From Protonemura montana (lineage: Eukaryota; Arthropoda; Insecta; Plecoptera; Nemouridae): a stretch of 64,000 bases of DNA. The position numbers and the translations under genes were made by a program. The notes below the pieces were generated by a model. The model searched no databases. It saw only the letters and a list, made by a program, of their open reading frames with translations, and had not been told where the DNA came from. The DNA lies in NCBI GenBank assembly GCA_947568835.1, contig OX387610.1:16663050-16727049 (forward strand). The letters run 5' to 3'. Shown piece by piece: positions 1 through 64,000 of this stretch; position 1 is the first letter of the stretch; every line of letters starts with the position of its first letter.

Positions 1-290
1 ATTTACGGTTACACTCTGATGGGGACAGGCAAAGGGTTATTTAACACTAGACATAAAATTAACTATAAACTGGATATTATCGGAAAATTGTCAGGACTGC
101 TCAAACCTCTGAAGAAGTAACTAGTATATGTTGCGAAACGTCGGGAAATTTAGTAGCCCTTTACTTAGCATTCAAAACCCAGTTCAAATAGTTTTTCTAA
201 AAACTTGTGCTAAGGATAAATTAAATAGACATGAGTCTAAAAACCATGGATAAACCAACTTTTCAAAATTATAAAAGGGGGCCCACCTAT

Positions 291-600
291 GCGGGTTGTG
301 AGCTTTATAGGGCATTGCCGGCGGATCTTCAAATCAAAAAGGACAAGAAATTCAAAATTGTGCTCAAGAATTTTCTACTTAAAAAATGTTTTTATACTAT
401 AAAAGATTTTTTATTGTATAAGGTAGAGACAATGAAAAATTGTAGTGTAAATGTAAATATTATAGTACCTAAAAATGTTGCTATGGATACATAAGACGTA
501 TATGTTGTTTAATTGTTGGTCACCTAAATGTAATACTTTGAACTTTCCAAATGGCACGATGTGTTTAAACGGAATAAAAAACATTATTATTATAATTATT
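291..600 (+). mobile_element. 3' remnant of a non-LTR retrotransposon (LINE-like)
   Basis: The frame across 291-420 reads LPADLQIKKDKKFKIVLKNF and then a Tyr/Phe-rich tail. This resembles the C-terminal tail of insect LINE reverse transcriptases, where a Leu-Pro motif is followed by a Lys/Phe-rich helix. About 180 bp later the sequence ends in AATAAAA followed by an ATT-rich simple repeat at 575-603, a common LINE 3' end. The rest of the element is absent. The family is not assigned; the call rests on a short motif and the tail structure. Confidence 0.5.
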
Positions 601-658
601 ATTGTAACCACGATTTCGCCAACACTGAGCTAAAGTCTCAACGAGTATGATTTGCATC

Positions 659-666
659 CCTCCTTT
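659..666. repeat. Left target-site duplication of the hAT element
   Basis: CCTCCTTT directly abuts the left terminal repeat and is repeated exactly at 2615-2622 outside the right terminal repeat. Length and position match a hAT target duplication. Confidence 0.85.
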
Positions 667-1242
667 CATGGTTGGGGAAGGATCTTTTAAAAGGATTGCG
701 ATCGTGCGATCGCGATCCTTTTTTAGTGATCTTCGAACTGATCGCGATCTTTTTTGTGTAACACGATCTTTTAATTTGATCGCGATCGAATTTTTTACGA
801 TCTTTCAAAAGATCATTTTAAAAGATCGTTTTAAAAGATCAAGATCGTTTGCACAGTCGTTCCTTTTTTATGTTTATAGTTGAACAACACTTGGCAATTG
901 AAATTTGAGCACGATCGTTTCATTTCCATAATCATTTCTTGCTGGGTTGTTGGACAAAAATGTACGCTGGAAACCCATTAGCCTCAACTCTCTCATCCTT
1001 TCCATGTAAATCGTAGGCGACGATCGAAAATATTGAGTCTAGCAGTTCTTATTTCGAAAAGATACTAACACGGGTATTAGCACTTAGCAGTAAGAGATGT
1101 GTTTGCATTTTCGAATCGAGCTTTAGCTGGATATTGGTGATTGACTCATTCGGAATGAGCTGTGTGTGCGCTCAGGGGCGGATCTAAGACTCAAAAGGCT
1201 GTCAGCAAACCTTTCCAATGGGCCCTTGTTGGTAGGCGGTGA

Positions 1243-1262
1243 GGGGGGGGGGGGGGGGGGGG
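1243..1262 (+). repeat. Poly-G run (20 G) inside the hAT element
   Basis: Twenty consecutive G residues. Such a run could form a G-quadruplex and is also a common site of assembly length error, so its exact length is uncertain. Confidence 0.9.
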
Positions 1263-1758
1263 ATTTTATGCCAAAAATCCTAAACGGCAATACATTCCAT
1301 CAAGCATAAAATTCGTCGTAAATGTTCTATTTTGCCTACAATTTCTCATTCAGTAACTAGAAAAAATCCACCCTATACGTAGTTGTCTTTGTTCCATACT
1401 GTCGCGTTGCTTTGTCGGCGCTGACCGACAAAGGGTAGAAGCGCGATAAGCGAGTCGATGGTACTCCGAGCTCTATGGATATTCAAGTGAACCTACGAAT
1501 ACGCTGCTAGCCAAGCTAACGACCTAACGTTACAAGTTACAGTTCGCAGGTTGAGTTTTCTGCTGAAATTTCATAACATTTCTCTATCACCGATGTCAAC
1601 CATTGATAATATTTCTCACATTTTTCGTATATAAGGTGTTCTTAACTTACTTTTAATTTCATCGAATAAGGCACGGTTGTACCACTGAGAATTTCCACCC
1701 ACTCGTTGCTCCCGCTTGGTCGAAGCAAGCCGTGTTTATTTTTTTTTTTTTTAATTTA

Positions 1759-2055
1759 ATGAGTTCGATTGATTCGGGTGACGGAGACAAAGTGGTCAAT
1801 CACGATTTCGCGGCCACGGAGACCAATGCTCTGCCGTGGGAAAATTTAAAGAAATTCTTTTTTCTCCACGAGGGAAATGTTCCCGATCTCGGGGTGGTTT
1901 TCAAAGTAAAGTGTTTATTGTGGATGCCGGTGCATAAGGAAATTGCAGCTAACAGCACCAGCTCTTCAAATTTGAAAAGGTACATGAAGGTAAGAGTGAA
2001 TGGCCAGAGCATTTTAACAATACATCCTAAACTTTTTCCGATAAACGGTAGGTAA
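1759..2055 (+). pseudogene. Degenerate BED zinc-finger exon of a hAT transposase
   Basis: The frame from the Met at 1759 reads LPWENLKKFF, then a KCLLWMPVHKEI segment and NSTSSSNLKRYMKVR. This is the typical N-terminal BED finger of hAT transposases, where a KCxLC segment is followed by a Ser/Thr-rich stretch and NLKRH. Here the second Cys is replaced by Trp and the first His by Tyr, so the zinc site is broken. The exon may end near a GT at 2049. No DDE catalytic part is visible downstream within the element. It lies inside the element bounded by the 8-bp duplication, which supports the superfamily call. Confidence 0.65.
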
Positions 2056-2614
2056 CGATATGAACATTATGAACTCTTCGTGGGACCCAATCGGTGTTTT
2101 CAACGTACCTTCTAGTTCCCCGAGGTTTGAAATAGTTTGACACTTACAGCATTCGCGATTAAACGTAGGAAACACCATTGCACGCCAATATGCGTGCACA
2201 ATCTCGCTTTTTAGACCTTACAAGCTCAAAAAAATCTTCATCAATGTTAACCTCAACGATTGATATACATGTAACGATATTAAAAAGCGAGTAACCACGA
2301 TAAATATCGAAATGAAATTTCATACGACAGTGGCTCCACTTAACGTGATGTTCCGATAATCTGCATTTTTGTCGGTAAGGTGGCCATTTGGCGGCCATCT
2401 TTCACGCAGAGACTGTAACATTAACTTTGTTTCTCTACCTACTTGATCACAAGATTTTTTTTCGAAAACGATCTTGATCTTTTATAGAAACGAATTTGAA
2501 TTTGATCGTAAAAAAAAAACGATCGCGAACTTCGATCTTCGATCGCGATCGTTTTTTGACGACGATCTTGATCTTTTTAAAAGATCGATTTCAAAACGAT
2601 CTTCCCCAACTATG

Positions 2615-2622
2615 CCTCCTTT
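2615..2622. repeat. Right target-site duplication of the hAT element
   Basis: CCTCCTTT follows the right terminal inverted repeat and matches 659-666 exactly. Confidence 0.85.
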
Positions 2623-3094
2623 ATAAGGTATCTTATGAGTTAAGACACATCTTACCGACATTATGAAACAGGACAAATTCCAGAAATAGCGAAAACTCGA
2701 CCAAACTGGCTGGTCGCTCGGATCTGTTCGTTATACAATCTAACATACGCTAGCATATTATGAAACAAGCTATTACCCGCGCTGGCCCACGAGTGAGTCG
2801 AGTCGGCAGGATACGAGGATTATAGCTTATCAGATATAAAACAAAGTAGCTGGCTGCTAGGGCACCACCAAAGAACGCTTCTCAGAGCGGTGTGATAATT
2901 TATAAAGAAATACTCTCGAAAATGCCTTGTGTTTTCCCCAAACAAAATTGTGGATACAAGATGAGTCAATGGATGTTTTCGGAACAGACCAGTGAAACAT
3001 TTTTTTTCGTGTGGAAAAATTAAAAACAAAAAAGTTGTAAACATAATAAGCAAATAATTTTAATCTGAATTTCTTAAATCTCAATATAACTTCG
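2623..3094. other. Unique intergenic DNA, nothing recognised
   Basis: Between the hAT element and the GGTTCC repeats there is no open frame with recognisable protein, no tandem repeat and no RNA gene that I can identify. Confidence 0.5.
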
Positions 3095-3266
3095 GAACCT
3101 TTATGGAACCTTTAAGGAACCGAAAAGAACCCATGATTTAATAAGGGTTCCGGTTCCGGTTCCGGTTCTTGGAAATTAATAATAACGGTTCTGGTTCCGG
3201 TTTCGGTTCCAAGAAAATACGGGTTTTTTCGGGTTCCGGTTCCGGTTTCGGTTCCGGTTCGGGTCC
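3095..3266 (+). repeat. GGTTCC simple-sequence block
   Basis: Irregular runs of GGTTCC and its variants (GGTTCT, GGTTTC) with short interruptions. They end at the exact left boundary of the duplicon, so they mark the junction between unique DNA and the first duplicon copy. Confidence 0.8.
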
Positions 3267-4199
3267 CTGCATTATTCTGCTACATTTTCAAATGTTGCTG
3301 TTATTGTGAACCAAAAGATGTCTCATGCTAAACTTACATACCTTATTCTAAATAGAAAAAAACTATGTCAAAGATACACAAATTCACGTTAGTATTAATT
3401 ATTATTCACAAATAAAAAGGGATAAATATAATGCAAGCTAGAAGTTGCATTGCTTAACAGCGATTAGAAGATGACATTTCAGAAATATTGTAGAAGCGTA
3501 AATTGCAAGTTGGCTAATGACAGACACCTCACATTTGAAAGCTAGAATCAAAGATTGTAGACAAAAATAGTAAATAAACCAAAGGATATTTGTATACTTA
3601 ATAAATATGGATTTTCTTAAGAGGAGTCATTTCAAACATGAATATCAGCAAGCGCGTCTTCTCCTTATAACCCACAATATTATGCTGGACAATCTATATT
3701 TAAATGCTAATACCAACCATTAATAAACACTGGTTAACTCTGGAAGTGATTAGACGTCATCTGCTGTTGTTTACTCCTTGTTCCCTACTTTAAGTAAGAG
3801 TGCAGCTTATTCCAACTAAATGCTGTAACTCACTTTAGAAAGATATTACAAAAGCTACTTTATTCCTAAGATTAAGCCTAAGATTAAGATTAAGCCATTC
3901 CTAAGATGGAAGTTAAAAGATTTTGTGAAACGGCTTCGAATAAAAATGTATCTTCGATTTCTGATTGCATTTCATGATATTTTTGCATTTTATGGGGCCC
4001 CAGGCCCAGGATCAAATTCGGGAACATAATTTCTGCCTCTGCCTCGAAGCAAGCAAGTTACCAATGAGTCACGCTGCCCTGGTAATTATGTCGTCTATGT
4101 TGATTGTGTTGTATAAGTATTCTGTTTTAAACATACTCTTGGTTAACTGCTTTTCAATATTGACACCCAACCTCCCTTGCGGTTTCTCGCCATCCTTCA

Positions 4200-4335
4200 C
4201 TAGCATTATGTCACAGGTAAAGTTCTCCGGCTCACAACATAAGGAGGTGCCGGGAATCGAACTGCAGACCTCTTGCATTGAGAGCCCCGACCATCCCACC
4301 AAACACCATGAATCTGCATACATGTTGAGGAATTT
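4200..4335 (-). mobile_element. tRNA-derived SINE-like fragment
   Basis: On the minus strand the sequence AGTTCGATTCCCGGCACC forms a good RNA polymerase III B-box-like motif followed by a tRNA-like T-arm 3' half. The same element is in copy C (38262-38365) but is absent from copy B, where the flanks join directly near 20573. It could instead be a degraded tRNA pseudogene. Confidence 0.5.
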
Positions 4336-4596
4336 ATTATCAAACATGTGATGCAATTTGTCTCTAATAATGAATTCAAGCCGCTACTGTGAAGAACAAA
4401 AAGCGGTCTGACCAGGATTTGAATTCGGACCGTCAAAATTTGCTGGTTGAGAAGCGACCAATCAAAGCAGAGCCGTCGAGACGAAGAGTGGAGTGGAAAT
4501 CCAAGTCAGAGTGGAAATAACAGAATATTCAAGATTCTTGCATTTACGATCCATTAACAATAAGAAAATGTTTTAATAACCTATCAAAGTATATAA

Positions 4597-4790
4597 GAGA
4601 TCAACGAAGTTAAGCAACACTGCGCTGGGTCAGGATGTGGATGGGTGACCAGCGAACGGTTTGGCGTATTGTAAAAACCGGTCCTCGTGAGATCACCAAA
4701 GGTAAGCAACACTGCGCTCGGTCAGGTATTGGATGGGTGACCATCATACACATGTCCAGTTCTGTTCGGGAGAGAGGTTGGAGGGATGAA
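4597..4790 (+). repeat. 5S rRNA-derived repeats, forward, copy A
   Basis: The stretch GAAGTTAAGCAACACTGCGC followed by GGATGGGTGACC matches the box A to box C internal control region of 5S rRNA. The first unit continues with a 5S-like 3' end and the second starts with GGTCCTCGTGAGATCACC, the 5S loop preceding box A. The 5' third of 5S rRNA and flanking gene structure are missing, so these are pseudogene-like units. Confidence 0.75.
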
Positions 4791-5539
4791 AGTTAGTACA
4801 GCAACTTCACTCGCCTTGCTTATCAACCTCTCGACAGCATGGATTTGTGGAGGAATCCTGTTGTTCACGTTGTACCGTCCTTCAAAGAGACGTTTAGCAG
4901 GTGGTTCCCTTGGTGCTCTTTGATACAAGGAGGCTACTTGCCTACACCGGGTTTCCCCTCTTCCGTTCTAGGCTAGGCTAGGTTTATTATCATCCACTAA
5001 TTCACCGACGCCATTAGACCAGTGCCGCATGGCCAGATGTCAAAACAGTGCGTCGTGAAACACCACAAATAAGTAAATCTTCGAAATATCGATGTCGTCA
5101 ACGCCGACGTAGTCTCTGTGCCGGCAGGGAAGGCGTTATACAATGTAGCAGAGCGGCGAGGTCGATGGATTCCATGAGGATAGAACATCTTTGTAAATAT
5201 ATCTGTGGTATTGGTGTCAGTTTAATCAACGAGCTGAGCAAGACTTGGTGTTCTGAGTCTTGAATACAGTTTAAAAACTCAGGGAATCATGCAACTGGCT
5301 GAAAGCCCTCAAATTCTATATCACTTCTTAACATCAGTCTTCTGAGCAAACCAGCAAAGTGTTAAAGAGAACAAATTGAACTTCAGTTTTAAATACCAGA
5401 TTCCGCATTTTATTTTATGTAGGTCACACTAACTCGAGTAGATTTCTTTTCAGTCCACATCTTGAATTAGGCGCTGACTTTAACGGCTTATCCGTCACTC
5501 GAAAGCGTAGATACACATTACTGTCACTTTCAAACTCTT

Positions 5540-6062
5540 TCCCGAACAAAACTGGTCATGTGTAAAATGACCACCCATCCAATACCTGACTCAGCACAGT
5601 GTTGCTTAACTTTCATCCCTCCAAACTCTCTACCGAACAGAACTGGTCATGTGTATGATGACCACCCATCCAATACCTGACTCAGCACAGTGTTGCTTAA
5701 CTTTCATCCCTCCAAACTCTCTACCGAACAGAACTGGTCATGTGTATGATGGTCACTCATCCAATACCTGACCCAGCGCAGTGTTGCTTAACTTTCATCC
5801 CTCCAACCTCTCTCCCGAACAGAACTGGTCATGTGTATGATGGTCACCAATCCAATACCTGACCCAGCACAGTGTTGCTTAACTTTCATCCCTCCAGCCT
5901 CTCTCCCGAACAGAACTGGTCTTGTGTATAATGGTCACCCATCCAATGCCTGACCCAGCGCAGTGTTGCTTAACTTTCATCCCTCCAACCTCTCTCCCGA
6001 ACAGAACTGGTCATGTGTAGGATCGTCAACATTCCAATACCTGACCTAGCGCAGTGTTGCGT
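5540..6062 (-). repeat. 5S rRNA-derived 91-bp tandem array, reverse, copy A
   Basis: About six head-to-tail units of roughly 91 bp on the minus strand, each with AAGTTAAGCAACACTG, GGATGGGTGACC-like and a linker with GAACAGAACTGG on the plus strand. The 5S-like half contains the polymerase III internal promoter; the linker is not 5S. Orientation is opposite to the forward units at 4597-4790. Confidence 0.8.
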
Positions 6063-6244
6063 AAAGGAATGTAATAATGTATAGTTATTTAGCTCAGGTG
6101 GGTTTACTATTATATTTACTTTCGATCAACTCGGGTTCGAACGAAAAATTGTGAAATCACGCATTGAGATAAAATAATGAACCCGTAATGACTCTTATCT
6201 CTGTGATATTTTTACTCTCAACATGATATTCTAATTTTCATATA

Positions 6245-6416
6245 GATTCGAACCAGTAAATCTCTTGATGTGTTTTCCCCGATTATAGCCAAGCCTTGCG
6301 GGTAGGCAACTTCAATACTCTGGTGCTGCTCTGGTAGCAGCAATATCATCTGTCACCGTTGTCCCGCGCCGAGCTACTCCAAGCCTAACCAAGGGTGAAA
6401 ATCAAGTGAACACATA
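6245..6416 (+). other. Duplicated conserved block with short broken frame, copy A
   Basis: Translates as RFEPVNLLMCFPRL, a stop, then SLAGRQLQYSGAALVAA and a Ser/Val-rich tail. The same segment occurs at 23339-23511 and 63611-63784. A polypyrimidine-AG precedes it. I do not recognise the protein; it may be a decayed exon or chance. Confidence 0.3.
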
Positions 6417-7350
6417 AGATATTTTCCAATGAGCGAGGGAAAACGAGGAAAACAGGATGGTTTGTTTGTATTTTATTCTTTAATTATCTAAGTTAATCAG
6501 ATTGCAGTCATAGCAAACGTTTCTGCAAACATATTTTAGTACGCAACAAAACTCTAACCTCAAAATTACTTTAATAAACAAACTTTTGGTGTATAACATG
6601 TTAATTTGACAAAGCATTTCTAGCGCAATAATAACCACACTTTTGATTTAAAGGAGACATCACAGGAGTTTCTCGGTCGGGACGTGTTCGTAAAAAGTCT
6701 CCGAAACTGATGGACTTTGAGAGTCGGCATGACAGTGTCACTCGATTAAAACAACGCATCCCTTCTGGATTGACAATGCACTCAAGCATTTAACGAGGAA
6801 GGAAGTCCAATGCTTCCATGGAGTGAACGGCTGAGTCGATGTTTAAAAGTCCGGGATCAGACGCAGTAAGTGGGCTTCTTTCACGCCAAATGTAAGGTTA
6901 GTGCAGGAAATTAAATGATTTGGATAGTTTTGTAGTGTGAAACCACATATGCTTCATAACAAATAACCAGCTTTTGAATTCAATCAGAAAATACAAATTG
7001 GTGTCTATGTCAAATACCTAGTTAAAGTTCTTTCAACTGATTCCATAAGTGATCTACCTCAGCTTTATTTTCGTATTTTTGTATTGGCAACTAGTATACC
7101 TATTCATATATACCTCTATCTTTTTGATGACTAAAGGTAACTATCAAAATTTACTGATTGTTTCACCGGATGTTGCATTATTATTAAATCTAAGTATAAA
7201 TATTTCAGACTTTTATGTACCTACTCTTAATGAAATATAATCTTTTTAATACCCAGTTTTCATAATTTAATGTCCTACCAAAGAATAAGGTGACCATAAC
7301 ACCTAAGAGAAGCTTGTGTGATATACATTGACGCTGCTTGGTGCTTGCAG
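6417..7350. other. Duplicated intergenic DNA of copy A, nothing recognised
   Basis: AT-rich sequence collinear with 23512-24430. A minus-strand frame at 6601-6789 is kept open in both copies (MLECIVNPEGMRCFNRVTLS) but has no recognisable domain. Confidence 0.4.
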
Positions 7351-7460
7351 GATCACATGGGACCCGACAGCGGCAACTCCGACTCGGAGGGCGGTGGTTT
7401 CCCTGCGCACGTCCGGTGCTTCGCGACAGGAAGATCGTGAACTGTGTAAAAGCCCAACGT
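7351..7460 (+). pseudogene. HMGXB4: Remnant of HMGXB4-like HMG-box exon, copy A
   Basis: After a splice acceptor (GTGCTTGCAG) the sequence matches the start of the exon at 24431-24621 in copy B (SGNSDSEGGG) for about 70 bp, then diverges. The HMG-box part present in copy B is missing here, so this exon is truncated. It precedes the intact last-exon homologue at 8098-8265. Confidence 0.5.
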
Positions 7461-8097
7461 TTGGAGCAACGTTCCTCTGAGTCCGCCCAGTCGCACGTAT
7501 GTCTTGAACACTTGAAACACTTGAAGTAATATTAATAAAATAAAGTTATAATATAAATGATAATAATAATTGTGTATATTAAATGAAGCTATCCAAAAAG
7601 TTTCAAATCAAAATCAGATCAAAGTTTCTAGATCAAATATATATTTTTATCTAAAAAAAACTGGAGCAAACTCAGAAATGAAAGTTTGAGTAGAGCTTCA
7701 TATAATTACGAGGCACAATTTTGCAAAAAGGATTTTGATGTTAATATTGGGCCCAAGCCTTGTGGATAGAACCAATGGGGATGTGATGTTCATGAAGAAA
7801 CACACAAAGACTGACACAAATACCATTGCAAGAACTTTCAGATGAGCTCAATATGTTTATTAATCAATCTCATCAAGATTAAAACAGAAGCATTTCAGTT
7901 TTTTGCCCATACCTAGCTCATCCTGATTGCACGCCCCTGATATCCCACCAGTTTATTCAACAGTTCTGATCAATATTTATACAACATAATTATGTTCAGC
8001 CAATTTTACAATAGCAAGAGAAAAACAAATGTAGTTGTGCATGTGAATTGCCTTTGCCTGCCTTAAACCAATCTAACGTAGTGTTTTATGTCTGCAG

Positions 8098-8265
8098 GGA
8101 CAGATAGCAGTATCAGGCAGCCTGTCAGTGCTGTTGGACTCTCTGCTTTGTGCACTGGGACCCCTGCTCTGTCTCTCACAACAAGTCCCAGAGACCAACG
8201 GCTGCCCTCCAGAGCTGCTGTCCCACATCCTCGACAACATTGCATACTTCATGCCGGGACTCTAG
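8098..8265 (+). pseudogene. HMGXB4: Last-exon homologue of HMGXB4, copy A
   Basis: Follows the acceptor TTTTATGTCTGCAG and reads [20 protein letters not shown], then [34 protein letters not shown] and TAG, 55 codons. This closely resembles the conserved C-terminus of HMGXB4 (HMG-box-containing 4, a chromatin-associated transcriptional regulator), as I recall that family. Upstream exons are reduced to the remnant at 7351, so this is most likely a fragment carried by the duplicon rather than a working gene. An intact HMGXB4 elsewhere in the genome is expected. Confidence 0.65.
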
Positions 8266-8341
8266 ACTCAGGAACTGACCAGAAGCAAGATCTAAACAAT
8301 GCAGCACCAAGCAGTAACCCTGACCTAGAGCGGTGTTTCGT

Positions 8342-8764
8342 AACCCTGGTATTACTGTCAGTAGACCGTGCTTACTAGCACCACCATAGCACCAAGCAGT
8401 GACCCTGGTATTACTGTCAGTAGCACCGTGCTAACTAGCACCACCATAGCACCAAGCAGTGACCCTGGTATTACTGTCAGTAGCACCGTGCTAACTAGCA
8501 CCACCATAGCACCAAGCAGTGACCCTGGTATTACTGTCAGTAGCACCGTACTAACTAGCACCACCATAGCACCAAGCAGTGACCCTGGTATTACTGTCAG
8601 TAGCACCGTGCTAACTAGCACCACCATAGCACCAAGCAGTGACCCTGGTATTACTGTCAGTAGCACCGTGCTAACTTGCACCACCATAGCACCAAGCAGT
8701 GACCCTGGTATTACTGTCAGTAGCACCGTGTTAACTAGCACCACCATAGCACCAAGCAGTGACC
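8342..8764 (+). repeat. 60-bp minisatellite, about seven units, copy A
   Basis: Tandem 60-bp units containing AGCACCGTGCTAACTAGCAC and CACCATAGCACCAAGCAGTG, starting about 80 bp after the HMGXB4-like stop codon. Because the unit is a multiple of three and lacks stops, open frames arise on both strands (plus-strand repeat TSTTIAPSSDPGITVSSTVL); no start, splice or codon evidence supports translation. Confidence 0.9.
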
Positions 8765-9103
8765 CCGACCTAGAACTGTGATTCGTTACCCTGGTATTAC
8801 TGTCAGTGGGATCGTGGTACAACAACCAAATTACCGCTCTTGGTCAGGGCCCCTGGTTTTTTTGTACCTGCTCTGTACCCGGCATGTTTGCGCATGTATT
8901 ATTCCCTCAATTAATAGAATAAAAATAAAATAAATGAAATAAAGTACAATATGATGTTTTACTGTATGTTTTGCCTATAGAATGGCCAAGTACTGGCTGA
9001 ATTGACTATATTAATTAAATGATTGTTAGTTTCTTAAATTATTTGCACTGAAATTCTTTGATCATGTTTACGTCGATATTTGCAAATTAAAGAAGGAGCT
9101 TGC

Positions 9104-9600
9104 CATAGTTGGGGAGGATCGTTTTGAAATCGATCTTTATAAAAGGTCAAGATCATTTAAAAGAAAGTTTAAAAAAAAAATCATGTTATCTCTGAAAAAA
9201 ATGTATTTGTTTAGCACCTATAGCCTAGGTGCTGGGAAATGCAATATTAATATGGAAATAGTAGGAACACAATGCAATGAGGACTATGACTTGAAGTCAA
9301 GAATACAAGGAGAAATATAACAGCCTGTTATCACTTAACAGCCTGTTAACACTTAATAGGAACTAAAATGCCTTGCACAACGGACAGTGGTCAGTGGAAC
9401 ATGGCAGAAAGTGGGCCTTGAATCTCGATGTCCCAATTTGAGAAAAGCTGCGGTCGGGGACAGGCACGGTGGACAAATGATCTTTTAAAAGATCGTGGAA
9501 AATCCGAAAGCGATGAAATAAAAAGATCGTTTAATACAAAAAGATTTCGATCAGTCCGAAGATCACTAAAAAAGATTGTGATCGTACACTGTGTTAATGT
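9104..9600 (+). mobile_element. Truncated hAT-related element, copy A
   Basis: Starts with CATAGTTGGGGAGGATCG, nearly the same terminal repeat as the hAT element at 667-2614, followed by GATC-rich palindromic subterminal motifs such as GATCTTTTAAAAGATCG (9480-9497). A matching right terminal repeat is not found, and no transposase is seen. Confidence 0.65.
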
Positions 9601-9839
9601 TGTCGCAGTAATTTCTGAATTAATTTTAGAGCTTACCTAACCTGGCTGGATACAAAATAAAAACCCTTGACACTTGCACATAACAGCTGTTTCTTCACGC
9701 TAGGGTTCCCCAATTCAATTTCAAAGTTTGTTTGTATTATTATTTTAGCTGCTAGAATTTTGTTTTCTGATGGCTGCTTTGAAGCATTGTTTGTATTGCA
9801 CTTGCATTGAACTGCAGGCCAATGCTTTCATGTCAATGC

Positions 9840-9965
9840 GCAGGGCATTTTATTGTTATGAACATTACTACCTTCTTAAAAATTCATGTCCAAACGGAGA
9901 CTTGAACCCCGATCTCCACCTATCGCAGGTGTTGCTCTAATCCATTGAGCTTCTTGAACACATGC
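9840..9965 (-). mobile_element. tRNA-derived SINE, copy A
   Basis: Minus strand reads AGCTCAATGGATTAGAGCAA (A-box region), then a CACC/GGTG anticodon-like stem and GGGGTTCAAGTC (B-box). A related tRNA-half sequence forms the 52-bp array at 60796-62475, and the following segment near 10000-10060 (CAGCCTCTTA, GGAGATCCGTCATTCTCATC) reappears at 60724-60765 beside that array. Confidence 0.65.
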
Positions 9966-10469
9966 TTTTTGAGATTATTTTTTATATTTTACTGTGAGTA
10001 CTTACAGCCTCTTAGTTTTACCCACTGGTTTTACCCCATGGAGATCCGTCATTCTCATCTGTCATCCCCGTTTGGGTCTCAATTTTTGATATGTTCATGT
10101 ATGATATGTATGATATGTTCATAAGATTAAAAAAAAATTATTTTCATTTTTTAAACTAATTTTTTTTACATTATTTGTAATTAACAATTTAAACTTCATC
10201 AAATTGTGCACAATATCTTGACTAATAAGTAATAACCCATCCATTACTTTAGCTCTAAAGTTTGAAATAGCTATGGAGCAAAGAGATACAAGTCAAAACA
10301 ACAACTAAATAAATGCAGAGATAATAATTGTAGAACTATGGTAAATATAGAAATAAAAAGGAGATATAAAAGCAATAATATATCTTAAGTTTGAAATTTT
10401 GCTAGTTTTTCAAGATAATAAACTAAAAATATTACGTAAAGTGAATATTTAGCCATACTCTAACAAATT

Positions 10470-10551
10470 AGCTATTGTGACTCGTACAGTCTTTATAGGC
10501 GGCCATTTCGCAAATATACGAAAAACAATTTGTACGAACTCACGGAAAACG
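10470..10551 (+). promoter_or_regulatory. PRDM9: Putative promoter and 5' UTR exon of PRDM9-like gene A
   Basis: A GC-richer island in AT-rich DNA with TCTTTATAGGCGGCCATTTC and a donor-like G|GTAAGA at 10552. It is well conserved in copy B (28105-28189). The first coding exon is preceded by a splice acceptor (TTTCTTTTGACAG, before 11553), so a non-coding first exon upstream is expected, and this is the best candidate. Inference only; cap site not known. Confidence 0.4.
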
Positions 10552-11567
10552 GTAAGACTTTTTCAGAATATATTGAGTTAAAAGACATGTAAGGATAATT
10601 TTTCGCTGTACAAGCCTTGTTTATTCCTTACTGCACAATAATTAATTGTTTAATTCATGTATGAAGTCGATTTTCGATAATCTAGTGATAAATGGTTTGT
10701 GACTAGCCAAGGGCTAGGCCTAGATCTGGGCTAGGCAATGATACACCATATGAATATAATTAACGGCAATTTGATAAAAATACCATTTTTAATAATATCT
10801 TGCTAAAACCCCTTAATTGAGCCAACCAGCTGGTAGAATAGTTTACATTTTACACAGATTTAAGTAACTAAATTTAACAAATACCTTTATGCATGGTCTA
10901 AACCAAGTTGCAAATGTTGAGCAAACTACTGGATCAAATAACACAATATACCTTAAATCTAGAAAGTGTATGAAATTACAAATCCAGTCAAAATAAAAAG
11001 AGCATTGAGGGTTATTTTATTATAATCGTGCAACTTTATTAATTTGTAATTATTTAAAAATTAATCCAAACTAAGATTGCTGGTATCAGCTAGCTATAGA
11101 AACAAAAGAATAACCATCGGTGGCTGGACTGATCTCTCCAATCAAATAAACAAATTCTAGAACCCAGAATATTTTTTACATACCTCTGAATATGCCCTTC
11201 TTAATTTTACAATCATTCTTAGGAATCAAATTCATGTAATATGTTTGTCCAATCTGGAAATGTACCTAACTTAGGATTTTTTGCTTCCGTTGAAATCAGC
11301 TACCTCTCATCTTTTACTTAAAACATTTGTACCCGAACAGATAGGGCCAATAAAATAATAAGATTTGCTCAGGTAAATTCAGGTTCCAATCACTATTGTC
11401 ACAGATTAAATTGTAAAAGTAAAACTTTACGATATTTTATTAAAGCTGCTAAAGATGTAATGCACATAATTAAATGTTTTTCTAAAAATAAAAAAACCCC
11501 ATTATTTAATTCCTCTAAAACACATACCAATACTATGTTTCTTTTGACAGCGATTTACGACTGAAAT

Positions 11568-14500
11568 ATGGAAAAACCGAAAGCTTCGTCTTATTTCACG
11601 GCTGAAGAGTGGGAAAACTTTCCTAATTACGAGAAGGTTAGGCTGAACACCAAGCTATCGAACTTCAATAAAATGGCTAAGATGGGTGAGTTATGTTGGA
11701 ATAATAATAATAATCAGTTTTATTTAGCAAAGATAGCCATTTTTAATCATAGCCAGTTAAATACAGCCAGTTATATTGCAGCCATATTTTTGTATATCGA
11801 TTCTTTACACGCAGCTGAAATCCTATTATTCTTTCACATGTTAGTATACAAGTTCACAAGTTTATTCAATTATTGTTTATTGAGGGGAGAACAGGGACAC
11901 TTGTTACACCTTTCATTCTACAACTTTTATCTCATTAAATAAGTTTTTTTTTAATTCTGAAAAAATTCAGGGAGGTTGCCTGAACCTGCAAGCCAGGGTG
12001 CTCTTTTGCCAGGCTTAGATGCGTTGTTATTTTCTGGATGTTTTCCTCTCTGGCAAAGTTTTCTTGTCTTCTAGTCGCAATTTCTTAGTTCTGGGAATTT
12101 CTCCAGCAGCCTCTATCAATCTTTTCCCTGGACTGTCTGTAAAAATGGCAATTATGCCTCTTATTCGCCCTCTGCCACTTGTTATCTTCACAAAATTTGC
12201 CTTTGAGTGTTTAACATTAAACATTGGCGGGATAGCACCACCAATTGATTTCACGGCACAGCAAACGGTTACCGTTGTACACAATCGCACCAACCTGTTT
12301 TAAAACTTTCCCAGCAAAAATTTTGCTGGTGTTTGAACACGTCTGGTCCTAGTTTCGTCAACATTGTATATATTTTGTGGTTAGAATTTAAACCTATCAC
12401 TGCAGCTTCCACGGCAGCTTCCGTTGCCTCCGCCGTAAAGCACCGTGCATAAGTGCATTGTCTGTTCCTCGGCATGTTGACGATGTAATCTGCAAGAATT
12501 ATACAACAGTTTTAAAACAATGTAGTTTGACATCTCCATAGCAACTGCTAAACTACTAAAAATATAAGATAAACTGGTATAAAAAAAAAAAAGGTTAGAG
12601 TTCATTTAGATGAAATGTTATTAAATTGCAACAGCTTGCAATGCACGGGGTATTTTATGATTATAAACAGTATTCATGTCTCAAAACTTGATGCCCAAAC
12701 GGACGATTGAACCAATTTTTGAGACGGTTTTAGTGTTCATAATAATAAAAGGTTAGAGTTCGGCTATCAATATCTAAGACCAAGCCAAATCCTTTTTCTA
12801 TGGAGTTACAATCGTCCCCGGGCAGAGTTGTTGATTCATATCTCAACGTTTAATGTTTGTGAGATGAAGTGACAAATCATTTATACCCAGTGACATTCGT
12901 TAAGAAATACTCTCTCGAAACGTAAAAACCTCAATAAAATAGGAATAATACAATCATACTGAAAACCAAAACCAAGTCAGATGCCAGAAATTTACTTACC
13001 AAACGTCAAAACATTTATTTATAATTCACATGCGCAAGTGACATCTCAGCTGATATCAGCTGGCTGAGTGTTTCATGACAACTAGAGCACTCTATTGTCA
13101 ACTTATGAAAACACTTCGCGCGAAATTTGAAACAGTCGAACAGAAACTGTAGACTCTGTTACAATTGTCCCGTTTTACATTTGTCCCCGTTCACCCCTAC
13201 TTTATATAAAATGGTGGCCACAAACTCAAATGTTACCAAACTATTGTTAGCGGGATTCATGTGTCTCCCCACTCCACTGATAAAATGATCGGGCGAGTCG
13301 CTCGTACGCGCAGTCGGTAGCTACTGGACTTCACTTTCATTGAAACTATTTGTCTGATCGAGAATTTGTCTATCAAAATTATATTTACTGGTGAGATTTC
13401 GACGCTGAAACACGGGCGGAGTTTTTTACTCATTGCAACAACATTAAAAACAATAATTTTATTTATAATATTAGATAAAAAGCCGTTCTTATAATAAAAA
13501 TTAATATTGCCTGTAAGATGTTTGAAAACTTTTTTATATGCCAAGAAAAGTATTTGGATGTAATACAAAATTTCGAATAACTCAACGCTATTACTTCTTG
13601 GGAAAGCGACGGCGACAACAGTAAATTTGTTTTTCCGAGTTTTCCACATATTTCCCTCGGAATAATTGTTTGAGTTTTTAATTAGTGACTCAGCAACACG
13701 TGAGAATAAAACCATTAAAACAGATTTTCTCGAATTTCTTGACCAAGATGATAATTTACTTGAAACTCTTCTCATGTTGGTAACATTGCTTGTAACATTC
13801 TGACATTGCTTTGCGCTATAACTTTCTGCCTTAATTATCAAAAGCGCAGAACTTCTCATATCCAAATAGATTGAAAATTTAGCAACCACTAGAATAAAAA
13901 TACATATCCTTGCATTTTGTAAGGGAACATATAACTCCAACTAAAACTGCACAGAACAAACATTTAATAAACATTAATTATTAGATAAACAACACACAGT
14001 ACGCATGTGATTTTTAATCCAACTTTATTTATTCCGACTGCAGGTTTTAAAATTTCCCTTCCTGACTTTGTTGTGGCTTGGAACAAAAAGGCTAAGTCCA
14101 CCTTGGCCAATCCGAAGCCAGCCAATCAAGACCAGGGCAAGAAGATGGCCTCTGCAACTGAACCAGCGAAGGGACAAAAACGCAAACTTGCTCCGTGCGA
14201 GAGCGAAGACGGAAAGAGAGCCATGCGTGAAAAAGTAGAGACTGTCAGTCAGTACCTAGAATTAGCAGTAAGCACCCAGCCTAATTGCTATGTTGTTGCA
14301 AAATGCATGGACCCCTTGTTTACCCAATTTACTTGCATTTGTTGTATTTCAGAACCAACGGGTCAGCGCCGCCGAAAAGCTGCGGATGCTTGCGCTCTCG
14401 CAGGGCCAAGTATTTCACGGTTTTACGGAAGAAGATGTAGCCAGGTAGGTGGTAATACGAAGACAACAGGGTGCTATTTTGTATAAGTTTGATCGACTGA

Positions 14501-17500
14501 ATGAAATAACTCTTTCCCAACACTCATTAAATCAATTTCCTATTAAATCTAGGTCATAGCACTAAAATATCAAACCAATTGTTATTTATCAGGGTGGGTA
14601 ATATGCATGTAATATTGGAATGCTTTACTAAGGATGATTGAAAATGATGCGATTAACCTTAAGATTATTATAAAAACTAATTGACTAATTGCTAAATAAT
14701 TAAAGACTAATTGGTGATATTTGTGATTGTGACCAGATCCCAAGAGGTGGTGGTGAAACTCAAAGTGTTGCTCAGAACTCTTGAGGTTCAGTTCGAGGCG
14801 GCTTGCGTTGAATACGACGAAGCCAAAGAAGATCTGCGTCGTGAGGAGGAGCGGCTTAATTCACCCCAAGAGAAGGAGCACCAAGCTAGAAACTGTGAGG
14901 GCAGGAAGAATAGAGCCCCTCTTGAGAAGGACCAAACTGTGAAACATGAGGACGGGAGGAATGGTGCCCCTCTTGAAAAGAACGAAGCTGTGAACGGTGA
15001 GGACGGGAGGAAGATAGCCCCCCTGGACAAGGACCAAGCTTTGAACCATGAAGACGGGAGGAAAAGAGCCAACCTTGAGAAGGATCAAGATGAGAACCAT
15101 GAGGACGGGAAGAATGGATCTCCACTTGAAGCTATTCACCACAAGGACGTGGGGAATAACTTCCCTAGCAAGGACGAGCAGGAATCATTATGCTGCGAGC
15201 ATGGCATCGAAGCTAAGCAGGCGGTGGAGGCAGTCGGAGCCATTGGCGGACATTTTAGTGACAACGCCTTGCTGCCCAAGGAGCAAGCACAGGATCAAGA
15301 GGAATCGGAAGCGAGATATCCGCGCCGGAAGCGGTCGGAGGTCAACTATGAGGAGCCGCAACTTCTTGACGAGGACGAGTACCTCTGTAAGTCGACGTAG
15401 TTTCACTGTCAATCCTTGAAGTTCATGTTTAATGTTTCAATGTTACATGTTTAAGTCCATCAAGTTAACAAGGCTAGAACGTCAGTCCAAGTTTTCATTG
15501 GTTTATATTTATTCAACTAACTACTAATTGTACATACCTTCTATGTGCTAGTTTTTCAAACTGATATCATTTTTATAACATTTTAATTGTGTTACTTTAA
15601 TGTGCACAAATGTTTAAGTATGATTACATAATTTTTCAGTCTCCCACCAATTAATATTTTTGGTCAAAGTTTTGTTTCGGATAAAAGTTAAGTTTTGGTC
15701 AAAGTTAACGAGGTTGGTTTTGTTTTTTAGACTGCGATGCGTGCCAAGAAGAACACCAGGGCATGTGTCCAATTCATGGCAAATTGCAGTTCGTAATGGA
15801 TCGTCAGGTGAGTGCATTGATTATAATTGTTGCATTGCATTTTATTGACGTAGCAACAGAATTGAACTTGCTATTGAAAAAGTTCTCACAAAAATTGTGC
15901 ACAGGTTTTTTACTAAAGGTCGAACAAAAGGTAATGGCTTGGCATTAAACCTACTAAAGATACAAGAATCTTTGATGGCGGTTATCAATTTACCACTTAA
16001 TATACGTCGGGTTTTACCAAACTTTGCAACTTTAAGTTGGATCTCTAACTCACAACAACGACTGCATTTCAGTGCATGTGATTGAAAGTCATCATGGCAA
16101 TAGTTCCAACTAACTCTTCAATTAGCAAGATTTTGCTAAAGCCGAAGCTGAGTGGGCTAAAATTTACTCAATCTTTTAACAATGCCCATTTTGACCAATT
16201 CTTGTAAACGCAAATAGACCTGGCTTTGCATCGCTGGCAAGTTGTTCACATTGGTTTGTTGTGTTCACCTGCAGCTTCCGAAGGGCTACAAAGAGCCTGA
16301 CCGAGCCTTGCGCACCCTGCCCCAAGTTCTGGCTGTTGGTGAGTCTAGCATCAAAGACGCCGGTCTCGGGGTTTGGGCTCGTGTCCCGTTGCCAGTGGGA
16401 GTTGTGTTTGGTCCATACGAAGGGAAGCAAACGAGTGTACAGGTCTTTGCCGGGAAGGAATCTTCTGGCTATAGCTGGATTGTAAGTACAATCTCGTGGA
16501 AGGCAGTTTTCTAAAATCTCAATTTGCCGTTTTGCAATCCAATCTCTTTTCTCTGTCCCCTGCTTGGAGCAGATCAGACGCGCTAACAAAGTGGTAGCCG
16601 AAATGGATGCGGCTGACAGCTCCAAGGCCAACTGGATGCGCTATGTTAACTGTGCGACTATAAAAACACAACAAAACATAATGCCGTTCCAAGTAAGTCA
16701 TCCTCCAAACCTGCAGCATTGAGTTTATATGCATAGTCAGAGGACCAGGGACAATGTTATACTTTATGCTGAGTAAACGAGCTAGCTTCACCCTTGCCAC
16801 GCTTGCTGCTGTCATTTTGATCAAACCTAAAAATTTACAAAATTACAACTCAAAACATCGCCACATATTTATTATTCGTTGAGGTTAGCATTCATCAAGA
16901 TTAACTGAGTGTAAACCAGTCTCAAATGCGATTAATTTGCGAGAAATAACGAAATTAAATGTCTTAACACTCGAAACGACGGTGACTCCACCTGGCGGCA
17001 TCTAACATTTTAGTTGTTAAAGAAGTCATTTGACTGCCATTTCTCACGAAGAAAGTTTAACATTAGCGCTATGACACAATCCTGCATCCAAGTTGTGCAC
17101 CAGCCTGTGTAGGTGACAACGCATGCTACTAGTTCCAGGGTCGTCTCTATTACCGTACCGTGCGTGATGTGCCGGCCCACACAGAGCTGATGGTCTACTA
17201 CGGTGACAGCTACGCCCGTCAGCTGGGGATTAACACCCGTGCATTCCATAGTGGGGCTGTTTCGCTTGTCCAGCGTGAGTCTTTGACTAGAAACACGCTG
17301 CTTCTTGTTATATTTTGCACTCATATTTATTGATAGATTGAATGTAGACAGAATTTTACTAAATTAATCCTAGGAATTAAGAAAAAATACCCGAACTATG
17401 ATATCCAAGAGTTAGGATGAAATGTAGTGAATGAGAGTTTATCTGCAAAGATCAGGATTAGTAGGATTGACCTTATATAAAAGCCTAAATCCGTTGCTAA

Positions 17501-19674
17501 GCTTCAAAATAGTTTGTGACTGGCTAGGATGTCTCATTGCACTAAATCTTTATAGAAATCGTGAAATTTGGTCGAAAACGCCTGCTAGATCGGTTCGTTT
17601 TTTGGGTTCACATCCAGTTGTGGCATTTTCACGGCCATCGATCAGGTTTTGCAGGTGAAATGTTGCAAATTAACAAAAAAACTTACGGAAAATGTCCGAC
17701 AATTATGCATTTTTCACCATTGAATTCGTAGCGCGTAGCAACGGAATAATTTGTAGCGTAGCAACCGAAATCTCAATTTGATTGCAACCTTGAGCTCTGA
17801 ATTTCCGTTGCTACGCTACGAAAAGGTTGGCAAAAAGATCTTATCTGAGGAACTGAAATTGCTGAACTGAATGTTCTGAAATTGCTGAACTGAATGTTCT
17901 GAAATTGCTGAACTGAATGTTCTGAAATTGCTGAACTGAATGTTCTGAAATTGCTGAACTGAATGCTCTGAAATTGCTGAACTGAATGTTCTGAAATTGC
18001 TGAACGGAATGTTCTGAAATTGCTGAACTGAATTTTCTGAAATTGCTGAACTGAATGTTCTGAAATTGCTGAACTGAATGCTCTGAAATTGCCGAACTGA
18101 ATGTTCTGAAATTGCTGAACGGAATGTTCTGAAATTGCTGAACTGAATGTTCTGAAATTGCTGAACTGAATGTTCTGAAATTGCTGAACTGAATGTTCTG
18201 AAATTGCTGAACTGAATGTTCTGTAATTGCTGAACTGAATGTTCTGAAATTGCTGAACTGAATGTTCTGAAATTGCTGAACTGAATGTTCTGAAATTGCT
18301 GAACTGAATGTTCTGAAATTGCTGAACTGAATGTTCTGAAATTGCTGACCTGAATGTTCTGAAATTGCTGAACTGAATGTTCTGAAATTGCTGAACTGAA
18401 TGTTCTGAAATTGCTGAACTGAATGTTCTGAAATTGCTGAACTGAATGTTCTGAAATTGCTGAACTGAATGTTCTGAAATTGCTGAACTGAATGTTCTGA
18501 AATTGCTTAAATCAACTCAAATTTATACATCACTCTTATCTGTCACCAACACATGGCAGCTGCGTACACAGCGGGTGGGTCTACTAGTTTATCTTTTATA
18601 AACTCGATCCTACTTTCTTTAACCATAGCAATCGTTTTCTAAAATAGTATTTTAAACTTGATTTCTAAACGGTAAGATAAATATTGAAGAAATTTATTAC
18701 ATTCATGGACATTAGTAAAGAGAAAAGAAAAAATAATTTAATTTTTACTTCGCATGAAAAGTCCCGGCATTAAAACATTGTTTTGAGATCAGGACCCTTG
18801 AATGCATGCCGGTAAAATCAGGACTGTCATCTAAACTGCTACAAAATACTGTCCTGACTCCATGTCTCTTGCAGCGACCATCTTTCCTTGCTCTAACTGC
18901 AAGTTGGGGTTTACAAGCCCGATCCCACGCGACAGTCACGAGCGTCTGTTTTGCCGGCAACGGAGTTTCAAGGAGCCCGTGAGGACGGCGCTCACCCACT
19001 TTGAGCCGCTGCTGAAGAAGGTCCCTGCCGCTTTCGAGATCAGTTCCACGCTGAACGAGTCGGGGCCTGAGGGGAAGAAGCGGTTCAAGTGTGGGGAATG
19101 CAACTATTCTACAGACTACAGCGGCCATTTTAAACAACACTTGGTGACTCACACGGGACAGCGTAGCTTTGCCTGCACGTTTTGTTCTTACAAAGCAACA
19201 CGGAAGGGCAGCTTAAAGCGTCATCTCATGACGCATGGGAACGACAAGCCCCACGAATGCACTGAGTGCAGTTACCGTACATCTCAGAAGGGAAGTCTTG
19301 TAACCCACATGCGGATTCACACCGGAGAGAAGCCTTTCCAGTGCAAGCTCTGTAGTTATGCAACAAATTATAGCAGTGCCTTGACTAGCCACGTGCGTAG
19401 ACATCATACAAAGGAGCGACGTTTTGGCTGCTTGCAATGTTCTTACACTTGTGTGACAAGCAGCCATCTTACCCATCACATGCTCACCCATAGCGGGGTG
19501 AAGAAGTTGTCCTGTCCGGAATGCAGTTACAAGTGCAACCATACTGGAAGCTTGAAGTTACACATGTCCGTTCACCACGGAGCTGAGAAGAGACTCGGGT
19601 GTCAGCTCTGCAAGTTCAGGTGTAACTACTCCCAGGACCTGAAGAAGCACGTCGCCGCCAAGCACTCGGACTAG
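11568..19674 (+). CDS. PRDM9: PRDM9-like histone methyltransferase zinc-finger protein, gene A
   Basis: Exons: 11568-11685, 14044-14267, 14353-14444, 14737-15386, 15731-15807, 16275-16481, 16573-16692, 17139-17274, 18875-19674. All introns are GT-AG and phases agree (1,0,2,1,0,0,0,1), giving 807 aa. Domains: KRAB-like 8-50 (SYFTAEEWENFPNYEKV); Lys-rich linker; 17-aa repeat within exon 4; SSXRD-like about 336-363 (NYEEPQLLDEDEYLYC); zinc knuckle CDAC...C..H; PR/SET 388-535 with GPYEG, SGYSWI, NWMRYVNCA and YYGDSYARQLGI; CxxC knuckle near 546; seven C2H2 fingers 612-805. This order is that of PRDM9, which trimethylates H3K4/K36 at finger-bound sites and marks meiotic break sites in vertebrates. 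The start is the first Met after the acceptor at 11552, right before the KRAB-like domain. Role here is inferred from the domains; an arthropod paralogue with another role is possible. Confidence 0.9.
12027..12395 (-). pseudogene. Pogo-type (DDE_1) transposase fragment in intron 1, copy A
   Basis: On the minus strand, frames give IYNVDETRTRRVQTPAKF, KVLKQVGAIVYNG, VTVCCAVKSIGGAIPPMF and GIIAIFTDSPGKRLIEAAGE. These match in order the DDE_1 transposase of pogo/jerky-type elements (NVDETG, VQ.P.K, KQVG, TVCCAVNA.G..IPPMF, late LTDTP). Frames shift and the central catalytic part is deleted, so it is a relic. The related sequence in copy B is 30290-30660. Confidence 0.75.
13197..13722. other. Copy-A-specific segment in intron 1
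   Basis: About 520 bp present between CGTTCACCCC and GATTTTCTCGAATTTC in copy A but absent from copy B, where these flanks join at 31434-31440. Either an insertion in A or a deletion in B; no terminal repeats that I can identify. Confidence 0.6.
14880..15140 (+). repeat. PRDM9: 51-bp coding repeat in exon 4 of gene A (17 aa, about 5 units)
   Basis: In-frame units of the type VNHEDGRNGAPLEKDQA, charged and likely disordered, between the coiled N-terminal part of exon 4 and the SSXRD segment. Five units including a divergent first and last one. Gene B has eight, and exon 4 differs between the genes by exactly 153 bp, three units. Confidence 0.9.
17850..18510 (+). repeat. 23-bp minisatellite in the last intron of gene A, about 29 units
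   Basis: Tandem units CTGAAATTGCTGAACTGAAT plus GTT, with rare point variants, in the intron between the last SET exon and the finger exon. Gene B carries about 16 units at the same place. Confidence 0.95.
18875..19674 (+). other. PRDM9: Zinc-finger exon of gene A (seven C2H2 fingers)
   Basis: A single terminal exon holds a CSNC...H...C knuckle and seven CxxC-x12-Hx3-4H fingers. Contact residues (-1,2,3,6): F1 Y,G,H,Q; F2 R,G,S,R; F3 Q,G,S,T; F4 Y,S,A,S; F5 T,S,H,H; F6 H,G,S,L; F7 Y,Q,D,K. Linkers are irregular (TGQRS, GNDKP, TGEKP, TKERR, SGVKK, GAEKR) and the fingers are not near-identical repeats as in mammals, so the array is old and not freshly expanded. Confidence 0.9.
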
Positions 19675-19820
19675 GACCATTATTCTGCTACATTTTCAAA
19701 TTTTGCTGTTATTGTGAACCAAAAGATGTCCCATGCTAAACTTACATACCTTATCCTAAGTAGAAAAAAAAACGATGTCAAAGATACACAAATTCACGTT
19801 AGTGTTAATTATTATTCACA

Positions 19821-19826
19821 AATAAA
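19821..19826 (+). terminator. Possible polyadenylation signal of gene A
   Basis: AATAAA 147 bp after the stop codon. In gene B the corresponding hexamer is AATGAA (37498-37503 region), and a later AATAAA at 37660-37665 would have to serve. Confidence 0.4.
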
Positions 19827-20848
19827 TAGGGATAAATATAATGCAAGCTAGTAGTTGCATTGCTTAACAGCGATTAGAAGATGACATATCAGAAATATTG
19901 TAGAAGCGCAAATTGTAAGTTGGCTAATGATAGACACCTGGCATTTGACAGCTAGAATCAAAGATTGTAGACAAAAATAGTAAATAAACCAAAGGATATT
20001 AATTGTATACTTGATAAATATGGATTTTCTTAAGAGGAGTAATTTCAAACATGAATATCAGCAAGCGCGTTTTCTCCTTTTAACCCACAAAATTATGCTG
20101 GATAATCTATATTTAAGTGCTGATACCAACCATTAATAAACACTGGTTAACTCTGGAAATGATTAGACGTCACCTGCTGTAGTTTACTCCTTGTTCCCTA
20201 CTTTAAGTAAGAGTGAAGCTTATTCCAAGTTAGGTCTGTTACTCACTTTAGAAATGTATTACAAAAGCTACTTTATTCCTAAGATTAAGCCTAAGATTAA
20301 AATTAAGCCATTCCTAAGATGGAAGTTTAAGGATTTTGTGAAACGGCTTCAAATAAAAATGTATCTTCGATTTCTGATTGCATTTCATGATATTTTTGTA
20401 TTTTATGGTGACCCAGGCCCGGAATCAAATTCGGGAACATAATTTCTGCCTCAGCTTCGAAGCAAGCAAGTTACCAATGAGTCACGCGATGCCCTGGTAA
20501 TTATGTCGTCTATGTTGATTGTGTTGTACAAGTATTCTGTTTGAAACATACTCTTGGTTAACTGCTTTTCAACATGTTGAGGAATTTATTATCAAACATG
20601 TGATGCAATTTGTCTCTTATAATTAATTCAAGTCGCCTCTATAAAGAAAAAAAAGCGGTCTGACCAGGATTTGAATTCGGACCGTCGAAGTTTGCTAGTT
20701 GAGAAGCGACCAATCAAAGCAGAGCCATCGAGACGAAGAGTGGAGTGGAAATCCAAATCAGAGTGGAAATAACGAAATATTCAAGATTCTTCCATTTACA
20801 ATCCATTTACCATTAGGAATTTTTTTATTAACCTATAAAAGTTTTTGA

Positions 20849-21318
20849 GAGATCAACGAAGTTAAGCAACACTGCGCTGGGTTAGGTATTGGATGGATGA
20901 CCACCGAACGGTTTGGCGTGTTGTAAACGCCGGTCCTCGTAAGATCACTGAAGTTAAGACACTGCACTGAGTCAGGTATTGGATGGGTGACCATCATACA
21001 CATGACCAGTTCTGTTCGGGAGAGAGGTTGGAGGGATGAAAGTTAAGCAACACTGCGCTGGGTCAGGTATTGGATGTGTGACCATCATACACATGACCAG
21101 TTCTGTTCGGGAGAGAGGTTGGAGGGATGAAAGTTAAGCAACACTGCGCTGGGTCAGGTATTGGATGGGTGATCATCATACACATGACCAGTTCTGTTCG
21201 GGAGAGAGGTTGGAGTGATGAAAGTTATGCAATACTGCTCCGGGTCAGGTATTGGATGGGTGACCATCATACACATGGCCAGTTCTGTTTTGGGAGAGAG
21301 ATTGGAGGGATGAAAGTT
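20849..21318 (+). repeat. 5S rRNA-derived 91-bp tandem array, forward, copy B
   Basis: Begins with a longer 5S-like segment including the 3' end (GGTTTGGCGTGTTGTAAA region), then a second with GGTCCTCGTAAGATCACTGA, then units spaced exactly 91 bp (for example 21040 and 21131). Each has box A-like and box C-like 5S motifs. Confidence 0.8.
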
Positions 21319-21328
21319 ACAAAAAAAC

Positions 21329-21540
21329 TTCACTCGCTTTGCTTATCAACCTCTCGACACCAACTTCACTCGCCTTGCTTATCAACCTCTCGACACTAAC
21401 TTCACTCGCCTTGCTTATCAACCTCTCGACAACAACTTCACCCGCCTTGCTTATCAACCTCTCGACAGCAACTTCACTCGCCTGGCTTATCAACCTCTCG
21501 ACAGCAACTTCACTCGCCTTGCTTATCAACCTCTCGACAG
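21329..21540 (+). repeat. 36-bp tandem repeat, about six units
   Basis: Repeats of a 36-bp unit starting CAACTTCACTCGCCTTGC. A single or partial unit is present at the equivalent place in copies A (4800-4840) and C (38757-38800). The period is a multiple of three, so frames stay open by chance; I see no gene. Confidence 0.85.
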
Positions 21541-22159
21541 CATGGATTTGTGGAGGAATCCTGTTGTTCGCGTTGTACCGTTCTTCGGAAGGGACGTTAA
21601 GCCAGTGGTCCCCTTGGTGATCTTCGACAGGAGTAGGCTACGTGCCGGCACCGGGTTCCCCTTCCACCGTTCCGTACTCATCACTGATGCCATTAGACCA
21701 GTGCCGCATGGCCAGATGTCAAAACAGTGCGTCGTGAAACACCACAAATAAGTAAATCTTCGAAATATCGATGTCGTCAACGCCGACGTAGTCTCTGTGC
21801 CGGCAGGGAAGGCGTTGTACATTGTAACAGAGCGGCGAGGTCGATGGATTCCATGAGGATAGAACATCTTTGTAAATATATCTGTGGTATTGGTGTCAGT
21901 TTAATCAACGAGCTGAGCAAGACTTGGTGTTCTGAGTCTTGAATACAGTTTAAAAACACAGGGAATCATGCGTCCGAGCAAACCAGCAAAGTGTTAAAGA
22001 GAACAAATTTAACTTCAGTTTTAAATACCAGATTCCGCATTTCATTTTATGTTGGTCACACTAACTCAGGTAGATTTATTTTTAGCCAACATCTTGAATT
22101 AGGCGCTGACTTTCCCGGCTTTTCCGACCCTCGGAAGCGTAGATACACATTACTGTCAC

Positions 22160-23150
22160 TTTCAAACTCTTTCCCGAACAAAACTGGTCATGTGTATGAT
22201 GGTCACTCATCCAATACCTGACCCAACGCAGTGTTGCGTAACTTTTATCCCTCCAACCTCTCTACCAAACAGAACTTGTCATGTGTATGATGACCACCCA
22301 TCCAATACCTGACTCAGCACAGTGTTGCTTAACTTTCATCCCTCCAAACTCTCTACCGAACAGAACTGGTCATGTGTATGATGGTCACTCATCCAATACC
22401 TGACCCAGGGCAGTGTTGCTTAACTTTCATCCCTCCAACCTCTCTCCCGAACAGAACTGGTCATGTGTATGATGGTCACCAATCCAATACCTGACCCAGC
22501 ACAGTGTTGCTTAACTTTCATCCCTCCAACCTCTCTCCCGAACAGAACTGGTCTTGTGTATAATGGTCACCCATCCAATACCTGACCCAGCACAGTGTTG
22601 CTTAACTTTCATCCCTCCAACCTCTCTCCCGAACAGAACTGGTCATGTGTATGATGGTCACCAATCCAATACCTGACCCAGGGCAGTGTTGCTTAACTTT
22701 CATCCCTCCAACCTCTCTCCCGAACAGAACTGGTCATGTGTATGATGGTCACCAATCCAATACCTGACCCAGCACAGTGTTGCTTAACTTTCATCCCTCC
22801 AACCTCTCTCCCGAACAGAACTGGTCTTGTGTATAATGGTCACCCATCCAATACCTGACCCAGCACAGTGTTGCTTAACTTTCATCCCTCCAACCTCTCT
22901 CCCGAACAGAACTGGTCATGTGTATGATGGTCACCAATCCAATACCTGACCCAGCACAGTGTTGCTTAACTTTCATCCCTCCAACCTCTCTCCCGAACGG
23001 AACTGGTCTTGTGTATAATGGTCACCCATCCAATACCTGACCCAGCACAGTGTTGCTTAACTTTCATCCCTCCAACCTCTCTCCCGAACAGAACTGGTCA
23101 TGTGTATGATCGTCAACATTCCAATACCTGACCCAGCGCAGTGTTGCGTA
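22160..23150 (-). repeat. 5S rRNA-derived 91-bp tandem array, reverse, copy B
   Basis: About eleven reverse units, the largest such array in the window. Neighbouring units alternate between two variants (GGTCATGTGTATGATGG and GGTCTTGTGTATAATGG), suggesting duplication of dimers within the array. Confidence 0.85.
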
Positions 23151-23338
23151 AAGGAATATAATAATGTATAGTTATTTAGCACCGGTGGGTTTACTATTAT
23201 ATTTATTATTTACTTTCGATCAACTCGGGTTCGAACGAAAAATTGTGAAATCAAGCACCGAGTAAAAAAAATGAACCCGTAATGACTCTAATTTCTGTGA
23301 TATTTTTACTCTCATCATGATTTTCTTGTTTTCATATA

Positions 23339-23511
23339 GATTCGAACCAGTAAATCTCTTGATGTGTTTTCCCCGATTATAGCCAAGCCTTGCGGGTAGG
23401 CAACTTCAATACTCTGGTGCTGCTCTGGTAGCAGTAATATCATCTGTCACCGTTGTCCTGCGCCGAGCTGCTCCAAGCCTAACCAAGGGTGAAAATCAAG
23501 TGAACACATAA
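23339..23511 (+). other. Duplicated conserved block with short broken frame, copy B
   Basis: Counterpart of 6245-6416 with the same in-frame TAG after the CFPRL segment. Confidence 0.3.
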
Positions 23512-24430
23512 GATATTTTCCAATGAGCGAGGGAAAACGAGGAAAACAGGATGGTTTGTATTTTATTCTTTAATTATCTAAGTTAATCAGATTGCAGTCT
23601 TAGCAAACGTTTCTGCAATCATATTTTAGTACGCAACAAAACTCTAACCTCAAAATCACTTTAATAAACAAATTTTTGGTGTATAACATGTTAATTTGAC
23701 AAATCATTTCTAGCGCAATAATAACCACACTTTTGATTTAAAGGAGACATCACAGGAGTTACTTGGTCGGGACGTGTTCGTAAAAAGTCTCCGAAACTGA
23801 TGGACTTTGAGAGTCCGCATGACAGTGTCACTCGATTAAAACAACGCATCCCTTCTGGATTGACAATGCACTCAAGCATTTAACGAGGAAGGAAGTCCAA
23901 TGCTTCGATGGAGTGAACGGCTGAGTCAATGTTTAAAAGTCCGGGATCAGACGCAGTAAGTGGGCTTCTTTCACGCCAAATGTAAGGTTAGTGCAGGAAA
24001 TTAAATGATTTTGATAGTTTTGTAGTGTGAAACCACATATGCTTCATAACAAATAACCAGCTTTCGAATTCAATCAGAAAATACAAATTGGTGTCTATGT
24101 CAAATAGTTAAAGTTCTTTCAACTGATTCCATAAGTGATCTACCTCAGCTTTATTTTCGTATTTTTGTAATGGCAACTAGTATACCTATTCATATTTACC
24201 TCTATCTTTTTGATGACTAATAGTAACTTTAAAAATTGACTGATTGTTTTACAGGATGTTGCATTTTTACTGAATCTAAATATAAATATTTCAGACATAT
24301 CTACTCTCAATGAAATGTAATCTTTTTAATACCCAGTTTTCAAAATTCAATGTCCTACCAAAGAATAAGGTGAAAATAACACCTAAGAGAAGCTCGTGTG
24401 ATATGCATTGCTGCTGCTTGGTGCTTGCAG

Positions 24431-24621
24431 GATGACATGGGACACGACAGCGGCAACTCCGACTCGGAGGGCGGTGGTTTCCCTGCGCACGTCTCCGCGA
24501 CAGGAAGATCTTGGGCCGTGTCAAAGCTCAATGGACAGACAAGGGACAGACGAGGTTCCGATGTACATGCTCTGGGCCAAGGAGGTTCGTGGAGAGCTTC
24601 TTCGCGCGAACCCAGACCTTG
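24431..24621 (+). pseudogene. HMGXB4: HMGXB4-like HMG-box exon with disrupted frame, copy B
   Basis: After the acceptor GTGCTTGCAG one frame reads DDMGHDSGNSDSEGGGFPAH, while the HMG-box-like TDEVPMYMLWAKEVRGELLR and ANPDL near the donor (G|GTATGT at 24622) is in another frame. The change of frame points to a pseudogene. The segment is the start of an HMG box; the remaining box exons are not found before the last-exon homologue at 25236. Confidence 0.5.
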
Positions 24622-24625
24622 GTAT

Positions 24626-24745
24626 GTTGACCTTAACCTAACCTAACCTAATTTCAGCATACTACCTCACCTAATCTAACCTAACCTAACCTAACCTAAT
24701 TTCAGCATACCTCACCTAATCTAACTTAACCTAACCTAATCTAAG
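24626..24745 (-). repeat. Interstitial TTAGG-type repeats
   Basis: Several short CCTAA runs (TTAGG on the minus strand) separated by a repeated ATTTCAGCATAC/CTCACCTAATCTAA spacer. TTAGG is the common arthropod telomere unit. The tract is in copy B only. Confidence 0.8.
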
Positions 24746-25235
24746 CATGGTGCTAAGCGGATGGCAGTGAAAGGTCACCGCCTGCAAGATCAAATATATT
24801 TTTTTTATCATAAAAAACTGGAGCGAACCCGACATGAAAGTTTGAGTAGAGTTTCATCTAATAACCAGGCACAATTTTGGAAAAAGGATTTTGATGTTAA
24901 TATTGGGCCCAAGCCTTGTGGATAGGACCAATGGGGATGTGATGTTCATGAAGAAACACACAAAGACTGACACAAATACCATTGCAAGAACTTTCAGATG
25001 AGCTCAATATGTTTATTAATCAATCTCACACCCTGATATCCCTAGCACACCTAGCACACCCTGATTGCACACCCCTGATATCCCACCATTTTATTCAACA
25101 GTTCTGCTCAATAATTATACAACATAATTATGTTCAACTATTTTTACAATAGCAAGAGAAAAACAAATGTAACCGTGCAGGTGAATTGCCTTTGCCTGCC
25201 TTGAACCAATCTAACGTAGTGTTTTATGTCTGCAG

Positions 25236-25403
25236 GGACAGATAGCAGTATCAGGCAGCCTGTCAGTGCTGTTGGACTCTCTGCTTTGTGCACTGGGACC
25301 CCTGCTCTGTCTCTCACAACAAGTCCCAGAGACCGACGGCTGCCCTCCAGAGCTGCTGTCCCACATCCTCGACAACATTGCATACTTTATGCCGGGACTC
25401 TAG
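25236..25403 (+). pseudogene. HMGXB4: Last-exon homologue of HMGXB4, copy B
   Basis: Counterpart of 8098-8265 with the same acceptor and stop. The frame is intact and differs in one residue near the middle (PETDGCPP versus PETNGCPP). As in copy A, the upstream gene body is missing. Confidence 0.65.
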
Positions 25404-25479
25404 ACTCAGGAACTGACCAGGAGCAAGATCTAAACAATGCAGCACCAAGCGGTGACCCCGACCTAGAGAGGTGTTTCGT

Positions 25480-26440
25480 AACCCTGGTAATACTGTCAGT
25501 AGCATCGTGCTAACTAGCACCACCATAGCACCAAGCAGTGACCCTGGTATTACTGTCAGTAGCACCATGCTAACTAGCACCACCATAGCACTAAGCAATA
25601 AACCAAACCTAGAGCGGTGATTCGTAACCCTGGTATTACTGTCAGTAGCACCGTGCTAACTAGCACCACCATAGCACCAAGCAGTGACCCCGACCTAGAG
25701 CGGTGTTTCGTAACCCTGGTATTGCTGTCAGTAGCACCGTGCTAACTAGCACCACCATAGCACCAAGCAGTGACCCTGGTATTACTGTCAGTAGCACCGT
25801 GCTAACTAGCACCACCATAGCACCAAGCAGTGACCCTGGTATTACTGTCAGTAGCACCGTGCTAACTAGCACCACCATAGCACCAAGCAGTGACCCTGGT
25901 ATTACTGTCAGTAGCACCGTGCTAACTAGCACCACCATAGCACCAAGCAGTGACCCTGGTATTACTGTCAGTAGCACCGTGCTAACTAGCACCACCATAG
26001 CACCAAGCAGTAACCCTGGTATTACTGTCAGTAGCACCATGCTAACTAGCACCACCATAGCACCAAGCAGTAACCCTGGTATTACTGTCAGTAGCACCAT
26101 GCTAACTAGCACCACCATAGCACCAAGCAGTAACCCTGGTATTACTGTCAGTAGCACCGTGCTAACTAGCACCACCATAGCACCAAGCAGTGACCCTGGT
26201 ATTACTGTCAGTAGCACCGTGCTAACTAGCACCACCATAGCACCAAGCAGTGACCCTGGTATTACTGTCAGTAGCACCGCGCTAACTAGCACCACCATAG
26301 CACCAAGCAGTGACCCTGGTATTACTGTCAGTAGCACCGTGCTAACTAGCACCACCCTAGCACCAAGCAGTGACCCTGGTATTGCTGTCAGTAGCACCGT
26401 GCTAACTAGCACCACCATAGCACCAAGCAGTAACCCCGAT
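25480..26440 (+). repeat. 60-bp minisatellite, copy B (about 15 units in three blocks)
   Basis: Same 60-bp unit as 8342-8764. Blocks of two (25480-25600), one (25620-25690) and about twelve (25712-26440) units are separated by copies of the CCGACCTAGAGCGGTG boundary sequence, showing that the boundary was itself duplicated. Confidence 0.9.
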
Positions 26441-26774
26441 CTAGAACTATGATTTGTAACCCTGGTATTACTTTCAGTGGTATCGTGGTACAACAACCAA
26501 ATTACCGCTCTTGGTCAGTGCCCCTGGTTTTTTTGTACCTGCATTGTACCCGGCATGTTTGTGCGTGTATTATTCCCTCAATTTATAGATTATAAATATA
26601 ATAAATGAAATAAAGTACAATATGATGTTTTACTGTATGTTTTGCCTGTAGAATGGCTAAGTACTGGCTGAATTGACTGTATTAATTAAACAATTGTTAG
26701 TTTCTTAAATTATTTGCACTGAAATTCTTCGATCATGTTTATCTCGATATCTGCAAATTGAAGAAGGTGCTTGC

Positions 26775-27250
26775 CATAGTTGGGGAGGATCGTTTTGAAA
26801 TCGATCTTTATAAAAGGTCAAGATCATTTAAAAGAAAGTTTCAAAAAAAAATCATGTTATCTCTGAAAAAAATGTATTTGTTTAGCACCTATAGCCTTGG
26901 TGCTGGGAAATGCAATATTAATATGGAAATAGTAGGAACACAATGCAATGAGGACTATGACTTGAAGTCAAGAAAACAAGGAGAAATATAACAGCCTGTT
27001 AACACTTAATAGGAACTAAAATGCCTTGCACAACAGACAGTGGGTAGTGGAACATGGCAGAAAGTGGGCCTTGAATCTCGATGTCCCAATTTGAGAAAAG
27101 CTGCAGTCAGGGACAGGCACGGTGGACAAACGATCTTTTAAAAGATCGTGGAAAATCCGAAAGCGATGAAATAAAAAGATCGTTTAGTACAAAAAGATTT
27201 CGATCAGTTCGAAGATCACTAAAAAAGATTGTGATCATACACTGTGTACA
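26775..27250 (+). mobile_element. Truncated hAT-related element, copy B
   Basis: Counterpart of 9104-9600, starting CATAGTTGGGGAGGATCG, with the same GATC-rich motifs and no right terminal repeat. Confidence 0.65.
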
Positions 27251-27489
27251 CGTTGTACAAGTAATTTCTGAATTAATTTTAGAGCGTACCTAACCTGGCT
27301 GAATACAAAATAAAAAACCATGACACTTGCACATAACAGCTGTTTCTTCACGCTAGGGTTCCCCAATTCAATTTCAAAGTTTGTTTGTATTATTATTTTA
27401 GCTGCTAGAATTTTGTTTTCTGATGGCTGCTTTGAAGCATTGTTTGTATTGCACTTGCATCAAACTGCAGGCCAATGCTTTAATGTCAA

Positions 27490-27610
27490 TTCGCAGGGCA
27501 TTTTATTGTTATGAACAATCCTACCTTCTTAAAAATGCATGTCCAAACGGAGACTTGAACCCCGATCTCCACCTATCGCAGGTGTTGCTCTAATCCATAG
27601 AGCTACTTGA
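27490..27610 (-). mobile_element. tRNA-derived SINE, copy B
   Basis: Counterpart of 9840-9965, with GAACCCCGATCTCCACC on the plus strand (B-box region reversed). Confidence 0.65.
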
Positions 27611-28104
27611 ACACATGTATTTTGAGATTATTTTAGTATATTTTACTGTGAGTACTTACAGCCTCTTAGTTTTACCCCATGGAGATCCGTCATTCTCATC
27701 TGTCATCCCCGTTTGGGTCTCAATTTTTTATATGTTCATGTATGATATGTATGATATGTTCATAAGATTAAAAAAAAAATTATTTACATTTTTTAAACTC
27801 ATTTTTTTACATTATTTGTAATTAACAATTTAAACTTCATGAAATTGTGCACAATATCTTGACCAATAAACCATCCATTACCTACTTTAGCTCTAAAGTT
27901 TGAAATAACCATGGAGCAAAGAGATACAAGTCAAAACAACAACTAAATAAATGCAGAGATAATAATTGTAGAACTATGGTAAACATAGAAATAAAAAGCA
28001 GATATAAAAGCAAGAATAAATCTAAAGTTTGAAATTTTGCAAGTTTTTTAAGATAATAAACTAAAAATATTACGTAAAGTAAATATTTAGCCATACTCTA
28101 ACAA

Positions 28105-28189
28105 ATGAGCTATTGTGACTCGTACAGTCTTTATAGGCGGCCATTTCGCAAATATACGAAAAACAATTTGTTCGAACTCACGGAAAAAG
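28105..28189 (+). promoter_or_regulatory. PRDM9: Putative promoter and 5' UTR exon of PRDM9-like gene B
   Basis: Counterpart of 10470-10551 with TCTTTATAGGCGGCCATTTC and donor-like G|GTAAGA at 28190. Conserved between copies more tightly than the surrounding AT-rich DNA, as judged by eye. Confidence 0.4.
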
Positions 28190-29203
28190 GTAAGACTTTT
28201 TCAGAATATATTGAGTTAAAAGACATGTAAGGATAATTTTTCGCTGTACAAGCCTTGTTTATTCCTTACTGCAAAATAATTTAATGTTTAATTCATGTAT
28301 GAAGTCGATTTTCGATAATCTAATGATATGGTCTGTGACTAGCCAGGGTCTAGGCCTAGAACTGGGCTAGGCAATGATACACCATATGAATATAATTAAC
28401 GGAAATTTGATAAAAATATTATTTTCAATAATAGCTTGCAAATACTCCATACGTAAGCCAACTAGCTGGTAGAATTAATCACATTTTACACAGATTTAAG
28501 TAACTAAATTTAACAAATACCATTATGCTTGGTCTAAACCAAGTTGCAAATGTTGAGCAAACTACTGGATCAAATAACATAATATCCCTTAAATCTTGAA
28601 AGTGTATGAAATTACAAATCCAGTCAAAATAAAAAGAGCATTGAGGATTATTTTATTAAAATCGTGCAACTTTTTTAATTTGTAATTATTTAAAAATTAA
28701 TCCAAACTAAGATTACTGGTATCAGCTAGCTATAGAAACAAAAGAATAACCATCGGTGGCTGGACTGATCTCTCCAACCAAATAAAAAATTCTAGAACCC
28801 AGAATATTTTTGACACACCTCTGTATATGCCCTTCTTAATTTTACAATCATTCTTAGGAATCAAATTCATGTAATATGTTTGTCCAATCTGGAAATGTAC
28901 CTAACTTAGGATTTTTTGCTGCCGTTGAAATCAGCTACCTCTCATCTTTTACTTAAAACAATTTGTACCCAAACAGATAGAGCCAATAAAATAATAAGGT
29001 TTGCTCAGGTAAATTCAGGTTCCAATCACTATTGTCACAGATTAAATTGTAAAAGTAAAACTTTCTGATATTTTATTAAAGCTGCTAAAGATGTAATGCA
29101 CATTATTAAATGTTTTTCTAAAAATAAAAAAACCCTATTATTTAATTCCTATAAAACACATACCAATACTTTGTTTCTTTTGACAGTGATTTACGACTGA
29201 AAT

Positions 29204-32200
29204 ATGGAAAAACCAAAAGCTTCGTCTTATTTCACGGCTGAAGAGTGGGGAAACTTTCCTATTTACGAGAAGGTTAGGCTGAACACCAAGCTATCGAACT
29301 TCAATGAAATGACTAAGATGGGTGAGTTTTGTTGGAATAATAATAATAATCAGTTTTATTTAGCAAAGATAGCCATTTCATATCATAGCCATTAGATTTA
29401 AATACAGCCAGTCATATTACAGCCATATTTGTGTATATCGATTCTTTACACGCAGCTGAAATCCTATTATTCTATCACATGTTAGTACACAAGTTTACAA
29501 GTTTATTCAATTATTGTTTATTGAGGGAAGAACAGGGACAATTGTAACACCATTCATTCTACAACTTTTATCTCAGTAAATAATTTTTTTAATTCTTAGA
29601 AAATGCAGGGAGGTTGCCAGAACCTTTTACCCACTTTACTTTTTATTGCACATTTGAGAAAATGAGGAAAATCCATGTCGGATACAACTGTTTCAGCTGT
29701 TCCCTTATCAGGGTCAATTACTAAATTGCTAGTACATTACTAGTACTGCAATTGACTACGATACTAAATTGTAAATAATGACAAAGGTGTGGAAATAGCA
29801 AGAATAATAATAATAATAATTTAATTGCAGTATACTGTGTTATATGATAAACTTCGTCAACTTAAAATAAATAAAATCAACTATTAATATAATGTACCTT
29901 CATAACACCACCAATGTAATATATCTGGTTATAGTCAGCCCAAAGGTAGAGCTCATTTTCTATTAAAAACAATTGAACTTACCTTTAAAATATTTTGAGG
30001 CTGTTGTCTTTAATAAGTACATTAATAAAAGTTAATTGTGAACTACAAGTTAATAGTATAGTACGTTACAATTTAACATTTCTATTTGCATTGATGGCAA
30101 ACATACATTTTCTTGGCTGGAATGCGAGATGCATGGGACCAACCTTTGCATGCAGAACACTGAAGCCAAGATTCTTTGTCTTTACTATCTGAACATCTTT
30201 CATTGCAGAGTAGGCAAGAGATATCTGTAATTCAATCTTGTGCTCTTTTGCCAGGCTTAGATGCGTTGTTCTTTTTTGGGTTTTTCCACACTGGCAAAGT
30301 TTTCTTTTTTTTCTTTTAGTCGCAATTTCTTAGTTCTGGGAATTTCTTTGGCAGCCTCTTTCAATCTTTTCCCTGGACTGTCTGTTAAAATGCTAATCTT
30401 GCCTCTGATTCGGCCACTGACATTTGTTACCTTCGCAAAATTTGCCTTTGGGTGTTAAACATTAAACATTGGCGGGATAACGCAACCAACTGAATTCACG
30501 GCACAGCAAACAGTTACCGTTGTACACAATCACACCAACCTGTTTCATGACTTTCCCAGCAACAACTTTTGTTGGTGTTTGGACAGGTCTAGTCCCAGTT
30601 TCGTCAACATTGTATATATTTTGTGGTTAGAATTTAAACCTATCACGGCAGCTTCCACGGCATTTTCCGTTGCCTCCGCTGTAAAGCACCGTGCATAAGT
30701 GCATTGTCTGTTCCTCAGCATGTTGCTGATGTAATCTGCAAGAATTATACAACAGTTTTAAAACAATGTAGTTTGACATCTCAATAGCAACTGCTAAACT
30801 ACTAAAAATAAAAGATAAACTGGTATAAAAAAGAAAGGTTAGAGTTCATTTAGATGAAATCTTATTTAAGTGCAAACGCTTGCAATGCACGGGGTATTTT
30901 ATGATTATGAACAGTATTCATGTCTCAAAAATTGTAACCCAAACGGGCGATTGAACAAATTTTGAGACAGTTTTAGTGTTCATAATAATAAAAGGTTAGA
31001 GTTCAGCTATCAATATCTAAGACCAAGCCAAATCCTTTTTCTATGGAGTTACAATCGTCCCCGGGCAGAGTTGTTGATTCATATCTCAACGTTTAATGTT
31101 TGTGAGATGAAGTGACAAATCATTTATACCCAGTGACATTCGTAAAGAAATACTCTCTCGAAACGTATAAACCTCACTAAAATAGGAATAATACCATCAT
31201 ACTAAAAACCAAAAGAAATCAGATGCCAGAAATTTACTTACTATTCGTCAAAACATTTATTTATCATTCACATGCTCAATTGACATCTCAGCTGATATCA
31301 GCTGGCTGAGTGTTTCATGACACCTAGAGCGCTCTATTGTCAACTTATGAAACCACTTCGCGCGAAATTTGAAACAGTCGTACAGAAACTGTAGACTCTG
31401 TTACAATTGTCCCGTTTTACAATTGTCCTCGTTCACCCCCGATTTTCTCGAATTTCTTGACCAAGATGATAATTTACTTGAAACTCTTCTCATGTTGGTA
31501 ACATTGCTTGTAATATTCTGACATTGCTTTGCGCTATAACTTTCTGCCTTAATTATCCAAAGCGCAGAACTTCTCATATCCAAATAGATTGTAAATTAGC
31601 AACCACTAGAATAAAAATACATATCCTTGCATTTTGTAAGGTTTCATATAACTCCAACTAAAACTGCACAGAACAAACATTCAATAAACATTAATTATTA
31701 GATAAACAACTTACAGTACGCATGTGATTTTTAATACAACTTTCTTTATTCCGACTGCAGGTTTTAAAATTTCCCTTCCTGACTTTGTTGTGGCTTGGAA
31801 CAAAAAGGCTAAGTCCACCTTGGCCAATCCGAAGCCAGCCAATCAAGACCAGGGCAAGAAGATGGCCTCTGCAACTGAACCAGCGAAGGGACAAAAACGC
31901 AAGCTTGCTCCGTGCCAGAGCGAAGACGGAAAGAGAGCCATGCGGGAAAAAGTAGAGACTGTCAGTCAGTACCTAGAATTAGCAGTAAGCACCCAGCCTA
32001 ATTGCTATGTTGTTGCAAAATGCATGGACCCCTTGTTTACCCAATTCACTTGCATTTGTTGTATTTCAGAACCAACGGGTCAGCGCCGCCGAAAAGCTGC
32101 GGATGCTTGCGCTCTCGCAGGGCCAAGTATTTCACGGTTTTACGGAAGAAGATGTAGCCAGGTAGGTGGTAATACGAAGACAACAGGATGCTATTTTGTA

Positions 32201-35200
32201 TAAGTTTGATCGACTGAATGAAATAACTCTTGCCCAACACTAAATAAATCATCTTCCCATTAAATCTAGGTCATAGCACTAAAATATCATACCAATTGTT
32301 ATTTATCAGGGTGGGTAATATGCATGTAATATTGGAATGCTTTACTAAGGATGATTGAAAATGATGCGATTAACCTTAAGATTATTATAAAAACTAATTG
32401 ACTAATTGCTTAATAACTAAAGACTAATTGGTGATATTTCTGATTGTGACCAGATCCCAAGAGGTGGTGGTGAAACTCAAAGTGTTGCTCAGAACTCTTG
32501 AGGTTCAGTTCGAGGCGGCTTGCGTTGAATACGACGAAGCCAAAGAAGATCTGCGTCGTGAGGAGGAGCGGCTTAATTCACCCCAAGAGAAGGAGCACCA
32601 AGCTAGAAACTGTGAGGGCAGGAAGAATAGAGCCCCTCTTGAGAAGGACCAAACTGTGAACCATGAGGACGGGAGGAATGGTGCCCCCCTTGGGAAAGAA
32701 AAAGCTCTGAACCGTGCGGACGGGAGTAAGAGAGCCCCACTTTGGAAGGACCAAGCTGTGAACTGTGCGGACGGGAGGAAGATAGCCCCCCTGGACAAGA
32801 TCCATGCTCTGAACCGTGAGGACGGGAGGAAGATAGCCCCCCTGGACAAGGACCATGCTCTGAACCGTGCGGACGGGAGGAAGATAGCCCCCCTGGACAA
32901 GGACCATGCTCTGAACCGTGAGGACAGGAGGAATAGAGCCCCTCTTGAGAAGGACCTAGCTGTGAACTCTGTAGACGGGAAGAATGGTTCTCCACTCGAA
33001 GCTATTCAGCACAAGGAAGTGAGGAATAACTTTCCTAGCATGGACGAGCAGGAATCATTATGCTGCGAGCATGGCATCGAAGCTAAGCAGGCGGTGGAGG
33101 CAGTCGGAGCCAGTGGCGGACATTTTAGTGACAACGCCTCGCTGCCCAAGGAGCAAGCACAGGATCAAGAGGAATCGGAAGCGAGATATCCGCGCCGGAA
33201 GCGGTCGGAGGTCAACTATGAGGAGCCGCAACTTCTTGACGAGGACGAATACCTCTGTAAGTCGACGTAGTTTCACTGTCGATCCTTGAAGTTCATGTTT
33301 AATGTTTCAATGTTTCATGTTTAAATCCATTAAGTTAACAAGGCTAGAACGTCAGTCCAAGTTTTCATTGGTTTATATTTATTCAACTAACTACTAATTG
33401 TACATACCTACTATGTGCTAGTTTTTATATTATATTATTATAATATATTAATATTATATTACTTATATTATTTTTATAACATTTTAATTGTGTTATTTAA
33501 ATGTGGACAAATGTTTAAGTATGATCACATAATTATTCAGTCTCCCCACCAATTATTATTTTTTGTCAAAGTTAGCGTCATTAGTTTCTGATGAAAGTTA
33601 AGTTTTGGTCAAAGTTAACGAGGTTGGTTGTGTTTTTTAGACTGCGATGCGTGCCAAGAAGAACACCAGGGCATGTGTCCAATTCATGGCAAATTGCAGT
33701 TCGTAATGGATCGTCAGGTGAGTGCATTGATTATAATTGTTACATTGCATTTTTTTGACGTTGCCTCCTTCCAAGCAACAGAACTGAACTTGCTATTGAA
33801 AAAGTTTTCACAAAAATTGTGTATAGGTATTTTTCCAAAGGTCGAACAAAAGGTTATGGCATGGCATTAAACCTACTAAAGATACAAGAATCTTGAATGG
33901 CGGTTATCCATTGACCACTTAACATACGTCGGGTTTTATAAAACTTTGCAACTTTAAGTTGGATCTCTAACTCACAACAACGACTGCATTTCAGTGCATG
34001 TGATTGAAAGTTATCATGGCAATAGTTTAAACTAACTCTTCAATTAGGAGGCAAGATTTTTCTAAAGCCGAAGCTGAGTGGGCTAAAATTTACGCAATCT
34101 TTTAACAATGCCCATTCTGATCAATTCTTGTAAACGCATATAGACCTGGCTTTGCATCGCTGGCAAGTTGTTCACATTGGTTTGTTGTGTTCACCTGCAG
34201 CTTCCGAAGGGCTACAAAGAGCCTGACCGAGCCTTGCGCACCCTGCCCCAAGTTCTGGCTGTTGGTGAGTCTAGCATCAAAGACGCCGGTCTCGGGGTTT
34301 GGGCTCGTGTCCCGTTGCCAGTGGGAGTTGTGTTTGGTCCATACGAAGGCAAGCAAACGAGTGTACAGGTCTTTGCCGGGAAGGAATCTTCTGGTTACAG
34401 CTGGATCGTAAGTTCAGTCTCGTGGAAGGTAGTTTTCTGAAATCTCAATTTGCCGTTTTGCAATCCAATCTCTTTTCTCTGTCCCCTGCTTGGAGCAGAT
34501 CAGACGCGCTAACAAAGTGGTAGCCGAAATGGATGCGGCTGACAGCTCCAAGGCCAACTGGATGCGCTATGTTAACTGTGCGACTATAAAAACGCAACAA
34601 AACATAATGCCGTTCCAAGTAAGTCATCCTCCAAACCTGCAGCATTGAGTTTATATGCATAGTCAGAGGACCAGGGATAATGTTATACTTTATGCTGAGT
34701 AAACGAGCAGGCTACACCCTTGCCACGCTTGCTGCCGACATTTTTATCAAACCTAAAAATTTACAAAATTACAACTCAAAACATCGCCACATATTTATTA
34801 TTCGTTGAGGTTAGCATTCATCAAGATTAACTGAGTGTAAACCAGTCTCAAATGCGATTAATCTGCGAGAAATAACGAAATTAAATGTCTTAACACTCGA
34901 AACGACGGTGACTCCACCTGGCATCATCTTACATTTTAGTTGTTAAAGTAGTCATTTGACTGCCATTTCTCACGAAGAAAGTTGACTGCCATTTCTCACG
35001 AAGAAAGTGTAACATTAGCGCTATGACACAAGCCTGCATCCAAGTTGTGCACCAGCCTGTGTAGGTGACAACGCATGCTACTAGTTCCAGGGTCGCCTCT
35101 ATTACCGTACCGTGCGTGATGTGCCGGCCCACACAGAGCTGATGGTCTACTACGGTGACAGCTACGCCCGTCAGCTGGGGATTAACACCCGTGCATTCCA

Positions 35201-37351
35201 TAGTGGGGCTGATTCGCTTGTCCAGCGTGAGTCTTTGACTAGAAACACGCTGCTTCTTGTAATATTTTGCACTCATATTTATTGATAGATTGAATGTAGA
35301 CAGAATTTTACTGAAGTAATCCTGGAAAATATGATAAAAATACCCAAACTATGATATCCAAGAGTTAGGATGAAATGTAGTGAATGAGATTTTATCTGCA
35401 AAGATCAGGATTAGTAGGATTGACCTTAAATAAAAGCCTTAATCCGTTGCTAAGCTCCGAAATAGTTTGTGACTGGCTAGGATGTCTCATTGCACTAAAT
35501 CTTTATAGAAATCGTGAAATTTGGTCGAAAACGCCTGCTAGATCGGTTCGTTTTTTGGGTTCCCATCCCGTTGTGGCATTTTCACGGCGATCGATCAGGT
35601 TTTGCAGGTGAAATGTTGAAAATTAACAAAAAAATCTACGGAAAATGTCCGACAACAATGCATTTTTCACCATCGAATTCGTAGCGCGTAGCAACGGAAT
35701 AATTTGAAGCGTAGCAACCGAAATCTCAATTTTATTGCAACCTTGAGCTCTGAATTTCCGTTGCTACGCTACGAAAAGGTTGGCAAAAAGATCTTATCTG
35801 AGGAACTGAAATTGCTGAACTGAATGTTCTGAAATTGCTGAACTCAATGTTCTGAAATTGCTGAACTGAATGTTCTGAAATTGCTGAACTGAATGTTCTG
35901 AAATTGCTGAACTGAATGTTCTGAAATTGCTGAACTGAATGTTCTGAAATTGCTGAACTGAATGTTCTGAAATTGCTGAACTGAATGTTCTGAAATTGCT
36001 GAACTGAATGTTCTGAAATTGCTGAACTGAATGTTCTGAAATTGCTGAACTGAATGTTCTGAAATTGCTGAACTGAATGTTCTGAAATTGCTGAACTGAA
36101 TGTTCTGAAATTGCTGAACTGAATGTTCTGAAATTGCTGAACTGAATGTTCTGAAATTGCTGAACTGAATGTTCTGAAATTGCTTAAATCAACTCAAATT
36201 TATACATCACTCTTATCTGTCACCAACTCATGGCAGCTGCGTACACAGCGGGTGGGTCTACTTGTTTATCTTTTATAAACTCGATCCTACTTTCTTTAAC
36301 CATAGCATTCGTTTTCTAAAATACGAATTTAAACTTGATTTCTAAACGGTAAGAAAAATATTGAAGAAATTAATTACATTCATGGATAGTAGTAAAGAGA
36401 AAAGAAAAAATAATTTAATTATTGCTTCGCATAAAAAGTCCCGGCATTAAAACATTGTTTGGAGATCAGGACGCTTGAATGCATGCCGATATAATCAGGA
36501 CTGTCATCTAAACTGCTACAAAATACTGTCCTGACTCCATGTCTCTTGCAGCGACCATCTTTCCTTGCTCTAACTGCAAGTTGGGCTTTACAAGCCCGAT
36601 CCCACGCGACCGTCACGAGCGTCTGTATTGCCGACAACGGAGTTTCAAGGAGCCCGTGAGGACGGCGCTCACGCACTTTGAGCCGCTGCTGAAGAACGTC
36701 CCTGCCGCTTTTGAGATCAGTTCCACGCTGAACGAGTTGGGGCCTGAGGGGAAGAAGCGGTTCAAGTGTGGGGAATGCAACTATTCTACAGACTACAGCG
36801 GCCATTTTAAACAACACTTGGTGACTCACACGGGACAGCGTAGCTTTGCCTGCACGTTGTGTTCTTACAAAGCAACACGGAAGGGCAGCTTAAAGCGTCA
36901 TCTCATGACGCATGGGAACGACAAGCCCCACGAATGCACTGAGTGCAGTTTCCGTACATCTCAGAAGGGAAATCTTAAAACCCACATGCGGATTCACACC
37001 GGAGAGAAGCCATTCCAGTGCAAGCTCTGTAGTTATGTAACAAATCGAAGAGGTGCCTTGACTCGCCACGTGCGTAGTCGTCATACAAAGGAGCGTTGTT
37101 TTGGCTGCTTGCAATGTTCTTACACTTGTGTGACAAGCAGCGATCTTACCCAACACATGCTCACCCATAGCGGGGTCAAGAAGTTGTCCTGTCTGGAATG
37201 CATTTACAAGTGCAACCAGACTGGAGACATGAAGAAACACATGTCCGTTCACCACGGAGCTGAGAAGAGACTCGTGTGTCAGCTCTGCAAGTTCAGGTGT
37301 AACTACTCCCAGGACCTGAAGAAGCACGTCGCCGCCAAGCACTCGGACTAG
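29204..37351 (+). CDS. PRDM9: PRDM9-like histone methyltransferase zinc-finger protein, gene B
   Basis: Exons: 29204-29321, 31761-31984, 32070-32161, 32454-33256, 33641-33717, 34201-34407, 34499-34618, 35091-35226, 36552-37351. All splice sites and phases match gene A, giving 858 aa; the extra 51 residues are three more 17-aa units in exon 4. KRAB-like, SSXRD, knuckle and PR/SET parts are as in gene A. In SET exons 6-8 I count seven nucleotide differences from gene A, one changing the protein (GAV to GAD near the end of exon 8). The finger exon differs at 25 residues. No stop, frameshift or splice loss is visible, so both copies may be active. Fingers occupy residues 663-856. Confidence 0.9.
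30290..30660 (-). pseudogene. Pogo-type transposase fragment in intron 1, copy B
   Basis: Diverged counterpart of 12027-12395 at the same intron position; frames are more broken. Confidence 0.65.
32597..33002 (+). repeat. PRDM9: 51-bp coding repeat in exon 4 of gene B (17 aa, 8 units)
   Basis: Eight in-frame units; the central ones (LNREDGRKIAPLDKDHA type) are nearly identical, showing recent expansion, while the outer units match gene A. Confidence 0.9.
35806..36184 (+). repeat. 23-bp minisatellite in the last intron of gene B, about 16 units
   Basis: Same unit and position as 17850-18510, with fewer and more uniform units. Confidence 0.95.
36552..37351 (+). other. PRDM9: Zinc-finger exon of gene B (seven C2H2 fingers)
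   Basis: Same seven-finger layout as gene A. Contact residues (-1,2,3,6): F1 Y,G,H,Q; F2 R,G,S,R; F3 Q,G,N,T; F4 R,G,A,R; F5 T,S,D,Q; F6 Q,G,D,K; F7 Y,Q,D,K. Fingers 1, 2 and 7 keep the gene A contacts; fingers 3-6 differ at nine contact positions, predicting a different DNA target. Confidence 0.9.
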
Positions 37352-38261
37352 GACCATTATTCTACTACATTTTCAAATATTGCTGTTATTGTGAACCAAA
37401 AGATGTCCCATGCTAAACTTACATACCTTATCCTAAGTAGAAAAAAAAACGATGTCAAAGATACACAAATTCACGTTAGTGTTAATTATTATTCACAAAT
37501 GAATAGGGATAAATATAATGCAAGCTAGTAGTTGCATTGCTTAACAGCGATTAGAAGATAACATTTCAGAAATATTGTAGAAGCGCAAATTGCAAGTTGG
37601 CTAATGACAGACACCTGACATTTGACAGCTAGAATCAAAGATCGTAGACAATAATATTAAATAAACCAAAGGATATTTGTACCCTCGATAAAGAAGGAAT
37701 TTTCTTTAGTGAAACATTCCAATCATGAATATCAAAAAGTAATTATGCAGGATAATCTATATTTAAATGCTAATACCAACCATTAATAAACACTGGTTTA
37801 CTCTGGAAGTGATTAGACGTCACCTGCTGTAGTTTACTCCTTGTTCCCTACTTTAAGTAAGAAAGATTACAAATTCAAGTTAGGTCTGTAACTCACTTTA
37901 GAAATGTATTACAAAAGCTACTTTATTCCTAAGATTAAGCCTGACTAACATTTGTGGAAGTTTAAAGATTTTGTGAAAGGGCTTCAAATAAAAATGTATC
38001 TTCGATTTCTGATTGCATTTCATGATATTTTTGTATTTTATGGTGACCCAGGCCCGGAATCAAATTCGGGAACATAATTTCTGCCTCAGGCTCGAAGCAA
38101 GCAAGTTACCAATGAGTCAAGCTGCCCTGGTAATTATGTCGTCTATGTTAATTGTGTTGTATAAGTATTTTGTTTTAAACATACTCTTGGTTCACTGCTT
38201 TTCAATAATGACACCCAACCTCCCTTGCGGTTTCTCGCCATCCCTTCAATAGCATTATGTC

Positions 38262-38365
38262 ACAGGTAAAGTTCTCCGGCTCACAACATAAGGAGGTGCC
38301 GGGAATCGAATTGCAGACCTCTTGCATTGAGAGCCCCGACCATCCCACCAAACACCATGAATCTG
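38262..38365 (-). mobile_element. tRNA-derived SINE-like fragment (copy C)
   Basis: Counterpart of the minus-strand element at 4200-4335, with the same B-box-like TTCGATTCCCGGCACC motif. It is missing from duplicon copy B. Confidence 0.5.
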
Positions 38366-38644
38366 CATACATGTTGAGGAATTTATTATCAAACATGTGA
38401 TGCAATTTGTCTCTAATAATTAATTCAAGTCGCTACTGTGAAGAACAAAAAGCGGTCTGACCAGGATTTGAATTCGGACCGTGGAAATTTGCTGGTTGAG
38501 AAGCGACCAATCAAAGCAGAGCCATCGTGACGAAGAGTGGAGTGGAAATCCAAGTCAGAGTGGAAATAACAGAATATTGAAGATTCTTCCATTTACAATC
38601 CATTTACTATTAAGAATTGTTTTAATAACCTATTAAAGTTTTTA

Positions 38645-38756
38645 AGAGATCACCGAAGTTAAGCAAGACTGAGCTGGGTCAGGTTTTGAATGGGTGACCT
38701 TTATACACATGACCAGTTCTGTTCGGGAGAGAGGTTTGTGGGATGAAAATTAAGCA
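38645..38756 (+). repeat. 5S rRNA-derived unit, forward, copy C
   Basis: One unit beginning GAGATCACCGAAGTTAAGCA, the closest match in the window to the canonical 5S box A context, then the usual linker. Confidence 0.7.
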
Positions 38757-39404
38757 ACAACTTCACTCGCCTTGCTTTTCAATTTCAACCTCTCGACAGC
38801 ATGGATTTGTGGAGGAATCCTGTTGTTCGCGTTGTACCGTCCTTCGGAAGGGACGTTAAGCCGGTGGTCCTCTTGGTGCTCTTCGATAGGAGTAGGCTAC
38901 TTACTGGCACCGGGTTTCCCATCCTCCGTTCTAGGCTAGGTTAAGTTAATAATCATCCACTCATTCACCGATGACATTCGACCAGTGCCGCATGGCCAGA
39001 TGTAAAAACAGTGCGTAGTTAAACCTTAGAGAAAAGAACATGGGGATACTTTTCTCTAAGGTGAAACTAGACGAATAAATTAATCATTGAATCGACGATG
39101 TCGTCAACGCCGACGTAGTCTCTGTGCCGGCAGGGAAGGCGTTGTACAATGTAACAGAGCGGCGAGGTCGATGGATTCCATGAGGATAGAACATCTTTGT
39201 AAATATATCTGTGGTATTGGTGTCAGTTTAATCAACGAGCTGAGCAAGTCTTGGTGTTCTGAGTCTTGAATACAGTTTAAAAACACAGGGAATCATGCGA
39301 TCGACTGAAAGCCCTCAAATTCTATATCACTTCTTAACATCAGTCTTCCAAGCAAACCACTCAAACTCAAAACTCAAAACTTCCAAACTCACTTCCAAAC
39401 TCTT

Positions 39405-39531
39405 TCCCGAACAAAACTGGTTATGTGTAAAATGACCACCCATCCAATACCTGACCCAGCACAGTGTTGCTTAACTTGCATCTCTCCAACCTCTCTCCCG
39501 AACAGAACTGGTCATGTGTGTGATGGTCACC
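39405..39531 (-). repeat. 5S rRNA-derived array, reverse, copy C left stub
   Basis: A little over one unit of the reverse array. It breaks off after GTGATGGTCACCCATC, where the 23.5-kb unrelated block begins. Confidence 0.75.
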
Positions 39532-39540
39532 CATCACACG

Positions 39541-40727
39541 ATGACTAGCTCGAGACAAGATTTACAAGATAGTTCGGAAAGTTCATCTTGATCATCTTTT
39601 GAAGTAGTCCTGCGTGCCACACCCAGGCTAACGTCTTGGCGACGTCTAGGAAGATGACGCCAGTGTGTTTTGTCAAGTTGTGGCTGTGACTTAATCAGCG
39701 TTGCTTGCTGGGAGTCAAAGAGTGCTGCGACATCGCCGGAGACGAGGGTGCTGTTGGGTGCTGAGTACGCCGTGAAGAAGTGCAGAGGACATGACGCAGG
39801 GTGCAGCTGTACGCCAGTTGTTTCCAGCTTTGATAGCGGCGGAAGTGGAATCTCTTCGTGCCGCACTGTCGAGTGCACGAGCTCCGCGGTACTTCCGCTC
39901 GCATTGCCCCCTGGCTGGCGGGCGCGAGAAGCCTCAGTGCTCACGACGCATTGTTGTAACTTTGCAATTGTTGAAACGTCTTGTGGAGGTTGGCCTGGTC
40001 GGGGTTGCAACGTCTTCTTCTTGTTTCTTTGCTTCTCCTGACTGCGATATGCACACAGTGTAATCGGTGATACACAGACAGTTTTTCTGTCTTGCCGGAG
40101 AAAGCGCGGTATCAACCACGAGCGAGCAACAGGTTCCACGGGGTGTCTAGCGGACAATAGCGCGGTGATAACCACGGTCTATGGTTGGGGTCGACGGATA
40201 CCTCGCAAGTGATGTCAGAGAGTTACCTCATACAAACACAAGTTTGACGGGTGCTTAGCCGGGGATAGCGCAGTGAGAACTGCAAGCAATCTCCGGGTTC
40301 GGCGGGTGTCTAGCCTAGGTATGCCGGGACAATGCCAGGTTTCGACGGGTTGCTTCGGACTTGAAGCGGCGATGCGGCTCGAAGGCTGCAAGAAGCTTGA
40401 AAGTCTCGGTGCGATGTTAAAACAACTGGTTTATAACGACTGCGCTCGATGAACTCGTGGTGCTATGCTCGTGGTCGCTCGACTTCTCTTCCTTCATATC
40501 AGTCGGGTTTAAATTGCGATGGTTTGGTCAAACAAAGATGGCCGCCGGTCGTTGGTGACGTCGGGGTGCTCCTCGGAATTAACAATAGCCAAGTAGTGTC
40601 AGCCATTATTCAAATCGGTGGCTTTCCACAACAAATAAACCAAGATGTTGCCATGGAAATGTGATTTGGTAGATTCGTTCACCTGAGAAAGACGTGTGAG
40701 ATCTTTGCGTATTGAAATAATTTCACA
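39541..40727 (+). promoter_or_regulatory. GC-rich upstream region of the unknown gene with degenerate repeats
   Basis: Markedly higher GC than the duplicons. The motif AGCGCGGTGATAACCACG recurs in diverged form near 40104, 40155 and 40267 (GCGCGGTATCAACCACG, GCGCAGTGAGAACTGC), with GGTGTCTAGC nearby each time. This could be promoter, 5' UTR or an LTR-like remnant; I cannot decide. A minus-strand open frame of 213 codons at 39534-40175 has no recognisable domain. Confidence 0.35.
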
Positions 40728-43624
40728 ATGTCTTCAAATGAAGAGACAAATAACAAGTTGGGAGTTGCCCAAGGTGAACTGGGCTGCAGAAGTGGTGCAG
40801 CCCTGGGACCGTCGAGCCACGGATCCCAGAAACACCAAGGAGAGCCTACGAACAGACCATCCAGTTCGCAGGAAGAATTTAAACAAGCAGAGAACATCGA
40901 GGTGAACAGCAACAAGAAGCGTTCTTGCTCTTTTAAATCCCTTGCAGTGCACCGCGAGGAACTCATTGTCAATCTGCTACAAAATCCAAAGCCTTTACTC
41001 TTCTACAGTGTGCTTCAGAGGTCTGCAAACCCTCATATGCAATTGAAAGGTAAAAGGGACGAAGAAGAAGCCCGGCAGAAACTTGCACTTGAAGAATATA
41101 TCCGGTTGGAAATGATCATCGAACTAGAAGCAAGGAGGAGCACGATGCAGACCGTCCCATGCAACGACGACCAAGCTGCGTACTGGCATGGAGACGACAA
41201 TTCCAGCCAAGTGCACGTCAACACCGGTCCTTGCGACAGAATGACGTTGACGGCGTTCCCCACCTGGGCTCCTGATGAGTCTGCTCAGTTCTCTCCAGAT
41301 CACGTCCAGGGAAAGAATGTCCAGCAGAAGCCAGCTCTTTCTTGGGGTGAAGAGGTGGAAGGAGAAGTAGGGATAGAAGAGATTGATGGTTTTAACGTTG
41401 AAGAGGAGATTAAGAAGATGGCGATGACGTTCGCTAACCGCCGCTCAATCTACGACATCTACTATGACACCACTCCTGAGCTCACCACTGACCGTCGCAA
41501 CGATGGGGTTGTTCCTCAGGAGCCAGTTATGTCATGTGGCGATACTGTTGACATAGAAGCAGAAGACAAAGACGACTTTCAAAACACGGAAGAAGCGGAG
41601 GCCAATTTCTGTCACGAGTGGCAATACGTGCCAGAAGAAGAGGATGGTGAGTGGCAGTGACGTAGCTACCGGCGGGGTAGGCGGGGCGACCGCCCCTGGT
41701 CGGAGAGTTTTAAAACCAAAAAGACCGTGCCGACGACCCACGTCGATTTAATTTGTTGTGTTTGCCTTAATATTATAAAAGTTAATAGTTGCATCTCAAA
41801 CACTCTCACTGCCCCATTGAGGCTGTGGCACTTGCCCACTCCTGGTAATAGTTACATAGTTACTACGTTATTACTTCCAATCTTGCTGGTAATTTGTCGA
41901 ACGTTCACTATGGGAAAATGCGGTGAGAGCAGATAAGATCAAACTCAATTAATAAAGGGGTTATTTAATAATAATCTCAGTCTCAGCTATTCTGAATCAC
42001 ATTAAGCACGAGGTGTCTTATTTCCTTACCTCCGATGTAAAGTATATTATACCGTACCTTGGTTCGTAATAATAAAATGTGGTTTTAAACCTTAAAAAAA
42101 ATGGTTCAACATATAAATTAATTTACCACTCAACTACGCACCAAGCATAGGACTGGATGGAAGTGTTCTGCATCAAGCTTTGTTAATACAGTTTCTAAGT
42201 CTTACATTGAAATGCTTGGGTATTATCCAGTCACTTCAGTCAATTGTTGTTACATTGAACTCCACGAAGAAGTTGCTGGTGGAAGATTCTTTCTGACGGA
42301 CTGGCCCAACAAGTTCAAACTTCAGTTGTTCGATCTTCCACAGCTGCCGATGTCGGGGCGAAGGATGCCGCCAAGGAAGGAAGAAGCTCCAACGAGTTGC
42401 TCGTTACCACCGCCAGCTGCGCTGTGAGCTGGGATGACCGGGTCGATGAAATGTCCTTCGATGTCATCGCATCTGAGTGCATGTCAATCACCACTGACAG
42501 AACAGTGTTAAGTGAGTTCATCAACCTCTTGTAGCTGACAGCTACCTACATTCTGTTGCCTTGTAAAGCCGAGGACACCAACTTAACAAACTCATTGGCA
42601 TTCAAACAAGTTTTAGGGTTACATCTTGGCACGAGGATTTCTACCTTGCTCTGGATGACCTGCCTGAGGTTGGAATGGGAAATATGGCTATTTGGCAATA
42701 ATGACAAATTGAGTCAACTATCACTTGATACCAAACTATAGATGATTGAAACCAAGGCCAGTAGTGAGATTTTCCCGCAACCCTGTCTAGAACCAGTTGA
42801 TAATTGATCACTTCGTTCCACAGAGTTAGGATTTCTCGATGAAGAAGATCCCGACACTGAGGATTCTGTGATGGCCATCGAGACCACTGACGTCATCAAA
42901 GATGGATCCGACCACGACGCTGCTGAGCGAGATCGTCTGGATTCTGCCGCTTCCGGCAATGGCAAGTGGAATGCATTTCTTTTGAGTTACCGATGAATTG
43001 AAATGTAAATCCTGCCCCAGAGTGTCGTGGAATATGTAGCCCCTGTTGCCGACCCGTCACAAGAGTTCTCGGCACTTACAGGCTGTGAATATTCACAGTC
43101 ACTGTGATTCTAGTGACGCTATAACACGTCACAACCTGTCAATCTCTAGTAACTCTAATTTTGACGTTAAAAGCTTTTTAATTAATTAAAAATCTGGTTT
43201 AAATTGCAAAGGCATCTACCTGCCTGCCAGTAACTAGGAGCTGAACGGTCTTTAGTGAGTTCATCAACCTCCAATGGCCAAGAAGTATATCACATTGCCA
43301 CATGTTTATGAGTCGCTGTTGAATTTGTAGCCAGGAATATGCAGCCCCTGTTGCCGAGTGTCCTGTCGTTGAGTTGGTGGAGTTAAGTACCTGGCTTAGC
43401 GGCATGTGACTCAACTTTGCTTGCTCTCACTCGAGGAAGAGGCCACCGAATTGTTCGACGAGGTTTCCGTTGAAGATATCAGCAAGAAGGTGCCAGAGAA
43501 GAAGAGACCCACGGTTTGGTCCAGGATCTTCAAGGTGTTGCGACGCTGCATGCCATGCTTGGGCAAGCGGAAGACCGCTCACAAATCTTCGGCGGTTTCG
43601 ATGTCAGTAGACATCGCTGTTTAA
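40728..43624 (+). CDS. Unrecognised acidic protein gene, four exons
   Basis: Proposed exons 40728-41646, 42344-42511, 42824-42961, 43440-43624, all junctions phase 1, giving 469 aa. Donors are GTGAGT (41647), GTGAGT (42512) and a GC donor, GCAAGT (42962); acceptors CTTCCACAG, TTCCACAG and GGAAG (weakest). Protein: Ser/Gln-rich start, a possible helix region (SLAVHREELIVNLLQNPKPL), a charged coiled-coil-like EEEARQKLALEEYIRLEMI segment, long acidic parts (FQNTEEAEANFCHEWQYVPE; FLDEEDPDTED), and a basic C-terminus with WSRIFKVLRRCMPCLGKRK. I do not recognise the family. A related segment lies reversed at 62808-62989. The high GC and codon use differ from the neighbouring duplicons. The first exon is well supported by length; later exons are inferred from phase. 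Confidence 0.6.
41653..41720 (+). mobile_element. Possible DNA transposon end in intron 1 of the unknown gene
   Basis: GGCAGTGACGTAGCTACCGG followed by a GGGGCGACCGCCCC palindrome resembles the CAGTGGCGTAGCTA ends of hAT-like and related DNA elements. It begins seven bases after the exon 1 boundary. The other end was not found. Confidence 0.35.
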
Positions 43625-43709
43625 ATTCCACGTCTTGGGTTAGGAGACAGGAGAGCACTTTCTAAATGACACTCCGTACCCCAGCCCCAAGTCTTAAGAA
43701 AGATGTCTG

Positions 43710-43715
43710 ATTAAA
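43710..43715 (+). terminator. Possible polyadenylation signal of the unknown gene
   Basis: ATTAAA 86 bp after the stop codon and 65 bp before the satellite, in a position fitting a short 3' UTR. Confidence 0.45.
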
Positions 43716-43780
43716 GTTTGACATAATGACACAATTATAGTATTAATTTCTGATGATTGTTCTTGATTTTGTAAATTATA

Positions 43781-46700
43781 CAGCACCGTGTCACCCTCGG
43801 CTGCCTGCTAGGCTAGGTGTATGAGTCTGGTTCAGTGGCTAGCCCTGGTGACAGCACCGTGTCACCCTCGGCTGCCTGCTAGGCTAGGTGTATGAGTCTG
43901 GTTCAGTGGCTAGCCCTGGTGACAGCACCGTGTCACCCTCGGCTGCCTGCTAGGCTAGGTGTATGAGTCTGGTTCGGTGGCTAGCCCTGGTGACAGCACC
44001 GTGTCACCCTCGGCTGCCTGCTAGGCTAGGTGTATGAGTCTGGTTCAGTGGCTAGCCCTGGTGACAGCACCGTGTCACCCTCGGCTGCCTGCTAGGCTAG
44101 GTGTATGAGTCTGGTTCAGTGGCTAGCCCTGGTGACAGCACCGTGCCACCCTCGGCTGCCTGCTAGGCTAGGTGTATGAGTCTGGTTCAGTGGCTAGCCC
44201 TGGTGACAGCACCGTGCCACCCTCGGCTGCCTGCTAGGCTAGGTGTATGAGTCTGGTTCAGTGGCTAGCCCTGGTGACAGCACCGTGTCACCCTCGGCTG
44301 CCTGCTAGGCTAGGTGTATGAGTCTGGTTCAGTGGCTAGCCCTGGTGACAGCACCGTGTCACCCTCGGCTGCCTGCTAGGCTAGGTGTATGAGTCTGGTT
44401 CAGTGGCTAGCCCTGGTGACAGCACCGTGTCACCCTCGGCTGCCTGCTAGGCTAGGTGTATGAGTCTGGTTCAGTGGCTAGCCCTGGTGACAGCACCGTG
44501 TCACCCTCGGCTGCCTGCTAGGCTAGGTGTATGAGTCTGGTTCAGTGGCTAGCCCTGGTGACAGCACCGTGTCACCCTCGGCTGCCTGCTAGGCTAGGGG
44601 TATGAGTCTGGTTCAGTGGCTAGCCCTGGTGACAGCACCGTGTCACCCTCGGCTGCCTGCTAGGCTAGGGGTATGAGTCTGGTTCAGTGGCTAGCCCTGG
44701 TGACAGCACCGTGTCACCCTCGGCTGCCTGCTAGGCTAGGTGTATGAGTCTGGTTCAGTGGCTAGCCCTGGTGACAGCACCGTGTCACCCTCGGCTGCCT
44801 GCTAGGCTAGGTGTATGAGTCTGGTTCAGTGGCTAGCCCTGGTGACAGCACCGTGTCACCCTCGGCTGCCTGCTAGGCTAGGTGTATGAGTCTGGTTCAG
44901 TGGCTAGCCCTGGTGACAGCACCGTGTCACCCTCGGCTGCCTGCTAGGCTAGGTGTATGAGTCTGGTTCGGTGGCTAGCCCTGGTGACAGCACCGTGTCA
45001 CCCTCGGCTGCCTGCTAGGCTAGGTGTATGAGTCTGGTTCGGTGGCTAGCCCTGGTGACAGCACCGTGTCACCCTCGGCTGCCTGCTAGGCTAGGTGTAT
45101 GAGTCTGGTTCAGTGGATAGCCCTGGTGACAGCACCGTGCCACCCTCGGCTGCCTGCTAGGCTAGGTGTATGAGTCTGTTTCAGTGGCTAGCCCTGGTGA
45201 CAGCACCGTGTCACCCTCGGCTGCCTGCTAGGCTAGGTGTATGAGTCTGGTTCAGTGGCTAGCCCTGGTGACAGCACCGTGTCACCCTCGGCTGCCTGCT
45301 AGGCTAGGTGTATGAGTCTGGTTCGGTGGCTAGCCCTGGTGACAGCACCGTGTCACCCTCGGCTGCCTGCTAGGCTAGGTGTATGAGTCTGGTTCGGTGG
45401 CTAGCCCTGGTGACAGCACCGTGGCACCCTCGGCTGCCTGCTAGGCTAGGTGTATGAGTCTGGTTCAGTGGCTAGCCCTGGTGACAGCACCGTGTCACCC
45501 TCGGCTGCCTGCTAGGCTAGGTGTATGAGTCTGGTTCAGTGGCTAGCCCTGGTGACAGCACCGTGTCACCCTCGGCTGCCTGCTAGGCTAGGTGTATGAG
45601 TCTGGTTCAGTGGCTAGCCCTGGTGACAGCACCGTGTCACCCTCGGCTGCCTGCTAGGCTAGGTGTATGAGTCTGGTTCAGTGGCTAGCCCTGGTGACAG
45701 CACCGTGTCACCCTCGGCTGCCTGCTAGGCTAGGTGTATGAGTCTGGTTCAGTGGCTAGCCCTGGTGACAGCACCGTGTCACCCTCGGCTGCCTGCTAGG
45801 CTAGGTGTATGAGTCTGGTTCAGTGGCTAGCCCTGGTGACAGCACCGTGTCACCCTCGGCTGCCTGCTAGGCTAGGGGTATGAGTCTGGTTCAGTAGCTA
45901 GCCCTGGTGACAGCACCGTGTCACCCTCGGCTGCCTGCTAGGCTAGGTGTATGAGTCTGGTTCAGTGGCTAGCCCTGGTGACAGCACCGTGTCACCCTCG
46001 GCTGCCTGCTAGGCTAGGTGTATGAGTCTGGTTCAGTGGCTAGCCCTGGTGACAGCACCGTGTCACCCTCGGCTGCCTGCTAGGCTAGGTGTATGAGTCT
46101 GGTTCAGTGGCTAGCCCTGGTGACAGCACCGTGTCACCCTCGGCTGCCTGCTAGGCTAGGTGTATGAGTCTGGTTCAGTGGCTAGCCCTGGTGACAGCAC
46201 CGTGTCACCCTCGGCTGCCTGCTAGGCTAGGTGTATGAGTCTGGTTCAGTAGCTAGCCCTGGTGACAGCACCGTGTCACCCTCGGCTGCCTGCTAGGCTA
46301 GGTGTATGAGTCTGGTTCAGTGGCTAGCCCTGGTGACAGCACCGTGTCACCCTCGGCTGCCTGCTAGGCTAGGTGTATGAGTCTGGTTCAGTGGCTAGCC
46401 CTGGTGACAGCACCGTGTCACCCTCGGCTGCCTGCTAGGCTAGGTGTATGAGTCTGGTTCAGTGGCTAGCCCTGGTGACAGCACCGTGTCACCCTCGGCT
46501 GCCTGCTAGGCTAGGTGTATGAGTCTGGTTCAGTAGCTAGCCCTGGTGACAGCACCGTGTCACCCTCGGCTGCCTGCTAGGCTAGGTGTATGAGTCTGGT
46601 TCAGTGGCTAGCCCTGGTGACAGCACCGTGTCACCCTCGGCTGCCTGCTAGGCTAGGTGTATGAGTCTGGTTCAGTGGCTAGCCCTGGTGACAGCACCGT

Positions 46701-49700
46701 GTCACCCTCGGCTGCCTGCTAGGCTAGGTGTATGAGTCTGGTTCAGTGGCTAGCCCTGGTGACAGCACCGTGTCACCCTCGGCTGCCTGCTAGGCTAGGT
46801 GTATGAGTCTGGTTCAGTGGCTAGCCCTGGTGACAGCACCGTGTCACCCTCGGCTGCCTGCTAGGCTAGGTGTATGAGTCTGGTTCAGTAGCTAGCCCTG
46901 GTGACAGCACCGTGTCACCCTCGGCTGCCTGCTAGGCTAGGTGTATGAGTCTGGTTCAGTAGCTAGCCCTGGTGACAGCACCGTGTCACCCTCGGCTGCC
47001 TGCTAGGCTAGGTGTATGAGTCTGGTTCGGTGGCTAGCCCTGGTGACAGCACCGTGTCACCCTCGGCTGCCTGCTAGGCTAGGTGTATGAGTCTGGATCA
47101 GTGGCTAGCCCTGGTGACAGCACCGTGTCACCCTCGGCTGCCTGCTAGGCTAGGTGTATGAGTCTGGTTCAGTGGCTAGCCCTGGTGACAGCACCGTGTC
47201 ACCCTCGGCTGCCTGCTAGGCTGGGTGTATGAGTCTGGTTCGGTAGCTAGCCCTGGTGACAGCACCGTGTCACCCTCGGCTGCCTGCTAGGCTAGGTGTA
47301 TGAGTCTGGTTCAGTGGCTAGCCCTGGTGACAGCACCGTGTCACCCTCGGCTGCCTGCTAGGCTAGGTGTATGAGTCTGGTTCGGTGGCTAGCCCTGGTG
47401 ACAGCACCGTGTCACCCTCGGCTGCCTGCTAGGCTAGGTGTATGAGTCTGGTTCAGTGGCTAGCCCTGGTGACAGCACCGTGTCACCCTCGGCTGCCTGC
47501 TAGGCTAGGTGTATGAGTCTGGTTCAGTGGCTAGCCCTGGTGACAGCACCGTGTCACCCTCGGCTGCCTGCTAGGCTAGGTGTATGAGTCTGGTTCAGTG
47601 GCTAGCCCTGGTGACAGCACCGTGTCACCCTCGGCTGCCTGCTAGGCTAGGTGTATGAGTCTGGTTCGGTGGCTAGCCCTGGTGACAGCACCGTGCCACC
47701 CTCGGCTGCCTGCTAGGCTAGGTGTATGAGTCTGGTTCAGTAGCTAGCCCTGGTGACAGCACCGTGTCACCCTCGGCTGCCTGCTAGGCTAGGTGTATGA
47801 GTCTGGTTCAGTGGCTAGCCCTGGTGACAGCACCGTGTCACCCTCGGCTGCCTGCTAGGCTAGGTGTATGAGTCTGGTTCAGTAGCTAGCCCTGGTGACA
47901 GCACCGTGTCACCCTCGGCTGCCTGCTAGGCTAGGTGTATGAGTCTGGTTCAGTGGCTAGCCCTGGTGACAGCACCGTGTCACCCTCGGCTGCCTGCTAG
48001 GCTAGGTGTATGAGTCTGGTTCAGTGGCTAGCCCTGGTGACAGCACCGTGTCACCCTCGGCTGCCTGCTAGGCTAGGTGTATGAGTCTGGTTCAGTGGCT
48101 AGCCCTGGTGACAGCACCGTGTCACCCTCGGCTGCCTGCTAGGCTAGGTGTATGAGTCTGGTTCAGTGGCTAGCCCTGGTGACAGCACCGTGTCACCCTC
48201 GGCTGCCTGCTAGGCTAGGTGTATGAGTCTGGTTCGGTGGCTAGCCCTGGTGACAGCACCGTGTCACCCTCGGCTGCCTGCTAGGCTAGGTGTATGAGTC
48301 TGGTTCAGTGGCTAGCCCTGGTGACAGCACCGTGTCACCCTCGGCTGCCTGCTAGGCTAGGTGTATGAGTCTGGTTCAGTGGCTAGCCCTGGTGACATCA
48401 CCGTGTCACCCTCGGCTGCCTGCTAGGCTAGGTGTATGAGTCTGGTTCAGTAGCTAGCCCTGGTGACAGCACCGTGTCACCCTCGGCTGCCTGCTAGGCT
48501 AGGTGTATGAGTCTGGTTCAGTGGCTAGCCCTGGTGACAGCACCGTGTCACCCTCGGCTGCCTGCTAGGCTAGGTGTATGAGTCTGGTTCAGTAGCTAGC
48601 CCTGGTGACAGCACCATGTCACCCTCGGCTGCCTGCTAGGCTAGGTGTATGAGTCTGGTTCGGTAGCTAGCCCTGGTGACAGCACCGTGTCACCCTCGGC
48701 TGCCTGCTAGGCTAGGTGTATGAGTCTGGTTCAGTGGCTAGCCCTGGTGACAGCACCGTGTCACCCTCGGCTGCCTGCTAGGCTAGGTGTATGAGTCTGG
48801 TTCAGTGGCTAGCCCTGGTGACAGCACCGTGTCACCCTCGGCTGCCTGCTAGGCTAGGTGTATGAGTCTGGTTCAGTGGCTAGCCCTGGTGACAGCACCG
48901 TGTCACCCTCGGCTGCCTGCTAGGCTAGGTGTATGAGTCTGGTTCAGTGGCTAGCCCTGGTGACAGCACCGTGTCACCCTCGGCTGCCTGCTAGGCTAGG
49001 TGTATGAGTCTGGTTCAGTGGCTAGCCCTGGTGACAGCACCGTGTCACCCTCGGCTGCCTGCTAGGCTAGGTGTATGAGTCTGGTTCAGTGGCTAGCCCT
49101 GGTGACAGCACCGTGCCACCCTCGGCTGCCTGCTAGGCTAGGTGTATGAGTCTGGTTCAGTGGCTAGCCCTGGTGACAGCACCGTGTCACCCTCGGCTGC
49201 CTGCTAGGCTAGGTGTATGAGTCTGGTTCAGTGGCTAGCCCTGGTGACAGCACCGTGTCACCCTCGGCTGCCTGCTAGGCTAGGTGTATGAGTCTGGTTC
49301 GGTGGCTAGCCCTGGTGACAGCACCGTGTTACCCTCGGCTGCCTGCTAGGCTAGGTGTATGAGTCTGGTTCAGTGGCTAGCCCTGGTGACAGCACCGTGT
49401 CACCCTCGGCTGCCTGCTAGGCTAGGTGTATGAGTCTGGTTCGGTGGCTAGCCCTGGTGACAGCACCGTGTCACCCTCGGCTGCCTGCTAGGCTAGGTGT
49501 ATGAGTCTGGTTCAGTGGCTAGCCCTGGTGACAGCACCGTGCCACCCTCGGCTGCCTGCTAGGCTAGGTGTATGAGTCTGGTTCAGTGGCTAGCCCTGGT
49601 GACAGCACCGTGTCACCCTCGGCTGCCTGCTAGGCTAGGTGTATGAGTCTGGTTCAGTGGCTAGCCCTGGTGACAGCACCGTGTCACCCTCGGCTGCCTG

Positions 49701-52700
49701 CTAGGCTAGGTGTATGAGTCTGGTTCAGTGGCTAGCCCTGGTGACAGCACCGTGTCACCCTCGGCTGCCTGCTAGGCTAGGTGTATGAGTCTCGTTCAGT
49801 GGCTAGCCCTGGTGACAGCACCGTGTCACCCTCGGCTGCCTGCTAGGCTAGGTGTATGAGTCTGGTTCAGTGGCTAGCCCTGGTGACAGCACCGTGTCAC
49901 CCTCGGCTGCCTGCTAGGCTAGGTGTATGAGTCTGGTTCAGTGGCTAGCCCTGGTGACAGCACCGTGTCACCCTCGGCTGCCTGCTAGGCTAGGTGTATG
50001 AGTCTGGTTCAGTGGCTAGCCCTGGTGACAGCACCGTGTCACCCTCGGCTGCCTGCTAGGCTAGGTGTATGAGTCTGGTTCGGTGGCTAGCCCTGGTGAC
50101 AGCACCGTGTCACCCTCGGCTGCCTGCTAGGCTAGGTGTATGAGTCTGGTTCAGTGGCTAGCCCTGGTGACAGCACCGTGTCACCCTCGGCTGCCTGCTA
50201 GGCTAGGTGTATGAGTCTGGTTCAGTGGCTAGCCCTGGTGACAGCACCGTGTCACCCTCGGCTGCCTGCTAGGCTAGGTGTATGAGTCTGGTTCGGTGGC
50301 TAGCCCTGGTGACAGCACCGTGTCACCCTCGGCTGCCTGCTAGGCTAGGTGTATGAGTCTGGTTCAGTGGCTAGCCCTGGTGACAGCACCGTGCCACCCT
50401 CGGCTGCCTGCTAGGCTAGGTGTATGAGTCTGGTTCAGTGGCTAGCCCTGGTGACAGCACCGTGCCACCCTCGGCTGCCTGCTAGGCTAGGTGTATGAGT
50501 CTGGTTCGGTGGCTAGCCCTGGTGACAGCACCGTGTCACCCTCGGCTGCCTGCTAGGCTAGGTGTATGAGTCTGGTTCGGTGGCTAGCCCTGGTGACAGC
50601 ACCGTGTCACCCTCGGCTGCCTGCTAGGCTAGGTGTATGAGTCTGGTTCAGTGGCTAGCCCTGGTGACAGCACCGTGTCACCCTCGGCTGCCTGCTAGGC
50701 TAGGGGTATGAGTCTGGTTCAGTGGCTAGCCCTGGTGACAGCACCGTGTCACCCTCGGCTGCCTGCTAGGCTAGGTGTATGAGTCTGGTTCAGTGGCTAG
50801 CCCTGGTGACAGCACCGTGTCACCCTCGGCTGCCTGCTAGGCTAGGTGTATGAGTCTGGTTCAGTGGCTAGCCCTGGTGACAGCACCGTGTCACCCTCGG
50901 CTGCCTGCTAGGCTAGGTGTATGAGTCTGGTTCAGTGGCTAGCCCTGGTGACAGCACCGTGTCACCCTCGGCTGCCTGCTAGGCTAGGTGTATGAGTCTG
51001 GTTCAGTGGCTAGCCCTGGTGACAGCACCGTGTCACCCTCGGCTGCCTGCTAGGCTAGGTGTATGAGTCTGGTTCGGTGGCTAGCCCTGGTGACAGCACC
51101 GTGTCACCCTCGGCTGCCTGCTAGGCTAGGTGTATGAGTCTGGTTCGGTGGCTAGCCCTGGTGACAGCACCGTGTCACCCTCGGCTGCCTGCTAGGCTAG
51201 GTGTATGAGTCTGGTTCAGTGGCTAGCCCTGGTGACAGCACCGTGTCACCCTCGGCTGCCTGCTAGGCTAGGTGTATGAGTCTGGTTCAGTGGCTAGCCC
51301 TGGTGACAGCACCGTGTCACCCTCGGCTGCCTGCTAGGCTAGGTGTATGAGTCTGGTTCGGTGGCTAGCCCTGGTGACAGCACCGTGTCACCCTCGGCTG
51401 CCTGCTAGGCTAGGTGTATGAGTCTGGTTCAGTGGCTAGCCCTGGTGACAGCACCGTGTCACCCTCGGCTGCCTGCTAGGCTAGGTGTATGAGTCTGGTT
51501 CAGTGGCTAGCCCTGGTGACAGCACCGTGTCACCCTCGGCTGCCTGCTAGGCTAGGTGTATGAGTCTGGTTCAGTGGCTAGCCCTGGTGACAGCACCGTG
51601 TCACCCTCGGCTGCCTGCTAGGCTAGGTGTATGAGTCTGGTTCAGTGGCTAGCCCTGGTGACAGCACCGTGCCACCCTCGGCTGCCTGCTAGGCTAGGTG
51701 TATGAGTCTGGTTCAGTGGCTAGCCCTGGTGACAGCACCGTGTCACCCTCGGCTGCCTGCTAGGCTAGGTGTATGAGTCTGGTTCGGTGGCTAGCCCTGG
51801 TGACAGCACCGTGTCACCCTCGGCTGCCTGCTAGGCTAGGTGTATGAGTCTGGTTCGGTGGCTAGCCCTGGTGACAGCACCGTGTCACCCTCGGCTGCCT
51901 GCTAGGCTAGGTGTATGAGTCTGGTTCAGTGGCTAGCCCTGGTGACAGCACCGTGTCACCCTCGGCTGCCTGCTAGGCTAGGTGTATGAGTCTGGTTAGG
52001 TGGCTAGCCCTGGTGACAGCACCGTGTCACCCTCGGCTGCCTGCTAGGCTAGGTGTATGAGTCTGGTTCAGTGGCTAGCCCTGGTGACAGCACCGTGTCA
52101 CTCTCAGCTGCCTGCTAGGCTAGGTGTATGAGTCTGGTTCAGTAGCTAGCCCTGGTGACAGCACCGTGTCACCCTCGGCTGCCTGCTAGGCTAGGTGTAT
52201 GAGTCTGGTTCAGTGGCTAGCCCTGGTGACAGCACCGTGTCACCCTCGGCTGCCTGCTAGGCTAGGTGTATGAGTCTGGTTCAGTAGCTAGCCCTGGTGA
52301 CAGCACCGTGTCACCCTCAGCTGCCTGCTAGGCTAGGTGTATGAGTCTGGTTCAGTGGCTAGCCCTGGTGACAGCACCGTGTCACCCTCGGCTGCCTGCT
52401 AGGCTAGGTGTATGAGTCTGGTTCAGTGGCTAGCCCTGGTGACAGCACCGTGTCACCCTCGGCTGCCTGCTAGGCTAGGTGTATGAGTCTGGTTCAGTGG
52501 CTAGCCCTGGTGACAGCACCGTGTCACCCTCGGCTGCCTGCTAGGCTAGGTGTATGAGTCTGGTTCAGTGGCTAGCCCTGGTGACAGCACCGTGTCACCC
52601 TCGGCTGCCTGCTAGGCTAGGTGTATGAGTCTGGTTCAGTAGCTAGCCCTGGTGACAGCACCGTGTCACCCTCGGCTGCCTGCTAGGCTAGGTGTATGAG

Positions 52701-55700
52701 TCTGGTTCAGTGGCTAGCCCTGGTGACAGCACCGTGTCACCCTCGGCTGCCTGCTAGGCTAGGTGTATGAGTCTGGTTCGGTGGCTAGCCCTGGTGACAG
52801 CACCGTGTCACCCTCGGCTGCCTGCTAGGCTAGGTGTATGAGTCTGGTTCAGTGGCTAGCCCTGGTGACAGCACCGTGTCACCCTCGGCTGCCTGCTAGG
52901 CTAGGTGTATGAGTCTGGTTCAGTGGCTAGCCCTGGTGACAGCACCGTGTCACCCTCGGCTGCCTGCTAGGCTAGGTGTATGAGTCTGGATCAGTGGCTA
53001 GCCCTGGTGACAGCACCGTGCCACCCTCGGCTGCCTGCTAGGCTAGGTGTATGAGTCTGGTTCAGTGGCTAGCCCTGGTGACAGCACCGTGTCACCCTCG
53101 GCTGCCTGCTAGGCTAGGTGTATGAGTCTGGTTCAGTGGCTAGCCCTGGTGACAGCACCGTGTCACCCTCGGCTGCCTGCTAGGCTAGGTGTATGAGTCT
53201 GGTTCAGTGGCTAGCCCTGGTGACAGCACCATGTCACCCTCGGCTGCCTGCTAGGCTAGGTGTATGAGTCTGGTTCAGTGGCTAGCCCTGGTGACAGCAC
53301 CGTGTCACCCTCGGCTGCCTGCTAGGCTAGGTGTATGAGTCTGGTTCAGTGGCTAGCCCTGGTGACAGCACCGTGTCACCCTCGGCTGCCTGCTAGGCTA
53401 GGTGTATGAGTCTGGTTCGGTGGCTAGCCCTGGTGACAGCACCGTGTCACCCTCGGCTGCCTGCTAGGCTAGGTGTATGAGTCTGGTTCAGTAGCTAGCC
53501 CTGGTGACAGCACCGTGCCACCCTCGGCTGCCTGCTAGGCTAGGTGTATGAGTCTGGTTCAGTGGCTAGCCCTGGTGACAGCACCGTGTCACCCTCGGCT
53601 GCCTGCTAGGCTAGGTGTATGAGTCTGGTTCAGTGGCTAGCCCTGGTGACAGCACCGTGTCACCCTCGGCTGCCTGCTAGGCTAGGTGTATGAGTCTGGT
53701 TCAGTGGCTAGCCCTGGTGACAGCACCGTGTCACCCTCGGCTGCCTGCTAGGCTAGGTGTATGAGTCTGGTTCAGTGGCTAGCCCTGGTGACAGCACCGT
53801 GTCACCCTCGGCTGCCTGCTAGGCTAGGTGTATGAGTCTGGTTCGGTGGCTAGCCCTGGTGACAGCACCGTGTCACCCTCGGCTGCCTGCTAGGCTAGGT
53901 GTATGAGTCTGGTTCAGTGGCTAGCCCTGGTGACAGCACCGTGTCACCCTCGGCTGCCTGCTAGGCTAGGTGTATGAGTCTGGTTCAGTGGCTAGCCCTG
54001 GTGACAGCACCGTGTCACCCTCGGCTGCCTGCTAGGCTAGGTGTATGAGTCTGGTTCGGTGGCTAGCCCTGGTGACAGCACCGTGTCACTCTCGGCTGCC
54101 TGCTAGGCTAGGTGTATGAGTCTGGTTCAGTGGCTAGCCCTGGTGACAGCACCGTGTCACCCTCGGCTGCCTGCTAGGCTAGGTGTATGAGTCTGGTTCA
54201 GTGGCTAGCCCTGGTGACAGCACCGTGTCACCCTCGGCTGCCTGCTAGGCTAGGTGTATGAGTCTGGTTCAGTGGCTAGCCCTGGTGACAGCACCGTGCC
54301 ACCCTCGGCTGCCTGCTAGGCTAGGTGTATGAGTCTGGTTCAGTGGCTAGCCCTGGTGACAGCACCGTGTCACCCTCGGCTGCCTGCTAGGCTAGGGGTA
54401 TGAGTCTGGTTCAGTGGCTAGCCCTGGTGACAGCACCGTGTCACCCTCGGCTGCCTGCTAGGCTAGGTGTATGAGTCTGGTTCAGTGGCTAGCCCTGGTG
54501 ACAGCACCGTGTCACCCTCGGCTGCCTGCTAGGCTAGGTGTATGAGTCTGGTTCAGTGGCTAGCCCTGGTGACAGCACCGTGTCACCCTCGGCTGCCTGC
54601 TAGGCTAGGTGTATGAGTCTGGTTCAGTGGCTAGCCCTGGTGACAGCACCGTGTCACCCTCGGCTGCCTGCTAGGCTAGGTGTATGAGTCTGGTTCAGTG
54701 GCTAGCCCTGGTGACAGCACCGTGTCACCCTCGGCTGCCTGCTAGGCTAGGTGTATGAGTCTGGTTCAGTGGCTAGCCCTGGTGACAGCACCGTGTCACC
54801 CTCGGCTGCCTGCTAGGCTAGGTGTATGAGTCTGGTTCAGTGGCTAGCCCTGGTGACAGCACCGTGTCACCCTCGGCTGCCTGCTAGGCTAGGTGTATGA
54901 GTCTGGTTCAGTGGCTAGCCCTGGTGACAGCACCGTGTCACCCTCGGCTGCCTGCTAGGCTAGGTGTATGAGTCTGGTTCAGTGGCTAGCCCTGGTGACA
55001 GCACCGTGTCACCCTCGGCTGCCTGCTAGGCTAGGTGTATGAGTCTGGTTCAGTGGCTAGCCCTGGTGACAGCACCGTGTCACCCTCGGCTGCCTGCTAG
55101 GCTAGGTGTATGAGTCTGGTTCAGTGGCTAGCCCTGGTGACAGCACCGTGTCACCCTCGGCTGCCTGCTAGGCTAGGTGTATGAGTCTGGTTCAGTGGCT
55201 AGCCCTGGTGACAGCACCGTGTCACCCTCGGCTGCCTGCTAGGCTAGGTGTATGAGTCTGGTTCAGTGGCTAGCCCTGGTGACAGCACCGTGTCACCCTC
55301 GGATGCCTGCTAGGCTAGGTGTATGAGTCTGGTGCAGTGGCTAGCCCTGGTGACAGCACCGTGTCACCCTCGGCTGCCTGCTAGGCTAGGTGTATGAGTC
55401 TGGTTCAGTGGCTAGCCCTGGTGACAGCACCGTGTCACCCTCGGCTGCCTGCTAGGCTAGGTGTATGAGTCTGGTTCAGTGGCTAGCCCTGGTGACAGCA
55501 CCGTGTCACCCTCGGCTGCCTGCTAGGCTAGGTGTATGAGTCTGGTTCAGTAGCTAGCCCTGGTGACAGCACCGTGTCACCCTCGGCTGCCTGCTAGGCT
55601 AGGTGTATGAGTCTGGTTCAGTGGCTAGCCCTGGTGACAGCACCGTGTCACCCTCGGCTGCCTGCTAGGCTAGGTGTATGAGTCTGGTTCAGTGGCTAGC

Positions 55701-58700
55701 CCTGGTGACAGCACCGTGTCACCCTCGGCTGCCTGCTAGGCTAGGTGTATGAGTCTGTTTCAGTGGCTAGCCCTGGTGACAGCACCGTGTCACCCTCGGC
55801 TGCCTGCTAGGCTAGGTGTATGAGTCTGGTTCAGTGGCTAGCCCTGGTGACAGCACCGTGTCACCCTCGGCTGCCTGCTAGGCTAGGTGTATGAGTCTGG
55901 TTCAGTGGCTAGCCCTGGTGACAGCACCGTGTCACCCTCGGCTGCCTGCTAGGCTAGGTGTATGAGTCTGGTTCAGTGGCTAGCCCTGGTGACAGCACCG
56001 TGTCACCCTCGGCTGCCTGCTAGGCTAGGTGTATGAGTCTGGTTCAGTGGCTAGCCCTGGTGACAGCACCGTGTCACCCTCGGCTGCCTGCTAGGCTAGG
56101 TGTATGAGTCTGGTTCAGTGGCTAGCCCTGGTGACAGCACCGTGCCACCCTCGGCTGCCTGCTAGGCTAGGTGTATGAGTCTGGTTCAGTGGCTAGCCCT
56201 GGTGACAGCACCGTGTCACCCTCGGCTGCCTGCTAGGCTAGGTGTATGAGTCTGGTTCAGTGGCTAGCCCTGGTGACAGCACCGTGTCACCCTCGGCTGC
56301 CTGCTAGGCTAGGTGTATGAGTCTGGTTCAGTGGCTAGCCCTGGTGACAGCACCGTGTCACCCTCGGCTGCCTGCTAGGCTAGGTGTATGAGTCTGGTTC
56401 GGTGGCTAGCCCTGGTGACAGCACCGTGTCACCCTCGGCTGCCTGCTAGGCTAGGTGTATGAGTCTGGTTCAGTGGCTAGCCCTGGTGACAGCACCGTGT
56501 CACCCTCGGCTGCCTGCTAGGCTAGGTGTATGAGTCTGGTTCAGTGGCTAGCCCTGGTGACAGCACCGTGTCACCCTCGGCTGCCTGCTAGGCTAGGTGT
56601 ATGAGTCTGGTTCAGTGGCTAGCCCTGGTGACAGCACCGTGTCACCCTCGGCTGCCTGCTAGGCTAGGTGTATGAGTCTGGTTCAGTGGCTAGCCCTGGT
56701 GACAGCACCGTGTCACCCTCGGCTGCCTGCTAGGCTAGGTGTATGAGTCTGGTTCAGTGGCTAGCCCTGGTGACAGCACCGTGTCACCCTCGGCTGCCTG
56801 CTAGGCTAGGTGTATGAGTCTGGTTCAGTGGCTAGCCCTGGTGACAGCACCGTGTCACCCTCGGCTGCCTGCTAGGCTAGGTGTATGAGTCTGGTTCAGT
56901 GGCTAGCCCTGGTGACAGCACCGTGTCACCCTCGGCTGCCTGCTAGGCTAGGTGTATGAGTCTGGTTCAGTGGCTAGCCCTGGTGACAGCACCGTGTCAC
57001 CCTCGGCTGCCTGCTAGGCTAGGTGTATGAGTCTGGTTCGGTGGCTAGCCCTGGTGACAGCACCGTGCCACCCTCGGCTGCCTGCTAGGCTAGGTGTATG
57101 AGTCTGGTTCAGTGGCTAGCCCTGGTGACAGCACCGTGTCACCCTCGGCTTCCTGCTAGGCTAGGTGTATGAGTCTGGTTCAGTGGCTAGCCCTGGTGAC
57201 AGCACCGTGTCACCCTCGGCTGCCTGCTAGGCTAGGTGTATGAGTCTGGTTCGGTGGCTAGCCCTGGTGACAGCACCGTGTCACCCTCGGCTGCCTGCTA
57301 GGCTAGGTGTATGAGTCTGGTTCAGTGGCTAGCCCTGGTGACAGCACCGTGCCACCCTCGGCTGCCTGCTAGGCTAGGTGTATGAGTCTGGTTCAGTGGC
57401 TAGCCCTGGTGACAGCACCGTGTCACCCTCGGCTGCCTGCTAGGCTAGGTGTATGAGTCTGGTTCAGTGGCTAGCCCTGGTGACAGCACCGTGTCACCCT
57501 CGGCTGCCTGCTAGGCTAGGTGTATGAGTCTGGTTCAGTGGCTAGCCCTGGTGACAGCACCGTGTCACCCTCGGCTGCCTGCTAGGCTAGGTGTATGAGT
57601 CTGGTTCGGTGGCTAGCCCTGGTGACAGCACCGTGTCACCCTCGGCTGCCTGCTAGGCTAGGTGTATGAGTCTGGTTCAGTGGCTAGCCCTGGTGACAGC
57701 ACCGTGTCACCCTCGGCTGCCTGCTAGGCTAGGTGTATGAGTCTGGTTCAGTGGCTAGCCCTGGTGACAGCACCGTGTCACCCTCGGCTGCCTGCTAGGC
57801 TAGGTGTATGAGTCTGGTTCGGTGGCTAGCCCTGGTGACAGCACCGTGTCACCCTCGGCTGCCTGCTAGGCTAGGTGTATGAGTCTGGTTCGGTGGCTAG
57901 CCCTGGTGACAGCACCGTGTCACCCTCGGCTGCCTGCTAGGCTAGGTGTATGAGTCTGGTTCGGTGGCTAGCCCTGGTGACAGCACCGTGTCACCCTCGG
58001 CTGCCTGCTAGGCTAGGTGTATGAGTCTCGTTCAGTGGCTAGCCCTGGTGACAGCACCGTGTCACCCTCGGCTGCCTGCTAGGCTAGGTGTATGAGTCTG
58101 GTTCAGTGGCTAGCCCTGGTGACAGCACCGTGTCACCCTCGGCTGCCTGCTAGGCTAGGTGTATGAGTCTGGTTCAGTGGCTAGCCCTGGTGACAGCACC
58201 GTGTCACCCTCGGCTGCCTGCTAGGCTAGGTGTATGAGTCTGGTTCAGTAGCTAGCCCTGGTGACAGCACCGTGTCACCCTCGGCTGCCTGCTAGGCTAG
58301 GTGTATGAGTCTGGTTCAGTAGCTAGCCCTGGTGACAGCACCGTGTCACCCTCGGCTGCCTGCTAGGCTAGGTGTATGAGTCTGGTTCGGTGGCTAGCCC
58401 TGGTGACAGCACCGTGTCACCCTCGGCTGCCTGCTAGGCTAGGTGTATGAGTCTGGTTCAGTGGCTAGCCCTGGTGACAGCACCGTGTCACCCTCGGCTG
58501 CCTGCTAGGCTAGGTGTATGAGTCTGGTTCAGTGGCTAGCCCTGGTGACAGCACCGTGTCACCCTCGGCTGCCTGCTAGGCTAGGTGTATGAGTCTGGTT
58601 CAGTGGCTAGCCCTGGTGACAGCACCGTGTCACCCTCGGCTGCCTGCTAGGCTAGGTGTATGAGTCTGGTTCGGTGGCTAGCCCTGGTGACAGCACCGTG

Positions 58701-60085
58701 TCACCCTCGGCTGCCTGCTAGGCTAGGTGTATGAGTCTGGTTCGGTGGCTAGCCCTGGTGACAGCACCGTGTCACCCTCGGCTGCCTGCTAGGCTAGGTG
58801 TATGAGTCTGGATCAGTGGCTAGCCCTGGTGACAGCACCGTGTCACCCTCGGCTGCCTGCTAGGCTGGGTGTATGAGTCTGGTTCAGTGGCTAGCCCTGG
58901 TGACAGCACCGTGTCACCCTCGGCTGCCTGCTAGGCTAGGTGTATGAGTCTGGTTCAGTGGCTAGCCCTGGTGACAGCACCGTGTCACCCTCGGCTGCCT
59001 GCTAGGCTAGGTGTATGAGTCTGGTTCAGTGGCTAGCCCTGGTGACAGCACCGTGGCACCCTCGGCTGCCTGCTAGGCTAGGTGTATGAGTCTGGTTCAG
59101 TGGCTAGCCCTGGTGACAGCACCGTGTCACCCTCGGCTGCCTGCTAGGCTAGGTGTATGAGTCTGGTTCAGTGGCTAGCCCTGGTGACAGCACCGTGTCA
59201 CCCTCGGCTGCCTGCTAGGCTAGGTGTATGAGTCTGGTTCAGTGGCTAGCCCTGGTGACAGCACCGTGTCACCCTCGGCTGCCTGCTAGGCTAGGTGTAT
59301 GAGTCTGGTTCAGTGGCTAGCCCTGGTGACAGCACCGTGTCACCCTCGGCTGCCTGCTAGGCTAGGTGTATGAGTCTGGTTCGGTGGCTAGCCCTGGTGA
59401 CAGCACCGTGTCACCCTCGGCTGCCTGCTAGGCTAGGTGTATGAGTCTGGTTCAGTGGCTAGCCCTGGTGACAGCACCGTGTCACCCTCGGCTGCCTGCT
59501 AGGCTAGGTGTATGAGTCTGGTTCAGTGGCTAGCCCTGGTGACAGCACCGTGTCACCCTCGGCTGCCTGCTAGGCTAGGTGTATGAGTCTGGTTCAGTGG
59601 CTAGCCCTGGTGACAGCACCGTGTCACCCTCGGCTGCCTGCTAGGCTAGGTGTATGAGTCTGGTTCAGTGGCTAGCCCTGGTGACAGCACCGTGTCACCC
59701 TCGGCTGCCTGCTAGGCTAGGTGTATGAGTCTGGTTCAGTGGCTAGCCCTGGTGACAGCACCGTGTCACCCTCGGCTGCCTGCTAGGCTAGGTGTATGAG
59801 TCTGGTTCAGTGGCTAGCCCTGGTGACAGCACCGTGCCACCCTCGGCTGCCTGCTAGGCTAGGTGTATGAGTCTGGTTCAGTGGCTAGCCCTGGTGACAG
59901 CACCGTGTCACCCTCGGCTGCCTGCTAGGCTAGGTGTATGAGTCTAGTTCAGTGGCTAGCCCTGGTGACAGCACCGTGTCACCCTCGGCTGCCTGCTAGG
60001 CTAGGTGTATGAGTCTGGTTCAGTGGCTAGCCCTGGTGACAGCACCGTGTCACCCTCGGCTGCCTGCTAGGCTAGGTGTATGAGT
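43781..60085 (+). repeat. 71-bp satellite array, 229 full units
   Basis: The unit starts CAGCACCGTGTCACCCTCGG and contains CTGCTAGGCTAGGTGTATGA and GGCTAGCCCTGGTGA. Unit starts at 43781 and 60040 are 16259 bp apart, exactly 229 x 71, so there is no net indel across the array. A partial unit follows to 60085, then a 15-bp broken start. Variation is by scattered substitutions at a few recurring positions (TTCAGTGG/TTCGGTGG/TTCAGTAG, CCGTGTC/CCGTGCC, GGTGTAT/GGGGTAT). Each unit junction carries the hairpin-forming GGTGACAGCACCGTGTCACC (7-bp arms, 6-base loop) and the palindrome GGCTAGCC. Confidence 0.97.
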
Positions 60086-60100
60086 CAGCACCGTGTCAGC

Positions 60101-60795
60101 ATATATATGTTATATATATTTATATATATGTATGAAATAATTTGCAAACCGACGAACCAGTATCAATCTGGAAATAAATATTTTAATTTTATCATTATTT
60201 TATTATTATAAAATGTTTAATTATTTTTCACCTTTTCATGATTTTACGAGTTGCGCGGCAGAACAAGTTTGGTACTGCTACCTAGCGGCAGTTTTTATCA
60301 CCTTAGTTAAAGCTTGTTATTTTTGCTACTAGATGGCACACAAACCCTGCTTTGCAGCTGAGACTTGTAGCCTTTTAGGTTTAAACAGTTGATTGCATTG
60401 GCTTGTCGAACCAGCTATGACGACACAGACTAATTCTTTGAGATTCAGCAACAACATTTACAACATCAGTTGCCGTGCATATTTTAAAATTTTTTTAAAT
60501 TCTTTACTGAAATGAGAAATAGTGTTTAAATTCAGAGAGCCGATCAAGCATTTGATATTTGGAGGAAATATAAATGTACCGAGATTTGAAATCTAATCAA
60601 GGTTGAAATTAATAAGGTAAGCCAAATTAAAAATTTATAAAAAATTAAAAAATTAATAAGGTTGACTTGACTGGTTGTGACGTGAAATAGCGTCACCAGA
60701 TCCAGAGTGACTGTGAGTTTTCACAGCCTCTTATTTTAATCCTTGAAGATCCGTCATTCTCATCAAATGCACTTAATTCCTGTCAAAAAGTATGT
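60101..60795. other. AT-rich spacer between satellite and tRNA-half array
   Basis: Opens with a TATATA-rich microsatellite (60100-60135). Near 60724-60765 it carries CAGCCTCTTATTTTAATCC and GATCCGTCATTCTCATC, shared with the SINE flank at 10005-10060 and 27660-27705. No gene seen. Confidence 0.6.
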
Positions 60796-62475
60796 GTCCA
60801 AGTAGCTCAATTGGTTAGAGCAACACCCGTGACAGGTGGAGATCGGGGTCCAAGTAGCTCAATTGGTTAGAGCAACACCCGTGACAGGTGGAGATCGGGG
60901 TCCAAGTAGCTCAATTGGTTAGAGCAACACCCTCGACAGGTGGAGATCGGTGTCCAAGTAGCTCAATTGGTTAGAGCAACACCCGCGACAGGTGGATATC
61001 GGGGTCCAAGTAGCTCAACTGGTTAGAGCAACACCCGCGACAGGTGGAGATCGGGGTCCAAGTAGCTCAATTGGTTAGAGCAACACCCGCGACAGGTGGA
61101 GATCGTGGTCCAAGTAGCTCAATTGGTTAGAGCAACACCCGCGACAGGTGGAGATCGGGGTTCGAGTAGCTCAATTGGTTAGAGCAACACCCGCGACAGG
61201 TGGAGATCGGGGTCCAAGAAGCTCAATTGGTTAGAGCAACACCCACGACAGGTGGAGATCGGGGTCCAAGTAGCTCAATTGGTTAGAGCAACACCCGCGA
61301 CAGGTGGAGATCGGGGTACGAGTAGCTCAATTGGTTAGAGCAACACCCGCGACAGGTGGAGATCGGGGTCCAAGAAGCTCAATTGGTTAGAGCATCACCC
61401 ACGACAGGTGGAGATCGGGGTCCAAGTAGCTCAATTAGTTAGAGCAACACCCACGACAGGTGGAGATCGGGGTCCAAGTAGCTCAATTGGTTAGAGCAAC
61501 ACCCGTGACAGGTGGAGATCGGGGTCCAAGTAGCTCAATTGGTTAGAGCAACACCCCAGACAGGTGGAGATCGGGGTCCAAGTAGCTCAATTGGTTAGAG
61601 CAACACCCGTGACAGGAGGAGATCGGGGTCCAAGTAGCTCAATTGGTTAGAGCAACACCCGTGACAGGTGGAGATCGGGGTCCAAGTAGCTCAATTGGTT
61701 AGAGCAACACCCGTGACAGGTGGAGATCGGGGTCCAAGTAGCTCAATTGGTTAGAGCAACACCCGCGACAGGTGGAGATCGGGGTTCGAGTAGCTCAATT
61801 GGTTAGAACAACACCCGCGACAGGTGGAGATCGGGGTCCAAGAAGCTCAATTGGTTAGAGCAACACCCACGACAGGTGGAGATCGGGGTCCAAGTAGCTC
61901 AATTGGTTAGAGCAACACCCGCGACAGGTGGAGATCGGGGTACGAGTAGCTCAATTGGTTAGAGCAACACCCGCGACAGGTGGAGATCGGGGTCCAAGAA
62001 GCTCAATTGGTTAGAGCATCACCCACGACAGGTGGAGATCGGGGTCCAAGTAGCTCAATTGGTTAGAGCAACACCCACGACAGGTGGAGATCGGGGTCCA
62101 AGTAGCTCAATTGGTTAGAGCAACACCCGTGACAGGTGGAGATCGGGGTCCAAGTAGCTCAATTGGTTAGAGCAACACCCCAGACAGGTGGAGATCGGGG
62201 TCCAAGTAGCTCAATTGGTTAGAGCAACACCCGTGACAGGAGGAGATCGGGGTCCAAGTAGCTCAATTGGTTAGAGCAACACCCGTGACAGGTGGAGATC
62301 GGGGTCCAAGTAGCTCAATTGGTTAGAGCAACACCCGTGACAGGTGGAGATCGGGGTCCAAGTAGCTCAATTGGTTAGAGCAACACCCGTGACAGGTGGA
62401 GATCGGGGTCCAAGTAGCTCAATTGGTTAGAGCATCACCCACGACAGGTGGAGATCAGGGTTCGATTTGGGATAA
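60796..62475 (+). repeat. Tandem array of 52-bp tRNA-half repeats, 32 units
   Basis: Unit: GTCCAAGTAGCTCAATTGGT, then TAGAGCAACACCCGTGACAG and GTGGAGATCGGG. It holds a tRNA D-arm with A-box (TAGCTCAATTGGTTAGAGC) and an anticodon-arm-like CACC/GGTG stem, but usually stops before the B-box. Starts at 60796 and 62408 are 1612 bp apart, exactly 31 units. The last unit runs on into GGTTCGATTTGGG, a B-box-like T-arm, so the array is built from the 5' part of a tRNA or tRNA-SINE head. A 12-unit (624-bp) block is duplicated: diagnostic variants at 61160, 61213, 61316, 61391, 61550 and 61612 recur 624 bp later. Confidence 0.93.
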
Positions 62476-62807
62476 AACAGGGGGGCTGACCTTGAAACTC
62501 TAATCGAAGCAAAGCACTCGCCATTTGATCCTCCAGACATTCTGGCATCCAGCCTCCCTATCTGCCTCAATGTTCCTGTCAACAATAAGTCCTGCGGCTA
62601 AACGCTTCTTGGCGCTGCCAAGAAGACGAAACGAACGAAGACGAAGACGAATCGTGACGAAACAACTGCTAGACTCTTATCACGCCGAGGTCTACTGGCT
62701 TCCAGCCTCCCTGTCTTGTACTTTCAAACCGAACTCTAAAAGTTTATATGTCGGGACTTTTCTGAGAGGAAATCAGGACTAAATGTCGAAATGTGTTTGC
62801 TGTCGCA
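62476..62807. other. Spacer with short open frame, nothing recognised
   Basis: Contains GCCAAGAAGACGAAACGAAC-type purine-rich repeats and an 85-codon plus-strand frame (62525-62782) with an Arg-rich centre (RRRNERRRRRIVTKQ) but no known domain. Confidence 0.35.
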
Positions 62808-62989
62808 TTAGAGACTCGAGCTGACCCTAACGTTAGGTAATGCAATTTTTGTATCCGTAAACTGTGATTGCAAATTCTCCACAGACTTTGCAGGATGGCC
62901 AACAGAACCATCCTCTTCTTCTGGCACGCATTGCCACTCATGACAGAAGTCAGCCTCCGCTTCCTCCGTGTCCTGGAAGTCGTCCAGGT
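62808..62989 (-). pseudogene. Reversed partial paralogue of the unknown gene's exon 1 end
   Basis: On the minus strand DLDDFQDTEEAEADFCHEWQ and CVPEEEDG align with KDDFQNTEEAEANFCHEWQY and VPEEEDG of the gene at 40728. Similarity starts exactly after an acceptor-like TTCTGTGTACAG (complement of 62990-63001), so the paralogue has an intron where the plus-strand gene has none. After EEEDG it continues SVGHPAKSVENLQSQ to a stop. The upstream exons are missing, so it is a fragment. Confidence 0.6.
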
Positions 62990-63040
62990 CTGTACACAGA
63001 AGATGAAGCAAGTTGGCAAGGTAGGCATTAGAGCAGGTGC

Positions 63041-63427
63041 ACAAGGCGAGTGAAGTTGCTGTTCTAACTTTCATCCCTCCAACCTCTCTCCCGAACAGAA
63101 CAGGTCATGTGTATGATGGTCACCCATCCAATACCTGACCCAGCCCAGTGTTGCTAAACTTTCATACTTTCAACCTCTCTCCCGATCAGAACTGGTCTTA
63201 TGTATGATGGTCACTCGTCCAATACCTCACCCAGCGCAGTGTTGCTTAACTTTCATCCCTGCAACCTCTCTCCCGAACAGAACTGGTCATGTGTATGATG
63301 GTCACCCATCCAATACCTGACCCAGCACAGTGTTGCTTAACTTTCATCCCTCCAACCTCTCTCCCGAACAGAACTGGTCATGTGTATGATCGTCAACATT
63401 CCAATACCTGACCTAGCGCAGTGTTGC
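63041..63427 (-). repeat. 5S rRNA-derived array, reverse, copy C right part
   Basis: About four reverse units. To their left is AAGGCGAGTGAAGTTGCTGT, the reverse complement of the 36-bp repeat that borders the forward arrays, so the block on this side carries a mirror image of the forward junction. Confidence 0.8.
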
Positions 63428-63610
63428 GTAAAGGAATGTAATAATGTATAGTTATTTAGCTCAGGTGGGTTTACTATTATATTTACTTTCGATCAACTCG
63501 GGTTCGAACGAAAAATTGTGAAATCACGCATTGAGTTAAAATAATGAACCCGTAATGACTCTAATTTCTGTGATATTTTTACTCTCATCATGATTTTCTT
63601 GTTTTCATAT

Positions 63611-63784
63611 AGATTCGAACCAGTAAATCTCTTGATGAGTTTTCCCCGATTATACCGAAGCCTTGCGGGTAGGCAACTTCAATACTCTGGTGCTGCTCTG
63701 GTAGCGGCAATACCATCTGTCACCGTTGTCCCGCGCCGAGCTGCTCCAAGCCTAACCAAGGGTGAAAATCAAGTGAACACATAA
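63611..63784 (+). other. Duplicated conserved block with open short frame, copy C
   Basis: Counterpart of 6245-6416. Here TATAG is TATAC, so the frame stays open (SFPRLYRSLAGRQLQYS) to a TAA at 63782. Function unknown. Confidence 0.3.
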
Positions 63785-64000
63785 GATATTTTCCAATGAG
63801 CGAGGGAAAATGAGGAAAACAGGATGGTTTGTTTGTATTTTATTCTTTAATGATCTAAGTTTTCAGATTGCAGTCTTAGCAAACGTTTCTGCAAACATAT
63901 CTTTAGTACGCAACAAAACTCTAACCTCAAAATCACTTAAATAAACAAACTTTTGATGTATAACATGTTAATTTGATGAAGCATTTCTAGCGCAATAATA

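Follow-up and report, generated by a model that had tools for sequence, protein, structure and literature searches.

The stonefly Protonemura montana carries, within the 64,000-nucleotide stretch of DNA analysed here (the window), two complete genes that are by their sequence true PRDM9. In mammals PRDM9 sets where chromosomes recombine. We judge it probable, at about 0.6, that these genes and their relatives function as a PRDM9 system that specifies where meiotic recombination occurs and has diversified partly through gene duplication. The first-pass annotation had proposed a tandem pair in a probable arthropod. Mitochondrial COX3 identifies the animal as a stonefly and, of 15 rows compared, is closest to a capniid. 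The pair proved too small a description: 12 nine-exon copies lie on one contig and a 24-finger relative on another.

Gene structure and domain identity

The two genes were rebuilt from the window sequence (copy 1, 11568-19674; copy 2, 29204-37351; Table 1) and are spaced 17.6-17.7 kb apart. As claimed from the first reading, both are intact: each has nine exons, GT-AG ends at 8 of 8 introns, continuous phases and a single terminal stop, and the predicted proteins are 807 and 858 aa long. The domain order in both is KRAB-like, SSXRD, zinc knuckle, PR/SET and seven canonical C2H2 fingers, and we read one post-SET finger-like motif as preceding the array in each. The nearest nine-exon copy upstream, L011, has an in-frame stop, and its end at C13:16662497 lies 553 bases upstream of the window.

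Table 1. Positions of gene parts, repeats and duplicated sequence in the window.
Feature	Position	Strand	Evidence
Third copy of sequence downstream of both genes' stop codons	3270..4650	+	93.8% to 19678-20575, 89.8% to 37355-38699
Duplicated stretch around copy 1	7630..20902	+	Self-blastn, pairs with 24787-38699; larger pieces 89-95% identical
Copy 1 exon 1, start codon and KRAB-like domain	11568..11685	+	Phase-0 start, GT donor; KRAB profile
Copy 1 exons 2 (14044-14267) and 3 (14353-14444), end of KRAB-like domain and linker	14044..14444	+	AG/GT junctions, phase
Copy 1 exon 4, linker; SSXRD at 3' end	14737..15386	+	SSXRD profile 21.7 bits
In-frame 51-bp (17-aa) repeats, copy 1 exon 4 linker	14896-15129		
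Copy 1 exon 5, zinc knuckle (pre-SET)	15731..15807	+	C, C, C, H ligands aligned to human PRDM9
Copy 1 exons 6 (16275-16481), 7 (16573-16692) and 8 (17139-17274), PR/SET	16275..17274	+	PF21549 112 bits; PDB PRDM9 142.8 bits; Y276, Y341, Y357 present
23-bp minisatellite, 28.5 units, intron 8 of copy 1	17853..18507	.	
Copy 1 exon 9, post-SET finger-like motif, seven C2H2 fingers, stop codon	18875..19674	+	
Duplicated stretch around copy 2	24787..38699	+	Self-blastn, partner of 7630-20902
Copy 2 exon 1, start codon and KRAB-like domain	29204..29321	+	KRAB profile 28.5 bits (protein)
Copy 2 exons 2 (31761-31984) and 3 (32070-32161)	31761..32161	+	
Copy 2 exon 4, linker with 51-bp repeats (32597-32988); SSXRD at 3' end	32454..33256	+	
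Copy 2 exon 5, zinc knuckle	33641..33717	+	
Copy 2 exons 6 (34201-34407), 7 (34499-34618) and 8 (35091-35226), PR/SET	34201..35226	+	PF21549 112 bits; tyrosines present
23-bp minisatellite, 16.5 units, intron 8 of copy 2	35806..36184	.	
Copy 2 exon 9, post-SET finger-like motif, seven C2H2 fingers, stop codon	36552..37351	+	

The identity proposed earlier was borne out by the SET region. In a comparison with PDB sequences its top match was human PRDM9 (142.8 bits, E 9.3e-41), against 96.5 bits for PRDM11 and 65.4 or less for other PRDMs. Identity to the human protein over the knuckle and SET is about 44-45%, and the catalytic tyrosines Y276, Y341 and Y357 are conserved in 13 of 13 genes (the 12 copies on the window's contig, C13, and the C12 gene). 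The tyrosine of a GYSW motif was considered as Y276 and dropped because its spacing was wrong; Y276 is the tyrosine of FGPYEG. A tree of 33 SET rows, the check that had been suggested, placed the window copies among PRDM9 proteins and not outside the PRDM7/9/11 group. The arthropod rows lay weakly on one side of a branch (42/84; 57% of 200 bootstrap trees), and PRDM11 clustered with vertebrate PRDM9.

The Pfam KRAB and SSXRD models did not reach threshold in the window copies, with no Pfam KRAB match at E<=1, so profiles were made from database homologs instead, that for KRAB from 97 aligned KRAB stretches of non-arthropod proteins. With whole proteins the KRAB profile gave 29.9 bits (E 6.5e-8) for copy 1 and 28.5 bits for copy 2. 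Over 1377 ORFs of the window the two KRAB exons came top (23.1 and 22.4 bits), the next ORF scoring 6.4, and when the first 60 residues were shuffled 2000 times the best score was 16.5 bits. The SSXRD profile gave copy 1 21.7 bits and copy 2 21.5 bits, with E near 3e-5; the shuffle control covered the KRAB stretch. Together with PF21549 and the PDB match, these profiles uphold the full architecture. Modern KRAB zinc-finger genes have a Pfam-type KRAB and no SET, and the window genes have SET; nor do they show the loss of KRAB and SSXRD and the changed tyrosines of fish PRDM9-beta.

Copy number and selection

The 12 nine-exon copies on C13 span one 1.1-Mb region of the 17.8-Mb contig; 10 are fully open. 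The finger exon is 800 bases long and encodes seven fingers in all 12, and the ten open copies have nine different contact fingerprints. The array of the C12 gene contains 17 full units with a mean identity of 92%, 27 of the 136 unit pairs being identical. This minisatellite-like pattern was not seen in the seven-finger window copies.

Variation in the finger exon is concentrated where DNA would be contacted. Amino-acid differences among the 12 copies fall in 24 of the 28 codons at positions -1, 2, 3 and 6, compared to 36 of the remaining 237 codons of exon 9 (Fisher P 5e-14), and synonymous variation has no such excess (2/28 against 27/237). Parsimony counts at contact codons were 78 N and 7 S on the exon-9 tree (dN/dS 2.8, P 0.002) and 94 N and 7 S on the SET-exon tree (dN/dS 3.4, P 0.0002); for positions -1, 3 and 6 alone the exon-9 tree gave a borderline P of 0.057. 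The knuckle and SET exons, counted within the C13 copies, gave 11 N and 35 S (dN/dS 0.09, P 2e-14). Several forks of these paralog trees are poorly supported, and conversion between paralogs violates the assumption of a single tree. The counts indicate purifying selection on the SET exons and diversifying change at the DNA-contact residues. The KRAB exon is weakly constrained among copies (12 N and 6 S, 11 of 12 copies).

Diversity lies mainly between the C13 paralogs and less between the fingers of one array. There was no sign of concerted evolution within the short arrays: in three tested copies, contact sites hold 0.23-0.26 of the diversity within one array, where their length would give 0.19; even among the tandem fingers of the C12 gene the within-array share is just 0.28.

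A putative recombination system and its alternatives

As we envisage it, the stonefly PRDM9 proteins would be nuclear and expressed in the germline, and their C2H2 arrays would bind chosen DNA motifs. The intact PR/SET domain would methylate nucleosomes near the bound motif, depositing H3K4me3 and H3K36me3, and a ZCWPW-like protein may read these marks. The marked sites would then serve recombination, with meiotic double-strand breaks made and repaired where PRDM9 is bound. A candidate reader was identified at C2:15984483 from two exons joined across an intron, one with a zf-CW domain (45 bits) and the next with the start of a PWWP (27 bits). The CW piece has its best PDB match in ZCWPW1 (40 bits), followed by ZCWPW2 (31.6) and MORC3 (31.0); the PWWP piece aligns with positions 1 to 26 of the 93-position profile, and its top PDB matches are NSD2 and HDGF-type proteins. 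In vertebrates, losses of ZCWPW1 and ZCWPW2 are reported to be coupled to losses of PRDM9 (PMC8892340). A TEX15 model found no match in the genome and none in the controls, and is uninformative; the PR and zf-CW models had 0 matches in 14 control genomes, which hence provide no test of those searches. The selection pattern and the ZCWPW-like gene raise the likelihood of a role in recombination.

Most likely the C13 copies add binding specificities, ten open short-array copies standing beside the 24-finger gene on C12. We can entertain, only tentatively, the fuller proposal that about ten short-array paralogs with different motifs and the one long-array gene direct recombination together. If that were true, hotspot motifs would arise via duplication and divergence of paralogs, not solely through turnover of the array, and the presence of many motif classes per meiosis would soften hotspot erosion.

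Families of KRAB and ZAD finger genes diversify in clusters. The C13 family resembles such an expansion in its 12 copies, its uniform seven-finger exon and its diversity between, not within, arrays, and it could be that only the C12 gene specifies recombination while the C13 copies, the window pair included, are recruited regulators, acting for example against transposons. Contact-site selection is also described in transposon-silencing finger genes (PMC6116924). We nonetheless consider this division unlikely, since the SET exons are constrained like those of an active enzyme and all three tyrosines are present. H3K4me3 is not known as a silencing mark. The C13 copies also retain the full KRAB-SSXRD-SET architecture, unlike fish PRDM9-beta, for which loss of KRAB/SSXRD and tyrosine changes are reported (PMC5519329).

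It is improbable that the C13 copies arose by recent segmental duplication, are largely redundant and are on the way to decay, and that only the C12 gene matters. A stop or frameshift in 2 of the 12 copies, fragments on C4 and other parts of C13, and the near identity of some copies fit such a history; the 10 open copies do not, and the deficit of N changes in the knuckle and SET is unexpected for decaying duplicates. That haplotype copies were set in tandem by the assembly is very improbable: L014 and L015 do have finger exons identical in protein, but 61 of 66 copy pairs differ by 4-11% over aligned DNA (means that include tandem-repeat matches), the copies occur in both orientations and at different spacings, and the number of exon-4 repeats differs between them.

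Relation to other PRDM9 genes

The recombination system that we favour shares with vertebrate PRDM9 (human, mouse, salmonids) its KRAB-like, SSXRD, knuckle and PR/SET domains with the three tyrosines, a finger array in a single last exon, diversifying contact residues and a ZCWPW-like gene in the genome. It differs in its many copies within one region, its fixed seven-finger arrays, diversity that lies more between paralogs than between fingers, and the 17-aa linker repeats. In ruminants duplicate PRDM9 genes are likewise under positive selection at -1, 3 and 6, with three copies reported (PMC5351255) compared to 12 nine-exon copies and one long-array gene in the stonefly.

The first-pass annotation was right about the architecture and overstated its rarity outside vertebrates. 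Proteins with the same domain order from thrips, termite, cockroach and penaeid shrimp (P0005, P0006, P0007, P0008, P0128) were already public as database predictions. Of 12 arthropod rows, 9 match the KRAB profile at E<1e-6; the shrimp row has a weaker SSXRD match (E 0.04), and the four insect rows are 44-50% identical to the window copies in the SET region. The literature searched gave no analysis of copy number or selection for these proteins. Outside the arthropods, Prdm9 with fast-evolving fingers and concerted evolution is described in a sea anemone, a gastropod and a polychaete, with positive selection in the sea anemone and at one polychaete codon, and Prdm9 is reported there as lacking in Drosophila (PMC2779102, 2009); full-length Prdm9 is reported from many metazoans (PMC11703093, 2025). 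Among the matches listed, which were titles and abstract starts of published open-licence papers, there was no report of a full-length or multi-copy PRDM9 in an insect. What is new is the diversified multi-copy family, arthropod PRDM9-like proteins being already in databases.

PRDM9 control has been regarded as missing from insects. Honeybee maps have been called consistent with no PRDM9-like mechanism in insects, in a study that describes PRDM9 as a derived vertebrate state (PMC4406589). Complete insect genes with the selection signature of PRDM9, accompanied by a ZCWPW-like gene, allow a direct test, in an insect whose genome measures 258 Mb, of whether PRDM9-directed recombination dates back to the ancestor of animals. 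The 12-copy family, in which a single genome would carry many specificities, would likewise offer a natural setting in which to test the hotspot paradox.

Isolated, fragment-like pieces of the genes were also seen: lone SET exon-7 copies at 0.757 and 0.908 Mb of C13, KRAB exons at C13:743833 and at three C4 sites, a lone exon 2 at C13:16429252, and finger-exon pieces near C13:16290120.

Structure and identity of the two window genes

The first-pass annotation described two tandem PRDM9-like genes, and an independent rebuild from the window's own splice signals gave the same coordinates and architecture. Each gene has nine coding exons, with all introns GT-AG, phases unbroken and a single terminal stop, and both lie in tandemly duplicated DNA at a spacing of 17.6-17.7 kb. 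Pfam recognises the PR domain (112 bits) and the C2H2 fingers; its own KRAB and SSXRD models reached no match in either gene. A KRAB profile was therefore built from an alignment of 97 KRAB stretches in non-arthropod homologs, and gave 29.9 bits (E 6.5e-8) for copy 1 and 28.5 bits for copy 2. Run over 1377 window ORFs, it ranked the two KRAB exons first (23.1 and 22.4 bits; third, 6.4), and the maximum over 2000 shuffles was 16.5 bits. SSXRD scored 21.7 and 21.5 bits, the shuffle control having been made for KRAB only.

Against solved structures, the knuckle-SET region scored 142.8 bits with PRDM9, 96.5 with PRDM11 and at most 65.4 with other PRDMs. PRDM9 identity also survived a SET tree of 33 rows and 169 columns, in which the genes are not placed outside the PRDM9 group. 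The window copies form a single group (support 100/99) with a relative on contig C12. Arthropod rows fall weakly on one side of a branch (42/84; 57% of 200 bootstrap trees), and vertebrate rows group at 96/100 with PRDM11 joining the vertebrate PRDM9 rows. Branches are long for PRDM2, PRDM11, the acoel and two sponge rows, and the tree gives no resolution among invertebrate lineages.

Coordinates of the features (C2, C4, C12 and C13, contigs of the assembly; the window is C13:16663050-16727049)
Feature	Position	Detail
Copy 1	window 11568-19674	807 aa
Copy 2	window 29204-37351	858 aa
Exon 4 in-frame coding repeats, 51 bp (17 aa)	window 14896-15129; 32597-32988	copy 1; copy 2
Full-length finger exons	C13, 15.65-16.74 Mb	12 copies
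Lone KRAB exon	C13:743833
Lone SET exon 7	C13, 0.757 and 0.908 Mb	two copies
Lone exon 2	C13:16429252
Partial PRDM9 (L021)	C4:279901-289900	exons 8 and 9 only; three lone KRAB exons on same contig
Long-array gene	C12:4937018-4943643	1433 aa
Another SET-bearing PRDM-like gene (L029)	C12:10475001-10485000	PRDM9-similar exon breaks; NWMRYVNPA instead of NWMRYVNCA
zf-CW match	C2:15984483-15984587
tRNA	window 9887-9959	Rfam
tRNA-Ser	window 27539-27613	ARAGORN
5S-like	window 4651-4771; 20903-21021	41.4; 38.2 bits (Rfam cut-off 38)
91-bp tandem arrays	window 5531-6064; 20951-21319; 22163-23151; 63066-63432	both orientations
CCTAA runs	window 24637-24651; 24680-24699
Open frame	window 40716-41660	314 aa
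Altered recurrence of its C-terminal end	window 62744-63104 (minus)	near window end
71-bp satellite	window 43780-60086	~230 copies, 98% matches
52-bp tandem repeat	window 60796-62461	32 copies

The family on C13 and its relative on C12

Mitochondrial COX3 marks the genome as that of a stonefly: the gene, read in the invertebrate mitochondrial code from the first 1500 bases of contig C34 (15,885 bases), had Apteroperla tikumana, a capniid, as its best match among the 120 listed (93% over 94% of the query; 92% over 223 aligned columns). The top 17 of these bear the names of stonefly genera, and an orthopteran comes 18th. In a 16-row tree, with 15 rows chosen from those 120, it joins Apteroperla at 99/96.

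The genome (258,480,905 bases, 34 contigs) was searched with the finger exon of copy 2, giving 38 matches. Twelve were full-length, all on C13; the remainder were one partial match on C4, one diverged match on C12 along with the array units there, and short pieces. Exon projection found nine exons with AG/GT signals in all 12 copies, exon 1 of locus L018 sitting in L035. Ten copies are open throughout; in L011 a stop falls inside finger 6, and the frame of L012 is broken by an exon 1 one base short. The finger exon is exactly 800 bases with seven fingers in every copy (the stop-bearing finger counted), and exon 4 ranges from 599 to 1007 bases in steps of whole 51-bp units. The KRAB exon gave 16 matches, ie the 12 copies, one elsewhere on C13 and three on C4.

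The C12 gene follows the same nine-exon plan and is fully open. It encodes 24 fingers, 18 of a tandem 87-bp type, and in one finger the first cysteine is replaced by arginine; three four-finger blocks appear, on our reading, to repeat. The 17 full units have a mean nucleotide identity of 92%, with complete identity in 27 of the 136 pairs, and at no codon do they vary synonymously alone. Judged by its sequence, this is a PRDM9-like minisatellite array. Over exons 5-8 its synonymous-site difference from four C13 copies is 0.52-0.58.

All 13 genes (the 12 C13 copies and the C12 gene) retain the four knuckle ligands and have tyrosine at the positions of human Y276, Y341 and Y357, the residues by which Baker and others judged catalysis (PMC5519329).

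Selection on the contact residues

Of the 28 contact codons (finger positions -1, 2, 3 and 6), 24 differ in amino acid among the 12 C13 copies, vs 36 of the 237 remaining codons of exon 9 (Fisher P 5e-14), with no contact-site excess of synonymous variation (2/28 vs 27/237, P 0.75). Counted by parsimony with nonsynonymous steps kept to a minimum, contact codons gave 78 nonsynonymous and 7 synonymous changes on the exon-9 tree (dN/dS 2.8, P 0.002); with the SET-exon tree the numbers were 94 and 7 (3.4, P 0.0002). Positions -1, 3 and 6 alone gave P 0.057 and 0.012, respectively. On the same two trees dN/dS was 0.88 and 0.79 for other finger codons, and 0.17 and 0.19 for non-finger exon 9. The knuckle and SET exons showed 11 nonsynonymous and 35 synonymous changes (dN/dS 0.09, P 2e-14), and the KRAB exon 12 and 6 (11 of 12 copies). 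All these counts are non-independent because of related copies, weakly supported trees and gene conversion, and the safer statement is the contrast of contact codons with SET and with synonymous sites.

The ten open copies carry nine distinct contact fingerprints (L014 and L015 have the same one), with a mean difference of 12.1 of 28 residues. The contact positions hold 0.60 of amino-acid diversity across orthologous fingers (10 of 12 copies), vs 0.19 expected by length, but only 0.23-0.26 within single arrays of the three C13 copies tested and 0.28 in the C12 tandem fingers. Diversification has therefore been mainly between paralogs.

Proposed pathway, precedents and other features of the window

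The zf-CW search gave a single match in the genome; control genomes gave none, and hence provide no test of the search. Completed across an intron, the CW domain scores 45 bits and is followed by a PWWP start (27 bits, covering 26 of the 93 profile positions). Its nearest solved CW domain is that of ZCWPW1 (40.1 bits), ahead of ZCWPW2 (31.6) and MORC3 (31.0); the PWWP piece itself best matches NSD2 and HDGF-type proteins. ZCWPW1, which co-evolves with PRDM9, is recruited to the sites of PRDM9 (PMC7494361), and vertebrate losses of PRDM9 are coupled to losses of ZCWPW1/ZCWPW2 (PMC8892340). A CW-PWWP gene in one PRDM9-bearing insect would lend independent support to a PRDM9-type pathway.

Most likely, each PRDM9 protein would bind a motif through its fingers and methylate H3K4 and H3K36 on flanking nucleosomes, so marking the sites for meiotic breaks, and the CW-PWWP protein would read the double mark in repair. 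The sequence shows the architecture, open frames, selection and partner exons; expression, activity and meiotic use are inferred steps. In the main rival reading the C12 gene, with its long array, would alone direct recombination, the C13 family, with its diversified contact residues, having been recruited elsewhere.

PRDM9-like proteins with the same domain order are already in public databases for Frankliniella, Cryptotermes, Diploptera and Penaeus, and a significant KRAB profile match is absent in three of 12 arthropod rows (one thrips, two spiders). In the account of Oliver and others, Prdm9 evolves fast in a cnidarian, a gastropod and a polychaete and is missing from Drosophila (PMC2779102); many metazoans have full-length copies according to a salmonid paper (PMC11703093). 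The ruminant gene, like the stonefly family, is multi-copy (PMC5351255). A honeybee study took insects to be without PRDM9 control (PMC4406589), and searches of titles and passages in the open-licence literature gave no account of an insect with full-length or multi-copy PRDM9. What is new is an insect family of 12 PRDM9 copies with conserved catalytic and diversified contact residues, together with a long-array relative.

Downstream of the PRDM9 units lies the 71-bp satellite, which has a GC content of ~61% and a strong AT skew. The 314-aa frame, for which no Pfam model scored above its cut-off, is perhaps a mobile element gene. The insect telomere repeat is TTAGG, and the short CCTAA runs are consistent with it. 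The 91-bp arrays adjoin the 5S-like sequences and may be derived from 5S rRNA. To us the 52-bp unit resembles a stretch of tRNA internal promoter, as if a piece of a tRNA-derived SINE had been amplified.
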